This document shows positions 1 through 64,000 of a stretch of 64,000 nucleotides of DNA, piece after piece; the stretch's first letter is position 1; each line of letters starts with the position of its first letter. The position numbers were made by a program, and so were the translations under genes. The notes under the pieces are model-generated. The model was not told the origin of the DNA, did not search any database, and saw only the letters and a program-made list of their open reading frames with translations. The DNA is from Paracoccus alcaliphilus (GTDB taxonomy: Bacteria; Pseudomonadota; Alphaproteobacteria; Rhodobacterales; Rhodobacteraceae), in the NCBI RefSeq assembly GCF_028553725.1, contig NZ_CP067126.1, positions 186,001 to 250,000 of the forward strand. The letters run 5' to 3'.

Positions 1-98
1 CTTAAGGGTGATTGATAGCCTATTACGGACATTCTTGAGCCGCCACCTAGATCTAAAGAACGCGGCCGTGAGAATCTTACTCACAAACTTTCCTTGAG

Positions 99-119
99 AT
101 ATCCACAAAGTTATCCACA
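99..119 (+). other. Two DnaA-box-like nonamers
   Basis: Positions 111-119 read TTATCCACA, an exact match to the strong E. coli DnaA box. Positions 99-107 read ATATCCACA, one mismatch away and in the same orientation, 12 bp apart start to start. The surrounding 110 bases are relatively AT-rich for this DNA and contain a short inverted repeat (GTGAG...CTCAC, about 69-85). No replication gene is in the window, so a role as part of an origin is only a suggestion; chance occurrence is possible. Confidence 0.3.
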
Positions 120-219
120 CTGCCCCGATCATGCAGGGCAGGTCTCTTCAGCGGGCGGGAATGCTGGTCACCACACCTTGGCCCTTGCGATGCTGCGGAC
201 CGCTATCCTGTGCATCATT

Positions 220-250
220 GTAACGGCCCGATTGTTCTTGCAGTTACCCA
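220..250 (+). repeat. IS66 left terminal inverted repeat
   Basis: This 31-bp sequence is the exact reverse complement of 4293-4323. It starts GTAACGGCCC and ends in TTACCCA, and marks the left end of the element upstream of tnpA. The following ~230 bases up to the tnpA start hold no gene. Confidence 0.9.
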
Positions 251-486
251 TATGTCTCGGATGATGGTGTTTCGGCGATGCGAGCGCCTTCGACAAGATC
301 GGCGAGGCGTGAGAGGCCGCGCCATATGACGGTGGTTCCTGGTGGCGCATCGGAGGTCCGATCGAGATAGCCGCCGAGCCGCGCGTAAGCGCGACGCCGA
401 TCCCCTCCTGCCATTTTTGAGTTGATGCCTTCATTCTCCGCTGGACATGTGCAGCGGAGGTTTTGGATTTGGAGAGAGACGGCAAA

Positions 487-903
487 ATGGGCGTCCAATT
501 GGACGGCTCTATAGGCGTCGGGGTCTCGCGGCTTGAGGTGATCGGGGGGCCAAGCGGTCGTCGGCGGCGGACGAAGGCAGAGCGGGCGCGGATCGCGGCG
601 GAGAGCATGATGCCCGGGGTGACGGTCGCAGATACTGCGCGCAAGCACGGCACGACCCGCTGGCAGATTTACGATTGGCGCAAGCAGATACGCAAAGGTA
701 ATTTGGTGGTGCCCGAAAGCGTGGCGGCCTTGCCGTTCTTCGCGGAACTGGTGGTTGATGACAGCGCGACTGAGGCTTCGGCGGCCGTCCCCGGGTCTGA
801 TCTCGAAATCGTGGTGGGCGACATCGTCATCCGCGCGGGTCCTGGTGTCGACGAGGGCCAACTGACCCGGGCAATCCGCGCGGCACGGGCAGCGGCGTCG
901 TGA
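487..903 (+). CDS. tnpA: IS66-family accessory protein TnpA
   Basis: A protein of about 138 residues of the IS66 Orf1/TnpA type. The N-terminal half has the family's helix-turn-helix region (RRRTKAERARIAAESMMPG, then ARKHGTTRWQIYDWRKQ) expected to bind DNA. I chose the ATG at 487, preceded by a GGAGAGAG-like ribosome site; an in-frame TTG at 463 would add eight residues but sits only two bases after a GGAGG. The stop overlaps the tnpB start (TGATG), the usual IS66 arrangement. Its precise role in transposition is not established for the family. Confidence 0.85.
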   Translation: MGVQLDGSIGVGVSRLEVIGGPSGRRRRTKAERARIAAESMMPGVTVADTARKHGTTRWQIYDWRKQIRKGNLVVPESVAALPFFAELVVDDSATEASAAVPGSDLEIVVGDIVIRAGPGVDEGQLTRAIRAARAAAS

Positions 904-1256
904 TGTTCGGCCAGGGCGGCCCGGTGAAGGTCTTCGTGGCGACCCGGCCTGTCGACTTTCGCAAGGGGATCGACGGTCTGGCACTGGCGGTGCAGGAGAT
1001 GTTCGGGATGGACCCGTTCTGCGGAGCCGCCTTTGTGTTCCGAGCGAAGCGGGCGGATCGGATCAAGCTCTTGATCTGGGATCAGACCGGGATGGTGCTG
1101 GTTCACAAGCGGCTCGAGGGCGGCAAGTTCGTCTGGCCACAGGTGCGCGACGGGGTCATGCGCATGTCCGGAGCGCAGTTTGCAGCGCTGTTTGAGGGCG
1201 TGGATTGGCGGCTGGTCCGACCCGAACGGGCGCGGCGCCCGCTGGCGGCGGGGTGA
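903..1256 (+). CDS. tnpB: IS66-family accessory protein TnpB
   Basis: This matches the IS66 Orf2 (TnpB) family at its usual length of about 117 residues. Recognisable blocks are VFVATRPVDFRKGIDGLA near the N-terminus, then IKLLIWDQTGMVLVHKRLEGG and a C-terminal FVWP segment. It overlaps tnpA (TGATG at 901-905; a GTG at 900 is an alternative start) and is followed after about 70 bases by tnpC. The protein is needed for transposition in studied IS66 elements, but its biochemical function is not known. Confidence 0.88.
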   Translation: MFGQGGPVKVFVATRPVDFRKGIDGLALAVQEMFGMDPFCGAAFVFRAKRADRIKLLIWDQTGMVLVHKRLEGGKFVWPQVRDGVMRMSGAQFAALFEGVDWRLVRPERARRPLAAG

Positions 1257-1324
1257 CTGGCAGGCTGCGTCGAAACGCCTGTTTTTGCTGGCCTGCAAGG
1301 GCATCCTGTGATTCACTTCCCGCC

Positions 1325-2890
1325 ATGGAAACAGCTGATCTTGCGCGCGAAAACGCCCTGCTGAAGGCCCGCCTCGCCGAGGTGGAGGCGACGCTGGCCG
1401 AGACGCAAGAGGCCAATCGGCGGCTGCAGGATATCCTGCACGCGGCGCAGCGCGAGAAATTCGGCAAGCGCTCCGAAAAGCTCTCGCCCGACCAGTTCAA
1501 CCTGCCCCTGGAAGATGCCGAATTTGCTCAAGGTGTGCTCGAGGCAGCACAAGAAAAGGCCGAAGCGGCGATGCAGCGGGCGCGCGGGGAAACACCCCGC
1601 AAGCCCAAGCGCAACCGCGGGCATCTGCCGTCCCATCTGCCTCGGGTTGAGCGCGTGATCGAGCCTGCCAGCACGCTCTGTCCCTGCGGTTGCGGCGAGA
1701 TGTCCAGGATCGGGGAAGACGTGTCCGAACGTCTCGACGTGATCCCCGCCCAGTTCCGGGTGCTGGTCACGCGGCGCCCGAAATACGCCTGCCGCCGTTG
1801 CTCGCAAGCTGTCGCGCAGGCCCATGCCCCCGAGCATGTCGTGCCCGGCGGGCTGCCCACGGAACTCTTCATCGCCTGGATTATCGTCTCGAAGTTCGGT
1901 GACCACCTGCCGTTTTATCGGCAGGCCGAGATCTTCAAGCGGCAAGGGATCGATCTGGACCGCGGCACACTCGGCAACTGGGTCGGGCGCGCCTGTTTCC
2001 ACCTGATGCCCGTCATCAACCAGATGCGTGCCCATCTGCGTGGCGCAGACCGCATCTTCGTGGATGAAACCCGCGCGCCGGTGCTGGAACCGGGCCTGAA
2101 ACGCACCAAGAGCGGATTCTTCTGGGCCGTCGTATCCGATGATCGCGGCCATGGCGGGGCTGGCCCACCCATCGTGCTCTTCCACTATGCCCCTGGCCGG
2201 GGTAAGGCGCATCCGCTGAACTTCCTCGCCGGATACCACGGCCGCTTCCTGCAATGCGACGCCTACCAGTCCTACAACGCGATGACCGAGATCGCGCGCG
2301 ACAATGGCCCGTGGCAACTGGTCTATTGCTGGACCCATGTCCGCCGCCGCTTCGTAAAGCGCTTCGAGAGCGATGGTTCACCCATTGCCGAGGAAATGCT
2401 GCGCCAGATCGCGCTGCTTTATCAGATCGAGAAGTCCGTGCGGAGCAAGGAGGCCGCTATGCGCCTTGCTGCCCGGCGTGAGCATTCGGCCCCGATCATC
2501 GCGGCGCTGAAACCCTGGCTGGAAGCCCAACTCTCGCGCATACCGCAGAAATCCCAGCTTGCCGAAGACATCCGCTACTCCCTCGCGCACTGGCCCGGAC
2601 TGATCCGCTTCCTCGAGCACGGCATGCTGGAGCTCGACACCAACCCGGTCGAGAACCAGATCAGGCCGATTGCCCTGACAAGAAAAAATGCACTCTTCGC
2701 CGGGAATGAAGTCGGCGCCGAAAACTGGGCTATGCTCGCCTCGCTGGTCGCTACCTGCAAGATGTCCGACGTGAACCCGGTCGACTATCTCGCCGCCACA
2801 CTGCGCGCCATCCTCGACGGTCACCCACAAAGCGGTATCGAAGACCTCATGCCATGGCGCTTCAACCAGCCGTCAAGCCTCGCAGCATAG
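1325..2890 (+). CDS. tnpC: IS66-family transposase TnpC
   Basis: A full-length IS66 DDE transposase of 521 residues. The N-terminus (METADLARENALLKARLAEV) is a leucine-zipper-like coiled coil. It is followed by a Cys-rich zinc-finger-like region (CPCGCGEM, then KYACRRC) and the catalytic core with FVDETRAPVL (first Asp), a central LQCDAYQSY (second Asp) and NPVENQIRPIALTRKNALFAG, where the Glu of the DDE triad lies. I chose the ATG at 1325 because the preceding codons overlap tnpB and do not resemble the family. The gene appears intact, unlike the degenerate IS66 copy at 18977-20313. Confidence 0.92.
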   Translation: METADLARENALLKARLAEVEATLAETQEANRRLQDILHAAQREKFGKRSEKLSPDQFNLPLEDAEFAQGVLEAAQEKAEAAMQRARGETPRKPKRNRGHLPSHLPRVERVIEPASTLCPCGCGEMSRIGEDVSERLDVIPAQFRVLVTRRPKYACRRCSQAVAQAHAPEHVVPGGLPTELFIAWIIVSKFGDHLPFYRQAEIFKRQGIDLDRGTLGNWVGRACFHLMPVINQMRAHLRGADRIFVDETRAPVLEPGLKRTKSGFFWAVVSDDRGHGGAGPPIVLFHYAPGRGKAHPLNFLAGYHGRFLQCDAYQSYNAMTEIARDNGPWQLVYCWTHVRRRFVKRFESDGSPIAEEMLRQIALLYQIEKSVRSKEAAMRLAARREHSAPIIAALKPWLEAQLSRIPQKSQLAEDIRYSLAHWPGLIRFLEHGMLELDTNPVENQIRPIALTRKNALFAGNEVGAENWAMLASLVATCKMSDVNPVDYLAATLRAILDGHPQSGIEDLMPWRFNQPSSLAA

Positions 2891-2906
2891 GGCCGCAACG
2901 TCGCGC

Positions 2907-4193
2907 TTACAGCCGCGCGACGAGTCTGACATAGAAATCGAGGTCACGCGGAAGCTTTTGCTTGCTCTCGGGCGCTGTGCGCTCGAGCAGTTGGCGTTCG
3001 GCGTCGGTGAAGACGGCAGCAGGCGATGCTTTCGGCACCTCTCGGCCGAGCATCGTCATCCATGACACGCGCCAGGACACGACGCAGCACAACGCGATAC
3101 AGTTTGCCAGTCGATCAGCCGTGGCCAGGCGCAGCTCTTCGATCCGGCACCCGGTCTTCAGGGTCCGGAAGAATGTCTCGATCTTCCAGCGCAGCGCATA
3201 CCATTGGAGCTTGTGGATTGCGTCCGCGTGGGTCGCCACCGGCAAGTTCGTGATCAGCTTCCAGAAGACGGGCACCCGGCCTTCCGGCGGGTCAAGCTCC
3301 TCGGCATGGATGATCTGAAGATTCTGATGCCGGTATTTCCGCTGCTTTCCGATCGGCGGGCGGACCGTCATTGTAGCGTGCCGGACCGAGAGCACGGCGC
3401 AATGATCCTTGCCCTGCGCATCGCGGAACCGGACCTCGTGGGTGCCGCTGGACTGCACCTCTGCCATCACCTTGGCAATGGTCGTGCCGCCATCCTCCGC
3501 CAGACGGTCGACGCAGCTGCGGACGAGGAACCCGGTCCCGAGTTCTTCGGACAGGCAGTAGAGTTCGTATATGTCGCTTTCCCGATCACCGATATGCACG
3601 CAGCGCTCTGGCACCCCTGTCAGTTCGGTGGACAGGCGCAGATTGTCGAGCCAGCGCATGCTTTCCTTCTGTTCGATCGGCACCCGGGTCGGATTGATCT
3701 TCCGTTTAAGAGCGGCGGTTCCCTTGAACTTGCTGCGCGACCAGAACTTGGCCGCCGTCAGGCCGAGCGGCAGCCCATCCGGCGTGATGGCCATGCTGGC
3801 ATGCATCAAAAGCCCGCAGACCGCATGTTTCTGATAGCGACCTTCCTTCAGTTTGCGTCCAGTCGACACCGTCGTGAACCCCACCTTCTCCGGAGCCGAA
3901 CGCTTGAAGGAGAATTCCGTGGTGTCCTGCAGGATCAGGATGGGACCATCGGTTGCCCGGATGCGCAGGGCAGAGGCAGCGAAATGGCCCTCGAGGATCT
4001 TGTCCTCGCTGACATTGCCGTTAGCAAAGAAGCGGTAGGCGGCCTTGGTATTTGACCAGTCCTGGAATGCCGTCGGCAGCGATTTTCCCGGCCGTTCCCC
4101 GAGGGCCTCGAGCATTGCCTCAAGCCGCCTGTTCAGCCTGACATCTCCCAGATCGCATCCGGCCGTTTCCGTTTCCACCCAACTCTGTCCCAT
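2907..4193 (-). CDS. IS4-family transposase
   Basis: A 428-residue DDE transposase of the IS4 superfamily, Tn5/IS50-like. The first catalytic Asp lies in LQDTTEFSF, the second in HIGDRESDIYELY. The C-terminal signature Y-x2-R-x3-E-x6-K is present exactly (YALRWKIETFFRTLK). The N-terminus (GCDLGDVRLNRRLEAML) is also typical. It lies between the IS66 tnpC and the IS66 right end, in the opposite direction and ending 16 bases from the tnpC stop. I could not find convincing terminal repeats for it, so its own boundaries are unresolved. The frame is uninterrupted and may be active. Confidence 0.9.
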   Translation of the reverse strand: MGQSWVETETAGCDLGDVRLNRRLEAMLEALGERPGKSLPTAFQDWSNTKAAYRFFANGNVSEDKILEGHFAASALRIRATDGPILILQDTTEFSFKRSAPEKVGFTTVSTGRKLKEGRYQKHAVCGLLMHASMAITPDGLPLGLTAAKFWSRSKFKGTAALKRKINPTRVPIEQKESMRWLDNLRLSTELTGVPERCVHIGDRESDIYELYCLSEELGTGFLVRSCVDRLAEDGGTTIAKVMAEVQSSGTHEVRFRDAQGKDHCAVLSVRHATMTVRPPIGKQRKYRHQNLQIIHAEELDPPEGRVPVFWKLITNLPVATHADAIHKLQWYALRWKIETFFRTLKTGCRIEELRLATADRLANCIALCCVVSWRVSWMTMLGREVPKASPAAVFTDAERQLLERTAPESKQKLPRDLDFYVRLVARL

Positions 4194-4292
4194 GTCTGCA
4201 CCTCAATTATTCGGTGCCACATGACGAATCATGATCGCTTGTGCTCAGGCAAGGCCAAGTCTGGTGGGTGAATCAATTCGCCGCACCACTTG

Positions 4293-4323
4293 TGGGTAAC
4301 TGCAAGAACAATCGGGCCGTTAC
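4293..4323 (-). repeat. IS66 right terminal inverted repeat
   Basis: A perfect 31-base inverted copy of 220-250, marking the right end of the element about 100 bases upstream of the IS4-type transposase start. The base next to each end differs, so the repeat stops precisely here. Confidence 0.9.
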
Positions 4324-4622
4324 GTTGAATTACGGGAGCATATGATACCTATCGTCATGGTTGGTCGGGAATGTCAAGGCTTGCGTGGAGTTCATCTCTA
4401 TACCTTTCCATTTCAAGCCAAGGGGTTGAGTGATTCACGCAGGTCACGATTTGCCCGCGGATCCTGAACCTGGCTCAACTGATTGAACGCTATAACGACC
4501 GGGGCGAATCAGGATGGCGCCTGTGGGGGTTCACAAGCTGCATTGTCCGGGTAAGCCCGCGCCTCTGGATACAGCGGGACGAACAACCGGCGGTTCATGG
4601 AGGCGGGGCAATCCGGAAGGGG
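4324..4622. other. No gene recognised
   Basis: The 299 bases between the IS66 right end and the IS5-type remnant hold no reading frame resembling a protein family. I see no convincing promoter or structured repeat. The stretch may be degraded insertion-sequence DNA. Confidence 0.5.
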
Positions 4623-4931
4623 GTGCAGGATCAGGCGAGGGGGCGTTCCAGAGGTGGTAGGTCCCAAGGATCCCGGCGCTCACCGGTGCTTGGGCAACTT
4701 GATCACTTCCGGCTCCTGCCGGGGCAGCACTTCGACAGCATCACCTCTGGCAGACTGGGCGCCGAACTGAACGATCATGGTGCCCGGATGGGATTTCTCA
4801 GCACCCCGCCCGCGCACAGAAGCTTTGGATGGAGGCCGACATCTGCATCCGCCGCCATTTCACCGAGAACTTCTTTTGCAAATTGAAGGGGTTCAAAGGT
4901 CTGCATCGCAGCCGCCGTCATCAACCCATGA
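4623..4931 (+). pseudogene. IS5-family transposase remnant (C-terminal part)
   Basis: Pieces of an IS5-type (IS427-like) transposase can be read in more than one frame. About 4690-4740 gives FRLLPGQHFDS, like the conserved 'LSPGQ..D' segment. Positions 4829-4905 give RRHFTENFFCKLKGFKG, the family's C-terminal signature containing the catalytic Glu. The end is in another frame: 4899-4931 reads VCIAAAVINP and a stop, matching the usual C-terminus. The dozen or so residues normally between those blocks are missing, so the gene carries an internal deletion and frameshift as well as a lost N-terminus. It abuts the 3' end of the ROK regulator gene. Confidence 0.7.
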
Positions 4932-4997
4932 TGAACCCCAGCAGGTCCAGATGTGACAATGCCGCCGGACGTCCCGTTCGATGGATTTTCGCAGGTC

Positions 4998-6107
4998 TCA
5001 GCCCAGCTTGCCGTCGGGCTGGAAGAAATGCGACAGCGGCAGGGCCGCAGCACCCAGCATCCGGGCGCTGCGGCCCAATGTGCCCTCGGCGATGTGCGGG
5101 CGGTCTATGCCGGCGGCGGGCATCGCGGCAAGCGCCCGGCGTGTTGCCTCGACCAGTTGTGCGCGCGTGGCCGCAGGCACAGCGCCGTCCAGCACCACCA
5201 GCGACAGGTCCAGCAGCGCCGTTGCGGACATGGCGGCGAAGGCCAGCGCGTGGCCGGCCTCTGCCGCCCATTCGGCCTCGATGGACTGCGGCACGTTCCA
5301 GCCTGCGTCATCGGGGGGCAGGGCGTGGCCCAGCCGCGTCTCCAGCGTCGCGACCGAGGCGATTTCCAGCAATTGCCGCCCGTCGCGCATCGGCAGCGAC
5401 CCCAGCGCGCCGGCATTGCGATGTGGTCCCAGCCGCAGCCGCCCGTCCAGCACCACCCCGCCGCCCGCGAAATGCGCGATATACAGATGCAGGAAATCGG
5501 CCGGCAGGGCGGCGCGGCCGAAGACCAGTTCCGCCGCGCAGGCGGTCGAGGCGTCGTTTTCCAGAAAAACCGGAAAGGGCAGGTCGCGGGCCAGTTCCCC
5601 CCGCAGATCGCGCCCGCGCCACGGAGTCATCTCGTCGCCCCAGTCCCACAGCCGGAACGGCGCGGCGATGCCCAGCCCGGTGATGCGCCCCTGCGACCCG
5701 GCAGGCAGGCTGGCCGTCAGCGTATCTATGCCCTGCCGTGCAAAACTGATGACCCGATCAGGATGAGCGAAGGGGCAGACCTCTTGCCGGTGCATCCGCA
5801 CCGCGCCGGTGAAATCGACCAGCGCCAGTTCGATCAGGCGCCGCCCCAGCTTGAGGCCCAGAAACCACGCTCCGTCCGGTGCCAGTGCAAGTGGTGTCGA
5901 GGGCTGGCCGACCTTGCCGCGCACCACCTTGCCGGGATCCAGAAAACCTTCGGAAATCAGCTTTCTGGTCAGGTTGGTGATGGCCTGCGCCGACAGTCCC
6001 GTCCGCTGCGCCAGTGTCGTCCGCGCCAGCGGGCCGTGCCGCCGGATCAGGGACAGGATCAGCCGCTCGTTCCGGCTGTGATCGCGTGCCGGGCTGTCAT
6101 TCGCCAT
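4998..6107 (-). CDS. frcR: ROK-family transcriptional repressor, FrcR-like
   Basis: A 369-residue regulator with an N-terminal winged helix (ERLILSLIRRHGPLARTTLAQ, then GLSAQAITNLTRKLISEGF) and a ROK sugar-kinase-like domain. It is divergent from frcBCAK, as in Sinorhizobium-type fructose loci, so it probably represses that operon and responds to a sugar. The ATG at 6107 is chosen because GGAGG precedes it at good spacing; a longer reading frame to 6230 would run through the operator. The zinc-binding CxCGxxGC motif of many ROK proteins is absent (the region reads GRQLLEIASVATLE) and the usual GEIGH histidine is replaced (GALGS), so it is probably zinc-free and not a kinase. Confidence 0.82.
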   Translation of the reverse strand: MANDSPARDHSRNERLILSLIRRHGPLARTTLAQRTGLSAQAITNLTRKLISEGFLDPGKVVRGKVGQPSTPLALAPDGAWFLGLKLGRRLIELALVDFTGAVRMHRQEVCPFAHPDRVISFARQGIDTLTASLPAGSQGRITGLGIAAPFRLWDWGDEMTPWRGRDLRGELARDLPFPVFLENDASTACAAELVFGRAALPADFLHLYIAHFAGGGVVLDGRLRLGPHRNAGALGSLPMRDGRQLLEIASVATLETRLGHALPPDDAGWNVPQSIEAEWAAEAGHALAFAAMSATALLDLSLVVLDGAVPAATRAQLVEATRRALAAMPAAGIDRPHIAEGTLGRSARMLGAAALPLSHFFQPDGKLG

Positions 6108-6131
6108 CTGATGGGCCTCCTTTTCTGCATT

Positions 6132-6156
6132 AATCAACATGATTGATTTATTGACA
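6132..6156 (+). promoter_or_regulatory. Palindromic operator and -35-like element of the frc operon
   Basis: Positions 6132-6148 are AATCAA-N5-TTGATT, a perfect 6+6 palindrome. It is followed directly by TTGACA at 6151-6156, a consensus -35 hexamer directed at frcB. The palindrome lies in the gap between the divergent frcR and frcB genes, 25 bases from the frcR start, and is the best candidate site for FrcR to control both promoters. I could not place a clean -10. Confidence 0.65.
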
Positions 6157-6229
6157 AGCGCCTTTTCATCGGGCTTTCTGACAATCGAAGCGGACGAGGT
6201 ATCCGCGAATCTGGGAGGAGAATTCATCA

Positions 6230-7258
6230 ATGACCATCAAGACCGTTTTTCGCCTTTCGCTGGCCGCATCTGCGCTGGCCCTGGCTGCCGGGGCGGCGCA
6301 GGCGCAGGCTCCGGTCAAGGCCTGCCTGATTACCAAGACCGACATCAACCCCTTTTTCGTCAAGATGAAGGAAGGCGCGACGGCCAAGGCGCGGGAATTG
6401 GGGATCGAGCTGATGACCTTCGCCGGCAAGATCGACGGCGATCACGAAACCCAGCAACAGGCGGTGGAAAGCTGCATCGCGGCCGGGGCAAAGGGTATCC
6501 TCATCACGGCCTCGGACACCAAGGCGATCGTGGATTCCGTAAGCCAGGCGCGTGATGCGGGGATTCTGGTCATCGCGCTGGACACCCCGCTGGAGCCGAT
6601 CGACGCGGCGGACGCGACCTTCGCGACGGATAACCGCGAGGCCGGGCGCCTGATCGGGGCCTGGGCTGCGGGCAAGCTGGGCGACGCGGCAGCGGATGCC
6701 AGGATCGCCATGCTCGACCTGTCGGCCGCCGGCGCAACGGTCGATGTGCTGCGCGATCAGGGCTTTCTGGAAGGCTTCGGCGTCGATGTGAAGAATGAGA
6801 ATGTCATCGGCGACGAGGACGACCCGCGCATCGTCGGCCACGAGATCACCTCGGGCAACGAAGAGGGTGGCCTTGGTGCGATGGAGGCGCTGTTGCAGCG
6901 TGATCCCAACATCAACGTCGTCTATACGATCAACGAACCGGCCGCGGCGGGCGCCTATGAGGCCTTGAAATCATTTGGTAAAGAGCAGGACGTGCTGATC
7001 GTTTCGGTCGATGGCGGCTGCCCCGGCGTCGAGAATGTCGCGGCGGGCATCATCGGCGCGACCTCGCAGCAATATCCGCTGCTGATGGCTGCGCACGGGA
7101 TCGAGGCGATTGCCGCCTTTGCCGAGGACGGAACGAAGCCCGAAAGCACCGAGGGACTGGATTTCGTCAATACCGGCGTGAATCTGGTGACCGGAGAGCC
7201 GGTGGACGGCGTGCCCTCGATCAGCATCGAGGAAGGCACCGAGCAGTGCTGGGGCTGA
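6230..7258 (+). CDS. frcB: Sugar ABC transporter substrate-binding protein, FrcB-like
   Basis: A 342-residue periplasmic binding protein of the ribose/fructose class (PBP type I). The N-terminus is a signal peptide cleaved after AQA (about residue 24). The mature protein starts with [20 protein letters not shown], followed by the conserved blocks [15 protein letters not shown] and [15 protein letters not shown], and a hinge region around [23 protein letters not shown]-type ribosome site precedes the start. With frcC, frcA and frcK downstream and a ROK regulator upstream it matches the frcBCAK fructose system described in Sinorhizobium meliloti; fructose as substrate is inferred from that order. 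Confidence 0.85.
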
Positions 7259-7344
7259 CGCGCCCCGGCCCGCTTGCCACCTGACAGACCCGGTGCGGCG
7301 GCAGGACACCCCGCCGCGCCGCCTTGCCCTCAGGAGTTATTTCG

Positions 7345-8400
7345 ATGTCCGACAGTCCCGACCCCGTGGTGGATCGCAACCCGGCCGACGAGGTGGCCCG
7401 GTTCGACCACCACGCGCGCAGCCCGTTGCAGCGGTTGCAGCATTTCCTGCACCGTTATCCGACCATGGTTCCGGTCATCGTGCTGGTCCTGTCACTGATC
7501 GTCTTCGGGATGGTCTCGCCCAATTTCTTCTCGGCCTTCAACCTGTCACTGGTCATGCAGCAGGTCGCCGTGGTCGGCACGCTGGCTGCCGCCCAGTCGC
7601 TGGTCATCCTGACCGCCGGGATCGACCTGTCGGTCGGCGCGGTGATGGTGATGATCTCGGTCATCATGGGCAAGCTGTCGGTGGATTTCGGCATTCCGGT
7701 CCCGATCGCGATCCTGATCGGGCTGGGATGCGGCGGCCTGACCGGCGCGCTGAACGGTCTGCTGGTGACGCGGCTGAAGCTGCCGCCCTTCATCACCACG
7801 CTGGGAACATGGAATATCTTCCTTGCGTTGAATTATTACCTGTCGGGGCGCGAAACCATCCGCAGCCAGACACTGGACGCCGAGGCGCCGTTGCTGAAGC
7901 TGTTCGGCGAACGCTTCAACCTTTGGGGCGCGGTGCTGACCTGGGGCGTCGTGCTGATGCTGATCGTCTTTGCGGTGCTGTGGTATGCGCTGAACAAGAC
8001 GGCCTGGGGGCGGCGCGTCTATGCGGTGGGCGACGATCCCGAGGCGGCGGCGCTGGCGGGCATCCAGACCAAGCAGGTGCTGATGTCGGTCTATATCGTC
8101 GCCGGGGTGATCTGCGCGCTGGCCGCCTGGTCCTCGATCGGGCGCGTGGGGTCGGTCAGCCCGACCTCGTTCTTCGAGGCCAATCTGGAATCCATCACCG
8201 CCGTGGTGATCGGGGGGATTTCGCTGTTCGGCGGGCGCGGCTCGATTCTGGGGCCGCTGATCGGGGCGCTGATCGTCGGCGTCTTCAATTCGGGGCTGCG
8301 GCTGGCCGGGGTGGACGTGCTGTGGCAGCTTTTCGCGACCGGCTGGCTGATCATCGTCGCCGTCGCCATCGACCAATGGATCAGGAAGATCTCGTCATGA
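7345..8400 (+). CDS. frcC: Sugar ABC transporter permease, FrcC-like
   Basis: A 351-residue inner-membrane permease of the ribose-type (BPD_transp_2) family with about eight to ten hydrophobic helices from residue 40 onward. Conserved blocks include VILTAGIDLSVGAVMV and ESITAVVIGGISLFGGRG, the latter being the family's coupling region. The ATG at 7345 follows CAGGAG; an upstream in-frame start at 7324 has no ribosome site. The stop overlaps frcA (ATGA), so the two subunits are translationally coupled. Confidence 0.88.
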   Translation: MSDSPDPVVDRNPADEVARFDHHARSPLQRLQHFLHRYPTMVPVIVLVLSLIVFGMVSPNFFSAFNLSLVMQQVAVVGTLAAAQSLVILTAGIDLSVGAVMVMISVIMGKLSVDFGIPVPIAILIGLGCGGLTGALNGLLVTRLKLPPFITTLGTWNIFLALNYYLSGRETIRSQTLDAEAPLLKLFGERFNLWGAVLTWGVVLMLIVFAVLWYALNKTAWGRRVYAVGDDPEAAALAGIQTKQVLMSVYIVAGVICALAAWSSIGRVGSVSPTSFFEANLESITAVVIGGISLFGGRGSILGPLIGALIVGVFNSGLRLAGVDVLWQLFATGWLIIVAVAIDQWIRKISS

Positions 8401-9170
8401 CCGAACCGCTTCTTTACGCCCGCAATCTGGTCAAACGCTATGGCCGTGTGACCGCTTTGGATCGCGCCGATTTCGACCTTTATCCGGGCGAAATCCTTGC
8501 CGTCATCGGCGATAATGGCGCCGGGAAATCAAGCCTTATCAAAGCGATATCCGGTGCCGTCCAGCCCGATGAGGGCGAGATCCGGCTGGACGGCCAGCCC
8601 GTCAGTTTCGCCAGCCCGCTGGAGGCGCGGCGGGCGGGCATCGAGACCGTCTATCAGACGCTGGCGCTGTCGCCCGCGCTGTCGATCTCGGACAATATGT
8701 TCATGGGGCGCGAGATCCGCCGCCCCGGCGTCATGGGCCAGTGGTTCCGGATGCTGGACAAGCCCGCCATGGACCGCTTCTCGCGCGAGAAACTGTCCGA
8801 ACTGGGGCTGATGACGATCCAGAACATCGACCAGCCGGTCGAAACCCTGTCGGGCGGCCAGCGTCAGGGTGTGGCGGTGGCCCGCGCCGCGGCCTTTGGC
8901 AGCCGGGTCATCATTCTGGACGAGCCGACCGCCGCGCTTGGGGTGAAGGAAAGCCGCCGGGTGCTGGACCTGATCCTTGACGTGCGCTCGCGCGGGATCC
9001 CGATCGTGCTGATCTCGCACAACATGCCGCATGTCTTCGAGGTGGCGGACCGGATCCATATCCACCGGCTGGGGCGGCGGCTTTGCGTCATCGACCCCAA
9101 GGAACATTCGATGTCGGATGCGGTCGCCTATATGACCGGCGCGCGGGTGCCAGAGGGGATCGCCGCGTGA
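8397..9170 (+). CDS. frcA: Sugar ABC transporter ATP-binding protein, FrcA-like
   Basis: A 257-residue ABC ATPase with Walker A GDNGAGKSS, signature LSGGQRQGVAVARAAAF, Walker B VIILDEPTAAL and switch histidine in LISHN. It has a single nucleotide-binding domain, as FrcA proteins do, rather than the doubled domain of RbsA or XylG, so it would act as a homodimer on FrcC. It overlaps frcC by ATGA at the start and frcK by GTGA at the end. Confidence 0.9.
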   Translation: MTEPLLYARNLVKRYGRVTALDRADFDLYPGEILAVIGDNGAGKSSLIKAISGAVQPDEGEIRLDGQPVSFASPLEARRAGIETVYQTLALSPALSISDNMFMGREIRRPGVMGQWFRMLDKPAMDRFSREKLSELGLMTIQNIDQPVETLSGGQRQGVAVARAAAFGSRVIILDEPTAALGVKESRRVLDLILDVRSRGIPIVLISHNMPHVFEVADRIHIHRLGRRLCVIDPKEHSMSDAVAYMTGARVPEGIAA

Positions 9171-9829
9171 CAGCGCGCGTTGACGGGACAGAGGGGCGCC
9201 GCCCTTCGTCCCGCGACCCCTTGCAGGGGTATTTCGACACTGATGAAGGGCAGGCCCTGATCCGGCGGATAGCCGATCTGCCGGGTCGGCGGGTGCTTGT
9301 GGCCGTCGCCGGGGCGCCGGGATCGGGGAAATCGACCCTGGCCGAGGCACTGGTCGCGCGGCTGGCGGATGCGGTTCTGGTGCCGATGGACGGGTTCCAT
9401 CTGGATGACCGGGTGCTGGCGGCGCGCGGGCTTCTGGCGCGCAAGGGGGCGGTGGAAACCTTCGATGCCGATGGCTTCGCGGCGCTGGCCGCCCGTCTGA
9501 CTCAGCCCGGGCGCGAGGTGGTCTTTCCGCTGTTCGACCGCCTGCGCGAAATCGCCATCGCCGGGGCGGGGGTGGTCGAACCCGCGCATCGGATCGTGGT
9601 CCTTGAGGGCAATTACCTGCTGCTGGACGCCGCGCCGTGGAACCGGGTCCGCTATGACCTGACCATCGGCCTGCCGGTGCCCGAGGCCGAGTTGCGCAGG
9701 CGTCTGGAGGCGCGCTGGCAAGGGCTGGGCAAGGACGCGGCGGCGGTGCAGGCGCATCTGGCCAATGACCTTGCCAATGCCCGCCTGGTCACCAAAGGCT
9801 CGCGCCCCGCCGATCTTTCGGGTCCCTGA
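9167..9829 (+). CDS. frcK: P-loop kinase, FrcK-like
   Basis: A 220-residue P-loop kinase of the phosphoribulokinase/uridine kinase/CoaA type. Walker A is AVAGAPGSGKST, followed by PMDGFHLDD (typical of the nucleoside/pantothenate kinase group) and VVLEGNYLLLD. The GTG start overlaps the frcA stop (GTGA). It is the fourth gene of frcBCAK operons, where it is presumed to phosphorylate the imported sugar; this has not been shown for this protein. No terminator is evident after the stop. Confidence 0.8.
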   Translation: MTARVDGTEGRRPSSRDPLQGYFDTDEGQALIRRIADLPGRRVLVAVAGAPGSGKSTLAEALVARLADAVLVPMDGFHLDDRVLAARGLLARKGAVETFDADGFAALAARLTQPGREVVFPLFDRLREIAIAGAGVVEPAHRIVVLEGNYLLLDAAPWNRVRYDLTIGLPVPEAELRRRLEARWQGLGKDAAAVQAHLANDLANARLVTKGSRPADLSGP

Positions 9830-9916
9830 ACAGAAACGGCAGGTTCGGCGGCAAAACTTAGCCATCTTGCGAAGTTTTCTCTTGCCGCAATGATCCGTGA
9901 TGTTATGGTTAGCAAT

Positions 9917-10258
9917 ATGGCTAAGCATGACCCCGACCTTTCGCTCCTTTTCCATGCGCTCTCGGACCCGACGCGGCGGGCGATCCTGTCGCGGCTGGCC
10001 CAGGGGCCTGCGCCGGTGTCCGAACTGGCCAAGCCCACCGGGCTGCGGCTGCCGACGGTGATGCGGCATCTTTCGGTGCTGGAGGAGGCGGGGCTGATCG
10101 CCACTTCGAAGGATGGGCGGGTACGCTCTTGCACCATCGTACCCGAGGCAATGGCGCCGGTGCGGACATGGCTGGATGAGCAGCGGGCCATCTGGGAAAG
10201 CCGGCTCGACCGGCTGGACGATTACGTGATGAAATTGATGGAGGAACGCGCGAAATGA
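9917..10258 (+). CDS. ArsR-family transcriptional regulator
   Basis: A 113-residue winged-helix protein of the ArsR/SmtB family with the diagnostic LFHALSDPTRRAILSRL segment, the recognition helix PTVMRHLSVLEEAGLI and the wing SKDGRVRSC. The metal-binding cysteine pair of classical ArsR is missing, so metal sensing is unlikely. In-frame ATGs at 9890 and 9905 are alternatives; none has a clear ribosome site, and homologous proteins usually begin close to the chosen one. An inverted TTAGCCAT...ATGGCTAA pair flanks and overlaps the start and may be an autoregulatory operator. It overlaps the next gene (ATGA), forming an ArsR-SRPBCC operon of a common type. Confidence 0.85.
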   Translation: MAKHDPDLSLLFHALSDPTRRAILSRLAQGPAPVSELAKPTGLRLPTVMRHLSVLEEAGLIATSKDGRVRSCTIVPEAMAPVRTWLDEQRAIWESRLDRLDDYVMKLMEERAK

Positions 10259-10731
10259 CCCTCGAACTCGATCCCGAAACCGACCTGAGCTTTACCCGCA
10301 CATTGGCCGTGCCGCGGCAGCTGATCTGGGAATGCTGGACGCGGCCTGAACATATCCCGCATTTCTTCGTTCCCGCCCCGCATAAGGTGACGGCGGTGGA
10401 TATCGACCTGCGCGTCGGCGGGCGCTTCAACACCAGTTTCGATGTCGAAGGCAACGTGATGGACAATCACGGCGTTTATCTGGAACTGGTGCCGAATGAA
10501 AAGCTGGTCTTTACCGATGGTTATACCGAAGGCTGGAAACCCGCGCCCAAGCCGTTCATGACCGCGATCCTGCTGCTGTCGGATGCGCCCGGCGGCGGCA
10601 CGACCTATACGGCGATCGCCCGCCACCGCAACCCCGAGACCCGCAAGGCGCATGAAGACATGGGCTTTTTCGACGGCTGGGGCACGGTGGTGACGCAGCT
10701 GGAAGCCTATGCCAAGGGGCTGACGGGATGA
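10255..10731 (+). CDS. SRPBCC (AHSA1-like) domain protein
   Basis: A single-domain protein of 158 residues with the Aha1-C/START-like fold pattern: TRTLAVPRQLIWECWTRPE at the start, then the core V.AVDIDLRVGGRF, and the C-terminal helix HEDMGFFDGWGTVVTQLE. Such proteins bind hydrophobic ligands in a helix-grip cavity and are often cotranscribed with ArsR-type regulators, as here. The ligand is unknown. It overlaps both neighbours by ATGA. Confidence 0.85.
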   Translation: MTLELDPETDLSFTRTLAVPRQLIWECWTRPEHIPHFFVPAPHKVTAVDIDLRVGGRFNTSFDVEGNVMDNHGVYLELVPNEKLVFTDGYTEGWKPAPKPFMTAILLLSDAPGGGTTYTAIARHRNPETRKAHEDMGFFDGWGTVVTQLEAYAKGLTG

Positions 10732-11600
10732 GCCGTTTCGCAACGCTGCGTTTCGAGCGGCAGGTGGCGGCGCCCGTCGCGACCCTGTGGCAGGCCTGGA
10801 CGGCGCCTGCCGCGCGGGCCATCTGGGCCTCGCCTGCGCCTTCGGTCACGGTCGAGTTTCTCGAGGCCGATACCCGGGTGGGCGGGCGCGAGGTGTCGCT
10901 GTGCAAGGTGGAAGGGCAGCCCGACATCCGCTGCGAATGCGGCTGGCTGGAGTTGCAACCGGGGCGGCGCAGCGCGAATTACGAAGTGATCTCGTCCGCG
11001 GGCGTGACGCAATCGGCGGCGCTGGTGACGGCGGATATCGAAGGCACGGATGGGGGCAGCCGGTTGGCGGTGACGGTGCAGCTTTCCTCGCTGGAGGGCG
11101 ATATGGAGGCGGGCTATCGGCAGGGCTTCGATGCGGGGCTGGACAATCTGGCGGGCGTGGCCGAACGCACCATGGTGCTGGAACGTGTGATCCGGGCGCC
11201 GCGACAACTGGTCTGGGGCGCATGGATGAACCCGGAAACCCTGCCGCAATGGTGGGGGCCCGAGGGGTTCTCTTGCCGCACGAAAAGGATCGATCTGCGA
11301 GCCTGCGGCGAATGGGTTTTCGACATGATCGGCCCGGACGGCACGGTCTTTCCCAACCACCACCTTTACGGCGAGGTCCGGGCCGAAGACCGGCTTGGTT
11401 ATACCTTGCTCTGGGGCGAGAACGGGCCGAAACATGCGGATGCCTGGGCCCTCTTCGAGGAAGCGGACGGCGCGACCAAGGTCACGCTTGGCATGGTCTT
11501 CAGCACAGAGGCCGAGTTCCAGCAGGCCAAAGGCTTCGGTGCGGTGGAACTGGGGCAGCAGACCCTGGGCAAGCTGGCGCGCTTTGTCGGCGCAGGGTAA
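10728..11600 (+). CDS. Tandem SRPBCC (AHSA1-like) protein
   Basis: A 290-residue protein with two AHSA1-like domains in tandem. The first runs about residues 5-138 (FERQVAAPVATLWQAWTAPA...). The second starts near residue 145 with RVIRAPRQLVWGAWMNPETL and contains the typical QWWGPEGF and CGEWVFDMIGPDG. The first domain has a more divergent start, as expected after duplication. It is the third gene of the ArsR operon (ATGA overlap). Function beyond binding a hydrophobic ligand cannot be read from the sequence. Confidence 0.83.
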   Translation: MSRFATLRFERQVAAPVATLWQAWTAPAARAIWASPAPSVTVEFLEADTRVGGREVSLCKVEGQPDIRCECGWLELQPGRRSANYEVISSAGVTQSAALVTADIEGTDGGSRLAVTVQLSSLEGDMEAGYRQGFDAGLDNLAGVAERTMVLERVIRAPRQLVWGAWMNPETLPQWWGPEGFSCRTKRIDLRACGEWVFDMIGPDGTVFPNHHLYGEVRAEDRLGYTLLWGENGPKHADAWALFEEADGATKVTLGMVFSTEAEFQQAKGFGAVELGQQTLGKLARFVGAG

Positions 11601-11647
11601 CAATCGCGGGGCGGGTACTGGCGAATATGCATGGCGGGAAGGACAAG

Positions 11648-12400
11648 ATGGTAAACCTTGAAGGAAAGGTGGTTCTGATCACCGGAGCAAGCCGTGGCAT
11701 CGGGGCGGCAGCAGCGCGGGCGTTCGCAAAAGCGGGTGCGCTGGTCGGGGTGATGGCCCGAAATGAGGCCGCCGCCCGCGCCCTTGCCGCCGGGATCGGT
11801 GGCATGGCCTTGTCCGGCGATGTTTCCCGGGCGGCGGATGTGGAACGCGCGGTGGCTGCCCTGCATGAACGGTTCGGGCGGCTCGACATTCTGGTGAACA
11901 ATGCCGGCGTCATCGGGCCGATCGGGGATATCGCCGCCACCGACCCCGAGGCGTGGGGGCAAGCGATTGACGTCAACCTCAAGGGGGTCTTTCACGGTAT
12001 GCGTGCGGCCCTTCCGGTGATGCGCGCGCAGGGTGGCGGAACGATCCTGACGGTCGGATCGGGCGCCGCCCATGCTCCGCAGGAAGGGTGGAGCGCCTAT
12101 TGCGCCAGCAAGGCGGGCGCATACATGCTGACCCGCACGCTGGATCACGAGGCACGCGCCGACGGCATCCGCGCGATCAGCCTGTCGCCGGGAACGGTCG
12201 CGACCGACATGCAGGCGGCGATCCGGTCCAGCGGGATCAACCCCGTCAGCCAGCTTGACTGGTCGGTGCATATCCCGCCCGAATGGCCCGCGCGGGCACT
12301 TGTCTGGTTGTGCGGCCCCGGCGGAGACGCGTTTCTGGGCGACGAGGTTTCCCTGAGGGACGAGACGATACGCCGCCGCATCGGCCTCGTTCCCGGATAG
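11648..12400 (+). CDS. Short-chain dehydrogenase/reductase
   Basis: A 250-residue classical SDR. The NAD(P)-binding motif TGASRGIG is at about residues 12-19, the NNAG motif in ILVNNAGVIG, the catalytic Ser region in TVGSGAA and the Tyr-x3-Lys pair in YCASK. The end of the sheet, LSPGTVATDM, is also present. The ATG at 11648 follows GAAGGA; an in-frame ATG at 11627 is less well placed. The substrate is unknown. It follows the SRPBCC genes by 47 bases and may belong to the same transcript. Confidence 0.88.
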   Translation: MVNLEGKVVLITGASRGIGAAAARAFAKAGALVGVMARNEAAARALAAGIGGMALSGDVSRAADVERAVAALHERFGRLDILVNNAGVIGPIGDIAATDPEAWGQAIDVNLKGVFHGMRAALPVMRAQGGGTILTVGSGAAHAPQEGWSAYCASKAGAYMLTRTLDHEARADGIRAISLSPGTVATDMQAAIRSSGINPVSQLDWSVHIPPEWPARALVWLCGPGGDAFLGDEVSLRDETIRRRIGLVPG

Positions 12401-12472
12401 GTTTGCCGCGCCGCAGGGTCTCTGCCCCGTTTGCCGGGCAAGCTGACGGTGTCACAGGATTCGAGGGAACCT

Positions 12473-13681
12473 TCAGGCCATGAAGGCAAGACCCGCCCCG
12501 CCCAGTGCCGAAACAATGACCACCAACCACGGCGGCAGCTTCCATGCCACCAGCAGGACAAAGCAGATCAGCGCCAGTGTGAGGTCCCGCAGATCCCCGA
12601 CGGCGCTGGTAAAGACCGGCGAATAGAGCGCCGCGCCGAGGATCCCCACAACCGCCGCATTTGCCCCCTGCATTAGCGATTGCGCGGTGGCCATCGACCG
12701 GAACCGGTCCCAGAAGGGCAGGATGGCGATCAGGACCAGAAAGCCGGGCAGGAACACCGCCAGCAGCGCCAAAGTCGCGCCGATCAGGCCATTCGGCCCG
12801 GGTTCCAGCATCGCGCCCAGATAGGCGGCGAAGGTGAACAGCGGGCCCGGCACCGCCTGAGCCGCGCCATAGCCGGCAAGAAATTCGTCCGGCGTGATCC
12901 AGCCGGGCAGCACCACCTCGGCCTGCAACAGTGGCAGCACCACATGCCCGCCGCCAAAGACCAGCGAACCCGCCCGGTAAAAGCTGTCGATGACCGCCAA
13001 TGTCTGGCTGCGATCCGCGACCACCGGCAGCAGGGCCAGCAAGCCGAAAAACGCGATGAGCGCCGCCACAGCGACCCCGCGCGGGACCGGCACGGAAATA
13101 TGCCCGCCGACGGGCGCGCCCGTCCCGCGCCGCAGCACCAGTCCCGCCATCGCACCCAGCAGGATCGCGCCCACCATGCCGAAAGCGCCCGGCGCGAAAG
13201 CCAGCACCGCGACGGCACCGACGGCAATCGCCGCCCGCTCTTTGTCGGGGCACAGGGTCTTGGCCATGCCCCAGACGGCTTGTGCGACAATCGCCACCGC
13301 GACGATCTTCAGCCCATGCAGCACCCCGACCCCCACGGGCCCGGAAATGCCGGTCGCCATCGTCGCAAAGACCACAAGCATCAGCGCCGAGGGCAAGGTG
13401 AAGGCGGTGAAGGCCGCCAGCGCCCCCAGCCAACCGGCCCGCATCATCCCCAGGGCGAACCCCACCTGACTGGAGGCCGGGCCGGGCAGGAACTGGCACA
13501 GCGCCACCAGATCGGCATAGGCGCTGTCGCCAAGCCAGCCGCGCCGCGTCACCACCTCGTCACGGAAATAGCCCAGATGCACAATCGGCCCGCCGAAGCT
13601 GGTCAGGCCCAGCTTGAGAAAGGTTGCAAAGACCTCTTTCGGCGTTCCGTGCGCCCCGGTCACCTGCGACTGGTCCTTCAT
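12473..13681 (-). CDS. chrA: Chromate transporter ChrA
   Basis: A 402-residue inner-membrane protein of the CHR superfamily, long-chain form with two homologous halves. The first half starts LKLGLTSFGGPIVHLGYF and contains FLPGPASSQ; the second repeats the pattern with AGSLVFGGGHVVLPLLQ and AAQAVPGPLFTFAAYLG. The FGGP and PGP motifs are characteristic. About ten hydrophobic helices are visible. Its family exports chromate driven by the proton motive force. No chrB-type regulator is adjacent. Confidence 0.92.
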   Translation of the reverse strand: MKDQSQVTGAHGTPKEVFATFLKLGLTSFGGPIVHLGYFRDEVVTRRGWLGDSAYADLVALCQFLPGPASSQVGFALGMMRAGWLGALAAFTAFTLPSALMLVVFATMATGISGPVGVGVLHGLKIVAVAIVAQAVWGMAKTLCPDKERAAIAVGAVAVLAFAPGAFGMVGAILLGAMAGLVLRRGTGAPVGGHISVPVPRGVAVAALIAFFGLLALLPVVADRSQTLAVIDSFYRAGSLVFGGGHVVLPLLQAEVVLPGWITPDEFLAGYGAAQAVPGPLFTFAAYLGAMLEPGPNGLIGATLALLAVFLPGFLVLIAILPFWDRFRSMATAQSLMQGANAAVVGILGAALYSPVFTSAVGDLRDLTLALICFVLLVAWKLPPWLVVIVSALGGAGLAFMA

Positions 13682-13780
13682 TCTGCCCCCCGAACCGGTC
13701 CCGCGCCATTATCGCGCCTTTGCTGCCCTGCGGCAGATCGCTTAAGCTTGCCCGGAAGGATCCTGCATGATCGAGGCCTC

Positions 13781-13960
13781 ATGTACACCGTTCTTTGGAA
13801 GCGGCTCATGCGGGAAGGACATGACGCCTGTCGGTTCGTCCAGACCGACGATGGCTGGAGCATCGGTGGGACAACTGTTTTCGATCATGGCGGAAATGCC
13901 GCCCATCTGGCCTATGACGTGGCTTCGGGGCCGTCACCGAATATCCCGACCTGTGGGTGA
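13781..13960 (+). pseudogene. Truncated putative glycolipid-binding (DUF1089-like) gene
   Basis: From an ATG at 13781 the frame reads YTVLWKRLMREGHDACRF and continues with GWSIGGTTVFDHGGNAAHLAYDV. This is the beginning of the putative glycolipid-binding family, which is normally about 180-190 residues. After about 48 residues the similarity breaks off and the frame ends at 59 residues, so only the N-terminus survives. It lies divergent from chrA. The assignment rests on remembered family patterns. Confidence 0.5.
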
Positions 13961-13993
13961 TGCTGCTTCAGGCATCCGGGGCCGCACGACCCG

Positions 13994-14677
13994 TCACGCC
14001 CTTGCCACCCACCCCTTGAACGTCAAGGCGGCATAGAACAGCTGCACATCCGAAAAGCCCGCCGCGCACAGAAGTTCCGCATCCTCTTCGGGCGTCAGCA
14101 CCGGCAGACGCTCTTTCATCGTGGCGATGCCTGCCTTGGCCTGCGCCTCGGGCACGCCACCCGAGATCAGCCAGTCCGCGTTGCGCTGCAGCCACAGATC
14201 CTGCTGCCCGTCCGCCTGCGGAAAGCTGTGATGGGCCGCCACGAAGGGCGCACCGGGGCGAAGGCGGGCGTGCAATTGGCGCAGCGTCAGTAGGCGCTCG
14301 TCAAGCGGCAGGAAATGCAGGGTCAGCAAGCAGGTCGCGCCGTCAAAAGGGCCAGCGGGGGCAGCGTCGATATAGCCCTGATGAAAGGTCACCCGGTCGC
14401 TGTCTGCACCAAGAAGCCGCCGCGCCTGTGCGATCATTTCGGGCGACGGATCCACGCCGTCGAAACGCCAGCCCGGATGTGCCCCGGCAAAGGCGCGCAG
14501 TTCCAGCCCGCCCCCGGCGCCGAGGACCAGGACCCGGCCCGCATCCGGCACATGCTCGGCCAGCAGCAGCCCCGCCATGCGATGCAGATCCCACAGCCCG
14601 GGCACATGTCGGGCGACGCGTTCGGCATAGCTGGCCGCTTCGCCCGGATCGGTGACAGGTGCTGATGTCATGTCCAT
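13994..14677 (-). CDS. Class I SAM-dependent methyltransferase
   Basis: A 227-residue Rossmann-fold methyltransferase. Motif I is VLVLGAGGGLELRAF, the acidic residue of motif II is in FDGVDPSPEMI, and the later strand FDGATCLLTLHFLP fits motif IV. The sequence resembles the CmoA/TrmB-like 'methyltransferase domain 25' type; no specific substrate can be named. The first ATG at 14677 is used, though one two codons later is possible. It is downstream of the broken Rrf2 regulator and probably came under its control originally. Confidence 0.82.
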   Translation of the reverse strand: MDMTSAPVTDPGEAASYAERVARHVPGLWDLHRMAGLLLAEHVPDAGRVLVLGAGGGLELRAFAGAHPGWRFDGVDPSPEMIAQARRLLGADSDRVTFHQGYIDAAPAGPFDGATCLLTLHFLPLDERLLTLRQLHARLRPGAPFVAAHHSFPQADGQQDLWLQRNADWLISGGVPEAQAKAGIATMKERLPVLTPEEDAELLCAAGFSDVQLFYAALTFKGWVARA

Positions 14678-14742
14678 TCACCCCCGGGGCCAAACCGGGG
14701 GGAGAAACGGTTGTCCCCGATCACGATCACATCCTGCATATC

Positions 14743-14943
14743 CTACTCCTTGGCGGTTCGCCTCTGCGCATGGCGCCGGGCAAAATCCTGCGCCAGATCG
14801 GCCAGCGTCACATCGCGCAACAGCCCCTTGGTGCGGCGCACCACCACCGGATACCCAAGCGTCCCGGGGATCATCGGGCCGTCATGCTCTGCCATGTGCA
14901 GCAGGGCATGGAGGACCGAGGAAAGGCGGCTGTCCCGTCTCAT
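14743..14943 (-). pseudogene. Degenerate Rrf2-family regulator
   Basis: The 66-residue frame starts like an Rrf2 regulator ([23 protein letters not shown], with TSETL-type continuation lost), then jumps to PVVVRRT, the end of the recognition helix, and then to VTLADLAQ. Intact relatives are about 140 residues with a helix-turn-helix of 25 residues between these blocks, a GGW wing and a C-terminal domain. Two internal deletions therefore appear to have removed part of the DNA-binding domain. It is unlikely to function. Confidence 0.6.
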
Positions 14944-14948
14944 GTAAC

Positions 14949-14958
14949 AACATATGTT
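14949..14958. promoter_or_regulatory. Palindrome upstream of the Rrf2 remnant
   Basis: Positions 14949-14958 read AACATATGTT, a perfect 10-base palindrome five bases upstream of the start of the degenerate Rrf2 gene. Rrf2 regulators commonly bind such dyads over their own promoters, so this may be an orphaned operator. The rest of 14959-15249 contains no recognisable gene. Confidence 0.4.
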
Positions 14959-15249
14959 ATGATTTGGGGGAAGTGTCAAGATCCGGCGTACCATCATGTC
15001 CTGCCGTCGGCCTTTCAGATGCCTATACAGAGTGCTGACTATTTTGGAGGACGGCGAATACCCTCACATTCAACAATTCGACAAGCGGGTCGAGCACGCC
15101 CGGCATGACCAGATCACGCAAACTTCGGCCGACCCCTCGGGGCGACCAGACCGGCCGACAGCCAGTGCGCTTCGGCGCCGATGACAGGCAGACGGTTGAT
15201 CCCGCGCCCAAAGCCGCTTAGGCAGCCTTGCCGGATAACGAGGGAAATC

Positions 15250-16731
15250 ATGGCACGAACCGATCTCGAAGCCCGCCACCTGGAAACCCTGGACCGCGAT
15301 CTCGGGCGGTTCTCGAAGCTTGAGCTGGCCACTGGCTATGTCGCGCGGCCGCTGGTCGGGCCCGGCATCGCCTTCGTCTTCATCGCTCTGGCCGGGTTGA
15401 CGGCGGCATTGCTGCTGGATCAGGGCGGCAATACGCTGATCGTGGTCTGTGCCGCCGTCTTCGGGGCCTATATGGCGCTGAATATCGGTGCCAATGATGT
15501 TGCCAACAATATGGGGCCGGCGGTGGGCGCCAACGCCCTGACCATGAGCGGCGCCATCGTCATCGCCGCGGTCTTTGAAAGCGCGGGCGCGCTGCTGGCG
15601 GGCGGGGACGTGGTCTCGACCATCTCGTCCGGGATCGTCGCGCCCGAGAGCATGACAAATAGCAGCGTCTTCATCTGGGCCATGATGGCCGCGCTGCTGG
15701 CATCGGCGCTGTGGGTCAATCTGGCGACCTGGATCGGTGCGCCGGTCTCGACCACCCACGCGGTGGTGGGGGGCGTCATCGGCTCTGGGATCGTCGCGGC
15801 GGGCGTGGGCGCGATCAACTGGCAAACCATGGGCGCCATTGCCGCAAGCTGGGTGATTTCTCCGGTGATGGGCGGGGTCTGCGCGGCGGGCTTTTTGTGG
15901 TTCATCAAGGCGCGCATCATCCATCGCCCTGACAAGATCGCCGCCGCGCGGGTCTGGGTGCCGGTGCTGGTCGGCATCATGGCGGGCACGTTCGCCGCCT
16001 ATCTGGCGCTGAAGGGGTTGAACCGCGTTCTCGATATCAGCCTGGGAATGGCCCTGACCATCGGCGCGGCGCTGGGACTGGCCATATGGCTGGTGATGAT
16101 TCCCGTCATCCGCCGCCAGTCGCGAGGGCTGGAGAACCGCAACAAGTCGCTGAAGGTGCTGTTTGGCATCCCGCTGGTGATCTCGGCGGCCCTGCTCAGC
16201 TTTGCGCATGGGGCCAATGACGTGGCCAACGCAGTCGGGCCGCTGGCCGCCATCGTTCATGCCAGCCAGTCGGGCGCGGTCTCGGAGTCGGTGGGGCTGC
16301 CGCTGTGGGTGATGATGATCGGTGCGCTTGGGATCTCTTTCGGGCTGTTCCTGTTCGGGCCGAAACTGATCCGCATGGTCGGCAGCCAGATCACCAAGCT
16401 GAACCCGATGCGCGCCTATTGCGTGGCGCTGTCGGCGGCGATCACCGTCATTCTGGCCAGCTGGCTGGGCCTGCCGGTCAGTTCGACCCATATCGCGGTC
16501 GGCGCGATCTTCGGCGTCGGATTTTTCCGCGAATGGGATGCCGAGCGGCGGCTGAAACTGGCGCATGAGGAACTGAACCGCCCCCGCGTCGGCCCCGAGG
16601 AACGCAGCCGCCGCAAGCTTGTGCGCCGCGCGCATGTGCTGACCATCGCCGCCGCCTGGGTCATTACCGTGCCTGCCACCGCGATCCTGTCTGCCCTGGT
16701 TTTCCTGATCGTCCGCCTGCTGGCCGCCTGA
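15250..16731 (+). CDS. pit: Inorganic phosphate transporter, PiT family
   Basis: A 493-residue polytopic permease with the duplicated PiT signature: NIGANDVANNMGPAVG in the first half and FAHGANDVANAVGPLAA in the second, each followed by a PVSSTH-type motif (GAPVSTTHAVVGG and GLPVSSTHIAVGA). About ten to twelve helices are visible with an N-terminal cytoplasmic extension of about 50 residues. Family members import phosphate, probably as a metal-phosphate complex, in symport with protons. The ATG at 15250 follows an AGGGA-like site; the longer frame from 15181 lacks one. Confidence 0.92.
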   Translation: MARTDLEARHLETLDRDLGRFSKLELATGYVARPLVGPGIAFVFIALAGLTAALLLDQGGNTLIVVCAAVFGAYMALNIGANDVANNMGPAVGANALTMSGAIVIAAVFESAGALLAGGDVVSTISSGIVAPESMTNSSVFIWAMMAALLASALWVNLATWIGAPVSTTHAVVGGVIGSGIVAAGVGAINWQTMGAIAASWVISPVMGGVCAAGFLWFIKARIIHRPDKIAAARVWVPVLVGIMAGTFAAYLALKGLNRVLDISLGMALTIGAALGLAIWLVMIPVIRRQSRGLENRNKSLKVLFGIPLVISAALLSFAHGANDVANAVGPLAAIVHASQSGAVSESVGLPLWVMMIGALGISFGLFLFGPKLIRMVGSQITKLNPMRAYCVALSAAITVILASWLGLPVSSTHIAVGAIFGVGFFREWDAERRLKLAHEELNRPRVGPEERSRRKLVRRAHVLTIAAAWVITVPATAILSALVFLIVRLLAA

Positions 16732-16920
16732 TCGGGGCGCGAAAGGGTCACAGAACATATGGCCGCGGCCTGACATGCAAACAGGTCGTTGGCCGGCTGT
16801 GCCCGGGTTCGCGTCGAGGCGAATGACACTTGTGGGGGCTTGCGGGTACAACGCATCGTCGGGCACATCACCCAGTGCCAGAAACCAACCTTTCTTTTGC
16901 CGCCTCGGATCCGAAACGCC

Positions 16921-18357
16921 TTGAACCATCAGCCAAGCACAGCCGGAACGACGGGGCATGCGCCGCTGCCTGCAAGCCTTGCGGGCCTGCTGCCGGTAAG
17001 TGTGATGTTGTGCATGATCGCACTGGAATACACGCAGGCGCATATCTTTGGCGGGCTGGCAGGCGCTTTTTCCGTCCTGAGCGTCATGGTCTTTGCACCC
17101 CGCATCCAGACGTCGCGGCTGGCTTTTGTCGCCATCGGCGCGGGGCTGACGGTATGGGCGGCGGTCACGCGGCCGGACTGGACTGAGGCCACCCTGACCG
17201 CGCTGGAGCGCGGGGCCATGATCGTCGCACTGTTCACCGCGCTGTCGGCCATTCGCAATGCGGCGATGGGCTCGGCCGGGATTCTCGCCTGCGGTCGTTT
17301 TCTGGCGCGGCAACCACCCGGATTGCGCTATACCGCGCTGACGATCGGCGGCCATCTGTTCGGGCTGATCCTGCTTTATGGTTCGATCTCGTTGCTGGGT
17401 TCGCTGGCGGCCGAAAGCACCGCAAAGGAAGCCGATGCCGAGCTGCGCCGCCACCGGATCCGCCGGATGATGGTGGCGATTCAGCGCGGCTTCGCCTCGA
17501 CCCTGTGCTGGTCTCCGTTGGGTTTTTCGATGGCGATCACCATCACCATCGTGCCGGGCGCAAGCTGGTCGTCGGTCGCAATTCCCTGCGTCATCAGCGC
17601 CGTGCTGATGATGGCCACGGGCTGGGCGCTGGACGCGATCTTCAAGCCCCGCCTTGCCACGCCCCCACCGCCGCGCCTGCCGGAAACCGGGCGCTGGCTG
17701 GTGCAGTTGCGGCCGCTGCTGGTGCTGCTGGCGGTGATCATCTCGGGCGTTCTGGCGCTGCACCTTTTGACCGGGGTCGAGGTGATCGGCGCGGTCATGT
17801 CGCTGGTCCCCGCCGCCGCCATCCTGTGGATCGCCATACAGCCCCGACCGCGCGGCACCGGTCGGATGTCATGGACCGCTGACCGGGTCATGCTGTTCGT
17901 CACCCGCGATGTTCCCCATTACCGGGGCGAGATCGTGCTGCTGTTCATGGCGGGCTTCATCGGCAGCCTCGGCTCTTTCCTGCTGCTGCCGCTGGTGCAG
18001 GCGCAGGGGCTGGATTTCGGGGCGCTGCCGCCATTGCTGATCATCGTCTCGATCATCTGGATCGTACCGCTGACCGGCCAGCTTGGCATGAACCCGATCC
18101 TTGCCGTCTCATTGCTGGTGCCGCTGCTGCCCTCGCCCGAGACGATGGGCATCCCGCCCGCCGCTCTGGTGGCAGCGATTACCGGGGGTTGGGCGCTGGC
18201 CGGGACGACCTCGCCCTTCACCGCCTCGGTGCTGATCGCCGCCACGCTTGGCCGGGTCACCCCCCGCGAGGCCGGGATCGGCTGGAACGGCGTCTATATA
18301 CTGGTCATGGGGGCGATCCTGTCGCTTTGGGTGGTCGCGCTGGCGATGCTGTTGTGA
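16921..18357 (+). CDS. Polytopic membrane protein of unknown function
   Basis: I do not recognise this protein. It has about 480 residues and roughly 12 to 14 hydrophobic helices, arranged as two halves separated by a hydrophilic segment rich in proline (about residues 235-250). The general look (GILACGRFLAR..., LTGQLGMNPILAVSLL, and a terminal TSPFTASVLIAATLGRVTP) resembles ion or organic-acid permeases of the ion-transporter superfamily, but no signature settles this. The start is uncertain: no ATG lies before the first helix; a TTG at 16921 and another at 16789 are possible. Confidence 0.6.
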   Translation: MNHQPSTAGTTGHAPLPASLAGLLPVSVMLCMIALEYTQAHIFGGLAGAFSVLSVMVFAPRIQTSRLAFVAIGAGLTVWAAVTRPDWTEATLTALERGAMIVALFTALSAIRNAAMGSAGILACGRFLARQPPGLRYTALTIGGHLFGLILLYGSISLLGSLAAESTAKEADAELRRHRIRRMMVAIQRGFASTLCWSPLGFSMAITITIVPGASWSSVAIPCVISAVLMMATGWALDAIFKPRLATPPPPRLPETGRWLVQLRPLLVLLAVIISGVLALHLLTGVEVIGAVMSLVPAAAILWIAIQPRPRGTGRMSWTADRVMLFVTRDVPHYRGEIVLLFMAGFIGSLGSFLLLPLVQAQGLDFGALPPLLIIVSIIWIVPLTGQLGMNPILAVSLLVPLLPSPETMGIPPAALVAAITGGWALAGTTSPFTASVLIAATLGRVTPREAGIGWNGVYILVMGAILSLWVVALAMLL

Positions 18358-18719
18358 AGGGCGGTGGATCGTTCAGGTCAACCTCTGAAGCCATCGGTGG
18401 CCATGATGTGGGGGAGCTGGTGGAAGGGCGATCCGGCTGGTACCGTGGTCCAGATCTTTGTCACGTCGGGGCTATCCGCACCGACGTCGCACAGGTCGGG
18501 GGCGCCCCTTCGTCCTGCTGAACCGGCATCAGACCAAAGCCCTGCCCCAGGCACAGGCCGGGGACGAGGAAGTTCGGGCGCTCGTCGCTCCATTGCCGGT
18601 GACCGACCGCGACACCGGGAACTGGGCCGATCCACTGTTGCCCGATTCATGAATACACTTCTGGTGTAGGCAGTTCTGTTTCACAAATGGCCTGCTGGGG
18701 ATCACCGCGCGCACCCGGG
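18358..18719. other. No gene recognised
   Basis: These 362 bases between the membrane protein and the IS5-type remnant carry no reading frame that I recognise in either direction. Given the IS fragments that follow, the stretch is probably decayed mobile DNA. Confidence 0.5.
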
Positions 18720-18863
18720 ATGGCAGACGAGCCGTATGAGCCGACCGATGCCGTCAAGCTACAGGGCCCCAACCGGCCGAACTCCAACGAGGCGCTCAGG
18801 CGCCGCGGCTTTCTGACGATCTGGTTTGATCCGATGAGCTACCCCCTGATTTTTGGACACTGA
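18720..18863 (+). pseudogene. IS5-family transposase remnant (N-terminus)
   Basis: From the ATG at 18720 the frame contains NSNEALRRRGFLTIWFDP, the characteristic beginning of IS5-type transposases ('YN.AL..RG.LT.W.D'). After this block the similarity stops and the frame ends within about 10 codons, at 18863, just before the degenerate IS66 copy. Only about 40 of more than 300 residues remain. Confidence 0.65.
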
Positions 18864-18893
18864 CATAAGCTATGATTTGCAGTCCGCTGATCT

Positions 18894-20313
18894 GTAAGCG
18901 ATGTCCTGCCCCCACCTTCCTGCTGAATCTGTAAGGTGCGATGCGGCCTGCGCAGAGATTTGCACGGTAGGTTTCATTGGGAGGTCATCGGGAGCGCAGT
19001 ATAGAGGCGATTGGGTTCGTGGAGCTTTTGGCGGCGCGGGCGGCAAAGCGGCGTTGGTCGGCTGAAGCGAAGGGCCGGATCGTGGCCGAGACGCTGATGC
19101 CGGGCGTCACTGTGAACGAAGTGGCGCGACGGCACGGGGTGAAGGTCCTCGTGGCGGACGTTGGCGCGGCAGGGCAAGCTGGTCGCGGCCTTCAGGCAGG
19201 CAGCCTTCGGGCGGCGGTCGGAGAAGAGCGATCCGGGCCAGTTCGAACTGGCGCTGGAGGATCTGGAAACCGCCATGGCGGTCATTCATGCCGAGGATCG
19301 GGCCGCCAAACGCCCCGCCAGGCCGCGTGCTGCCAATCGCGGGGCGCTGCCCAAGCACCTGCCACGCATCGAAACAGTGATCGAGCCAGACAGTCTGACC
19401 TGCGCCTGCGGCGGCTGTCTGCATTGCATCGGTGAAGATGGTGAGGCCGTCGCGCCAATCGTTCGAGCGATGACCGAAGGAACGGCCGGACATCGTGCCT
19501 GCCCGGTTCTGTACCATCGTGACCCGTCGACCCAAATATGCCTGCCGGTCTTGCACGGGTCGCGCAAGCCCCTGCCCAAGCGCGACTGATCCCGGGCGGC
19601 ATGCCGAGCGGGGCCACGGTCGCGCATGTGCTGGTCAGCAAGTGAGGGGTGGATGCGCCATCGGTTCAAGCACCATTCCGAACGCCGACCACCTTCCGCT
19701 TTACCGTCTGGCCCAGATCTACAGCCGTCAGGGCGTTGTCCTCGACCGTTTCACCCTTGCGGATTGGGTGGGTCGTGCTGCCTTCGAGCTTCGCCTCGTC
19801 CATGACGCGCTGACGGCCGACCTGAAGCAATCAACCAAGCTGTTCATGGACGAGACCCACGCCCCGGTCCTTGATCCAGGGGCCAGACGGACCAAGACCG
19901 GATACTTCTGGGCGCTGGCTCGCGATGATCGACCTTGGGGCGGCACGGTTCCACCGGGTGTGGTCTTCACCTATGCCCCCGGTCGCGGCGTACAATATGC
20001 AGAACGGATATTACAGGGCTTCGGCGGCATCCTGCAGATCGACGGCTATGCCGGATACAACCGCCTGATCGCGCCGGGCCGGATTGGTCCCGACATCCAG
20101 TTGGCACATTGCTGGGCCCATGCCCGGCGCAAGCTGATCGAGATCACCCGCACCGGCCCCGCGCCGATTGCCGAGGAAGGCGTGACCCTCATCCGCGATC
20201 TCTACGCTATCGAGGCCGAGATCCGTGGCAGCACTTCCGCCACCCGACTGGCCGCGCGGCAAGAGCGGTCCGCCCCGATCCTCGCCAGCCTCGACCATTG
20301 GCTACAATACAAC
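18894..20313 (+). mobile_element. Degenerate, truncated IS66-family element
   Basis: Position 18894 begins GTAAGCGATG, like the usual GTAAGCG outer end of IS66 elements, about 80 bases upstream of tnpA-like coding sequence. The right part is missing: the tnpC frame stops at 20313 where a 247-base miniature element begins, and no tnpC sequence resumes after it. Together with internal deletions this copy cannot move on its own. It differs strongly from the intact IS66 copy at 220-4323, so it is an independent arrival. Confidence 0.65.
18977..20313 (+). pseudogene. IS66 tnpA/tnpC fusion remnant
   Basis: The first part reads RRWSAEAKGRIVAETLMPG and VNEVARRHGV, the TnpA DNA-binding region. After a frame change near 19155 the frame from 19161 joins the TnpA block RQGKLVAAFR directly to the TnpC N-terminal region FGRRSEKSDPGQFELAL, so the rest of tnpA, all of tnpB and the start of tnpC are deleted. 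A second frame change near 19495-19560 leads to the TnpC core (HLPLYRLAQIYSRQGV, FMDETHAPVLDPGARRTKTG, LQIDGYAGYNRL). The C-terminal catalytic Glu region is missing. Confidence 0.8.
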
Positions 20314-20560
20314 TGGACCTGTCCCGGTTCTGTTCCGGTGATGTGGTCAGGCATCTTTGCCTCATCGGAAATTGCCCGGATCCATTTCCCAAGCGTCGAA
20401 AGTCCGACCCCAAGATCAGACGCAACCTGACGCCGTGCCAGACCGCTGCTGAGCGCGTTGCCAACCGCATCCCGCTTGAATTCTTCGCGGTGTGTCGCTG
20501 CCATATCCTGCCTCCTTTGATGACAGCTCAGAAAACGGGAACGGAACCGGGACAGGTCCA
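20314..20560 (-). mobile_element. 247-bp miniature element derived from an IS3-type IS
   Basis: The ends 20314-20336 and 20538-20560 are 23-base inverted repeats with one mismatch, starting TGGACCTGTCCCGG. Between them, reading leftward from 20504, lies the N-terminus of an IS3-type OrfA. Everything after the first ~56 codons of orfA, including all of orfB, is missing, so this is a non-autonomous deletion derivative. It marks the point where the IS66 tnpC copy is cut off. The adjoining bases show no clear target duplication. Confidence 0.7.
20336..20504 (-). pseudogene. IS3-type OrfA fragment
   Basis: The frame from the ATG at 20504 reads MAATHREEFKRDAVGNALSS and then GLARRQVASDLGVGLSTLGKW, a typical IS3-family OrfA helix-turn-helix (HTH_Tnp_1). 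It runs into the opposite inverted repeat after about 56 residues and has no leucine-zipper part. It would at most make a small DNA-binding peptide. Confidence 0.7.
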
Positions 20561-20653
20561 GACAGCCGTTCCGGCATCTTTCACCAATACATATGCTGGG
20601 CCACAAGGCCGCAAACCGGAAAACCAAATCGATCCGGTAAAAACCGATATGCT

Positions 20654-21676
20654 TCAACGCACATAGACGCTGCCGATGCCGATCCGGGTATCGGCTGCCA
20701 TTTCCGACGTCAGCCGGTCAAAGAAATCCTCGGCCAACTCGCCTGCATGGGCGTTGACGGCGCGGGGGCGCGAGGGGCTGGCGATGGCCATGACCAGTTG
20801 GTGGGTGTCGCGGGCCGGGCCGCTGCGGGCCAGCGGCACGTCGAAATGCGTCTGCCCGGCCGAGGCGATCTGAAAGCGCCGCATGTCATGGACGACGCCG
20901 TTGTCGTCGATCAGCAGCAGCGTCGTGTACATCCCCGCCGCCCCCGCGACACTGCCGCGCAAATTGCCGCCGCTGGCCACGTCCTGAGAGTCCAGTTGCA
21001 GCCCCAGACCCAGCACCGGATAGCGCGGATCGCGCCGGGCGAAATCCAGCGCGGGGCATTGGCGGCGGTCCAGCAGCACGGCGGATTCGACGATCTGCGT
21101 GTCCAGATCCTGCGTCAGTTCGTCCATCAGGCCAGAGATGCGGCGGTCATCGGCGGCCAGAACGCCCAGCTGGATCTGATCCTCGCCCAGCATGGCGGGC
21201 AGGGCCAGCAGGCAGGATTCGCTCAGCCGCCCGCGGATACGGTCGAACAGCTGGCTGATGCGGGGATCGGCCGGCGCGCTGTCCTGCGGCGCGGGGCCGG
21301 GGTCGCCACCCGCGATGTCGCCGGGCATGTCGGGCAGGGTCTGCACCATCGCCAACGGCGGATCGCTGAGCAGCGGGGACAGGACCGCCGACGGGCTGTC
21401 CGGCGCGGGCTGATCGGGCTGCGAGACGGGGGCCAGCGTTTCGCCACCCGTTGCATCGGCCACTGCGGTCTCGACCGGGGTCAGGGTCGGGGCATCGACG
21501 GCGGCGGTGGGCAGGCTGGTCAGGTCCAGTTGCAAGCTGACCGGCTGGTCCTGAGCCGGAGCGGGCCAGGGCCATTGCGGTTGCCAGACCAGCGCCACCG
21601 CCGCCGCGCCATGCAGCAGCACCGACAGCGCGCCCGCCGCCGCCCAACCGCGCTGTGCCTGTGACGCGCCGATCAT
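20654..21676 (-). CDS. TonB-like envelope protein with a domain shared with the PpkA kinase
   Basis: A 340-residue protein built like TonB/TolA: one N-terminal membrane helix (about 11-30), a Pro/Ala-rich linker (about 36-136) and a periplasmic C-terminal domain (about 137-340). It is last in an operon of ExbB-, ExbD- and ExbD-like genes, each overlapping or nearly so, and overlaps the second exbD by ATGA, so it is probably the effector energised by that motor. Its C-terminal domain is not a classical TonB fold. It matches the periplasmic domain of the kinase at 42266-44266: C155 and C207 here align with C458 and C510 there, within QCPALDF and QCPAVDF, and G241, G260 and D264 align at the same offset of 303. 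A disulphide between the two cysteines is likely. Confidence 0.7.
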   Translation of the reverse strand: MIGASQAQRGWAAAGALSVLLHGAAAVALVWQPQWPWPAPAQDQPVSLQLDLTSLPTAAVDAPTLTPVETAVADATGGETLAPVSQPDQPAPDSPSAVLSPLLSDPPLAMVQTLPDMPGDIAGGDPGPAPQDSAPADPRISQLFDRIRGRLSESCLLALPAMLGEDQIQLGVLAADDRRISGLMDELTQDLDTQIVESAVLLDRRQCPALDFARRDPRYPVLGLGLQLDSQDVASGGNLRGSVAGAAGMYTTLLLIDDNGVVHDMRRFQIASAGQTHFDVPLARSGPARDTHQLVMAIASPSRPRAVNAHAGELAEDFFDRLTSEMAADTRIGIGSVYVR

Positions 21677-22068
21677 TCTGCCACCCCGACATGGCGGGTG
21701 ACAAGGCGGATGTCATGGCCTTCGACCTCGGGCCGGCGCAGCAGTTCCAGCAGCAGCGAGGACGGCGCCTGACGGTCGATCACCACATGCAGCGGCCCAT
21801 CCTGCCCGGCCAGAGCCGCCGCCAGCAGGTCGGGCAGGATGGGGTCGCCGTCCAGCAGCCATTGGTCGGTGCCGCGCAACTCCAGCACGGGCGCGGGCAG
21901 GGCGCCCGCTGGCAGCTCGCTGGTCTCGGCCAGTTGCAGATCGCGCGGCGGAGGGCTGTCCTGCCCGGCGGCCAGAAAGAAGAAGATCAGCAGCAGCACG
22001 ATATTGACGATGGCCAGCGCCGGGTCCAGGCGCATGTGCGGTTCGCGGCGGGGCAGGTTCAGGCTCAT
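21673..22068 (-). CDS. ExbD/TolR-like protein, second copy
   Basis: A 131-residue protein with a short cytoplasmic N-terminus, one membrane helix (about residues 18-33) and a periplasmic domain, as in ExbD/TolR. It overlaps its neighbours by ATGA on both sides. The helix reads ALAIVNIVLLLIFFFL; where ExbD proteins have an essential Asp this one has Asn22, whereas the other ExbD copy upstream keeps Asp27. The two may form a mixed dimer with only one protonatable side. The start at 22068 was chosen from the overlap and the fold. Confidence 0.75.
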   Translation of the reverse strand: MSLNLPRREPHMRLDPALAIVNIVLLLIFFFLAAGQDSPPPRDLQLAETSELPAGALPAPVLELRGTDQWLLDGDPILPDLLAAALAGQDGPLHVVIDRQAPSSLLLELLRRPEVEGHDIRLVTRHVGVAE

Positions 22069-22520
22069 CTGATCGACCCGTCCGCGATCTGGACCGAGCC
22101 GATGCCGCGCGCCGACAGCGCCTCCAGCACGGTGATGACATTCTGCACCGGAACATCGGGGCGCAGCACCACCAGCACATTGGGCGTGCCCTGCGCCGTC
22201 AGCGCCTGCGCCAGCGTTGCCACGCTGTCCAACCCGAAGCGCTGGCCACTGGCGGTCAGCCCCTCGGGCGTCAGGGTCCAGACCGCGGTGGCGCGGATAT
22301 CGGTGGCATTGGCGGCCCCGTCGCCTGCCTCGGACGCGCCCGGACCGGCGCCACCCAGCACGCCGGTGCGCACGTCCAGCATGGCGAATGGCGTCAGGCT
22401 GGCCGACAGCATGAAGAAGATCAGCAGCTGGAACAGCATGTCGGCCATCGCGGTCATCGAGAACCCATAGCGCCGCCGCCGCTGTGGCAACTGGATACGG
22501 GCGGGCCGGGCGGCGGGCAT
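22065..22520 (-). CDS. ExbD/TolR-like biopolymer transport protein
   Basis: A 151-residue ExbD-family protein: basic N-terminus (QRRRRYGF), a single helix MADMLFQLLIFFMLSAS with the proton-carrying Asp at residue 27, and a periplasmic domain ending in VITVLEALSARGIGSVQIA, typical of ExbD. The gene follows exbB by 3 bases and overlaps the second exbD by ATGA. With ExbB it should form a proton-driven motor in the inner membrane. Confidence 0.85.
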   Translation of the reverse strand: MPAARPARIQLPQRRRRYGFSMTAMADMLFQLLIFFMLSASLTPFAMLDVRTGVLGGAGPGASEAGDGAANATDIRATAVWTLTPEGLTASGQRFGLDSVATLAQALTAQGTPNVLVVLRPDVPVQNVITVLEALSARGIGSVQIADGSIR

Positions 22521-22523
22521 GGA

Positions 22524-23165
22524 TCAGCCCTGCCCGGGCTGGCCCAGACGCCCGTGAATGGCGGCCGAGATCACGATCTCGATCGTCTGGCGTTCGTCCT
22601 CGATCCGGCCCTCCAGCCATGCGGCGGCGAAATAGGCGACCAGTGCGATGGCCAGCCCCGCCGCCGTCGTGGTCAGCGCGGTCCAGATGCCGGATGCCAG
22701 CAGCGAGGGATCGGCGGTCTGACTTTGCAGCGCAAGGTTGCCGAAGGCGTCGATCATGCCGATCACCGTGCCCAGCAGGCCCAGCATCGGCGCCATCTGG
22801 ACCACGGCCTCCAGCAGGCGCATCCGCGCGCCCATCTGCACCAGTTCCGACAGCGCCACCTGCCGGGCCAGTTCCTCGCCATAGGCCGGATCGCCGGGAC
22901 GCGCGCGCATCCCCGACATGACTGCGACCATCACCCGCGCCAGAACCGAGCGGGTGGCCCCGGCCTTGCGCTGCGCCTCGTCGGGGCGGCCGTTCAGCCA
23001 GTCGTCAAGGATCGCCTCGGCCTGATTGTGGCGCCCGACGCCCATCCGGCGGAACTGCATCACCTTGAAGATGGCGACGGTCAGCGTCAGCACCGACAGC
23101 GCGATCAGCGCGACAAAAACAAGGATGGTGATCAGCGGCAGGTCGCTGGGGATCGTGTCCAACAT
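22524..23165 (-). CDS. MotA/TolQ/ExbB-type proton channel protein
   Basis: A 213-residue protein with three membrane helices: about 10-33, and a pair at about 118-145 and 158-185. The conserved TolQ/ExbB block is APMLGLLGTVIGMIDAFGNL, followed by IWTALTTTAAGLAIALVAYF. The large cytoplasmic loop between helices 1 and 2 is as expected. It is the motor stator for the two ExbD-like proteins encoded directly after it. The small secreted protein gene upstream ends 6 bases before its start. Confidence 0.88.
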   Translation of the reverse strand: MLDTIPSDLPLITILVFVALIALSVLTLTVAIFKVMQFRRMGVGRHNQAEAILDDWLNGRPDEAQRKAGATRSVLARVMVAVMSGMRARPGDPAYGEELARQVALSELVQMGARMRLLEAVVQMAPMLGLLGTVIGMIDAFGNLALQSQTADPSLLASGIWTALTTTAAGLAIALVAYFAAAWLEGRIEDERQTIEIVISAAIHGRLGQPGQG

Positions 23166-23170
23166 GAGGG

Positions 23171-23620
23171 TCAGATGCCGAATTCGATGTCGGTCAGGGC
23201 GCGCGTGGCCAGCCCGGTCAGACAGGGGTTGCGCATATCCGTGCCGTCATCGGCGCGGCATTCGGCGACATCATTGACGATGATGCGCCCGATCTGGTCG
23301 CAGGGGCGGCCCTGCAATTCGAACATGGCGACCTTGGTCTTGCCGCTGACAAGCTGGCCGAAATCCAGCACAGGCAGGCTTTGCACCACCCCCGCCGCAT
23401 CGAAGATCGCCACCTGCCATGCGGCCCGTTCCAGCCCCTGCGGCAATCCGTTGGTCACGACCACGGTCAGACGGCAGCCGCCCTGTTCGGACGGCGCGGC
23501 GGCGTTCAGTTCCAGCAGGATGCCGTCGCCGGTCTGCGCCCAAGCGCCCGGCGCGGAAAGGGCCGTCATGGAAAAAGGCAGGAATGCGGCTGTCAATATC
23601 GCCGCGGCAATGCCTCGCAT
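23171..23620 (-). CDS. Small secreted protein, first gene of the ExbBD operon
   Basis: I do not recognise the family. The 149-residue product has a clear signal peptide (cleavage after AWA, about residue 28) and a mature domain with four cysteines (in GGCRLTV, GRPCDQIG, AECRAD and NPCLTG), probably two disulphides in the periplasm. Its pattern of beta strands (LTVVVTNGLPQGLERAAWQVAIFD) suggests a small immunoglobulin-like fold. The gene is 6 bases from exbB and so is probably a functional partner of the motor. Confidence 0.65.
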   Translation of the reverse strand: MRGIAAAILTAAFLPFSMTALSAPGAWAQTGDGILLELNAAAPSEQGGCRLTVVVTNGLPQGLERAAWQVAIFDAAGVVQSLPVLDFGQLVSGKTKVAMFELQGRPCDQIGRIIVNDVAECRADDGTDMRNPCLTGLATRALTDIEFGI

Positions 23621-23638
23621 CGCAAGACCTTTCTGAAA

Positions 23639-24055
23639 TCAGCGATAGACCCCGGTCAGGGGCAAATTCACAAAATCATAATGCCGCACGGGTTCATCCG
23701 CGTCAGGCGCGGTGGATGTTCCGGGAGGCAGAAAAAACATGGTATTTTCATCAACGGCATGGGACCGATCCGCCAGAGGCGCGACATTCCGGGCCTGTTT
23801 GCGGATCGCGGCGGCGGGCTGATCGGCGGGCGATGGCGTGGCCACCTCGGCCGCTGTCTGCGGCTGATGGGCGGTTGTGGCCGGAACCTGCGGGGCCTGA
23901 CGGCGCGTGGTCTGGGGCAGCAGACGTTCGGTCTGGATGGCGGCGGCGGGGGCGTCCATGACCGGCGGGCGGGCCAGCTGATCCACCGCGCGGGCAAAGG
24001 CAAAGGCCGCCCCGGCGGTCAACACGGTTGCACCTGCGATAAGGATGAGTCTCAT
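23639..24055 (-). CDS. Small membrane-anchored, Pro/Ala-rich protein
   Basis: Unrecognised protein of 138 residues. It has an N-terminal hydrophobic stretch (LILIAGATVLTAGAAFAFA) that is a signal anchor or signal peptide and then a low-complexity Pro/Gln/Ala-rich periplasmic region, ending with a more ordered segment (VRHYDFVNLPLTGVYR). It lies 18 bases upstream of the secreted-protein gene and is probably the first gene of the leftward operon. It is divergent from the DUF1036 gene with a 72-base gap that should hold both promoters. Confidence 0.6.
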   Translation of the reverse strand: MRLILIAGATVLTAGAAFAFARAVDQLARPPVMDAPAAAIQTERLLPQTTRRQAPQVPATTAHQPQTAAEVATPSPADQPAAAIRKQARNVAPLADRSHAVDENTMFFLPPGTSTAPDADEPVRHYDFVNLPLTGVYR

Positions 24056-24127
24056 GTTGCCTGAACTCCGTTTGACAAAGACTTAGCACGACTTGCCTGC
24101 CCGCTCAATTCGACCATAGATGATTTT

Positions 24128-24547
24128 ATGAAACTGTCGCGTCTTTCCCTGGCTCTGCTGCTGGCATCGGTGGGCTGGCTGCTGCCCTGCGCGGCGATGG
24201 CCGGGCTGCGGCTGTGCAACCAGTCATTCGACGTGCTGAATGTCGCCATCGCCACGCCGGCCGAGGGCGATTTCACCACCCGTGGCTGGTGGCGGGTGGC
24301 GCCGAACCAATGCGCCACCTTGCAACGCGATGCCCTGAGGTCACGGTTTTATTATGTCTTTGCAGCCGATATCTTCGGTAATGAAGTGCTGTCAGGGGCG
24401 ATTCCGATGTGCGTGGCACCCCGCCGTTTCGAGATTTCGGGCCAGCAGGATTGCCTGCTGCGCGGGTTTCTGGATGCGCGCTTTCTGGAAGTGGATACGC
24501 AGGAGCAACAAAGCTGGACCGTCTTCGTGACGCCGCGCCAGATGTGA
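24128..24547 (+). CDS. DUF1036 periplasmic protein
   Basis: A 139-residue secreted protein with a signal peptide ending AMA (about residue 25) followed by the DUF1036 pattern: GLRLCNQSFDVLNVAIA, the TRGWWRVAPNQCATL block, a YYVFA strand and a terminal cysteine segment CVAPRRFEISGQQDC. The four cysteines suggest two disulphides. The biochemical role of DUF1036 is unknown. Here it is first in a rightward operon with peptidoglycan-active proteins, opposite the ExbBD operon. Confidence 0.82.
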   Translation: MKLSRLSLALLLASVGWLLPCAAMAGLRLCNQSFDVLNVAIATPAEGDFTTRGWWRVAPNQCATLQRDALRSRFYYVFAADIFGNEVLSGAIPMCVAPRRFEISGQQDCLLRGFLDARFLEVDTQEQQSWTVFVTPRQM

Positions 24548-24552
24548 GCTGG

Positions 24553-25368
24553 ATGACCATGACCACCCGCCTTGCCCATTCCGCCTTTGGTGCCGCGCTG
24601 CTGATCTGGGCAGTCGCGGCTGCGGCGGATGAGGGGGGGAATGGCGGGCTGGTGATCTCGACCCTGCCAGCCGAGCCGCTGCAACCGCTGACGATGAATG
24701 AGGTGATCGAGGCCAGCCAGCCAACGGCCGCACCCGACCAGCCCACCCCTGACCTGCCCGCGCCGGATCGGATCGCCGCCGCGCTGCCCGCGCCCGATGC
24801 GCCGCGCCGGGCCGGGCTGCCCGAACCCTCGATCATCCTTGGCGATCTTGCGGTGCTGATGACCACGGCGGAACGCGGCCCCCTTGGCACGCCCCGCCCG
24901 GCGCGCGAGGCGATCCGCCAGCGCGATCCGGCCATGTTCCGGCGGTTGCTGACGCAGGGCGCATTTGACCCTGACGAGGCGCAGGTCACGGCGGCGGTGC
25001 AGACCGAACTGGGGCAGATGGGCTGCTATGGCGGCGGTATCGACGGCAGCTGGGGCGCGGGTTCGGCCTCGGCGCTGGCGCGTTATTTTCAGGCGTTGGG
25101 TTCGGCCGAGGCCGCGACGGCGCCGGATCTGTCGCTGTTTCGCACCATCGCCGGGAACGAGGCCGTCACCTGCCCCGAGGTCCGCGTCGCCGCCCCCACG
25201 ACCCGCACCCCCGCGACACAGGCCAGCCGCAATCCGTCGCGCGGGGGCGGCGGCGGGCAGGCTGCGGCGGCCAATACGGCGCCGCGACAGGAACCGTCCG
25301 CCGCGCAACCCGCCAGCGGGCCACCCCGGATCAATCCCGGCCTGATGGGGTCGGGCATGTTCCGCTGA
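24553..25368 (+). CDS. Secreted protein with peptidoglycan-binding-like domain
   Basis: A 271-residue protein with a signal peptide (ending AAAADE, about residue 24) and a Pro/Ala-rich region, then a peptidoglycan-binding-1-like repeat at about residues 138-180: VTAAVQTELGQMGCYGGGID, then GSWGAGSASALARYF, the pattern 'Q..L...GCY.G.IDG.WG..S..AL..F'. The C-terminal 70 residues are low complexity, rich in Gly, Ala and Pro. It starts 5 bases after the DUF1036 gene and shares a TGATG junction with the next gene. An ATG at 24559 is a possible start. It probably tethers the complex to the cell wall. Confidence 0.72.
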   Translation: MTMTTRLAHSAFGAALLIWAVAAAADEGGNGGLVISTLPAEPLQPLTMNEVIEASQPTAAPDQPTPDLPAPDRIAAALPAPDAPRRAGLPEPSIILGDLAVLMTTAERGPLGTPRPAREAIRQRDPAMFRRLLTQGAFDPDEAQVTAAVQTELGQMGCYGGGIDGSWGAGSASALARYFQALGSAEAATAPDLSLFRTIAGNEAVTCPEVRVAAPTTRTPATQASRNPSRGGGGGQAAAANTAPRQEPSAAQPASGPPRINPGLMGSGMFR

Positions 25369-27563
25369 TGCGCCCGATCGAGATCGACCCGCGCTTTCGC
25401 CAGATGGGGCAGGGCGCGCGTCGCCGTCGCCAGCGGGTCGCCGCGATCCGCTGGGGGGCGGGGCTGTCAGTGCTGTCGGTCTCGGTGGCGCTTGGCGGGT
25501 GGCTGTGGCGGCCCGATCTGTCGTTCTGGCGCGGCGGCGATCTGGATGAGGGGCTGGTGCAGGTCGAAAGCCAGTTCGACATCGCCCCGGCGGTGCGGGC
25601 CGATACCTTCACCGATATTCCGGGCGATCCGCTGATCATCGCCGCCCCCGACGATTCCGGCCCACGCGACAGCCGCGATCTTCCCGCCCCGGCCGAACTG
25701 GCCGGGCGCATCGCCGGGGGGCGGTCCGTGACCATGCTGGACAGCCGGTTGATGCAGCCGAACCGGCGGCTGGTGGCCATGCTGCCCTCGACGCGCGAGG
25801 AATTCGCCATGTTCCGCGCCGAACGCAGCAGCGTGCGGCTGATGGATGCCTCGTTCCAGTCCCAGACGACGGGGTTGGAGGTGCCCGCCGATCAGCGCGC
25901 CTCCAGCGGCGTGGCCTTTCTGCGTGACGCGCGGATGCGCCCGGCGCTGTGGCGCGACCTGATCCTTGAAACCACGCGCGAGGTCGGGCTGGCGGAACTG
26001 CTGGGCGATAACGGTTTCTCGGGGCCCGAAGCCGAACGTCTGGCCGCGCGGATCGAAAGCCAGATCGGCGTTGCGCCCGATCTGGCCGCGCGTTCGGTTC
26101 TGGCGCTGCGCTATCGCCTGCGAGGTGAGGCGCGTGAAATCATCCAGCTGTCGCTTTATGGTCCCGAAGGCTATGTCGGGTCGCTGGCGATGAACCCGGC
26201 GGGGCAACTGGTCACCTCGGCCGATGCCTGGGCCGATCAGCCGCTGCTGGACGATCTGCTGGCGCGGCAGGGTGACGAGGGCGCGGGGCGGCAACGGCTG
26301 CTGGATCTGATCTATTCGGCGGGCCTGCGCAATGACGTGCCGCCCGAACTGATCGGCGAGGCGCTGGCGATGATGTCCAAGGTCTATGACCTTGACAGCC
26401 ATGCCGAAGATTCCGACCGCCTGACGCTGGTTTATGCGCCGGGCACGGGACCGGCCAGCCCCGGCACGATCCTGTTCATCGGCATCAGCGGCGCAGGCGG
26501 GGACCGGCCCTGCTATGTCGTGCCTGCGGAGGGCGGTGAGGGCTTCGAGTGCTACGCCCCTTCGGCCCGGGTGCAGCAGCGTGACCGCGCCGCGCAGCTG
26601 GTGCCGCCGGTCGCGGGCGTGCTGTCGCGTCGTTTCGTGCCGCCCGCCGATGGCGCAGAGGAAGGTCGCGGGCAGGTCGTCTGGTCGGCCCCCGATGGCA
26701 GCCCGGTCATGGCCGCAGGCAGCGGGCGGATCACCGCGCGCACCGTCGATGAGAGCGGCGCGACGCTGGAGATCACGCATGAGGGCGGCATGGTCAGCCG
26801 CTATGCCGGGCTGGCGGGGCTGTCGGCCTCGGCGGCGGTGGATGCGCAGATTTCTGGCGGCACGGTGATCGGCACCATCGGACGCACGCCGGGCCAGTCC
26901 GAGCCGGGGCTGGTCTTTCAGCTGCTGTCCGATGGTGTGCCGGTCGATCCGATGCCATATCTGAGCGGCGCGGGCGAGGTTCTGGCCTCGGACGCGATCG
27001 AGCTTCTGATCGGGCGCATCATCACCGTCGAAAGCGCGGGCAATGCGGCGGCGCGCAATCCGCTGTCCTCGGCGACGGGGCTGGGGCAGTTCATCGAATC
27101 GACATGGCTGCGGATGATGCAAAGCTATCGCCCCGACATGGCGCGCAACCTGTCGCGCCGCGAATTGCTGGATCTGCGGCTGGACCCGGACCTGTCGCGG
27201 CTGATGGTCCGGCATCTGGCGCAGGAAAACGAGGCCTATCTGCGCGCGGCCGGTCACGCGATCACGCCGGGGCGGCTGTATCTGGCGCATTTTCTGGGAC
27301 CGGCGGGGGCAGATCAGGCGCTGCGGGCCGATCCTGGGACCTCGGTCGGGCAGGTGATGGGGCCGGCGGTCGTGTCGGCCAACCCGTTCCTGCGCGGCTG
27401 GCGCATTGCCGATCTGCATGCCTGGGCGGATCGCAAGATGGCCGGGGCGGGGGCCGGTCATGTGGCAGCGGTGGTCGCACCGCCGGTCTCGGCTGAAATC
27501 CGCGCCTATGTCAGCGCCATGGACCGTTTGCGGCAGGCAGGGGGGACACAGACCGAGATGTGA
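25368..27563 (+). CDS. Membrane-anchored LytM-like / lytic transglycosylase fusion protein
   Basis: A 731-residue protein with one N-terminal membrane helix (about 28-47), a long unassigned region, a LytM (M23)-like domain (about 411-530, VPPVAGVLSRRF onward) and a C-terminal lysozyme-like transglycosylase domain (about 540-690). In the M23 part the zinc motif is degraded: the usual YAHL is YAGL and HLHFEV has become LVFQLL, so it is probably not a peptidase. The transglycosylase part keeps the catalytic Glu, E555, in ITVESAGNAAARNP and SATGLGQFIESTW. It should cut or remodel peptidoglycan from the inner membrane side, possibly to let an envelope machine through. Confidence 0.75.
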   Translation: MRPIEIDPRFRQMGQGARRRRQRVAAIRWGAGLSVLSVSVALGGWLWRPDLSFWRGGDLDEGLVQVESQFDIAPAVRADTFTDIPGDPLIIAAPDDSGPRDSRDLPAPAELAGRIAGGRSVTMLDSRLMQPNRRLVAMLPSTREEFAMFRAERSSVRLMDASFQSQTTGLEVPADQRASSGVAFLRDARMRPALWRDLILETTREVGLAELLGDNGFSGPEAERLAARIESQIGVAPDLAARSVLALRYRLRGEAREIIQLSLYGPEGYVGSLAMNPAGQLVTSADAWADQPLLDDLLARQGDEGAGRQRLLDLIYSAGLRNDVPPELIGEALAMMSKVYDLDSHAEDSDRLTLVYAPGTGPASPGTILFIGISGAGGDRPCYVVPAEGGEGFECYAPSARVQQRDRAAQLVPPVAGVLSRRFVPPADGAEEGRGQVVWSAPDGSPVMAAGSGRITARTVDESGATLEITHEGGMVSRYAGLAGLSASAAVDAQISGGTVIGTIGRTPGQSEPGLVFQLLSDGVPVDPMPYLSGAGEVLASDAIELLIGRIITVESAGNAAARNPLSSATGLGQFIESTWLRMMQSYRPDMARNLSRRELLDLRLDPDLSRLMVRHLAQENEAYLRAAGHAITPGRLYLAHFLGPAGADQALRADPGTSVGQVMGPAVVSANPFLRGWRIADLHAWADRKMAGAGAGHVAAVVAPPVSAEIRAYVSAMDRLRQAGGTQTEM

Positions 27564-27672
27564 CGGTTTCGAGACGGTACAGAAAGCTTGTTTTGACCGC
27601 AAACGTCGCGTTATCCAGTATATGGCGGATTCCCTGCCCGGCCTGGCCGCTCCGATTTAGAGAAGATATTTC

Positions 27673-30600
27673 ATGATGACCGAGATTTCGCACCGCTCCA
27701 TTCGTGTTGCCAGCCGCGCCCGGTTGCTGCTCTCTACCGCGCTGATCGGATTGGCACCGCTGATATTCATGCCCGACGGGGCCAATGCGCAGCAAGCCTG
27801 GCTGGACAACAATCCAGACGGCGGAGATCCGATCAGCGGCACATGGTCGGCTGACAGCGAGATCTGGGAACCTCGCTGGGTGTGGCAGCCGCGCGTTCTG
27901 ACTGCGGGCACGACAGGTATCCTGCACCATTCCGATCCCGAGGCGGCAATCGAACTGACCATTGATGGGCTGGTCCAGGCCGATGCGCTGCGCCTTGAAT
28001 CCGGCGATTACACGCTGAGCGGCGGCGAGATCAATTCCTTCGGCGGCGAGCTGACATTTGACATCGCGGCAGAGCGCACCCTGACCGTCAGTTCGATCCT
28101 GCGTCGATATATCCGGATCACCGGCGAGGGGACGCTGCATTACTTGTCCGAGGAGCCCGGGACGAACGGTCTTTATATCGGCGATGGTGCGACCTTGATC
28201 AGCGAGGGCCTGACCCGGCAATTGATGGAGGTCGATGGCACCGCGCTGTTGAGCGGTACCCATGAGGGCGGGGTGAATATCAGTGAAACTGGCGAGGTTC
28301 GCGGCGTCAGCGAGATCAATGGTCGGGTTGAGAATGACGGAATCGCCGAACTTGGCGGTTCGACGGGCGAAATTGAAAACCGTGGTACGCTGGACGTTGA
28401 TGGCGAACTGGCGGCGTCGCGGATCTGGAACCGTGAAGACGCACAGCTTGCGGTCGCGGCTGGTGAACGGTTGCAGTCGGAACTCTGGGTTCACAATTTC
28501 GGGGATATGTCGATTGCGGGCGAACTGGCGGTTGTTCAGGAAGGTCGCGGGTTGCGCAACTACAGTGGCGGGGTGCTGGCGCTGGATGGGGCATCGCTGT
28601 CGGGTGACCTGATTAATAATGAAGGCGGTAATATCGAGCTGCGGGATGCGGTGGAGGTGAATGGTTCCGTCACCAACCGCGGCAGACTGGAAGTTCAGGG
28701 CGATACAGCCAACAGTCTGGAGGCCGTCGACGGCACCGTGACCCATAGCGGCGAGATCGTTTTGACCGGCGCGGGCCGCTTCAGCATCCTTGCTCGCGAA
28801 ATCGTATTGCAGGGCGATGCCAGGATCGATGGCAGCGTGATCGATCTGATCGGCGATATCTTCAATCAAGCGACGCTGCTCTATTCCGGCACGACGACGT
28901 TGGCAGGCAATCTGGTGAATAGGGGCCTTGGTCTGGCGACGATTGCCGGCACGCTGGACGCGAACGGGACCGAGGTGATGAACCGCGGCACCATGATCAT
29001 TGCCGCCGAAACCGAGGATGATGCCGGTACCGTGCCCGGCGGACGGCTGGAGAATGTCACCACGCTGGTCAGCCGCGATCATCTGTCCATCGGTCGCGGC
29101 GGCTCGGTTCAGGCCGACCTGCTGTCCAATCGCGCGGAAGGCGAGGTGCATATCGCGGGCAGCCTGACCGGCGATCTGGAAAACTATAGTCAGGCCAGCG
29201 TCACGCTGGATGAGGGGCAGATTTCCGGCGATGTCAGCAACAGCGGGTTGCTGGCGGGCAGCGGCGCGATCGGGGGCGACGTCACCAACCGGGGCACGCT
29301 GCGCGTCGATGATCTGCTGACGGTCGGCGGTCTGGGCAATACCGGTCAGGTCGAGATCGGCGGCGACGACACTCTGCGCTCGGCCAGCGATATCTCCAAT
29401 GACGGCACCATCTCGCTGTCGGGGCTGCTGGAGATCACCTCTGTCGATGCCCTGCTGACCAATAATGGCGGCGGGCGGATCGCGCTGGATGGCGGCCGGA
29501 TCGAGGCCGGGCTGAACAACGAGGCCGATGCGCGGCTGGAGGTTTCGGGCACGGCCAGCATCGCCGGAAACCTTGAGAACCGCGGCATCATCGACAAGAG
29601 CAATGGCGCGGCCAGTCTGACCGTCGAGGGCGGCGCCTTCCACAACTGGGGCCGGGTCACCGGGTCCGGTGCGGGACGGCTGGCGATCCATTCGGCCCAG
29701 ATCATTCTGGAAAGCGGCTCTTACGTCGATGGCGGCCATGTCGATCTGATCGGCGAGGTGCTGAATGGCGGAGAGCTTGATTTCAGCAGCGACACCGAAC
29801 TGAATGGCGATCTGGCCAATGCCGAAAGCGGACTGGCGCGGGTGCGGGCCAATGTCGATGCGGCGGGGTTCGACGTCAGCAATGCCGGAACCTTCATCGT
29901 GCAAAGCGAGGGCAACGGCAATCTGTTCAATGTCGGCACGCTGACCAACAGCCATGTTTTCACCATCGAGAATGACGGCTCGGTTCAGGCGGATGCGGCG
30001 ATCAACGAAGCCGGGGCGTTGCTGACCATCGCCGGGGCGCTGGATGCGCCGCTGACCAACCGCGCCGATGGCTCGGTGCTGCTGGAGGGTGGGCAGATCA
30101 CCGGGGCGCTGACCAATGCGGGTACGCTGAGCGGCTCGGGGCAGTTGACCGGCGATCTGCTGAATGACGGCACCGCCAGCCTTGCAGGCGCGGTCAGCGG
30201 CGCGGTGACCAATAATGGCAGCCTGCGGACCGAGGGCGATCTGTCCGCAGGTTCGGTGCAGAACAGCGGCAGCCTGCGGGTGGCGAACGGGCACCGGCTG
30301 AGTTCGGGCTCGACCGTGGGCAATGACGGCTCGATGATCGTGGCGGGGCAGGTGAATGCGGGTGTGGCGAACGGGGCCGGTGCCGATCTGACCCTGAACA
30401 CTGGCAGGATCACCGGCGCGGTCACCAATGACGGGCAGTTGACGGGCAACGGCCAGATCGGTGGGGCGCTGACGAATAACGGCACCGCCAATATCTCGGG
30501 CAGCGCGGGCGCGGTCAGCAATACGGGCGGGCTGTCCACCTCGGGCGATCTGACCGTCAGCCAGCTGACGAATGACGGGCAGGCGACGGTCGGCGCGGGG

Positions 30601-33600
30601 CATCAGTTGACGGCGGCCGGGGGCGTGACGAACAACCAGGCGCTGACGCTGAATGGCAATCTGCAAGGCGATCTGCGCAACAGCGCAGATGCGACGACGA
30701 CGCTTGGACCCCGCAGCGGCATCTCGGGCGATGTGGTCAATGACGGCACGATCAGCGGTCGCGCCACCATCGGCGGGGCGCTGGACAACAACGGTCAGGC
30801 GACCCTTGGCGGATCGGTGGGCGCGGTGGACAATGCCGGCGCGCTGACGATGGATGGCAGGCTGGACGTGGCCAGCCTGAACAACAGCGGCGAGACCGGC
30901 ATCGGCGCCGATGACCAGCTGCGCAGTCAGGGCGACATCCGCAACAGCGGCACCATCGCGCTGGATGGCAGGCTGGAGGTCACCGGCGAGGGCAGCGATA
31001 TCCGCAACCTTGACGGCGGCACCATCCGCATGGATGGCGCGACGGTCATCGGCGATGTGGTGAATGCCTCGGGCGCGCTGATCGACATCGTTTCCAGCTC
31101 GCTGGTGCAGGGTGATCTGACCAACCGTGGCGATATCGACATGAGCGCGGCCAGCGACGATGTGCGGCTGCATGTCGATGGCGGCACCTTCACCAACAGC
31201 GGCGCGGTCACCGCCAGCGGCGGCGGGCAGCTGACCATCGAGGCCGATGTGATCGCGCTTGAGGAAGGCTCGGACGTGGATGGCGGGCAGGTCGAACTGA
31301 TCGGGGCCGTCACCAACGAGGGCAACCTGCGCTTTGCCGAGGATGCGACCCTGACCGGCACCCTGCGCAATGGCGACAACGGGAATGTCCGGGTCACCGC
31401 CGATCTGGATGCGGCGGGCAACAATATCGGCAACAGCGGCACCTTGATCGTGGACAGCGTTGACGGCAGCACCGGAAATATCGCGGATATCGGCAACCTC
31501 AGCAATTCGGGCGTGTTGCGGATCGCCGCCGGCAGCAGCGTCGGTGCCGGGGATACGCAGAACCTCGACGGCGGTCAGATGCGGATCGCCGGGACGCTGG
31601 AATCGGGTCTGGACAATGCGGCGGGCGGGCAGGTTCAACTGGTCGATGGCCGGATCGGTGGCGATGTCGCGAATGCGGGTCGCTTGACCGGCAGCGGTGA
31701 TATCGACGGATCGCTGGACAACCGCGGCGTGGTGAATCTGACCGGCACGGTCGGCGATGTGGATAACAGCGGCACGGCCACGCTGAACGGGCGGATGGGC
31801 GATGTTGCCAACAGCGGCACCGCCATGCTGGCAGGGCAGGCGGGGCACGTCACCAGCAGCGGCACGCTGACGACCGGTGGGGCGCTGAACGTGACCGGGC
31901 TGACCAATGACGGCACGCTGGCGGTGGCCGATGGGCATCGTCTGACCTCGGACAGCCGGGTCAGCAACAATCAGCACATGACCGTCGATGGCATTCTGGA
32001 TGCCGGTCTGGTGACGGTGGGCGAGTTGGACGGCAGCGGTCAGATCACCGGCAATGTCAGCAACAGCGGTCAGATGGACTGGGGCGGCAGCATCGGCGGC
32101 AATCTGGGCAATCTCGGCTCGGTCCGCACGACGGGCGACGTGGCCATCGCGGGCGCGGTCGATAACGGCCGGGATGGCGGGGGGGCCAGCCTCAATGTGC
32201 AGGAAGGCCACCGGCTGAGCGCCGATGGCGGCGTCACCAACCGCCGCGATGCCTCGCTGGTGGTTGATGGCACGCTGGCGGGCGATGTGCTGAACCGCGG
32301 CAGTTACCAGCAGACCGGCACGCTGGATGGCTCGCTGACCACCCGTGGCAGCGCGACGCTTGGCGGGCAGATCAGTGGCGACGTGGATTATGTCGCGGGC
32401 GATCTGGTGCTGCGCGACGGGCTAGCCATCGGCGGCGATTTCACCCTTGGCCGGAATATCGACATCGCAGCGGGGCAGAGCCTGTCCGCCGGGCGCATGA
32501 TCGTCAGCGATGACGTGACCCTCGGCTTTGCCGGAACGCTGGACGGGGCGCTGCGCAACAACGGCACGATGCGCGCCACCGGCAATGCGGTGGTCAGCGG
32601 CCAGATGCACAATGCGGGCCATGTCGATCTGACCACGGACCGGCAGGTGGGCACGGTGTTGCAGGTCGGCGGGTTGCAGGGCAATGGCAGCTATGCGCTG
32701 GATGTCGATCTGGCCGAGATGACCAGCGACAGCATCGTCGTTCGCGGCGGGGCGGCGCAAGGCAATCACCACTTCACCATGAACAACCTGTCGGCGCAGA
32801 TCACCGCGCAGCCGGGTCTGATCACGACCCTGCTGGATGTCGATGAGACGCAGGGCGCGGCCAATGATTTCAGCTTCAGCTATGACGAGGTCGGCTTCAG
32901 CTCCGAGCGGGTGATCTTCTGGGTGGACCAGACCGCCGCGAATGGCGATCTGGCGCTGCACAGCGGGGTCAATCCGGGTCTGGGCGCGCTGTTCGGCAAC
33001 GTTACCCTGACGCAATCGCTGATCGGCTCGGTCATCAACCGACCCACCAGCCCCTTCGTCACCGGACTGGCCTATGAGGACAGCGAAAGGCCCTGCGGCC
33101 CCGGCGCTTGGGCGCGGGTGACGGGCGGTCATGCAACGGCAACCGGTGCCACCGATAACGGCGATGCCAGATTCGACAGCGAAATCCGCGCCGATTACTA
33201 TGGCATGCAGGTCGGCAGCGATCTGGCCTGTTTCGACGGGCGTTACGGCGGTTGGGACATGGCCCTTGGCGTGCTGGGCGGCGTCAACCAGGGCGACACT
33301 TATCAGCCGGTCTATGCCGTGAACGGCGCCACGGGCGAGACGCTGGACACGATCACCAGCGTCACCACCGCCGATTTCACCCAAGTCTATGGCGGCGTCT
33401 ATGCCACCGCGACCCGCGGACGGTTTCAGGCGGATCTGCAATACCGCTATGAGAACACCGATTTCACCATCAGCAACCGGGCGGTGGTCGGCACCGGGCT
33501 GGGGCTGGACGATGTCGATTTCTCCAGCCGGGCGCATACGCTCAGCGGCTCGGTCTCTTATGCGATGCCGCTGGGGGAACAGGGCTGGGCAGTGGTGCCG

Positions 33601-34026
33601 ACGGCGGGCTTTGCATGGTCGCGCATGTCAACCGACGCGATCGAGCTGGACAATGGCGACCGGCTGAGCCTTGAGGACAGCGACCGTCAGGTGGGCTTCG
33701 TCGGCGCGACACTGGCGCGGACCTATGTTCAGCCCGAGGACAATGCCGCGCTTTATGCCTTTGTGACCGGCACCTATTACAAGGATTTCGCCGATCCCAC
33801 CGTCTCGGTCTTTTCGCGCCGGGGAACCAATGCCGAGGACAGCCAGCGTCTGGTTTCCGACAATCTGGGTGCTTACGGAGAGATCAGCTTTGGTGCCAAT
33901 TACATCAAGGTTCTGAGTGCGACGGGCCGGGGCCGCCAGTTCTCGACCAGTGCGCGGATCGATGCGCGCTATGGCGACGGGCTGGACAGTGTCGGGGTGA
34001 CCGGGCAGATGCGCTGGCAATTCTGA
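27673..34026 (+). CDS. Giant repeat-rich autotransporter (type Va)
   Basis: A 2117-residue protein with an extended signal peptide (cleavage after GANA, about residue 39), a passenger of about 1770 residues and a C-terminal autotransporter barrel from about residue 1806 to the final Phe. The passenger is built of short NxGT-type beta-helix rungs (VTNDGQLTGNGQIGGALTNN is typical). On a larger scale it contains three copies of a super-repeat, recognisable by a [DE]-LIG-[DEA] block at 28844, 29743 and 31297. The barrel begins CGPGAWARVTGG and ends TGQMRWQF. It is cell-surface exposed and most likely an adhesin; no protease motif was seen. It sits between the envelope-motor genes and the T6SS-like genes. 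Confidence 0.88.
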   Translation: MMTEISHRSIRVASRARLLLSTALIGLAPLIFMPDGANAQQAWLDNNPDGGDPISGTWSADSEIWEPRWVWQPRVLTAGTTGILHHSDPEAAIELTIDGLVQADALRLESGDYTLSGGEINSFGGELTFDIAAERTLTVSSILRRYIRITGEGTLHYLSEEPGTNGLYIGDGATLISEGLTRQLMEVDGTALLSGTHEGGVNISETGEVRGVSEINGRVENDGIAELGGSTGEIENRGTLDVDGELAASRIWNREDAQLAVAAGERLQSELWVHNFGDMSIAGELAVVQEGRGLRNYSGGVLALDGASLSGDLINNEGGNIELRDAVEVNGSVTNRGRLEVQGDTANSLEAVDGTVTHSGEIVLTGAGRFSILAREIVLQGDARIDGSVIDLIGDIFNQATLLYSGTTTLAGNLVNRGLGLATIAGTLDANGTEVMNRGTMIIAAETEDDAGTVPGGRLENVTTLVSRDHLSIGRGGSVQADLLSNRAEGEVHIAGSLTGDLENYSQASVTLDEGQISGDVSNSGLLAGSGAIGGDVTNRGTLRVDDLLTVGGLGNTGQVEIGGDDTLRSASDISNDGTISLSGLLEITSVDALLTNNGGGRIALDGGRIEAGLNNEADARLEVSGTASIAGNLENRGIIDKSNGAASLTVEGGAFHNWGRVTGSGAGRLAIHSAQIILESGSYVDGGHVDLIGEVLNGGELDFSSDTELNGDLANAESGLARVRANVDAAGFDVSNAGTFIVQSEGNGNLFNVGTLTNSHVFTIENDGSVQADAAINEAGALLTIAGALDAPLTNRADGSVLLEGGQITGALTNAGTLSGSGQLTGDLLNDGTASLAGAVSGAVTNNGSLRTEGDLSAGSVQNSGSLRVANGHRLSSGSTVGNDGSMIVAGQVNAGVANGAGADLTLNTGRITGAVTNDGQLTGNGQIGGALTNNGTANISGSAGAVSNTGGLSTSGDLTVSQLTNDGQATVGAGHQLTAAGGVTNNQALTLNGNLQGDLRNSADATTTLGPRSGISGDVVNDGTISGRATIGGALDNNGQATLGGSVGAVDNAGALTMDGRLDVASLNNSGETGIGADDQLRSQGDIRNSGTIALDGRLEVTGEGSDIRNLDGGTIRMDGATVIGDVVNASGALIDIVSSSLVQGDLTNRGDIDMSAASDDVRLHVDGGTFTNSGAVTASGGGQLTIEADVIALEEGSDVDGGQVELIGAVTNEGNLRFAEDATLTGTLRNGDNGNVRVTADLDAAGNNIGNSGTLIVDSVDGSTGNIADIGNLSNSGVLRIAAGSSVGAGDTQNLDGGQMRIAGTLESGLDNAAGGQVQLVDGRIGGDVANAGRLTGSGDIDGSLDNRGVVNLTGTVGDVDNSGTATLNGRMGDVANSGTAMLAGQAGHVTSSGTLTTGGALNVTGLTNDGTLAVADGHRLTSDSRVSNNQHMTVDGILDAGLVTVGELDGSGQITGNVSNSGQMDWGGSIGGNLGNLGSVRTTGDVAIAGAVDNGRDGGGASLNVQEGHRLSADGGVTNRRDASLVVDGTLAGDVLNRGSYQQTGTLDGSLTTRGSATLGGQISGDVDYVAGDLVLRDGLAIGGDFTLGRNIDIAAGQSLSAGRMIVSDDVTLGFAGTLDGALRNNGTMRATGNAVVSGQMHNAGHVDLTTDRQVGTVLQVGGLQGNGSYALDVDLAEMTSDSIVVRGGAAQGNHHFTMNNLSAQITAQPGLITTLLDVDETQGAANDFSFSYDEVGFSSERVIFWVDQTAANGDLALHSGVNPGLGALFGNVTLTQSLIGSVINRPTSPFVTGLAYEDSERPCGPGAWARVTGGHATATGATDNGDARFDSEIRADYYGMQVGSDLACFDGRYGGWDMALGVLGGVNQGDTYQPVYAVNGATGETLDTITSVTTADFTQVYGGVYATATRGRFQADLQYRYENTDFTISNRAVVGTGLGLDDVDFSSRAHTLSGSVSYAMPLGEQGWAVVPTAGFAWSRMSTDAIELDNGDRLSLEDSDRQVGFVGATLARTYVQPEDNAALYAFVTGTYYKDFADPTVSVFSRRGTNAEDSQRLVSDNLGAYGEISFGANYIKVLSATGRGRQFSTSARIDARYGDGLDSVGVTGQMRWQF

Positions 34027-34164
34027 TTGGCTTCGCCGGGGTCATTGCTTACTGTGGCCGCTTGTCGGGGCCGGGCGAATTGCCGCCGGGGCCCTGACCT
34101 CAAGATTGCAAAGGGGCGCGCTTGCCCCACTATTGATTGAATGATTCAAGGAGCCTGACTCCGC

Positions 34165-35499
34165 ATGTCCTGGTTCAGCAAGGTCGCCTGGAAAGAGGGG
34201 TTGTTCATGCAGCCCCAGCATCTGCAACAGGCGGATCGCTATCACGAGCATCTGCTTCATGCCCGCACCCGCCTGATCACCCCTTACCCCTGGGGCGTGG
34301 GCGAACTGGCCATCGACCGCGATCAGGCGCAGCAGGGGATGCTGGCCTTGCGCGCCGTGTCGGGGATCATGCCCGACGGCACGCCCTTCGACGCGCCGGG
34401 GACCGGGCCCTTGCCGCTGGCGGTGCCGGTGCCCGATGATGCGGCGGGGCAATTCGTCTGGCTGACGCTGCCCGATACCTCGCCCAACATGCGCGACACC
34501 GCCCCCTATGAGGAAGAGGGCGCGACCACCCGCTGGGGCATCGTGACCGAGACTGTCAGCGATGTCAGCAGCGGGGTCCGCACCGAACAGGTGCTGGAAC
34601 TGGCGGTGCCGCGGCTGGAACTGGCGATCCGCAAGACGCCGCGCCCGGGTTATCAGAACCTGCGGCTGGCCCGCGTGACCGAGATCCGTGACGGCGTCGT
34701 CACACTAGACGAAACCTTCCCGCCGCCCTCGCTGGTGATCGGCGCGCATCCGCAGATCCTTGGCTATCTGACCCGCGTCATCGGCTGGATCGAGGCCCGG
34801 CTGGAAAGCCTTGCGCGCTATGCCACCGACCCCTCGGCCGGGGGTGGCTTGCAGGCCAGCGATTACCTGATGCTGATGGTGCTGAACCGCCATATCGGCG
34901 TGCTGCGTCATTTGTCGCGCACCTTCGCCATCCACCCCGAGGCGCTTTATCGCGATCTGGTCGCGCTGGCCGGGGAACTGGCGACATTCGATACCGGCAG
35001 CCGCCATGCGCCGGATTACCCGGCCTATGACCATGACGATCTGAAGGAATCCTTTTCGCAGATCGTGGCCGACATCCAGCGGCTGCTGTCGCGCGATGTG
35101 GGCCGGGCCATCCGTCTGCCGCTGCGCGAGGTGCGCCAGAACTCCTATCTGGCCGAAGTGCGCGACCGCAACCTGTTCCGCGAGGCCAGCTTCATCCTTG
35201 AAGTCGAAAGCGCCAAGCCGCTGACGCAGGTGCAAAGCCAGTTCCCCGAACTGTGTAAGGTCGGCCCCAATACGCGCATGTCCGAGATCGTCAACAACAA
35301 CCTGCCCGGCATCGCCTTGCAGCACCTGCCGAACCCGCCGCGCCAGATCCGGGTGCTGTCCTCGAATGTCTATTTCCGGCTGGAGAAGAACTCGCCGCTG
35401 TGGCGCGAGTTTTCCACCGCCCCGGCGATCGGGATGCATTTCGCCGGTGACTGGCCGCATCTGAAGATGGAACTGTGGGCCGTGCCCGAGAGGTCGTGA
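34165..35499 (+). CDS. tssK: T6SS baseplate-membrane adaptor TssK (ImpJ)
   Basis: A 444-residue TssK/ImpJ/VasE family protein. The diagnostic start is VAWKEGLFMQPQHLQQADRY; later blocks are ILGYLTRVIGWIEARLESLA and the C-terminal shoulder/head region SKVGPNT-like (LCKVGPNTRMSEIVNNNLPG, then LSSNVYFRLEKNSPLWREF). In T6SS it connects the baseplate to the TssL-TssM membrane complex. It is the first gene of a tightly overlapping operon (TGATG with tssL). Baseplate genes are not in the window. Confidence 0.92.
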   Translation: MSWFSKVAWKEGLFMQPQHLQQADRYHEHLLHARTRLITPYPWGVGELAIDRDQAQQGMLALRAVSGIMPDGTPFDAPGTGPLPLAVPVPDDAAGQFVWLTLPDTSPNMRDTAPYEEEGATTRWGIVTETVSDVSSGVRTEQVLELAVPRLELAIRKTPRPGYQNLRLARVTEIRDGVVTLDETFPPPSLVIGAHPQILGYLTRVIGWIEARLESLARYATDPSAGGGLQASDYLMLMVLNRHIGVLRHLSRTFAIHPEALYRDLVALAGELATFDTGSRHAPDYPAYDHDDLKESFSQIVADIQRLLSRDVGRAIRLPLREVRQNSYLAEVRDRNLFREASFILEVESAKPLTQVQSQFPELCKVGPNTRMSEIVNNNLPGIALQHLPNPPRQIRVLSSNVYFRLEKNSPLWREFSTAPAIGMHFAGDWPHLKMELWAVPERS

Positions 35500-37181
35500 T
35501 GGCAGGCAAGGACGACGACAAGACGGTTTTCGGAGGCCCCCTGCCGGGTCCCCGCCCCGATGGGCAGGGCGGGGGACAAGGCCGCGATGGCTGGGGGCGT
35601 CCGGGCCCTGCGGGTGACGATGGACGCACCGTGATCGGGCGGCCCGGACAGGCTCCGGCGCCCGGCTCTGCCTCGCCCTTCGATCAGGGCGGAGGCGGCG
35701 GGCAGACATGGCTGGGCCGTCCCGCGCCTTCGCCCGCGCCATCCTATGGCGATCCGGCGCAGATCGGGCGGGCAGGGGGCGACAATCGCGGCTTCTTTCC
35801 CGAATTCGGCGCTAGGCCGCAGCAGCAGGTCCGGCAGGCGCCGCGTATCGCGTTGCATGATGCGTTGCAGGTGCGCGAACTGGGGGCGGCCTCGTCCTCG
35901 AACCCCTTGCTGGCGGCGGCGGCCAGCCTGCTGATCCTGCTGGGGCGGTTGCGCACCGGGCTGGTCGAATTGCAGGTCGCCCCGCTGATGGAGCATGTCA
36001 CCCGCGAGATCGACCGCTTCGAGCGTAACGCGCTGAGCGCGGGGGTGAACCCGCACGAGGCGCTGGTGGCGAAATATGCGCTGTCGGGCACGGCGGATGA
36101 CATCGTGCAGAACCTGCCGGGCAGCGACCGGGGCGACTGGCAGCAATATTCGATGGTCGCGCGGTTCTTTCACAAGCGCGATTCCGGCGTCGGCTTCTTT
36201 CAAGAGGCCGAAAAGGCGATGCAGGCCCCGGCCCAGCAATACAACCTGCTGGAGCTGATGCTGGTCTGCCTGTCCCTGGGTTTCGAGGGTCAGTTCCGCA
36301 CCATGCCCAACGGCGCGGCCGAGTTGGCGCGCATCCGCAGCGCCATCTATGAAAGCCTGCGCCGCGTCCATCAGCGCCCGGACGAGGACATCTCGGTCAT
36401 GTGGCAGCCGGTGGTGCAGGGGCGCGGGCGGCGTTTCGCCAGCGTCCCGATTCCGGCGGTGCTGGGGGTATCGGCGGCGATGCTGGTTGGCATCTTTGCC
36501 ATCTTCGTGACGCTGATCAACCGCGATGGGGCCGAGGCGGCGGGCGTGATGCGCCAGTTGCATCTGGACATGCCGGTCCTTCAGATCGACCGCAGCGATC
36601 CCGGCCCGGCCTATGTCGCCGAGGTGCCGCAACTGGCCCGGATCCGCGATGCCTTCGCCTCCGAGATTTCCGACGGGCGCGTGGGGGTCGAGACCAAGGG
36701 CGATTTCATCGCCATCCGGGTCGGCAACCTGCAACTGTTCGATCTGGGCGCGGTCGAGGTCAAGCCGGGCTTTGCCGATCTGGCCAGCCGCATCGCCGAG
36801 GTTCTGAATGCCGAGGGCGGGCCGATCCTGATCGAGGGCCATACGGACAATGTGCCGCTGACCGGGCGCGGGCGGTTCAAGGACAATTACCAGATCTCGA
36901 CCGCGCGGGCCGAAAGCGTGGCGGGCGTGCTGTCGCCGCTGCTGTCCGATGCGGGGCGCGTCACCATCGAAGGGCGGGGCGAAGATCAGCCGGTGGCCGA
37001 AAACGCCACCGAGGAAGGCCGGGCCGAAAACCGCCGGGTCGAGATCCTGCTGGCGCGCGAGGGCACCTATGGGGAGGCGGCGAACCAGTCGGCCCCGGGT
37101 CAGGCGAGTGGGGCGGATCAGCGCGAGTTGATCCCGAACCCCGAGGGTCAGGCGCCGGACAGCACGGAGACCGCGAATTGA
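35499..37181 (+). CDS. tssL: T6SS membrane protein TssL with C-terminal OmpA domain (ImpK)
   Basis: A 560-residue TssL. Order: a Gly/Pro-rich cytoplasmic N-terminus (1-110), the DotU domain (about 118-305, with NPLLAAAASLLILLGRLR), one membrane helix (about 317-340) and a periplasmic OmpA-like peptidoglycan-binding domain (about 400-525, with ILIEGHTDNVPL and NRRVEILL). The N-terminal tail has three similar threonine motifs, KTVFGG (T9), RTVIGR (T44) and QTWLGR (T70). In Agrobacterium tumefaciens the kinase PpkA phosphorylates TssL on Thr14 and Fha reads the mark, so these are candidate phosphosites for the kinase encoded downstream. Stop and next start overlap (TTGA). Confidence 0.93.
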   Translation: MAGKDDDKTVFGGPLPGPRPDGQGGGQGRDGWGRPGPAGDDGRTVIGRPGQAPAPGSASPFDQGGGGGQTWLGRPAPSPAPSYGDPAQIGRAGGDNRGFFPEFGARPQQQVRQAPRIALHDALQVRELGAASSSNPLLAAAASLLILLGRLRTGLVELQVAPLMEHVTREIDRFERNALSAGVNPHEALVAKYALSGTADDIVQNLPGSDRGDWQQYSMVARFFHKRDSGVGFFQEAEKAMQAPAQQYNLLELMLVCLSLGFEGQFRTMPNGAAELARIRSAIYESLRRVHQRPDEDISVMWQPVVQGRGRRFASVPIPAVLGVSAAMLVGIFAIFVTLINRDGAEAAGVMRQLHLDMPVLQIDRSDPGPAYVAEVPQLARIRDAFASEISDGRVGVETKGDFIAIRVGNLQLFDLGAVEVKPGFADLASRIAEVLNAEGGPILIEGHTDNVPLTGRGRFKDNYQISTARAESVAGVLSPLLSDAGRVTIEGRGEDQPVAENATEEGRAENRRVEILLAREGTYGEAANQSAPGQASGADQRELIPNPEGQAPDSTETAN

Positions 37182-40100
37182 GACTGCTTGGCCTTTATGT
37201 TCCGACCCCTCGCTGGAGCCGCCACGGATGGTGGCGCTGGACGGTGACGATCCTCGGGCTGCTGGCTCTGTGTCTGGCGGTCTGGTTCGGCGGCCCGATG
37301 ACGGGATGGGCGCCGCTGGCCGGACTGTGGCTGCGGCTGGCGATCATCGGCGTCATTCTGGGTGTGTTCCTGACCGTGTTGCTGGTGCGCTGGCGCCGCC
37401 GCGTCCGGGCCGCCCGCCAGATCGAGGATGCGCTGATCCCGCCCGAGCCCGAAGGCGACGGCAAGCTGCTGGCCGAAAAGATGACCGAGGCGCTGGCCGT
37501 GCTGAAGAAATCGGGCGGCGCGGCCTCGCTTTACGATCTGCCGTGGTATGTGATCATCGGCCCCCCCGGCGCGGGCAAGACCACCGCGCTGGCCAATTCC
37601 GGGCTGGAATTTCCGCTGGCGCAAAGTCAGGCGATCTCGGGATTTGGCGGCACGCGGAACATGGATTTCTGGTTCGCCGAGGATGCGGTGCTGATCGACA
37701 CCGCGGGCCGCTATACCACGCAGGACAGCGATGTGGTGGCCGACAAGGCCAGTTGGGACGCCTTCCTTGGTCTGCTGAAACGCAGCCGCCCGAACCGTCC
37801 GATCAACGGCGTGATCCTGTCCTTCTCGGTCGAGGACATGATGCGGGACGACCCCGCGACGCTGGCCGCCCATGCCGAGACCGTCCGCGCCCGTCTGGCC
37901 GAGTTGCACGAACAGCTGAAGATCGACTTTCCGGTCTATGTCATGTTTACCAAGGCCGACCTGATCGCCGGTTTCCGTGAATATTTCGCCAGTTTCAGCC
38001 TGAACCGGCGCAAGCTGGTCTGGGGCGTGACCTTCCAGACCAAGGACCGCAAGGCCATCACCCACGAGGCCGTGCCGCAGGAATTCGACCGGCTGGTGTC
38101 GCGCCTGTCCGACGAGATCATCGACCGCCTGTCCGAGGAACCCGACGGCGTGGCCCGCATCGCGATCTTCGGGCTGCCGGGGCAGATGGCGATTCTGCGC
38201 GACAATGTCTCGGGTTTTCTGCGCCGGGTGTTCGAGCCGACGCGCTACAAGACCAACGCGATCCTGCGCGGCTTCTATTTCACCTCGGGCACGCAAGAGG
38301 GCACGCCGGTGGATCAGGTGCTGGGCGCGATCCAGCAGCCCGATGCGGTGCTGGGGCCGGGCTTTCAGGCCGCGTTCATGTCGGGCAAGGGGAAAAGCTA
38401 TTTCATCCATGACCTGCTGCGCGGCGTGGTGATTCCCGAACAGGGCTGGGTGTCGCAGGACCAGAAGGCCGTCCGCCGTGCGCTGGCAATCCGCACCGTC
38501 GCGCTGAGTGCGATCATCGTGGCGACGCTGGGGGGCGCGGCGGCGCTGGGTTATTCCTATTGGAAAAACCTGCAACTGGTGCGCATGGCCGAGGCGCAGA
38601 CCGCCGCCTATCAGCGCGCCGCCGCCGAGGAACTGGACCGCGAGGTCATCACCGACACCGATCTGCGCCCGGTGGTGCCGCTGCTGAACATGGTGTCGTC
38701 GATGCCTGCGGGTTACGGCGACAGCGAACAGGCCAGCTTCTGGGAGGGTCTGGGCCTTGGTCAGCGCGAACGGCTGAACCGGGTCGCGACCGAATCCTAT
38801 GCCGAGGCGCTGGAGCGGATGCTGCGCCCGCGTCTGGTGCTGGACCTTGAACGGCGCATCCCCCAGACCATCGCCGCCGGAGAGATGACCGATATCTATC
38901 GGGCGCTGAAGGTCTATCTGCTGCTGGGCAAGCAGGGCGACACCACCGACGACGACGCCATTCTGGCATGGTTCGAGCAGGCGTGGCGGCAGGAATATCC
39001 GGGCCGCACCGGGCTGGACATGATCGACCAGTTGAAGGCGCATCTGACGGCGATGCTGCGGCTGGACGACAACCGGCAATTGCTGGTGGATCTGGATCAG
39101 GCGACGGTCGAACGCGCCCGCGCCGCCATCGCGCAGCTGCCGCTGGACGAACAGGCCTATGCCATCATCATGGACGGCGCGATTGCGCGCGGGCTGGACG
39201 ACTGGCGCCTTGAATCCGCCGTGGGCGGGGGCGCCGCCGCTCAGGTCTTTGCCACCCGCGACGGGTCGGATCTGGGGGCGCTGGTGGTGCCGGGGCTTTA
39301 TACCTATGAGGGCTTCTGGTCCTATTTCTATGACCAGCTTGCCGTTGTCGGCGATGAATTGCGCCGCGATCAGTGGGTGCTGGGCGAACTGGCCAACACG
39401 ACCGAGATCGAGGGGCGGCTGGCCCGTCTGGACCGCGATCTGCTGGAACGCTATCGCAGCGAATTCATCGGCGCGTGGAATGGCTTGCTGGACAATCTGA
39501 CGCTGAATTCGATGGTTGCCGACAAGCCGCAATATGCGGCGCTTGGCAATGCGGCCTCGGCCTCGGCCTCGCCCATTCTGGTGCTGGTGCGCGAGGTCTC
39601 GGCCCAGACCCGCCTGTCGCGCGAATACGAGCAATTGGAAGGCGTGGATCTGGAGGCCGAGGGCGAAAGCGATGAAGGCGGCGCCGGCGGTGTGGCCGGG
39701 GCCATTGGTCAGCAGCTGGCCTCTCGGGTTCAGTCACGCTCCAGCGGGGTGCAGCGGATCCTGCTGGATGCCGCCGCGCAGCAGGGTGGGGCGAATGCCC
39801 TGCGCGCGGGCAGCGGCGGCGGCGGGGGCGGCGAGCAGACCAACAGCGTCACCGCGCCCATCGACGCGATCTCGAAAGCGTTCGAGAACTGGCATATGCT
39901 GGCCGAGGGAGAGCCGGGCCAGCGTCCGGTCGATACGCTGCTGGGCAATCTGGGGCTGATCTGGGAAAATCTGCGGCTGGCCGAACATAACCCCGACCAG
40001 TCGGCGGCCGAGCTGCCGACGCTGCTGAACCGGCTGACGCAGTATAATTCGCAACTGCCCGATCCGCTGGCGCGGATGGTCACACGGGCCGAAGGCGATT

Positions 40101-40822
40101 TCCGATCCGGCGCGTCGGATGCCAGTATCGAGGTGATGAACCGCGCGCTGACCGACCGCATCAGCTTTTTCTGCCGCGACACGATCACCTCGGCCTATCC
40201 CTTCACCAATGCCTCGCGCAGCCTGTCCATCGACAATTTCTCGCGCTTTTTCGGGCCGGGCGGAGAGATGGACCGCTATTTCACCGAATATCTGGAACCC
40301 TATGTCGAGCGCAGCCCGGAAGGGCTGGCATGGCGAGCGGACAAGGAAATGACCAGCCGCCTGTCCACCGCCACCCTGAAACAGTTCGAGCGGGCCGAGA
40401 TGATCCGCCGCGCCTTTTTCGCGGGCGGCGGCAGCAGCCCCTCGGTCGAGATCACGGTGGCGCAGGTCGATGCCCATCCGTCCGTTCAGGCGGCGGTTCT
40501 GGCGATCAATGACGCGGTGGTGCAGACCGCAACCGGATCGCTGTCGCGCACCGTGGTCTGGCCGGGCGAGGGGCGTTCCACGATCCTGCAACTGTCACCG
40601 CCCCTGCAACGGGAATCGGTGATGCGGTTCGAAGGCAGTTCATGGACCTTCATGCAGTTTCTGGACGCGGCGACCTATAAGGAACAGCGCGGCGACGTGC
40701 TGCGCGCGACCTTCGTTCTGGGCGGGCGCAACATCACCTATGACTTCACCGTCAACGCCGTCACCAACCCCTTCACCATGTCCGAGATCAGAGAGTTCGA
40801 ATGTCCACAGAGCATCGACTGA
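37178..40822 (+). CDS. tssM: T6SS membrane protein TssM (ImpL/IcmF)
   Basis: A 1214-residue IcmF/TssM protein. Two membrane helices near the N-terminus are followed by a cytoplasmic NTPase domain with intact Walker A GPPGAGKTT (residues 128-136) and Walker B AVLIDTAGRY, then a third helix near residue 440 and a large periplasmic part. The start is taken as the TTG at 37178, overlapping the tssL stop (TTGA) just before RLLGLYVPTPRW; no ATG is available close by. It forms the trans-envelope channel with TssL. No TssJ lipoprotein gene is adjacent. The 3' end overlaps tagF by 22 bases. Confidence 0.92.
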   Translation: MRLLGLYVPTPRWSRHGWWRWTVTILGLLALCLAVWFGGPMTGWAPLAGLWLRLAIIGVILGVFLTVLLVRWRRRVRAARQIEDALIPPEPEGDGKLLAEKMTEALAVLKKSGGAASLYDLPWYVIIGPPGAGKTTALANSGLEFPLAQSQAISGFGGTRNMDFWFAEDAVLIDTAGRYTTQDSDVVADKASWDAFLGLLKRSRPNRPINGVILSFSVEDMMRDDPATLAAHAETVRARLAELHEQLKIDFPVYVMFTKADLIAGFREYFASFSLNRRKLVWGVTFQTKDRKAITHEAVPQEFDRLVSRLSDEIIDRLSEEPDGVARIAIFGLPGQMAILRDNVSGFLRRVFEPTRYKTNAILRGFYFTSGTQEGTPVDQVLGAIQQPDAVLGPGFQAAFMSGKGKSYFIHDLLRGVVIPEQGWVSQDQKAVRRALAIRTVALSAIIVATLGGAAALGYSYWKNLQLVRMAEAQTAAYQRAAAEELDREVITDTDLRPVVPLLNMVSSMPAGYGDSEQASFWEGLGLGQRERLNRVATESYAEALERMLRPRLVLDLERRIPQTIAAGEMTDIYRALKVYLLLGKQGDTTDDDAILAWFEQAWRQEYPGRTGLDMIDQLKAHLTAMLRLDDNRQLLVDLDQATVERARAAIAQLPLDEQAYAIIMDGAIARGLDDWRLESAVGGGAAAQVFATRDGSDLGALVVPGLYTYEGFWSYFYDQLAVVGDELRRDQWVLGELANTTEIEGRLARLDRDLLERYRSEFIGAWNGLLDNLTLNSMVADKPQYAALGNAASASASPILVLVREVSAQTRLSREYEQLEGVDLEAEGESDEGGAGGVAGAIGQQLASRVQSRSSGVQRILLDAAAQQGGANALRAGSGGGGGGEQTNSVTAPIDAISKAFENWHMLAEGEPGQRPVDTLLGNLGLIWENLRLAEHNPDQSAAELPTLLNRLTQYNSQLPDPLARMVTRAEGDFRSGASDASIEVMNRALTDRISFFCRDTITSAYPFTNASRSLSIDNFSRFFGPGGEMDRYFTEYLEPYVERSPEGLAWRADKEMTSRLSTATLKQFERAEMIRRAFFAGGGSSPSVEITVAQVDAHPSVQAAVLAINDAVVQTATGSLSRTVVWPGEGRSTILQLSPPLQRESVMRFEGSSWTFMQFLDAATYKEQRGDVLRATFVLGGRNITYDFTVNAVTNPFTMSEIREFECPQSID

Positions 40823-41508
40823 CGACCGGTGAGGCGGGGCTCTATGGCAAGCATCCGGGCTTTGGCGATTTCATCGCGGCGGGCCTGCCCGAGGCGGTCT
40901 TTGCCACGCTTGGCGACTGGTTGCAGGCGGTGCTGGGCGATTGGCGCGCAGCGGCGGGCGATGGCTGGCAGGCGGCTTTCGATGCCGCGCCGAATTTGGG
41001 TTTCTGGATCGGTGCGGGGTTGATCGGCGGTGCGCCTTTGCGCGGTGTCTGGGCGCCCTCGCGTGACCGGGCCGGGCGGCGGTTTCCGCTGCTGGTGCTG
41101 CAATCGGGCGGGGGCAGTCCGGTGCTGGAGCCGGGGCAGGATTTCCATCAGGCCGCGCGGCGGGCCATCGATGCGCTGGCCGAGGCCAGACATTTCGATC
41201 CCCGCGATGCGGCCTCGCGTCTGCGCGCGGAACTGCCCGCGCCGCCCGATCAGCCCGCGCCCGACTGGCCGACCTTCTGGGCGGTGAACCCGCAATTGCC
41301 GGTCGAGGCGCTGTTGGGTCAACTGCGCGAGGCCGACCACCTGCACGCCACATCCGGGCGCAGCTATTGGTGGTTCGCGAATGGTGAACAGGGGCCTTCG
41401 GGCCTGTTGTCCTGTCAGGGCTGGCCCGGCGCGTCCGAGATGGGCTGGCTGATCGGTGGCGGCGGCACCTTCGCCCCGACCGGAAATCTCGATGGAGGAA
41501 CGGCGTGA
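40801..41508 (+). CDS. tagF: T6SS-associated protein TagF (ImpM)
   Basis: A 235-residue TagF/ImpM protein with the diagnostic N-terminus GLYGKHPGFGDFIAAGLPE and blocks NLGFWIGAGLIGGAPLRGVW and GRRFPLLVL. TagF is a post-translational repressor of T6SS in Pseudomonas and Agrobacterium, acting on the threonine-phosphorylation pathway. The ATG lies 22 bases inside the tssM end; the stop overlaps the phosphatase start (GTGA). Confidence 0.9.
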   Translation: MSTEHRLTTGEAGLYGKHPGFGDFIAAGLPEAVFATLGDWLQAVLGDWRAAAGDGWQAAFDAAPNLGFWIGAGLIGGAPLRGVWAPSRDRAGRRFPLLVLQSGGGSPVLEPGQDFHQAARRAIDALAEARHFDPRDAASRLRAELPAPPDQPAPDWPTFWAVNPQLPVEALLGQLREADHLHATSGRSYWWFANGEQGPSGLLSCQGWPGASEMGWLIGGGGTFAPTGNLDGGTA

Positions 41509-42269
41509 CGGGAACGGATCTGACCTTCAGCTTTCATGTGGGCGCGCTGACCGACAAGGGGCGGGTGCGCGCGCATAACGAGGACAGCCTGATTTCGCTG
41601 CCGGAACTGGGCATCTGGGCCGTGGCCGACGGGATGGGCGGGCACGCCGCGGGCGATGTCGCCAGCGGGCTGATCGTGGATGAGCTGGCCTCGCTTGGGG
41701 TGCCGGTCAGCGCGCAGGATCAGCGCGCGCGTGTGCTGGAGCGGCTGGACCGCGCCCATCACCACATCCTGTCCCATGCCGAACAGAACGGGCTGGCCAC
41801 CGTCGGCGCGACCATTGCCGTTCTGCTGATCCACGGCGCAGAACTGACCTGTATCTGGGCGGGGGACAGCCGCATCTATCTGTGGCGCGACAAGGCGCTG
41901 ACACCGCTGACCCGCGATCACAGCGAGGTGGCGCAGATGGTCGCCGCCGGTGCCATGACCGAGGCAGAGGCCCGCGTCGCGGCGCGTCGCAACGTCATCA
42001 CCCGCGCCATCGGCATCGGCCCCGAGCCGCGCCCCGAACTGGTCAGCGGCACGGTCCGTCCGGGTGACCGGCTGCTGATCTGCTCGGACGGGCTGACCGA
42101 GCATCTGGGCGATCAGGATCTGGCGCTGGAACTGTCGCTGGCCGCGCCCGCCGCCGATATCGCCGCGCGGCTGATCGGCGAGACGCTGGCGCGCGGGGCG
42201 CATGACAATGTCAGCGTCATCGTCGTCGATTGCGAGGCCGTGCTGCCGCCCGAGGATGACGAGTTGTGA
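41505..42269 (+). CDS. pppA: PP2C-type Ser/Thr phosphatase, PppA-like
   Basis: A 254-residue PPM-family phosphatase with all metal-binding motifs: VRAHNEDSL, VADGMGGHAAGDVAS, CIWAGDSRIYLW, LLICSDGLTEHL and AHDNVSVIVVD. It has no membrane segment and should be cytoplasmic. In T6SS clusters this protein (PppA/Stp1) opposes the kinase PpkA. GTG start overlapping tagF, and its stop overlaps the kinase start (GTGA). Confidence 0.92.
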   Translation: MTGTDLTFSFHVGALTDKGRVRAHNEDSLISLPELGIWAVADGMGGHAAGDVASGLIVDELASLGVPVSAQDQRARVLERLDRAHHHILSHAEQNGLATVGATIAVLLIHGAELTCIWAGDSRIYLWRDKALTPLTRDHSEVAQMVAAGAMTEAEARVAARRNVITRAIGIGPEPRPELVSGTVRPGDRLLICSDGLTEHLGDQDLALELSLAAPAADIAARLIGETLARGAHDNVSVIVVDCEAVLPPEDDEL

Positions 42270-44266
42270 CCTCCGATCCCGACCATGAAGGCAAGGAACC
42301 CCCGCCCGACCGCACGGTGATCGCTGACCAGCCCTCTGCCGACATTCCCGACCGCACCGTGATCGGCCCGGAAACCGCGCCGTCCGATACCCCCGCTGCG
42401 CCTGCCGACCCGACGCTGATCGGCGATCAGCCGCAGACCCAGGGCGGGGCGGCGGTGCGTCTGGTCCAGCCCGGCACGCTGATCAACAACAATTACCGCA
42501 TCAATTCGCTGGTCAGCGTCGGCGGCATGGGCGAGGTCTATCGGGCCGAGAACGTCTTTACCGGCGACCCGGTGGCGGTGAAGGTGATCCTGCCCGATCT
42601 GGCGCAGGATGCCGCGGTGCTGGACCTGTTCCGGCGCGAGGCCCGGGTGCTGGTGCAACTGCGCGACGATGCCATCGTGCGTTATCACAACTTCGTTCTG
42701 GATAACGGGCTGGGCCGCTATTGCCTGATCATGGAATTCGTCGAGGGCCGCCATCTGGGCACCCGCGTCAACGAGGATGGCCCGCTTGACGATCACGCCG
42801 CGCTGGCGCTGATGCGCCGCCTTGCCGCCGGGCTGGGCCGCGCCCATGCCAGCGGCGTCACCCATCGCGACCTGTCGCCCGACAACGTCATTTTGCGCGA
42901 CGAGCGCGTGGATGAGGCCGTGCTGATCGACTTCGGCATCGCCCGCTCGACCGAGCTTGGCGACGGGCTGGCGGGGCGTTTCGCAGGCAAGTTCAAATAT
43001 ATCGCGCCCGAGCAGCTGGGCCATTGGGGCGGCGATATCGGGCCGTGGACCGATGTCTATGGGCTGGCGCTGCTGATCGCGATGGTGGCGCGTGGCAAGC
43101 CGCTGGCGATGGGGGATTCGGTCATCAGCGCCTCGACCGCGCGGCAGGCGATCCCGGATCTGGGCGGACTGTCGCACCGGCTGTTTCCGCTGCTGCAACA
43201 TATGCTGGAACCCGATCCGCAGCGCCGCCCCCGCGACATGGCGCAGGTGCTGCGGATGATCGAGGACCCGCTGCATCTGCCCGCGCAGTATCGGCTGCCC
43301 TTGTGGTCCGCCTCGGCCCCTGCACCTGATGATACCGGGGCCGGGCCGACGGTCATTGCCGCCGATCCGGTGACGCAATCGGACAGCCCCTTTGCCGCGC
43401 AGCCCATGCCCGCCATGCCGGCCTCTGATCCGCCGCGGCCTTCCGGTCGGGGCCGCTGGATCGCCGGGGGTGCGGTCGTCGCGGTGCTGGCCATCGCCAC
43501 CGGTGCCTTTCTGGCGCTGCGCCCGGATCGGCCCGAACCCGTGGCCGAAGTCCCCGATCCGCCCCCCGTCGCCGCGCTGGCCGAACGCGACGAGACCACG
43601 CGCGAGGGGTTTCTGGCCAGCCAGAGCCTGCCCGATTGCACCCTGGCTTATCGCATCGAACGCGGCGCCAATGCCGGGATGATCGCGACGGTGGGGGCAG
43701 GGCCGGTGGATGGTTCTGCCCTGCTGGCCGCCTATGAGGCGCAGTTCGGCACCCGGCCATCGCTTGTCAGTCAGCAGGTGGCGCAGGCGCAATGCCCCGC
43801 CGTGGATTTCCTGCGCCAGATCAGCGGACGCCCCGCCGCGGCACCCGCATTGTCGGTGGATGTGCAGGGCGGCGGGCAGGCGTTCCAGATCCGAGGCGAG
43901 GTCTCGGGCATGGCCGCACGCAATCTGTGGCTGTTTCTGGTCGCGCCGGATGGGGCCGTCTATGATCTGACGGCGCAGGCCACGCGGGACGATGACGGGC
44001 GCGACCGTTTCGGCATCTCGGTCGGCATGGCCGAGGGGGGACAGCCCTATCTGCTGGCGGCGCTGGCATCTGATGTGGCGCTGGCCTCGGTCGCGGCGGC
44101 GCCTGCGGCCAGTCCGGCGGCGGAACTGCTGCCGCGTGTGCTGGATGAACTGCGCGCGGCGGGTGCCGCCCCGGCCGTCGATCTGGTGGTGATTACGCCA
44201 GAGCCAGCGGAAGAACCCGCCGAACCGGAGGCCGAGGAGCCCGAAGCCGCCGATCCTGCCGACTGA
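42266..44266 (+). CDS. ppkA: Transmembrane Ser/Thr kinase, PpkA-like (ImpN)
   Basis: A 666-residue kinase. The cytoplasmic part has a glycine loop GGMGEVY (86-92), K106, catalytic HRDLSPDN (200-207) and DFG (222-224). One membrane helix (about 398-418) leads to a periplasmic domain (about 445-645) and an acidic tail. Four TVI/TLI motifs resemble those of TssL: DRTVIA (T17), DRTVIG (T31), DPTLIG (T50) and GPTVIA (T362), likely autophosphorylation sites for an FHA protein. The periplasmic domain matches the C-terminal domain of the TonB-like protein at 20654-21676, with C458 and C510 52 residues apart in both, and could sense or dock on that envelope motor. GTG start, GTGA overlap with pppA. 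Confidence 0.9.
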   Translation: MTSDPDHEGKEPPPDRTVIADQPSADIPDRTVIGPETAPSDTPAAPADPTLIGDQPQTQGGAAVRLVQPGTLINNNYRINSLVSVGGMGEVYRAENVFTGDPVAVKVILPDLAQDAAVLDLFRREARVLVQLRDDAIVRYHNFVLDNGLGRYCLIMEFVEGRHLGTRVNEDGPLDDHAALALMRRLAAGLGRAHASGVTHRDLSPDNVILRDERVDEAVLIDFGIARSTELGDGLAGRFAGKFKYIAPEQLGHWGGDIGPWTDVYGLALLIAMVARGKPLAMGDSVISASTARQAIPDLGGLSHRLFPLLQHMLEPDPQRRPRDMAQVLRMIEDPLHLPAQYRLPLWSASAPAPDDTGAGPTVIAADPVTQSDSPFAAQPMPAMPASDPPRPSGRGRWIAGGAVVAVLAIATGAFLALRPDRPEPVAEVPDPPPVAALAERDETTREGFLASQSLPDCTLAYRIERGANAGMIATVGAGPVDGSALLAAYEAQFGTRPSLVSQQVAQAQCPAVDFLRQISGRPAAAPALSVDVQGGGQAFQIRGEVSGMAARNLWLFLVAPDGAVYDLTAQATRDDDGRDRFGISVGMAEGGQPYLLAALASDVALASVAAAPAASPAAELLPRVLDELRAAGAAPAVDLVVITPEPAEEPAEPEAEEPEAADPAD

Positions 44267-44295
44267 TCAGCCGACCCGCTTGCGCGCGCCCCGAT

Positions 44296-45585
44296 TCATG
44301 GCGACGCGATGTGGGGGAAGCGGCCCTCGGTGGGCCATGCCGGGCCGGGGATGCCGCGCTGACCCTCCAGCCGTTCCAGCCGTTGTTCCTCGGCGGGGAT
44401 ATAGTCGCGGGTGATCGGCACCGCGTCCAGCCGGTGCGCCAGCTGGATCTGGAACACGACCACGCTGCCCTCGCGGAACGACGCCTCGCAGCCGGCCAGA
44501 TAGAACTCCCACATCCGGCAGAACGCCTCGTCATAAAGCGCCAGCGCCTTGTCGCGATGCGCCATGAAGGCCAGCCGCCAGTGACGCAGGGTTTCGGCGT
44601 AATGGATGCGCAGAATCTCGATATCGGTGGCGATCAGGCCGGATTTCTCGACCGAGCGCATGACTTCGGACAGGGCCGGGATATAGCCGCCGGGAAAGAT
44701 GTACCGTTGCAGAAAGGGATTGGTCGCGCCCGGCGGTTCGACCCGGCCGATGCTGTGCAAGAGCATCACCCCGTCGCGGCGCAGCATCGAGGCGGATTTG
44801 CGGAAGAACCGGTCGTAATGATTGATGCCGACATGCTCGAACATGCCGACCGAGACGATCCGGTCGAAGGTCTCGGAAATGTCGCGGTAATCCTGAAGGC
44901 GGAAATCGACCCGATCCTCCATGCCTTCGCGCGCCACCCGGTCCCGCGCCACGGCCAGTTGTTCATCCGACAGCGTGACTCCCGTCACCCTCGCCCCGGC
45001 GACCTGCGACAGATACAGCCCCATGCCGCCCCAGCCGCAGCCGATATCGACCACATCCATCCCGTCGCGCAGCAGCAGTTTGGCGGCGATGTGACGCTTT
45101 TTCAGCAGTTGCGCCTGCGCCAAGGGCATATCCGCGTCAGCGAAATAGGCGCAGGAATATTGCATGTCGGGATCGAGGAACATGCGGTAAAGCTGTGCCG
45201 ACAAATCATAATGCCGTTTCACGTTGCCGCGCGCCCGCAGCCGGGTATTCATCTGCTGCAAGCGCCGTTTCGCGATGCGCATCTTTTCGAACGCCTTCAT
45301 CCAGAAGGCCGGCATCAGTTCCGGCCCGGCATTTTCATAGGCCAGCATGATCAGGTCATAGATCGAGCCCTGAAGAATATCGAGTTCGCCCTCCATGAAG
45401 CTTTCGCCCAGTTTCAGCGCCGGGTTCAGTGCCACAGCGCGTTCCGCCTGCGCCGAGTTGAAGCGCAGCACCACGCTGGCACCGCTGCCGTCGCCCAGCC
45501 GGTGCGCAGTGCCGCGGCTGTCGATAACGGTCAGGTCGCCCCTGCCGATGAACCTGTCCAGAAAGCTGCGCAATATCGTGTTCAT
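44296..45585 (-). CDS. cfa: Cyclopropane-fatty-acyl-phospholipid synthase family protein
   Basis: A 429-residue SAM-dependent methyltransferase of the CFA synthase family. The C-terminal catalytic part has MDVVDIGCGWGGMGLYLSQV (SAM binding), EHVGINHYDRFF (typical CFAS) and FPGGYIPALSE. The N-terminal SCP2-like region starts around GSGASVVLRFNS. It would methylenate unsaturated phospholipid chains or be one of the related mycolic-acid-type enzymes. The ATG at 45585 is preceded by GGGAGG; a longer frame to 45708 lacks such a site. The kinase gene converges on it with a 29-base gap. Confidence 0.88.
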   Translation of the reverse strand: MNTILRSFLDRFIGRGDLTVIDSRGTAHRLGDGSGASVVLRFNSAQAERAVALNPALKLGESFMEGELDILQGSIYDLIMLAYENAGPELMPAFWMKAFEKMRIAKRRLQQMNTRLRARGNVKRHYDLSAQLYRMFLDPDMQYSCAYFADADMPLAQAQLLKKRHIAAKLLLRDGMDVVDIGCGWGGMGLYLSQVAGARVTGVTLSDEQLAVARDRVAREGMEDRVDFRLQDYRDISETFDRIVSVGMFEHVGINHYDRFFRKSASMLRRDGVMLLHSIGRVEPPGATNPFLQRYIFPGGYIPALSEVMRSVEKSGLIATDIEILRIHYAETLRHWRLAFMAHRDKALALYDEAFCRMWEFYLAGCEASFREGSVVVFQIQLAHRLDAVPITRDYIPAEEQRLERLEGQRGIPGPAWPTEGRFPHIASP

Positions 45586-45949
45586 GCGTTCCTCCCTGCC
45601 TTGGCGCATCGCAACGCGGTGGCGGCGGGTCCGGCGATCCGGGCGGGCCGTCAGGGCCGTGATGCGGCTTTGGGTCGTCTGGCCGCTGATCGCGGGAAAC
45701 GGGGTCAAAGATTAAATTGCATCATCTGCATGTGAGCATCCGCCTATCGGCTTTGCAACCCTGCCCCTGGGCCCGGCAACCGGGATCGGCATTTGCCTGC
45801 CAATGGGCGCGGGGCGCGCGTGATGGGCAATTTGCCGCCCGTCGCCCGGCGGGTGATCCCCTGCGCCTTGCATCGCGCGCCAAAGCTGCAATCGTGGGTC
45901 TGCCCTGTCCGGGGTTTCCACTGCATTCAGACCAACAGGGAAGCTTATC
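45586..45949. other. Divergent intergenic region, no gene recognised
   Basis: This 364-base gap separates cfa and the divergent Iap-like gene. No reading frame in it resembles a protein. It must contain both promoters, but I cannot place hexamers with confidence. Confidence 0.5.
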
Positions 45950-46108
45950 ATGCGATCACGCCTTGCCACCCTTCTGGCATCCTCGGCGCTGCTGGCCGCC
46001 CCGGCCATGTCCGGCGGCTTTGGCGATTATGCCCATGAAACGCTGGAGGTTCTGGTGTTCGACCATCCGGGCCGCTTTACCGGCAGCACGGTTTTCCCCG
46101 AGGCCAGA
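45950..46108 (+). pseudogene. 5' fragment of an Iap-like M28 aminopeptidase/autotransporter gene
   Basis: The first 53 codons encode a signal peptide (RSRLATLLASSALLAAPAMS) and the start of the mature protein with HPGRFTGSTVFPEAR. This aligns with the Iap N-terminal PGRMTG block. Translation then runs into the IS1111-type element and stops after seven foreign codons at 46132. The fragment joins in frame to 47495-49270 if the element is removed, so the gene has been interrupted, not deleted. A GGGAAG ribosome site precedes the ATG. Confidence 0.85.
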
Positions 46109-47494
46109 TGGAGTGGTTGCCGCCCTCCCTAGACGGCATCGCAATGTGCCAGGGTCGTGGTGTTCAACGCCACGGGCAGAGGAGGACGGCGAGATGAAGA
46201 ATATGATGATCGGGGTTGATCTGGCAAAGGTAGTTTTCCAAGTTCATGGTGCCCTTCGAACGGGGGAGGTCCAGTTCCGCAAGAAGCTGACTCGGAAGCA
46301 ATTCCCCGCATTCATGGCGCAGCAAGAGCCCAGCATGGTAATTTTCGAGGCATGCGGCAGCGCGCATTTTTGGGCCCGTGAGATGGAAGCTTCGGGGCAC
46401 GAGGTAAAGCTTATCGCACCGCAATACGTGCACCCCTTTGTGAAGCGGCAGAAAAATGATGCGGCTGATGCCGAGGCGATTGTCATTGCGGCACGCCAGC
46501 CTGAGATGCGTTTCGTGGAGCCCAAGACAGTCGAGCAGCAGTCTTGCGCGGCCGTTTTCCGTGCCCGGGAACGCCTGGTGCATCAGCGGACCGCAGATGT
46601 GAATGCGTTGCGGGCGCTCCTTTATGAGCATGGCCATGTGTTTCCAATCGGCATGTCCCACCTCGCTCGCATGACGGCGTTTGTGCAGGATGAGACCGGC
46701 GACTTGCATGCACTGATCCGGGAAGAGTGCTTGGACTTACTCGTGCAGATCGCAGAGAAAACCGCGCGTATCATTGCGCGCACCACGAAGCTCAAGGCGC
46801 TGGCTGCCCAGTCAGACAGAGCACGCCGGCTCCAGACGATGCCGGGTGTTGGACCGCTGACGGCTGTTGCAGTCGAAGCGTTCGGTCCCGACATGGCGGA
46901 CTTTAAAACTGGGCGCAACTTTGCGGCTTGGTTGGGCCTTGTGCCTCGGCAACATTCTTCCGGAGGCAAGGAGCGCCTTGGTCGCATGACCAAGGCTGGT
47001 CAGGCCGATATCCGGCGCCTGTTGATCATCGGCGCAATGTCGCGACTGAACTGGCCTGGACAGCGCACCATTGTAGAGGGTAGCTGGCTGTCACGCATGT
47101 TGATGCGCAAACCCAAGATGCTGGTCGCGATCGCGCTCGCCAATAAGATGGCACGCCAGATCTGGGCGATGCTGACAACGAATAAAGATTACAGAGATCC
47201 GGCAATGGCGGTCATGGCATGATGCTCATGTCGAACCGCTAGGGCCGGTGCCGAGGGGAGTGTGAGAAGACGACGACCTGAGTGGGCAAAATGATCGAAC
47301 AGATCTGGATTGGGAAAACCAGCTAGTCGCTACGAGCAATGAGCTCGAAGGTCAGATTTGGATCCAATCTGCTGATCACCATCCCGGCCCGCGGCTTCTG
47401 GAAACGCCGCATCATAAAGGCCTAACAGAAGTTCGCACTCGATCACGCGCTAATAGGGTTAAAAGCTTCTTGCACTACGGGCGGCAACCACAGA
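46109..47494 (+). mobile_element. IS110-family (IS1111-type) insertion sequence
   Basis: The boundaries are deduced from the interrupted gene: joining 46108 to 47495 gives a continuous reading frame. A three-base repeat (AGA at 46106-46108 and 47492-47494) makes the exact edges ambiguous. Subterminal 13-base inverted repeats, GTGGTTGCCGCCC at 46113-46125 and its complement at 47479-47491, are a mark of the IS1111 group. The element is 1386 bases long with one gene and about 270 noncoding bases after it, where IS1111 elements often encode a guide RNA-like segment. Confidence 0.85.
46194..47222 (+). CDS. IS110/IS1111-type transposase
   Basis: A 342-residue DEDD transposase. The N-terminal RuvC-like domain has GVDLAKVVFQVHG (first Asp), IFEACGSAHFWAREM (Glu) and VKRQKNDAADAEAI (the last two Asp residues). 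The C-terminal transposase_20 domain contains LQTMPGVGPLTAVAV and FAAWLGLVPRQHSSGGKERLG with the conserved Ser. A GAGGAGGA ribosome site precedes the start. It appears intact, so the element may still move. Confidence 0.92.
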   Translation: MKNMMIGVDLAKVVFQVHGALRTGEVQFRKKLTRKQFPAFMAQQEPSMVIFEACGSAHFWAREMEASGHEVKLIAPQYVHPFVKRQKNDAADAEAIVIAARQPEMRFVEPKTVEQQSCAAVFRARERLVHQRTADVNALRALLYEHGHVFPIGMSHLARMTAFVQDETGDLHALIREECLDLLVQIAEKTARIIARTTKLKALAAQSDRARRLQTMPGVGPLTAVAVEAFGPDMADFKTGRNFAAWLGLVPRQHSSGGKERLGRMTKAGQADIRRLLIIGAMSRLNWPGQRTIVEGSWLSRMLMRKPKMLVAIALANKMARQIWAMLTTNKDYRDPAMAVMA

Positions 47495-49270
47495 AGCGAC
47501 TACATGGCGACGCGGCTGGGTTTCGGCGGCGATCAGGTCACGCGGCAGGAATTCGACACCTCACGCGGGCCGTCGCATAACCTGCTGGTGCAGATGCCGG
47601 GCCAAAGCGACGACTTCATCGTCGTCGGCGCGCATTTCGACACGGCGGGCAGCTTTGAGGATCTGCAAGGCGTCGATGACAACGGCTCGGGCGCTGCTGT
47701 CCTGACCGAGCTTGCGGCCCATATGTCGGGGCTGGAGACCGACACCGGGCTGGTCTTTGCAGGCTTTGGCGCAGAAGAGATCGGCCTGCTGGGCAGCCGC
47801 CACTATGTCGAGACCATGACCGGGGCCGAGCGCGGCAATATCGCCGGGATGATCAATATCGACAGCCTGATTACCGGAGATTTCATGTATGCCCATGCAG
47901 GCACCAACCATCTGGACAATCCCGACCTGAAATCCTTCTGGACCCGCATCCACGCCATCGCCGACGAGCTGGATATAGAGCTGAAATCCAACCCCGGTCT
48001 GAACCCGCATTATCCCGCCGATACCGGCTGTTGTTCGGATGCCGCGCCGTTTCAGGATCTGGACATTCCGATCCTGTGGCTGGAGGCGACGAATTGGGAG
48101 CTGGGCGATCTGGACGGCTATCAACAGACCGATAATCCGGCCATTCCCGGGGGCATGACCTGGCATGATCCCGAACTGGACCGCTGGGACGTGCTGACCG
48201 CCGCCTTTGGCGAGGATCGCATTCCCGACCGGCTGCATGACTATGCGCTGCTGCTGACCCGGCTGCTGGTCGAGGAAACCGGCGCCGACCTGATCGCCTC
48301 GGCGGCGGATGCTGCGCGCGGCGCGGCGCTGATGGGCGATCTGGTAATCCGCCAGCAGAACGAGCTGGCCGACCGCATGGCGCAGGGCGCGCGTGCCCGG
48401 CTGGCGCAACCGGGCGAGATCGGTCGCCTGACCCCGACCATCGCGGTTCAGGGGCTGGCCCTGCCGCGGGACAGTTCCACCTTTGCCACCGATGGCGGCA
48501 GCGCGCTGTCGGTTTTTGCGGGCGGTTTCTATCAGCTGGACGAAAACCTCAGCTTTGGCGCGACGATCACCTCGCAGCACAGTGGCGACGACCCCGAGGC
48601 GGGCGGCGACATGGAGGCGCGGGGCGTCGGCATCGGGCTGGACATGGCATGGCAGCGCGATGCCGTGTGGGCCGTGGCCAGCGCCAGCTTTGCCAAGACC
48701 GGGCTGTCGGGCACGCGCAGCTTTGCCATGACCTCGGGTCTGGGGACCGAGATCCTGCGCCGCGATTTCGATTTCGACACCGACGCCTATTCGCTGGGGG
48801 CGCGGGTCGAGGGCGGCTATGATTTCACCACGCCGGGCGGGCTGCGCTATGGGCCGGTTCTGGGGCTGGATTACAACCGCACCCGCGTCGCAGGCTTCGG
48901 CGAATCCGGCAGTGACCGCCGCGCCATGCATTTCGACGAACAGGATTTCGAAAGCCTGGAGCTGCATCTGGGCGGGCAGGTCAGCCAGCAGCTGGAGCTG
49001 TCCGGCAGGTCTGTGACCCTGTCGGCCCGGGCCGCCTATGTGCGCGAACTGGCCGATGGCCGCGCCGACCGGATCACCCTGACCGACAGTCTGGGCACCC
49101 AGCGGGAACTGGCGCTGGTCGGCGCCGATGACTCGTTCGGGCGGATCGGGCTGTCGGCGGAAATGCAGCTGGCACCCGATGCGTCGGGCTGGGTCTTCAT
49201 GGATGGCCGCGTGGGCCATGACGCCGGATCGCAACTGGCCATCGGCGCCGGTCTGGGGATGCGGTTCTGA
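47495..49270 (+). pseudogene. 3' fragment of an Iap-like M28 aminopeptidase fused to an autotransporter barrel
   Basis: The remaining 591 codons contain the M28 peptidase core: VVGAHFDTAG and GVDDNGSGAAV (zinc ligands), FAGFGAEEIGLLG (catalytic Glu), INIDSL and the Iap-type end NPGLNPHYPADTGCCSDAAPF with TNWELGDLDGYQQ and TWHDPELD. A linker follows, then an autotransporter barrel of about 265 residues from SALSVFAGGFYQLDENLSFG to the final RF. The uninterrupted gene would encode 644 residues. Without its signal peptide, removed by the IS, the fragment (possible start ATG 47504) could not be exported, so the gene is probably inactive. Confidence 0.82.
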
Positions 49271-49283
49271 TCGCCGCAATCTG

Positions 49284-49320
49284 ATAGGCGCAGCCTATCG
49301 AATCGCCGCCTCCGATCTAT
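49284..49320 (+). promoter_or_regulatory. OxyR-type box upstream of ahpC
   Basis: Positions 49284-49298 are ATAG-N7-CTAT, the OxyR half-operator. After 7 bases a second 15-base unit (49306-49320) ends in CTAT at the expected place, its left part being degenerate. This reproduces the known OxyR layout of two such units. It lies about 100 bases before the ahpC start, and an oxyR gene follows ahpF. The first unit also forms a perfect 7-bp hairpin (GATAGGC/GCCTATC), so a terminator role for the upstream gene is an alternative. Confidence 0.6.
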
Positions 49321-49417
49321 TTCACCTTCGCAGTTGCAGCATCTATTCTGCAACGCAGCAGCCCGGACCTCCCGAGTCGTCCGGGCCGACAACGGAAATC
49401 AGCGAAGGATGGAACCG

Positions 49418-49981
49418 ATGGCCCTGATCAACACCAAGATCAAACCCTTTACCGCAAAGGCCTTCAAACAAGGCAAGTTCATCGACGTGACCAGCGCGGA
49501 TATCGCTGGCAAATGGGCGGTCTTCTTCTTCTATCCCGCCGACTTCACCTTTGTCTGCCCGACCGAACTGGGCGACGTCGCCGACCATTACGACGAATTG
49601 CAACGACTGGGCGTCGAGGTGTTCTCGGTCTCGACCGATACGCATTTCACCCACAAGGCGTGGCATGATTCCTCGGACACCATCGGCAAGATCCAATATG
49701 CAATGATCGGTGATCCGGTGGGCATCATCACCCGCAACTTCGACGCGATGCGCGAAGAGGAAGGTCTGGCCGATCGCGCCACCTTCATCGTCGATCCCGA
49801 TGGCGTCATTCAGGCGATGGAAATCACCGCCGAAGGCATCGGCCGCAATGCCGAGGATCTGGTCCGCAAGATCAAGGCCGCGCAATATGTCCGCGCCCAT
49901 CCGGGCGAGGTCTGCCCCGCCAAGTGGCAGGAAGGCGAACAGACGTTGGCCCCCTCGCTGGAGCTGGTCGGCAAGATCTGA
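49418..49981 (+). CDS. ahpC: Alkyl hydroperoxide reductase AhpC (peroxiredoxin)
   Basis: A 187-residue 2-Cys peroxiredoxin, the exact usual length. The peroxidatic Cys is in [10 protein letters not shown] and the resolving Cys in GEVCPAKW near the C-terminus. It reduces hydrogen peroxide, organic peroxides and peroxynitrite in the cytoplasm and is recycled by AhpF, encoded next. The ATG at 49418 follows AAGGA at good spacing; the frame extends upstream to 49334 without such a site. Confidence 0.95.
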
Positions 49982-50064
49982 TCTCGTTTTCGTGTCCGTG
50001 CGCGGGCTGCTTGCGGCCCATGTCCCGGTGTTTGTTTGACGATTTCGCCCGGATGCGAAGCCGT

Positions 50065-50112
50065 GGCCGGGAAACCGGCCCGTCCCCTGCGCTTGCTGCC
50101 AGGCGCAGGGGA
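50065..50112 (+). terminator. Two tandem hairpins between ahpC and ahpF
   Basis: The first, 50065-50080, is GGCCGG-GAAA-CCGGCC, a perfect stem with a GNRA-type tetraloop. The second, 50083-50112, has a perfect 10-bp stem TCCCCTGCGC/GCGCAGGGGA and a 10-base loop. No U-tract follows, so they may set mRNA stability and the ratio of AhpC to AhpF rather than end transcription. They lie in the 157-base gap, shortly before the ahpF ribosome site. Confidence 0.6.
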
Positions 50113-50138
50113 TACGTCCCGTTTCAAGGAGTCCTCCC

Positions 50139-51707
50139 ATGCTTGACGCCAATCTGAAAACCCAGCTGAGATCCTATCTGGAGCGGCTGACCCGCCCGGT
50201 TGTCATCACCGCCTCGGTCAATGACACGCCGAAATCGGCGGAAATGGTCGCGATGCTGCACGAGATTGCGGAACTGTCGGACAGGGTTTCGGTGGGCGAG
50301 GATGGCACCGACGCACGCCGCCCGTCTTTCGCGCTGACCAGTCCGGGGCAGGATATCTCGCTGCGTTTCGCGGGGCTGCCGATGGGGCATGAATTCACCT
50401 CGCTGGTGCTGGCGCTGCTGCAGGTGGGTGGTCACCCGCCCAAGGCCGAGCGCGAGATCCTGGAACAGATCGAGGGGCTGAACGGCGATTTCACCTTCGA
50501 GACCTATTTCTCGCAATCCTGCCAGAACTGCCCCGATGTGGTGCAGGCGCTGAACCTGATGGCGGTGCTGAACCCGCGCATCCGGCATGTGGCCATCGAC
50601 GGTTCGGACTTCCGCGCCGAGGTCGAGACGCGGCAGGTCATGTCGGTTCCGACCATCTATCTGAACGGCAAGGTCTTCGGTCAGGGCCGCATGGGGCTGG
50701 AAGAGATCCTGTCGAAGATCGACACCGGCGCGGCCGCGAAAGAGGCCGAAAAGCTGGCCGCCAAGAAGGCCTTCGACGTGCTGGTCGTGGGCGGTGGTCC
50801 GGGCGGTGCTGCGGCGGCGATCTATGCCGCGCGCAAGGGCATCCGCACCGGCATCGTGACCGAGCGTCTGGGCGGTCAGGTGCTGGACACCATGTCGATC
50901 GAGAACCTGATCTCGGTCCCGCAGACCGAAGGGCCGAAGCTGGCGCAGGCTTTGGAGAACCACATCCGCGAATATGACGTGGACATCATGACGCTGCAAA
51001 TCGCCGCGTCGCTGTCGCGTCAGGGCGATCTGATCCATGTCGGGCTGGAAAGCGGCGCGACGCTGACCGCGCGCAGCGTGATCCTGTCCACCGGCGCGCG
51101 CTGGCGTTCCATCGGGGTCCCGGGCGAGCAGGAATACCGCAACAAGGGCGTAACCTATTGCCCGCATTGCGACGGCCCGCTGTTCAAGGGCAAATCCGTC
51201 GCGGTGATCGGTGGCGGCAATTCGGGCGTCGAGGCGGCCATCGATCTGGCCGGCGTCGTGGCCGATGTGACGCTGATCGAATATGACCGCAACCTGCGGG
51301 CCGACGATGTGTTGCAGCGCAAGCTGCGCAGCCTGAAGAACGTGCGCATCATCACCAATGCCCGCACGACCGAGGTCAGGGGCGATGGCGCGAAGGTCAC
51401 CGGGTTGGCCTATATCGACCGCGCCACCGACGAGGCGCATGAGATCGCGCTGAGCGGCATTTTCGTCCAGATCGGCCTTCTGCCCAATACCGACTGGCTG
51501 AAGGATGCGCTGGACCTGACTCCGCGCGGCGAAATCCGGGTGGACGATCATGGTGCGACCTCGATCCCGGGCGTGTTCGCGGCGGGCGACTGCACGACGA
51601 CGCCCTACAAGCAGATCGTGATCGCGATGGGCGAGGGGGCGAAAGCCTCGCTGGCGGCCTTCGATCACCTGATCCGCACCAGCCTGCCCGACGAACAGGC
51701 GGCCTGA
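50139..51707 (+). CDS. ahpF: Alkyl hydroperoxide reductase subunit F
   Basis: A 522-residue flavoprotein of the usual AhpF length. The N-terminal double thioredoxin-fold domain carries SCQNCPDVV, the thioredoxin-like active site. The thioredoxin-reductase-like part has the FAD motif [12 protein letters not shown], the redox-active CPHC (in [10 protein letters not shown]), the NADPH motif [12 protein letters not shown] and the FAD-binding end [13 protein letters not shown]. It passes electrons from NADH or NADPH to AhpC. AAGGAG precedes the start. Confidence 0.95.
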
Positions 51708-51724
51708 TCTGCCTGCTGCGCCAA

Positions 51725-51745
51725 CCCGCCCCATTCCGGGGCGGG
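51725..51745 (+). terminator. Hairpin after ahpF
   Basis: A perfect 8-bp stem CCCGCCCC/GGGGCGGG with a 5-base loop, starting 18 bases after the ahpF stop. Only a weak T-run follows, so it may be a leaky terminator between ahpF and oxyR. Confidence 0.6.
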
Positions 51746-51761
51746 CGGTTCCGTTGTAAGG

Positions 51762-51780
51762 GCATCCTTTCGGATGCTTT
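51762..51780 (+). promoter_or_regulatory. Small hairpin just upstream of oxyR
   Basis: GCATCC-TTTC-GGATGC followed by TTT, ending 12 bases before the oxyR ATG. It may be a weak terminator or lie in the oxyR leader and affect its translation. Confidence 0.4.
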
Positions 51781-51791
51781 GAACGGACGCC

Positions 51792-52694
51792 ATGACCCTT
51801 CGCGAATTGCAATATCTGGTCGAACTGGCGCGGCTGGGGAATTTCCACCGCGCGGCCGAGGTCTGCGGCGTCAGTCAGCCGACCCTGTCCACCCAGATCC
51901 GCAAGCTGGAGGAAAAACTGGGCGTCACGCTGGTCGAACGCAACCCGCGCCAGACCGTGCTGACCCCGGTGGGCGAGGAAATCGTCGCCCGCGCGCGCGA
52001 GGTGCTGAACGGGGTTCAGGACATCGTCGATATCTCGGTCCGGCATCGCAAAAGCGGGGCAGGGCGGCTGCGTCTGGGGGTGTTTCCGACGCTGGGGCCC
52101 TATCTGCTGCCCTTGCTGGTGCCGCTGATCGGCGGGCGCTTTCCGGGACTGCAACTGCAACTGCTCGAGGAGAAATCCGAACTGCTGCTGGACCGGCTGC
52201 GCGCGGGTGGGCTGGATGCCGCGCTGCTGGCGCTGCCGGTTCGCGATCCCGCCTTGCAGGTGACACCGCTGTTTCAGGAACCCTTTTTGCTGGCTGCCCC
52301 CTGCGATCACCCGTTGGCCCGACAACAGACGATCTCTGTCGATGATCTGTCGGGCCAGCAACTGATGCTGCTGGAGGACGGCCATTGCCTGCGCGATCAG
52401 GCGCTCAGCCTGTGTCACCGCTGGGGCGCGGACGAGATCACCGGCTTTCGCACGACCAGTCTGGAAACCCTGCGGCAGATGGTGGCGGCGGGAATGGGGG
52501 TCACGCTGCTGCCGAAACTGGCGACCTGCGGGCCGCTGTCGCAAGGTGATAAGCTGCGCTTCGTGCCGTTTCGCGACCAGCCCGCCCCCAGCCGGACCAT
52601 CGGCATGGTCTGGCGTCGCAGCTCGGCCCGGGTGGGTCTGCTGCGGCAGATCGCGAAACTGACCGTCAGCGCCGCCGGGCTGCCCGCGGCGTAA
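51792..52694 (+). CDS. oxyR: Hydrogen-peroxide-sensing regulator OxyR
   Basis: A 300-residue LysR-type regulator. The N-terminal helix-turn-helix begins TLRELQYLVELARLGNFHRA, then QPTLSTQIRKLEEKLG. The OxyR-specific peroxide-sensing cysteines are present: the peroxidatic Cys in LEDGHCLRDQAL and the second Cys eleven residues later in SLCHRWG. Its position after ahpC-ahpF and the OxyR-type box at 49284-49320 fit control of the peroxide genes by this protein. Confidence 0.92.
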   Translation: MTLRELQYLVELARLGNFHRAAEVCGVSQPTLSTQIRKLEEKLGVTLVERNPRQTVLTPVGEEIVARAREVLNGVQDIVDISVRHRKSGAGRLRLGVFPTLGPYLLPLLVPLIGGRFPGLQLQLLEEKSELLLDRLRAGGLDAALLALPVRDPALQVTPLFQEPFLLAAPCDHPLARQQTISVDDLSGQQLMLLEDGHCLRDQALSLCHRWGADEITGFRTTSLETLRQMVAAGMGVTLLPKLATCGPLSQGDKLRFVPFRDQPAPSRTIGMVWRRSSARVGLLRQIAKLTVSAAGLPAA

Positions 52695-52697
52695 CCC

Positions 52698-53876
52698 TCA
52701 GGCCGTCGCGGGCCGGGGTTGGGTCAGCACCGGCAGATAGAGCAGCGCAAAGCCGAAGAACGCAAGCAGCCACAGCGTGCCCGACAAATGCAGGACCCAG
52801 AGCTGGCCGGGCCAGACCCCTGCCAGCAGCCGCGCCACGACCGAGCCCGCCAGCGCCAGATACAGCGCCGTGGTGCCGCCGCCCGCATGCAGCGCGCGGC
52901 CCGTATGGCCCAGACTGGCGCGGGTCATCACCGCCAGCGTCATCAACCCGATGGCCCCGGCCAGCCAGACATGACGCCCGGCGGCAGGCGCGATCCAGCC
53001 AAAGCCGGCGGCGGCCTCGGCCCAGAAGCCAAGCGCCAGCAGGCCATAGGCCAGATGCAGCACCCACAGCAAAGGCTCGGGCAGGGTGGCAAGCCCCCGC
53101 CAGCGCGACAGGCGCCACAGATGCGCCGCGCCCCCCGCCAGCATCAGCCAACTGGTCGGCGCAGATTGCGGCTGGATGATGAAACACAGCAACGCCAGGA
53201 TCGTCAGCGCCAGCACCACCGCATCGCCGCGCCCGAAGGCGGCAGGCGGGCGGTCCGCGTCGCGTTTGGCCAGCCAGTTGCGGGTGAAGGTCGGGATGAT
53301 GCGCCCCCCGATCAGCGAGATCAGCGCCACCGCCGCGGCAAGGCCAAGGCGCAGCCCGATCCCCTCGAAGGCGGGGCCGCCATCGCTCGCGTCCAGATGG
53401 AACAGCGCATTGCTGGCGGTGAGCAGCGCGATCAGCAGCAGCACCGGCAGGTTGCGCCAATGCTGGCCGCGCAGGATTTCCCGCGCCAGATAGGCACAAA
53501 GCGCGATGCCCAGCCCCAGATCCGCCAGCATCACCAGGCGCCAGTCCAGCAGGCCCGAGACCGCGACCGCCCCCCGGCCCAGCAGCCACAGCGCGACCAG
53601 CCCCGCCAGCGGCATCCCTGCCAGCGCCGGGCGCGAGGTCCAGTTCGGCACGGCGGTCAGAACGAAGCCGCCGATCACGCCGCCAAGATAGCCATAGAGG
53701 AATTCATGCGCATGCCAGCTGAACGGATCAAAGGCGACCGGCAGGACGGCCCGCCCGCCCAGCATCGCGATCCAGATCAGCATCGCCAGACCTGCCCACA
53801 GGGCCGACAGCAGAAAGAAGGGGCGAAAGCCGTGGCTGAAAAAGGCCGGTCCCTGATAGCGATGCGTCTGGCTCAT
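52698..53876 (-). CDS. nnrS: NnrS family haem-copper membrane protein
   Basis: A 392-residue polytopic protein with about twelve helices. Typical NnrS blocks are FFSHGFRPFFLLSALWA at the start, FDPFSWHAHEFLYGYLGGVI, FLLTAVPNWTSR-like (FVLTAVPNWTSRPALAG) and GGRIIPTFTRNWL, with several conserved histidines. NnrS binds haem and copper and protects against nitric-oxide stress in Rhodobacter and Vibrio. It lies downstream of hmp on the same strand with a 46-base gap, probably in one transcript. The ATG at 53876 follows a GGGGGCGAGG site. Confidence 0.92.
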   Translation of the reverse strand: MSQTHRYQGPAFFSHGFRPFFLLSALWAGLAMLIWIAMLGGRAVLPVAFDPFSWHAHEFLYGYLGGVIGGFVLTAVPNWTSRPALAGMPLAGLVALWLLGRGAVAVSGLLDWRLVMLADLGLGIALCAYLAREILRGQHWRNLPVLLLIALLTASNALFHLDASDGGPAFEGIGLRLGLAAAVALISLIGGRIIPTFTRNWLAKRDADRPPAAFGRGDAVVLALTILALLCFIIQPQSAPTSWLMLAGGAAHLWRLSRWRGLATLPEPLLWVLHLAYGLLALGFWAEAAAGFGWIAPAAGRHVWLAGAIGLMTLAVMTRASLGHTGRALHAGGGTTALYLALAGSVVARLLAGVWPGQLWVLHLSGTLWLLAFFGFALLYLPVLTQPRPATA

Positions 53877-53922
53877 CCTCGCCCCCTGAAAGGCGGGCGG
53901 GACGACCCCGCCCGGTGGTGGT

Positions 53923-55116
53923 TCACGCAGCCAGCGTCTCGTCCGCCGGGCCGAAGAATTCATAGTGGATGCGCGCGGGGGACACGCCCGCATTGGTCAG
54001 CGCCAGCACGAAATGGCGCAGGAAGGGCTTGGGCCCGCACAGATAGATATCGGCATCGGCCAGCGGTACGTTTTCCTGCAACCAGTCCAGCGTGATGAAC
54101 CCTTCGCGGGCATTGCCTGCCGGATCGGGCTGTTCATAGAAGGTGGCGACGGTGGCCTTGCCGTGACGCCGCGCCAGATGGCGGATCTGGATGTCCAGCG
54201 CATGGGTGTCGCGGCTGGTGGTGCCGTGGACGTAATAGACTGGCAGGTTCGGGTGGCTGGTCACGATCTCTTCCAGCATGCTGACCATCGGCGTCAGCCC
54301 GACACCGCCCGACAGCAGCACGACGGGACGTTCCGGCGCGATGGGCAGGTGGAAATCGCCCGCAGGCGGCGTGCATTCCAGCACCGTGCCAGTCAGCGCC
54401 TTGTCATGCAGAAAGGGCGAGACCTCGCCCTGCGGCTCGCGCTTGACGGTGATGCGGTAATGGTCGGTATTCGGCCCGCAAGAGATCGAATAGTTGCGGA
54501 TGACGCCCGGCAGGCCCGCCGTGTCGAAACGCAGCGTCAGATATTGGCCGGGCAGGTGGGCGATGACGCGGCTGCCGTCCTCGGGGCGCAGGGTGAAGGA
54601 CATGATCGTGTCGCTTTCTGCGCGCCGCTCGGTGATCGTGAAGCGGCGCCAGTCGGTCCAGCCGCCGGGCTGGGCCGAGATGTCCTGACGGATTTCCACT
54701 TCGCGCGCCTTCAGGATCTCGGCCAGGAACCAATAGGCCTCGCCCCATGCGGCCAGGATTTCCGGGGTCGCGGCATCGCCCAGAACCTCCTTGATCGCGC
54801 CCAGCAGGGCGTCGGCGACATAGGGATAATGTTCGGGCAGGATGGCATAGCCGACATGTTTCTGCGCGATGCGTTCGACGGTGGTGGTCAGCGCGGCCAG
54901 ATTGTCGATGTTCTCGGCATAGGCCAGCACCGCCGAGGCCAGCGCGAATCGCTGCGCGCCGCTTTTCTGGTTCGCCTGATTGAACAGCCGCGCGATGTGA
55001 TCGTCCTGAAACAGCCGGCGATACATGACTTCGGTGATCTGCGGCCCATGCGCGGCCAGTGCGGGCACGGTCGCTTTGACCAGTTCGATCGTCGAGGCGG
55101 ACAGCTGTGTGGACAT
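53923..55116 (-). CDS. hmp: Nitric oxide dioxygenase (flavohaemoprotein Hmp)
   Basis: A 397-residue protein of the standard Hmp organisation: globin domain (about 1-140, with proximal His in QKHVGYAILPEHYP), FAD-binding domain (about 155-255, RNYSIS motif) and NAD-binding domain (about 265-390, LLSGGVGLTPMVSML, then CGPKPFLRHF). It oxidises nitric oxide to nitrate with NAD(P)H in the cytoplasm. It is divergent from nsrR and the 85-base gap contains two NsrR-like boxes. Confidence 0.95.
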   Translation of the reverse strand: MSTQLSASTIELVKATVPALAAHGPQITEVMYRRLFQDDHIARLFNQANQKSGAQRFALASAVLAYAENIDNLAALTTTVERIAQKHVGYAILPEHYPYVADALLGAIKEVLGDAATPEILAAWGEAYWFLAEILKAREVEIRQDISAQPGGWTDWRRFTITERRAESDTIMSFTLRPEDGSRVIAHLPGQYLTLRFDTAGLPGVIRNYSISCGPNTDHYRITVKREPQGEVSPFLHDKALTGTVLECTPPAGDFHLPIAPERPVVLLSGGVGLTPMVSMLEEIVTSHPNLPVYYVHGTTSRDTHALDIQIRHLARRHGKATVATFYEQPDPAGNAREGFITLDWLQENVPLADADIYLCGPKPFLRHFVLALTNAGVSPARIHYEFFGPADETLAA

Positions 55117-55130
55117 GGCGTTCCTCTTTC

Positions 55131-55155
55131 ATACATGCATTTGTGCTGCATGTAT
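55131..55155. promoter_or_regulatory. NsrR-like box 1 (hmp-proximal)
   Basis: ATACATGCA-N7-TGCATGTAT, a perfect 9+9 palindrome across 25 bases. The half-sites contain ATGCATTT, close to the NsrR consensus half AAGATGCATTT. Its edge is 15 bases upstream of the hmp start, where a bound repressor would block transcription. Confidence 0.75.
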
Positions 55156-55168
55156 TATGGTCGATCTA

Positions 55169-55191
55169 TACATGCAAACAAAATGCATCTA
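55169..55191. promoter_or_regulatory. NsrR-like box 2 (nsrR-proximal)
   Basis: This fits the 23-base NsrR layout: the right half AAATGCATCTA is a near-perfect NsrR half-site and the left half (TACATGCAAAC) keeps ATGCA at the matching place. It ends 11 bases before the nsrR ATG, suggesting autoregulation. Confidence 0.65.
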
Positions 55192-55201
55192 ATGTGACAA
55201 A

Positions 55202-55642
55202 ATGAAGCTGACCCGCCATACCGATTATGCCCTGCGCGTGATGATCTATCTGGCCCGGCCCGGCGATGGTCTGGTCTCGATCCGGCAGATCGCCGGGGTC
55301 TATGGGATCTCTCAGAACCACCTGATGAAGATCGTGCAAAGCCTTGGCCACGCAGGATTTGTCGAGACGGTCCGGGGCCGTCACGGGGGGCTGCGGCTGG
55401 CGCGGGCGGCGGATCAGATCTCGCTTGGCGGGTTGGTGCGCCATACCGAGGGCGATATCCGGCTGGTCGATTGTCAGGGCTGTGTGCTGACGCCGGGCTG
55501 TTCGCTGCCCTCGATCTTTGCCGAGGCGACCGAGGCGTTTCTGGCGGTTCTGGACCGCTATACGCTGGCGGATATCACCGCGCGGCAGGGGCTGTTGTAT
55601 CAGTTGCTGAACCTGCCCGAGTGCGCCGCGCCGACCGACTGA
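55202..55642 (+). CDS. nsrR: NO-sensing Rrf2-family repressor NsrR
   Basis: A 146-residue Rrf2 regulator. The N-terminal winged helix begins KLTRHTDYALRVMIYLA, continues GISQNHLMKIVQSL, and the wing reads RGRHGGLRLAR. The three cluster-binding cysteines sit as C-x2-C-x5-C (DCQGCVLTPGCSL), the NsrR/IscR arrangement for an iron-sulphur cluster. NsrR loses repression when nitric oxide attacks the cluster. With hmp, nnrS and the boxes at 55131-55191 this is a compact nitric-oxide regulon. No clear ribosome site precedes the ATG. Confidence 0.92.
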   Translation: MKLTRHTDYALRVMIYLARPGDGLVSIRQIAGVYGISQNHLMKIVQSLGHAGFVETVRGRHGGLRLARAADQISLGGLVRHTEGDIRLVDCQGCVLTPGCSLPSIFAEATEAFLAVLDRYTLADITARQGLLYQLLNLPECAAPTD

Positions 55643-55780
55643 CCCCACCCGATCCGGGAACAGCGGTCATGGAATTTCCGTGAAGCGGGAAAAATTTTCT
55701 CGGTTGCGGGCATGATTTGGAATATAAAATCTCGACCATTCGGCTAGAGTATAGCCCGCGTCCACCAGATCGCGGAGCCG

Positions 55781-57175
55781 ATGATGAGCCAGCATCCCGT
55801 ATTCACCTCTGCCTTGCCGACCGGCGACGATGCCGGGCATATCCTGATCGTCGGCGGCGGCGCCAGCGGCGTGCTGATGGCCACGCATCTGCTGTCGGCC
55901 CATAAGAAACTGCGCGTCACGATCCTGGAATCGGCCAATCTGCTGGGCTGCGGTCTGGCCTATTCGACCCGCGACCCGGACCATCTGCTGAACACCCGCG
56001 TCCATAACATGAGCGCCTTTCCCGAGGATCCGTTCCACTTTCACCGCTGGTTGCAGGGCCGCAGCGAGGGCAGAGGGCTGGATGAACACTCCTTCGTCAG
56101 CCGCGCGACCTACGGCGCCTATCTGTCCGACCTGCTGCGTCCGTGGTCGCTGGCCGAGGAAGAGCGGCGCCTGACCTGCCTGCGGCGCAAATGCATCCGC
56201 ATCGAGGAACGACCCGACGGCGTGCTGGCCCATCTGGAGGGCGGCGATGTGATCGGGGCGCAGATCGCGGTTCTGGCGACCGGCCATGTCCTGCCCCGGC
56301 CCGATCCGGCCGGGCTGCTGACCGGGGCGTGGGAGGGCGTCTGCGGGCTTGACCCCGATGCGGGGGTGCTGATCATCGGCTCGGGCCTGTCCATGGTCGA
56401 TCAGGTGCTGTCGCTGATGAAATCGGGCCATCGCGGCCCGATCACAACCCTGTCGCGCCGGGGGCAACTGCCCCGGCCCCATGCGCCGACCCGGCCCGAC
56501 CCGATCCGGCTGGACGAGATCCCGGTGGATCAGCCGCTCAGCCAGTTGCTGCGCTGGTTGCGGGGCCGGATCGCGCGGGTCGAAGCGGATGGCGGCACAT
56601 GGCGCGATGTGATCGACGGGTTGCGCCCGCATGTCTCGGCCATCTGGCAGGTGATGCCGGTCGAGAAACGCGCGCGCTTTCTGCGCCATCTGGTGTCGTG
56701 GTGGGATGTTCATCGGCACCGGATTCCCGCCGCCTCGGACCGGCGGATCGCCGATGCCGTCGCCAGCGGCAAGCTGACCCATCGCCGCGGCGCCTTCCTG
56801 CGGGCCGAGCGTGGCGAAAACGGCTTGCTGCGCGCATATATCCGTCCCCACGGCCAGACCGACGAATCCGTGATCGAGGCCGCCAGGATCATCGACTGTC
56901 GAGGCATCCGCAACGATCCCGAATATAACGCCACGCCGCTGATTGCCGATCTGCTGGCCAGCGGCCGGGCGCGGGTCGATGAATTGCGCATCGGTTTGCA
57001 GGTCAACGCGACATGCCAGCTGATCGACGCGGCAGACCGGGCTTCGTCGCGGATTCTGGCCATCGGCCCGGTGTCCCGCGCGGCCTTCTGGGAGATCACG
57101 GCGATCCCCGATATCCGCGTCCAGACCGCTGCCCTTGCCCGCCGGATCGCGAAGCTGGTGCGGGTCGGGGCCTGA
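55781..57175 (+). CDS. FAD/NAD(P)-binding protein (YdhS-like)
   Basis: A 464-residue flavoprotein-like protein. The N-terminal dinucleotide motif is ILIVGGGASGVLMATHLL, followed by LLGCGLAYSTRDPDHLLNTR and NMSAFPEDPFHFHRWL, which are typical of the 'FAD-NAD(P)-binding' family of YdhS. A second nucleotide motif is VLIIGSGLSMVDQVLSL. The substrate is not known. It stands alone as a transcription unit, ending at a strong hairpin (57227-57260). Confidence 0.82.
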   Translation: MMSQHPVFTSALPTGDDAGHILIVGGGASGVLMATHLLSAHKKLRVTILESANLLGCGLAYSTRDPDHLLNTRVHNMSAFPEDPFHFHRWLQGRSEGRGLDEHSFVSRATYGAYLSDLLRPWSLAEEERRLTCLRRKCIRIEERPDGVLAHLEGGDVIGAQIAVLATGHVLPRPDPAGLLTGAWEGVCGLDPDAGVLIIGSGLSMVDQVLSLMKSGHRGPITTLSRRGQLPRPHAPTRPDPIRLDEIPVDQPLSQLLRWLRGRIARVEADGGTWRDVIDGLRPHVSAIWQVMPVEKRARFLRHLVSWWDVHRHRIPAASDRRIADAVASGKLTHRRGAFLRAERGENGLLRAYIRPHGQTDESVIEAARIIDCRGIRNDPEYNATPLIADLLASGRARVDELRIGLQVNATCQLIDAADRASSRILAIGPVSRAAFWEITAIPDIRVQTAALARRIAKLVRVGA

Positions 57176-57226
57176 TCGCGCAAGGGATTCGCCCGGCAGC
57201 GACGGCGCAGAACAACCATTCCCCTG

Positions 57227-57260
57227 ACGGCGGCGGAACAGAAAGCTGTTCTCCCGCCGT
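57227..57260 (+). terminator. Rho-independent-like terminator
   Basis: A long stem, ACGGCGG pairing with CCGCCGT and, after one mismatch, GGAACAG with CTGTTCT (one G-U), around the loop AAAG. It is followed by TAACTATTT. It starts about 50 bases after the stop of the FAD/NAD(P)-binding gene. Confidence 0.75.
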
Positions 57261-57358
57261 TAACTATTTAAAACGACCTATTCCATCGTGATTTGTTAGG
57301 GTTCCCGGATCAGCTCTCTGCACATGCTGTGCGGGGATACGGAGAAAAGGGGAAGCCC

Positions 57359-58054
57359 ATGCAAGGAAATCGTCTGGATTCGGCATATTCGATGGCGTCG
57401 GCGGGGATGGCCGGTTTCCCGGTCGGCATGGCTCTGGACATCGCGGCGCGCGACAGCAATGCCGCGCCGGTCTGGTCTCTGGGTGTGCTGGGGCAATTGA
57501 TCCGCAAGGTGGTGGCCGGTCGTGCGGCGCCGCAAGCGGATGGGCCGGGCGCCGCTGATCTGCTGTCGCCCGCCCGTCCCGGCACCTTCAGCCTGTGGGA
57601 ACGCCGCCTGATCGCCGCCCTTGCGGCCACGCTGGCGGGGGATGGCGGGCTGCTGGCCCAAAGCCGGGCACTGCTGGCGCAGGATGATGCGGTTCGCGAC
57701 GATGCGGGTGGCTTCATGTCAGGGGGTGACCTGACCCGCGCCGCCCTGTCCGAGGCCGAGCGCATCATCGGTGCCGGGCAGGCCCGCTATCGCTGCCCCG
57801 ACCGGCTGAAGGAACGGCTTGGCGACCGGGTCGCGGCGGCGCTGGAATATGCGTGGCTGCTGATCCTGCGCCCCGGTCATGTGGCCGAGGACGACCGGCG
57901 GCGGCTGATCCGCCACGGCTGGTCCACGCCCGAGATCGCGCAGCTGGAGGCCGTCATCCGCCTGTCCCGCCCCCGGCAACGCGATGCCGACGGGTGGAGC
58001 ATTCCGGCGCCCGAGACGGGGCAAACGGGCAGGGGCCGTCCGACCTCGTTCTAG
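57359..58054 (+). CDS. Uncharacterised cytoplasmic protein
   Basis: I do not recognise this 231-residue protein with certainty. It is mostly alpha-helical with no signal or membrane segment. The ending LIRHGWSTPEIAQLEAVIRL resembles the final helix of carboxymuconolactone decarboxylase/AhpD-type proteins, but the CxxC catalytic pair is absent. The ATG at 57359 has an AGGGGAAG ribosome site. It is separated by a single base from the following glycosyltransferase-like gene, and so both are probably expressed together. Confidence 0.55.
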   Translation: MQGNRLDSAYSMASAGMAGFPVGMALDIAARDSNAAPVWSLGVLGQLIRKVVAGRAAPQADGPGAADLLSPARPGTFSLWERRLIAALAATLAGDGGLLAQSRALLAQDDAVRDDAGGFMSGGDLTRAALSEAERIIGAGQARYRCPDRLKERLGDRVAAALEYAWLLILRPGHVAEDDRRRLIRHGWSTPEIAQLEAVIRLSRPRQRDADGWSIPAPETGQTGRGRPTSF

Positions 58055-58055
58055 G

Positions 58056-59339
58056 ATGTCGGTTGCGACGGGAAAGGGACTGGCCACGGGTGGCTCTGTC
58101 ACGGCGCTGCGCCGGTTGCGGCAGATCGTGGGGCAGGAGGGCTGTCGCGGGTTGTGGTCGCGCCTGCGCTATCGCAAGCGGCGGGTCAGCCAGCCGCAGG
58201 TCACGGCGATCACCCGCAATGTCTGGATCGCAGGTCACGGCGGTGTCGCGACGGATCTGGGCGCGGCATTAAGCGCGCTGGGGCATCCCCGCCTGTCCGA
58301 GACCGCCTTGCGGTTGCTGCCAAGCCGTCGCAGCCGCTTCCATATCGACCCGGATCTGAGCGGGCGCGACTTTGGCCATGATGACATTCTGGTCCTCTCG
58401 CGCCCGGTCGGCGATCCCGTCGCGCTGCTGCGTCAGGCCGGGCGCTGCCACTCCATCATCGAGACGCGGCAGGACCGGCTGGCCCGGTGGCTGGATCTGG
58501 GCATCCCGGCGGGCAAGCTGTTCCTGATCGGGCGCAAGACCCTGCGCCGCGATCTGTACCGCTTTCTGCTGGCCACCGGGACCATCGGCGCAGACGATGC
58601 CGACTGGCGCCGCCTTGCGGATCTGCACCAGTTGCCGAAGGTGCCGCGCCTGTGCCTCAGCCTGCCAGAGACGCCGCTGCGGCAGGGGTTCTTTCTGCAA
58701 CAGGATCTGCCCGGCTTTCGGCTGGTCGCCGGTATCCGCCGCAATCCGGGATGGATCGGGGCGGGGGTCGGCTTTCGCACGATGGCCCGTGCCTGCCTTG
58801 CGGCCCGCGCCGGGCGCGCCATCCTGTGCGAGGACGACCTGATCGCCGGCAGCGATTTCGAGGACCGGCTGGAGGGCGTTCTGGCCTATCTGGACCAGAC
58901 CGGCTGGGATGTTTTCTCCGGGCTTTCGACAGATATCGACGCCAGCTATCGCGTGACGGCGGTGCAGCGTTTCCGGGGGCAGACCTTCGTGCATCTGAAC
59001 CGGACCACCGGCATGGTGTTCAACATCTTCAGCCCGCGCGCGCTGGACTGGCTGGCCAGCTGGTCGCCCGCGCGGCAGGGCGTGCCGATCGACCGGCATC
59101 TGGAGGCGATGCCTCGGATGCGCGTGGTCACGACCCTGCCATTCCTTGTCGATCACGCTGATGGGCTGGAATCCTCTGCCTGGGGGTTCAGCAATCGCCG
59201 CTATCGTTCGTTGATCGCGGCCAGCGAAAACAGGCTGGCGCGGATGGTGGCGGCGTTCGAGGCGTCCGAGACCCCGCCCCGGCCGGTTTTGTGCGCCCAG
59301 CCCCGGGCGCGGGTCTGGTATGGGCGGGCGGGGCTGTGA
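58056..59339 (+). CDS. Glycosyltransferase-like protein (GT25-like)
   Basis: A 427-residue protein. The middle section contains RTMARACLAARAGRAILCED followed by DLIAGSDFEDRL. This fits the GT25-type core ('SH......i..EDD......F'), with the acidic CEDD as presumed metal-binding site. The flanking N-terminal 180 residues show no signature; a short basic segment RLRYRKRR is near residue 40. No membrane helix was seen. It might act on surface polysaccharide, which is compatible with the capsule exporter genes nearby. The assignment is tentative. Confidence 0.5.
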   Translation: MSVATGKGLATGGSVTALRRLRQIVGQEGCRGLWSRLRYRKRRVSQPQVTAITRNVWIAGHGGVATDLGAALSALGHPRLSETALRLLPSRRSRFHIDPDLSGRDFGHDDILVLSRPVGDPVALLRQAGRCHSIIETRQDRLARWLDLGIPAGKLFLIGRKTLRRDLYRFLLATGTIGADDADWRRLADLHQLPKVPRLCLSLPETPLRQGFFLQQDLPGFRLVAGIRRNPGWIGAGVGFRTMARACLAARAGRAILCEDDLIAGSDFEDRLEGVLAYLDQTGWDVFSGLSTDIDASYRVTAVQRFRGQTFVHLNRTTGMVFNIFSPRALDWLASWSPARQGVPIDRHLEAMPRMRVVTTLPFLVDHADGLESSAWGFSNRRYRSLIAASENRLARMVAAFEASETPPRPVLCAQPRARVWYGRAGL

Positions 59340-59422
59340 CCTGACCCCGCCAAAGGGTGGATGACGGGCTTGCGTCATCCCGCCGCTTGGCCCAGAACGG
59401 CGCAAAACACCGGGGGGGTCCT

Positions 59423-60325
59423 ATGAAGCTGGTTTCCATTGGCGAATGCATGGTCGAGCTGTCGGGCGCAGGCGCGGATCTGTGGCGCAGCGGCTTTGCG
59501 GGCGATACGCTGAACACCGCATGGTATGCGCGCGCGCTGCTGCCTGCCGACTGGACCGTGGATTATCTGACCGCAATCGGCAACGATCCCCTGTCCGAGC
59601 GGATGCTGCGCTTCATCGCCGGGGCTGGGATCGGGACCGGCGGGATCCGGCGCCACCCCTCGCGCGTGCCGGGGCTTTACATGATCGAGCTTCAGGACGG
59701 CGAGCGCAGCTTTACCTATTGGCGCGACAATTCCGCCGCCCGCACGCTGGCCGACGATCCGGCATGGCTGAAGGGCGCGCTGGCAGATGCGGATGTGATC
59801 TATGTCTCGGGGATCACCATCGGGATTCTGGATGATGCCGGGCGCGCGAACCTTTGGGCCGCGCTGTCGGGGGCGCGGGCAAAGGGCAGGCAGGTGGTGT
59901 TCGACCCGAACCTGCGTCCGCGCCTGTGGCCGGACGGCGATGCGATGTGCCGCGCCACGACTGAAACCGCGCGGCTGGCCGATATCGTGCTGCCCAGCCA
60001 TGACGACGAGGCGCAATGGTTCGGCGATGCCTCGGTCGAGGCGACGGCGGAACGCTATCTGGCGCTTGGCGCGTCAGAGGTGCTGGTCAAGAATGGCGGG
60101 GCCGAGATGGTTCTGGCCGAGGGCGGCACCATCCGCCGCCTGCCCGCGATGGAACGGGTGAAGCCGGTGGACACGACCGGGGCGGGCGACAGCTTCAACG
60201 GCGGCTATCTGGCGGCGCGGCTGACGGGCGCCCCGGCGGAGCAGGCGGTCCGGCGCGGGCACGAGATCGCGATGCAGGTCGTGGGCCATCCTGGCGCGCT
60301 GATGCCGATGGCCGATCTGGCATAG
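59423..60325 (+). CDS. kdgK: PfkB-family sugar kinase, 2-keto-3-deoxygluconate kinase-like
   Basis: A 300-residue ribokinase-fold kinase. The N-terminus KLVSIGECMVELSG and FAGDTLNTAWYARALLP are typical for KDG kinases, and the PfkB signature 2 is DTTGAGDSFNGGYLAARL with catalytic Asp. VVFDPNLRPRLW is also characteristic of the group. It would phosphorylate 2-keto-3-deoxygluconate in the Entner-Doudoroff branch for uronates, as a stand-alone gene here. Confidence 0.85.
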   Translation: MKLVSIGECMVELSGAGADLWRSGFAGDTLNTAWYARALLPADWTVDYLTAIGNDPLSERMLRFIAGAGIGTGGIRRHPSRVPGLYMIELQDGERSFTYWRDNSAARTLADDPAWLKGALADADVIYVSGITIGILDDAGRANLWAALSGARAKGRQVVFDPNLRPRLWPDGDAMCRATTETARLADIVLPSHDDEAQWFGDASVEATAERYLALGASEVLVKNGGAEMVLAEGGTIRRLPAMERVKPVDTTGAGDSFNGGYLAARLTGAPAEQAVRRGHEIAMQVVGHPGALMPMADLA

Positions 60326-60497
60326 GTCGGGCGACACCGCCGCACCGAATCAACCCCGGCGCGTCCGGGACCGATGGCTGCATATCTCATCCCGCATGGC
60401 GCGTGCCGAGAAGATCCTTCCAATCGGATCGGCAAGAACGGAAGTACAATACACGACCGGATTGGTAGTCTTAATGGGCGAAGGAAAGGAAAACGCC

Positions 60498-61088
60498 ATG
60501 ACGACGACGATTATTGTGCCCGGCCTTGACGGCTCTGCCACGCCCCACTGGCAAGACTGGTGGGCCAGAACCGATCCGAATGCGATCATGGTCGAGTTCG
60601 ACGATCCGCACCGCCCCGCGCCCGAACGCGACGAGGCGAAGCTGGCCGGGATGATCCTGCGCCATCCCGGCAGTATTCTGGTGGGCCATTCGCTGGGGTC
60701 GGTGCTGATCGCAAGGATGCTGGCGCGCTGGCCCGATCTGCGGATCGGCGCGGCGATGCTGGTCGCGCCCGCCAACCCCGCCAGTTCGGAACGGCTGAGC
60801 CGGTTTGACCCGCTGCCCGAAAGCCGCTTTGACATTCCCGCCGTGGTCGTGGCCAGCCATGACGATCCGTGGATGACCTTCGCGCAGGCCGGATATCTGG
60901 CCGGGCGCTGGGGCGCGGATCTGCTGGATCTTGGCCATGTGGGGCATATCAATGTCGCCTCGGGTTTCGGACCCTGGCCCGGCGGCAAGCTGATCCGCGA
61001 CTGGCTGGAGGAAAAGGCGCAGGCCACGCCGATGATTGCGGCCGGTCTGTCGCGGCATCAGCCGCAACCGGCGCTGGCGCGGCACTGA
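60498..61088 (+). CDS. Small serine hydrolase (RBBP9/YdeN family)
   Basis: A 196-residue alpha/beta hydrolase of the RBBP9/YdeN type: IIVPGLDGSATPHWQDWW at the start, nucleophile Ser in LVGHSLGSVL, acidic residue in VVASHDDPWM and His in LGHVGHINVASGFGPWP. It is cytoplasmic. Substrates of these hydrolases are largely unknown. The start at 60498 follows GGAAAGGAAAA; the frame from 60396 has no support. Confidence 0.88.
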   Translation: MTTTIIVPGLDGSATPHWQDWWARTDPNAIMVEFDDPHRPAPERDEAKLAGMILRHPGSILVGHSLGSVLIARMLARWPDLRIGAAMLVAPANPASSERLSRFDPLPESRFDIPAVVVASHDDPWMTFAQAGYLAGRWGADLLDLGHVGHINVASGFGPWPGGKLIRDWLEEKAQATPMIAAGLSRHQPQPALARH

Positions 61089-61092
61089 GACC

Positions 61093-61890
61093 TCAGCGCA
61101 GCGCCAGATCACGGTGCCACTTGAACAGTAGCGCCAGTCCCGCCCCGAACACCACCGCCGCGAACAGCGCCACATAGACCGGCTGCACATATTCGGCGCG
61201 ATAGGTGGAATAGAAGGCCGCGCGATTGGTGCCGACGATATGGACCAGCGGATTGAACCACAGGACATCGCGAAAGCTTTCGGGCACGGCATCGAAGGGG
61301 ATGAAGATACAGGACACCAGAAACAGCGGGCGCGTCACGATGGCCCAGATATTCGCCCAAAGCGGAAAGCGCCGCATCAGGAAACAGTTGAGGCAGCCGA
61401 CCCCCAGCCCCAGCCCCGCCGCCATGATGAAGGCCCGCACGACCCCCGGCAGATCAAGGATCAGATCGACATTGTCGTAAAGGATGATCCCCCACAGCAC
61501 GACGGCAAAGACGATGGCGTGAACGATGCAGGCCAGGATGAAGCGCGCGAAAATGGCATCGACGAAGGTGACGCCGGGATAGAACAGCAGCTGCTTGGAA
61601 AAAGACAGCGATTGCGCGATCTTGCGGCTGATATCCAGAAACATCAGAAAGGGCAGCAGCCCGGTGGCATAGAACAGCGCAAAGCTGTCGCCCATCGGCG
61701 GCACCCGCACCGCCAGCGAAAAGATCACCGTCAGCAGCGCGATCCCGCCCACCGGCTCAAGAATGGTCCACAAAAAGCCGCCCGGCGATCTGCCGTAAGA
61801 GGTGGACATCTCGCGCAGGATCAGCGCCGACAGGGTGCGCAGTCCGGGGGCGCGGCTCAGCGGGTGGCGGCGGGTGATGGGTTCATTCAT
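61093..61890 (-). CDS. kpsM: Capsule polysaccharide ABC exporter permease, KpsM-like
   Basis: A 265-residue ABC-2 permease with six helices. Characteristic blocks are SALILREMSTSYGRSPGGFL, with FLWTILEPVGGIALL, and the C-terminal FFPLVHIVGTNR-like element (FNPLVHIVGTNRAAFY). It moves lipid-linked capsular polysaccharide across the inner membrane with KpsT. The ATG at 61890 overlaps the kpsT end by 8 bases. Confidence 0.88.
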   Translation of the reverse strand: MNEPITRRHPLSRAPGLRTLSALILREMSTSYGRSPGGFLWTILEPVGGIALLTVIFSLAVRVPPMGDSFALFYATGLLPFLMFLDISRKIAQSLSFSKQLLFYPGVTFVDAIFARFILACIVHAIVFAVVLWGIILYDNVDLILDLPGVVRAFIMAAGLGLGVGCLNCFLMRRFPLWANIWAIVTRPLFLVSCIFIPFDAVPESFRDVLWFNPLVHIVGTNRAAFYSTYRAEYVQPVYVALFAAVVFGAGLALLFKWHRDLALR

Positions 61891-62563
61891 CGTCATCCTC
61901 ATCGCTGGAAACGCCCATATTCGCCTGATGCGTGGCGATGGCCTCATCGACATCGGTGAAATAGCGCAGCCGCCCCTGATGCAGCACCGCGGCCGAGGTG
62001 CAGATGGCGCGGATCATGCTCATCGAATGGGACACCATGATCGTGCCGCTGTTCAGCAGCCGGTTGCGGAAATAGGCCTTGCTCTTTTCACGGAAATAAC
62101 CGTCGCCGACCGATGTGACCTCATCGACCAGATAGGTGTCGAAATGGATCCCCATCGACACGCCAAAGGCCAGCCGCGACCGCATCCCGGACGAATAGTT
62201 GCGAAAGGGCAGGTGGAAATGATGGCCCAGATCGGAAAAATGGGCGACGAATTGCAGCAGCCGTTCGGCATCGGCGTCATAGACGCGGGCGATGAATCGG
62301 GTGTTCTGCGCGCCGGTCAGATCGGGATGGAAGCTGCCCGCGAAACCGACCGGCCACGAGACGCTGCCGGTGGTGACGATCCGGCCACGATCGGGGCGCA
62401 CGACGCCTGCGATCATCCGCAGCAACGTCGATTTGCCGGCGCCGTTGTGACCCAGCAGGCCGATGGCCTCGCGGCTGGGGAATGTCACGCTTACGTTGCG
62501 GGCCACGACCGTGGTGCGGCCGCTGACGGTAAAGCTTTTGGACAGGTTCTCCAGCCGGATCAT
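61883..62563 (-). CDS. kpsT: Capsule polysaccharide ABC exporter ATPase, KpsT-like
   Basis: A 226-residue ATPase with Walker A GLLGHNGAGKSTLLRMIAG, the KpsT/Wzt-type signature YSSGMRSRLAFGVSM in place of LSGGQ, Walker B DTYLVDEVTSVGD and switch His in MVSHSM. The acidic C-terminus SSDEDDDE is unusual. It shares a TGATG junction with kpsE and overlaps kpsM, so the three are one operon. Confidence 0.92.
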   Translation of the reverse strand: MIRLENLSKSFTVSGRTTVVARNVSVTFPSREAIGLLGHNGAGKSTLLRMIAGVVRPDRGRIVTTGSVSWPVGFAGSFHPDLTGAQNTRFIARVYDADAERLLQFVAHFSDLGHHFHLPFRNYSSGMRSRLAFGVSMGIHFDTYLVDEVTSVGDGYFREKSKAYFRNRLLNSGTIMVSHSMSMIRAICTSAAVLHQGRLRYFTDVDEAIATHQANMGVSSDEDDDE

Positions 62564-63729
62564 CAGTAACGGTCGCGATTGCTGTAGCCGATCAGAACCA
62601 CGCTGAGCCAGCCGATGAAGATGAACCCGACCGCCAGCAGCGAGATCATCAGCCGTCGCGGTCTTGTCGCGGTTTCCGCCCGGGTCGGTTCCACATAGGT
62701 CGCCAGATAGCGGCTGTCCTGCTCGGCCTTGGAGCGCGCGGCCTCGACCCCGGCCAGCGCGAGGCTGTAGCTTTTCTCGGCCAGTTCCAGATCCAGCGCC
62801 CGCGTGGTGTATTCGTCGATGACGGTGCTGAAGCTGACATCGCCCATCTCGGCGCCGACATAGCTTTGCTGTTCCGTCTCGATCCGGCGACGCAGGATGT
62901 TCACACGGGTCTCGGCCTGCGCCACGCGCACATCGGCAGAACCCTGTTCGCGCAGGGTCTCCAGTTGCAGCATCGCCTCGGTCAGTTCCTGCGACAGCGA
63001 CGCGATCACGGCAGAGTTGATGTTCACCGCCGCCTCGGGGTCGATCAGCTTGTGACGGTCGCGAAAGCGGGCGATGGCGATGCGCGCCTCGGCCAGACGG
63101 TCCTCGGTCTTTTGCAGGTCGTTCTCGGCATAGCGCAGCGAATTGACCCGTGCCTTGTCGGACACATCATTGACCAGTTGTCCGGCCCCGGCATGGATGG
63201 CCTGCGCGATGCGGTGGGCGTCGTCGGGATCGAAGGCGCGGATCTCGATCCCGATCATGCCGGTGGCGGAATCGACGCTGATCGTGACCATGCGGCGCCA
63301 GTAATCGACCAGCTGCTCCAGCGTGGCGCCCTGCCTCAGCGCAAAGACCGGATCGCCGCTGACGCGGGTAAAGATCGCGCGCAGGTCAAGCTGGTCATCG
63401 GTGCGGGCGACGAAATTGGGGCTGCGCAGATATTCATACAGGATCTTGGCGTCGGTGGTGGTATTGCCCACCGAAGACAGCCCCAGCCCGGCCAGCAGCC
63501 CAAGATTCGGCGTCTCGTCATCGCGCACCACGAAAGAGACCTCGGACACATACTGATCCCTGGCGATCAGGAACATATAGCCGGTGATCAGCGCCGAGGG
63601 CAGCAGGCACATCAGCACAAAGCCCAGCACCATCAGCGTATGGCGCGATTTCCAGCCCGACCGGCCGACCGGCGGCGGGATACGCGGATTGGCCGAACGG
63701 ACCGGCTGCGGAACCTCCAGATCCTTCAT
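62563..63729 (-). CDS. kpsE: Capsule export inner-membrane protein, KpsE-like (PCP family)
   Basis: A 388-residue polysaccharide co-polymerase/export protein: N-terminal helix (about 32-54), a large periplasmic part with coiled coils (about 190-320) and a C-terminal helix (about 360-382) ending in a short basic tail. YVSEVSFVVRDDE just after the first helix is typical of KpsE/BexC/CtrB. It connects the KpsMT exporter to an outer-membrane channel. Overlaps the upstream gene by ATGA. Confidence 0.87.
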   Translation of the reverse strand: MKDLEVPQPVRSANPRIPPPVGRSGWKSRHTLMVLGFVLMCLLPSALITGYMFLIARDQYVSEVSFVVRDDETPNLGLLAGLGLSSVGNTTTDAKILYEYLRSPNFVARTDDQLDLRAIFTRVSGDPVFALRQGATLEQLVDYWRRMVTISVDSATGMIGIEIRAFDPDDAHRIAQAIHAGAGQLVNDVSDKARVNSLRYAENDLQKTEDRLAEARIAIARFRDRHKLIDPEAAVNINSAVIASLSQELTEAMLQLETLREQGSADVRVAQAETRVNILRRRIETEQQSYVGAEMGDVSFSTVIDEYTTRALDLELAEKSYSLALAGVEAARSKAEQDSRYLATYVEPTRAETATRPRRLMISLLAVGFIFIGWLSVVLIGYSNRDRY

Positions 63730-64000
63730 GCCTGCCGCCTTGCCAGTTTCTGGCGACGTTCGTTGAAAGCCAGATCATAGGCGGCCAGCGCATCGCGCAT
63801 CGCGCTTTCGATCTCGGTCATTGCCTGCACGGGAATGCGGTCGTCGCCGATCAGGGCGTCCAGATCGCGGTGGCGCAGGTCGTGGTCGATGGGCAGGGGC
63901 AACCGTTCAGGCAGGCCGACGCCCGCCGCATAGTCGCGATACTTGATCTGATCGCCATGCACCGCGTCCTCGAAACCCTCGAAACTGATCAGGCCGACGG
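63726..64000 (-). CDS. 3' end of a gene in the capsule operon (partial)
   Basis: About 90 C-terminal residues are visible, from VGLISFEGFEDAVHGDQIKY through to the stop at 63726; the rest lies beyond the window edge. The end is helical and charged (YDLAFNERRQKLARRQA). It overlaps kpsE by ATGA and so belongs to the same operon. I do not recognise the family from this part. Confidence 0.6.
   Translation of the reverse strand, partial: VGLISFEGFEDAVHGDQIKYRDYAAGVGLPERLPLPIDHDLRHRDLDALIGDDRIPVQAMTEIESAMRDALAAYDLAFNERRQKLARRQA

Follow-up and report, generated by a model that had tools for sequence, protein, structure and literature searches.

Motor genes and T6SS genes in the window

We analyzed a 64,000-nucleotide (nt) stretch of the Paracoccus alcaliphilus genome (NZ_CP067126.1, positions 186,001 to 250,000; here, the window). 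A TonB-like protein of 340 amino acids, which we refer to as TonBL, is encoded at 20654..21676. The first-pass annotation had placed it and the kinase described below correctly, while omitting that the TonBL gene lies on the minus strand. Its translation has an N-terminal transmembrane (TM) segment carrying S18-x3-H22, a Pro/Ala-rich linker, and a C-terminal domain. According to the excerpted text of PMC12215075, a Ser-x3-His motif in the TM segment couples TonB and TolA to their motors. A TM His with Ser or Ala at position -4 was found by a relaxed script in 69 of 77 TonBL proteins, and by eye in seven of the eight that the script missed; stricter filters retained 52/77 and 54/77. The first position is Ala instead of Ser in 10 of the 69 script-found proteins and in all seven read by eye. 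With this coupling motif and adjacent exbB and exbD genes, TonBL has the features of a TonB/TolA arm, yet searches for a TonB_C or TolA C-terminal domain returned no Pfam match at E<=1 and no NCBIfam match.

The motor genes share the minus strand with TonBL. The ExbB/TolQ-type proton channel (22524..23165; PF01618, E 3.6e-26) adjoins TonBL in 76 of 77 loci. ExbD1 (22065..22520; PF02472, E 3.4e-10) retains the proton-carrying TM Asp, which is present in 76 of 77 rows, the other having a gap. A second ExbD, ExbD2 (21673..22119, start codon approximate), matches the ExbD Pfam model below the cut-off (E 0.039) and has Asn at that site; among 77 aligned rows, 74 have Asn, one Ser, one a gap, and one, visibly misaligned, Asp.

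Several genes on the motor side encode exported or cell wall-related proteins. These comprise g149 (23171..23620, minus strand), a small protein with a signal peptide by eye and no Pfam or NCBIfam family, which is a candidate periplasmic partner; a DUF1036 protein (24128..24547, plus strand; PF06282, E 1.3e-35); pgb (24553..25368, plus strand, start approximate), an exported protein that has no Pfam match and looks peptidoglycan binding by eye only; and an M23 peptidase (25368..27563, plus strand; PF01551, E 2e-13), a cell wall hydrolase whose SLT-like region scores weakly (PF01464, E 0.022, below cut-off). A giant protein of 2,117 amino acids with repeats follows (27673..34026, plus strand); it is autotransporter-like by eye, has no Pfam match at E<=0.1, and is matched by relatives in 14 of the 22 regions fetched.

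The remaining genes, all on the plus strand, encode T6SS components: TssK (34165..35499; PF05936, E 3.3e-141), TssL with DotU and OmpA parts (35475..37181; PF09850, E 5.8e-53; PF00691, E 3.8e-11), TssM/IcmF (37112..40822, start approximate; PF14331, E 4.4e-86; PF06761, E 7.5e-71), TagF (40801..41508; PF09867, E 8.6e-26), and a PppA-type PP2C phosphatase (41505..42269; PF13672, E 9.1e-13). The last is a 666-amino-acid protein (42266..44266; PF00069, E 1.9e-31) with a kinase domain at residues 80 to 328, a TM segment at about 398 to 418 by eye, and a C-terminal domain. It is PpkA type, combining a Ser/Thr kinase, a TM segment, and a periplasmic domain (TM and side by eye) beside PppA, TagF, and tssKLM.

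This operon had been called T6SS-like; it belongs to a real T6SS, with tssC and an FHA gene on the same contig some 61 to 66 kb before the window. The genome (G000) encodes TssC (C3:123644 and C4:18390), TssK (C3:220219 and C4:25841), and FHA proteins (C3:120457 and C4:24032) on two contigs, as well as TssL and TssM. FHA proteins were present in 21/21 genomes tested, and Hcp was identified in one relative (G187). The outer-membrane anchor TssJ (PF12790) was found in just 3 of 29 genomes searched; in the genome of the window, contig C4 alone carries it, next to the second tssK. TonBL might thus substitute for a missing TssJ. We reject this very improbable explanation because TssJ absence does not track TonBL: no TssJ was seen in seven of eight chosen T6SS genomes without the domain described below, and T6SS1 clusters of roseobacter symbionts also lack tssJ, according to the excerpted text of PMC9515649.

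A periplasmic domain common to TonBL and the kinase

The C termini of TonBL and the PpkA-type kinase have a periplasmic domain of about 200 residues in common. Here, we will refer to the motor copy as T (TonBL residues ~136 to 340; 20657..21271, minus strand) and to the kinase copy as K (43571..44208, plus strand); both are supported by BLASTP, offset alignment, hhalign, and AF2. Each has two Cys residues 52 positions apart (Cys155 and Cys207 in T, Cys458 and Cys510 in K). The pairs C155/C458, C207/C510, G241/G544, G260/G563, and D264/D567 listed by the first-pass annotation all keep an offset of 303 when counted on the aligned blocks. Among 600 offsets compared, this one scored highest (+48 over 204 positions; the runner-up scored -76 over 131), with 29/115 identities over residues 150 to 264. 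BLASTP aligned residues 206 to 265 with 509 to 568 (E 1e-7), and the local alignment score of 101 was reached by 0/2,000 shuffles (maximum 65). The gapless match of about 110 residues reported earlier stands at that offset but understates the homology: with relatives included (19 versus 16 sequences), the hhalign match extended across the full domain (about 196 columns, gaps small) at 99.6% and E 2.1e-24. A repeat gave 99.5%, and 60 column-shuffled controls gave at most 2.5%. This profile-profile comparison bears out the relationship first proposed from two sequences. Both Cys residues and the Gln preceding the second are invariant in 83/83 alignment rows, and the two Cys presumably form a disulfide.

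The domain is unnamed as far as Pfam, NCBIfam, and PDB sequences go, in agreement with the earlier reading. Scans of 59 motor-type and 43 kinase-type members against Pfam gave only scattered weak matches (best E 0.0064), NCBIfam had no family for it in the two window proteins, and a search of PDB sequences found nothing below E 0.4. Membership in DUF4384 (PF14326), suggested by the sequence pattern, was considered and rejected because its hhalign match of 61.8%, over 44 columns of an 81-position model, falls below the usual homology threshold and none of the 102 scanned members matches it in Pfam. The aligned stretch was part of the beta-sandwich half, leaving the N-terminal half uncovered (60 shuffled controls, at most 1.4%).

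AF2 models built from separate alignments were of high confidence (pLDDT 93.3 for T and 94.9 for K). Compared by their listed elements, the two predicted folds agree, with a nearly identical order. A fold search of the PDB with the K model gave no neighbor at E<=0.001; the T model matched two SoxY chains (E 7e-4 and 8e-4, query TM-score 0.28), a match to a generic Ig-like sandwich. By eye, the N-terminal half could be BON-like. In one genome (G004), the domain occurs in a third architecture, at the end of an M74 murein endopeptidase (PF03411, E 2.3e-95).

Gene order, co-occurrence, and inheritance of T and K

The first-pass annotation had assigned the motor and the kinase to separate operons of separate systems. 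Instead, they form one T6SS-linked cluster and are often neighbors: 51 of the 77 named loci contain genes for both T and K, and in 49 of these the two genes are convergent, separated by a median of 12 bp. Of the 26 remaining genomes, 24 carry K at a more distant site, and in 22 of them the kinase motif shares its reading frame. The distant arrangement is common to the genome of the window and its close Paracoccus relatives. A rearrangement special to the former was considered and withdrawn because three Paracoccus loci (L078, L079, and L084) show the same separation.

We also examined a sample of 295 family genomes, of which 25 carry the shared domain; two low-scoring genomes (G080 and G189) were left out, as HMM searches of their fetched regions detected no domain and no TssC or TssK was found. 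TssK is encoded in 25/25 domain-bearing genomes versus 72/295 overall, and the shared domain belongs to a real T6SS. T and K occur together in 17 genomes, K without T in 6, and T without K in 2, and these last two genomes are only 71 to 73% complete; among reasonably complete genomes in the 77 loci and the sample, T was never seen without K. In three genomes rated 100% complete (G121, G131, and G247), K was found without T, so some kinases may not require T, although only 10 candidates per genome were scored and a T gene may have escaped detection there.

This distribution would also suit the opposite direction of control, in which PpkA and PppA regulate ExbBD-TonBL, the shared domain merely co-localizes them, and the motor is an output in firing or outer-membrane passage. 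In two genomes (G175 and G026), PppA-PpkA remain beside TonBL while TssC and TssK lie elsewhere, as such control might predict. We consider it unlikely; the PpkA substrates named in excerpts of PMC6082577 and PMC3953482 are Fha and TssL.

In trees, T and K form opposite sides of one branch (support 100/97; 100% of 200 bootstraps), which fits descent from one old duplication. The tail-to-tail order (49/51) would also result if two convergent genes had undergone an inverted duplication at their 3' ends, a chance fusion of the domain to two proteins with no common function. This is quite unlikely: the invariant Cys pair is retained in both copies across deep divergence, T accompanies K even where the two are not neighbors (24/26), and their trees track each other. 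In the trimmed run restricted to common loci, T distances show their highest correlation with K distances (r 0.88; 0.65 after TssM and ExbB, the same level as ExbD1), followed by ExbD1 (0.85) and the kinase domain (0.83/0.46). Because the values for ExbD1 and the kinase domain are nearly as high, linkage alone could explain much of the T-K correlation. Dropping a deep clade made it less distinctive (K, 0.89/0.58; kinase domain, 0.87/0.51). The untrimmed run with all rows gave 0.84/0.56 for K and 0.68/0.12 for the kinase domain; we rely on the trimmed run, the less favorable to a special T-K link. ExbD2 rows are unreliable in both runs because of overlapping frames.

A candidate envelope partner for PpkA

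Taken together, the shared domain, tail-to-tail order, one-way co-occurrence, and parallel inheritance provide good support for homology and for a functional connection of the motor to the kinase. Shared descent, agreement of predicted folds, neighborhood, co-occurrence, the motor-coupling motif, and the Asp/Asn ExbD pair are computed results. The Ser/Ala-x3-His motif kept in TonBL counts for a partnership; its Ala variants count against it, as do two genomes (G149 and G056) whose kinase stays with the T6SS core while TonBL lies elsewhere.

By analogy with known systems, ExbBD-TonBL is most likely a lineage-specific envelope partner of PpkA, in the role held elsewhere by TagQRST, RtkS, or TssW. 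In the H1-T6SS of Pseudomonas aeruginosa, TagQRST likewise spans the envelope and controls the T6SS through the action of its periplasmic part on the PpkA ectodomain (PMC6082577 and PMC12607579, in excerpt). It is described as an inner-membrane TagST pair with an outer-membrane lipoprotein and TagR, a complex restricted to Pseudomonas (PMC6082577, in excerpt), whereas here a proton motor bears an arm with a paralogue of the kinase ectodomain. RtkS of Serratia marcescens (PMC6082577) and TssW of Acidovorax citrulli (PMC12607579) are lineage-specific periplasmic or outer-membrane binders of the PpkA periplasmic domain; the excerpts present them as single proteins and mention no motor or shared domain, a distinction drawn from descriptions rather than sequences. 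The motor resembles TonB-ExbBD and TolA-TolQR in its ExbB, its ExbD, and an arm whose single TM segment carries Ser/Ala-x3-His (PMC12215075, in excerpt). Unlike in those systems, TonBL has no TonB_C or TolA domain and ends in a PpkA-type domain, and the second ExbD lacks the TM Asp. The alphaproteobacterial T6SS of Agrobacterium tumefaciens also has PpkA, TssL, and Fha. Its TssL is phosphorylated at Thr14 and excerpts mention no ExbBD arm (PMC3953482); TVFG/TVIG-type Thr motifs occur at the N termini of TssL and the kinase here.

Our preferred model, to which we give slightly less than an even chance, is that ExbB-ExbD1-ExbD2-TonBL forms an envelope module, coupled to proton motive force, that serves specifically the threonine-phosphorylation pathway of this T6SS. 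TonBL would cross the periplasm, ending in a Cys-paired domain paralogous to the PpkA ectodomain, and T and K would meet there by mutual binding or through a common ligand. The motor or envelope state would then set PpkA activity, PpkA would phosphorylate Fha and/or TssL, and T6SS assembly would be licensed at that site. More specifically, a force-bearing ExbBD arm might pair and unpair with the kinase ectodomain paralogue, converting membrane energy or envelope tension into the phosphorylation decision that fires the T6SS; this is possible, if somewhat unlikely.

The suggestion that motor and kinase have a periplasmic partner in common, which the kinase senses or docks on, holds for homology and a functional link, but the data allow a second reading besides a common partner, namely mutual T-K binding. 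Taken further, the domain could bind peptidoglycan or a cell wall or cluster protein (g149, pgb, DUF1036, or M23), bringing TonBL and PpkA to the T6SS site, where the motor would do mechanical work such as cell wall or outer-membrane passage without signaling to the kinase. Of 77 loci, 52 have the M23 gene near the motor, 67 have pgb, 71 have g149, and 57 have DUF1036; the beta-sandwich half of the model loosely resembles Ig-like folds, and the M74 endopeptidase suggests a cell wall ligand rather than T-K pairing. Against this stands the absence of T without K from reasonably complete genomes, but co-occurrence does not rank K above the cell wall neighbors, since these were sought in 10-kb flanks only and K in whole genomes. 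We judge such docking rather unlikely, though far from negligible.

Despite this competing account, motor-to-kinase signaling remains our preferred model. The three lineages described in the excerpted literature use three different periplasmic partners for PpkA. The cluster, from a large environmental family, supplies a specific candidate for a PpkA partner, and it delineates a domain that has no name and whose Cys pair is invariant. Its ExbD pair, with one partner naturally lacking the proton-carrying Asp, should be useful for studies of motor mechanism. Among the open-licence PMC articles retrieved, titles and abstract openings contained no description of a link between proton motive force and T6SS control. 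If the model is true, proton motive force would be linked to T6SS control, a new wiring of cell-envelope energy to the T6SS.

A periplasmic domain shared by the motor arm and the kinase

The TonB-like protein encoded beside the ExbB/ExbD motor genes (TonBL; 20654-21676, minus strand) and the PpkA-type kinase (42266-44266, plus strand) share a C-terminal periplasmic domain, here T in its motor-type and K in its kinase-type copy. BLASTP aligned the C-terminal parts of the two proteins over 60 residues without gaps (E = 1e-7), a residue offset of 303 ranked top of 600 offsets compared, and the score of the gapped alignment was reached by 0 of 2000 shuffles. When homologues from relatives were included, the T and K profiles matched over the whole domain (196 columns, 99.6%, E = 2.1e-24; 99.5% on repetition), whereas none of 60 column-shuffled controls exceeded 2.5%. 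The first-pass annotation, which had described a match of about 110 residues, was thus right as to homology but underestimated its extent. Every residue pair that it named is present in both proteins, and both cysteines are invariant in 83/83 rows of the combined T and K alignment. Searches of Pfam, NCBIfam and PDB sequences returned no family for the domain, bearing out the view that it has no name.

AlphaFold2 models were built from separate alignments of 59 T and 43 K sequences (mean pLDDT, 93.3 and 94.9). Compared by their DSSP lists rather than by superposition, the models have nearly the same order of elements: helix, two strands, helix, strand and helix, followed by a run of strands (seven in T, six in K), two helices, and a final strand; the K model alone has a short additional strand between the two late helices. 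In both models, one cysteine lies shortly before the first strand and the other in the third helix, and because these invariant residues sit at the same places, a disulfide between them is likely. Foldseek found no PDB match for the K model at E ≤ 0.001, and what it found for T were generic Ig-like sandwiches only. A distant relationship of the sandwich half to DUF4384 is possible, although the match (62%, 44 columns) is suggestive only.

Distribution and gene order

A profile of both types identified the domain in at least 25 of 295 family genomes (best 10 candidates per genome scored) and in at least 2 of 385 genomes of a class-level sample (best 8 scored), namely, that of the window and one more from the same family; copies can be missed by such scoring. 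TssK is present in all 25 domain-bearing genomes and in 72 of the 295 overall (hypergeometric, 1.2e-17, with genomes counted as independent despite kinship). Scanning contigs for one peptide pattern yielded 158 stretches, 77 of which were confirmed as T-bearing loci; their titles place them in the Rhodobacteraceae/Rhodobacterales group (Paracoccus, Sulfitobacter, Leisingera, Jannaschia, Tateyamaria, Rhodobacter, Celeribacter, and others). The closest relative of the window's T is from an uncultured Paracoccus (54%).

The motor genes and the T6SS kinase genes are one cluster. They had been annotated as two separate operons and do lie far apart in the window, but relatives show them together, both in 10 of 22 fetched regions (G187, G286, G294, G163, G284, G279, G262, G081, G063, and G232) and in the 51/77 loci holding T and K. 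With small differences, these 10 regions share a common order: M23 peptidase, pgb (an exported protein, peptidoglycan-binding-like by eye), and DUF1036; g149 (a small exported protein), ExbB, ExbD1, ExbD2, and TonBL; then PpkA, PppA (a PP2C phosphatase), TagF, TssM, TssL, TssK, and an autotransporter. ExbD2 was not detected in the G063 and G232 regions. TssC falls inside the same fetched region in 8/22, and Hcp is present in G187, the sole region checked for it. Across the 77 loci, ExbB, ExbD1, and ExbD2 were found in 76, the exception being a contig of 5.5 kb; 71 loci have g149, 67 have pgb, and 47 have TssM within the flanks. The T and K genes are convergent in 49 of the 51 loci, with a median of 12 bases, counting stop codons, between last sense codons.

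In the window, the TonBL-M23 block sits on the opposite side of the T6SS block, an arrangement common to close Paracoccus relatives (L078, L079, and L084), in which the autotransporter adjoins M23 and K lies ~23 to 24 kb from T. TssC of the window's genome is at C3:123644, some 61 kb ahead of the window, and contig C4 carries a second T6SS. An IS66-type element (18977-20430) is situated ~0.2 kb away from the stop codon of TonBL; beyond the kinase, at a distance of 1.45 kb, is an IS110-type transposase (45717-47222). The giant autotransporter-like protein (27673-34026, plus strand; 2117 aa) has a counterpart in G026 with an open frame of ~4000 aa; in many relatives, its gene belongs to the T6SS cluster and adjoins TssK or PppA.

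Pfam detects no TonB_C domain in TonBL. It does retain Ser/Ala-x3-His in its single transmembrane segment, part of the SHLS motif that, in the accessible text of PMC12215075, joins TonB and TolA to their motors. A relaxed script found it in 69/77 proteins (59 Ser, 10 Ala; 52/77 and 54/77 with stricter filters), and it was seen by eye in 7 of the 8 missed, all with Ala. ExbD1 has the transmembrane Asp in 76/77 rows, and in ExbD2 (21673-22119, minus strand) Asn replaces this proton-carrying residue in 74/77 aligned rows; by these residues, the two form a naturally asymmetric pair.

Co-occurrence and descent of the two copies

A whole-genome search scoring all candidates found a second domain copy elsewhere in the genome for 24 of the 26 loci lacking K. 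All 24 are K-type by HMM, and in 22 the kinase motif shares the frame of the domain; of the other two (L224 and L234; Paracoccus sp. DMF-8 and P. cavernae), one has a frame of 311 aa and the other is broken up over several frames. The same search found no second copy for L108 and L110, short-contig MAGs in which the match positions coincide with those in G147 and G166 (completeness ratings, 73% and 71%). Among the best 10 candidates per genome in the 295-genome sample, 17 genomes have T and K, 6 have K without T (3 rated 100% complete), and 2, G147 and G166, have T without K. T without K was seen in no reasonably complete genome examined. Split clusters give mixed evidence on the kinase's company: it is with TonBL, apart from TssC and TssK, in G175 and G026 and with the T6SS core in G149 and G056.

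In a 137-row tree, a single branch separates T from K (100/97; recovered in 100% of 200 bootstrap trees), the pattern expected if one duplication was followed by a long period of parallel inheritance. Across 44 loci, T tree distances correlate best with those of K (0.88; 0.65 after TssM and ExbB), a correlation matched by 0/500 permutations. The corresponding values are 0.85 and 0.65 for ExbD1, 0.83 and 0.46 for the kinase domain (0/500 permutations as high), and 0.68 and 0.16 for PppA. With a deep clade left out, the lead of K over the kinase domain shrinks (0.58 versus 0.51). These correlations support co-inheritance of T and K and are compatible with contact between them but do not show it. 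The window's K copy is on a long branch (1.53, compared to 0.56 for T of the window). Together with the short and broken K frames of L224 and L234, this may reflect decay of kinase control in some Paracoccus or, alternatively, assembly errors.

A candidate envelope partner of PpkA

Periplasmic inputs to PpkA ectodomains differ by lineage, being TagQRST in Pseudomonas and RtkS in Serratia (accessible text of PMC6082577) and TssW in Acidovorax (PMC12607579, likewise). Our best reading is that ExbBD-TonBL would be the partner of PpkA in the Rhodobacteraceae. A competing reading, that T and K both bind a common cell-wall ligand, arises because the domain also occurs in a third architecture, at the C terminus of an M74 murein endopeptidase (PF03411; L067:17842-19899) in one genome, G004, and because an M23 peptidase gene is a neighbor.

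The T6SS studied here comprises PpkA, PppA, TagF, and an FHA protein. In Agrobacterium, the accessible text of PMC3953482 describes PpkA-dependent phosphorylation of TssL at Thr14 and binding of TssL by Fha. Repeated TVIG/TVFG-like Thr motifs (Thr-Val-Ile/Phe-Gly) at the N termini of the kinase (42266-42430) and TssL (35475-35740) are possible candidate phospho-sites for Fha binding. Judged by title and abstract start, no open-licence paper was found describing an ExbBD module in T6SS kinase control. As far as could be seen in that literature, the parts are of known kinds; their wiring and the domain itself are novel.
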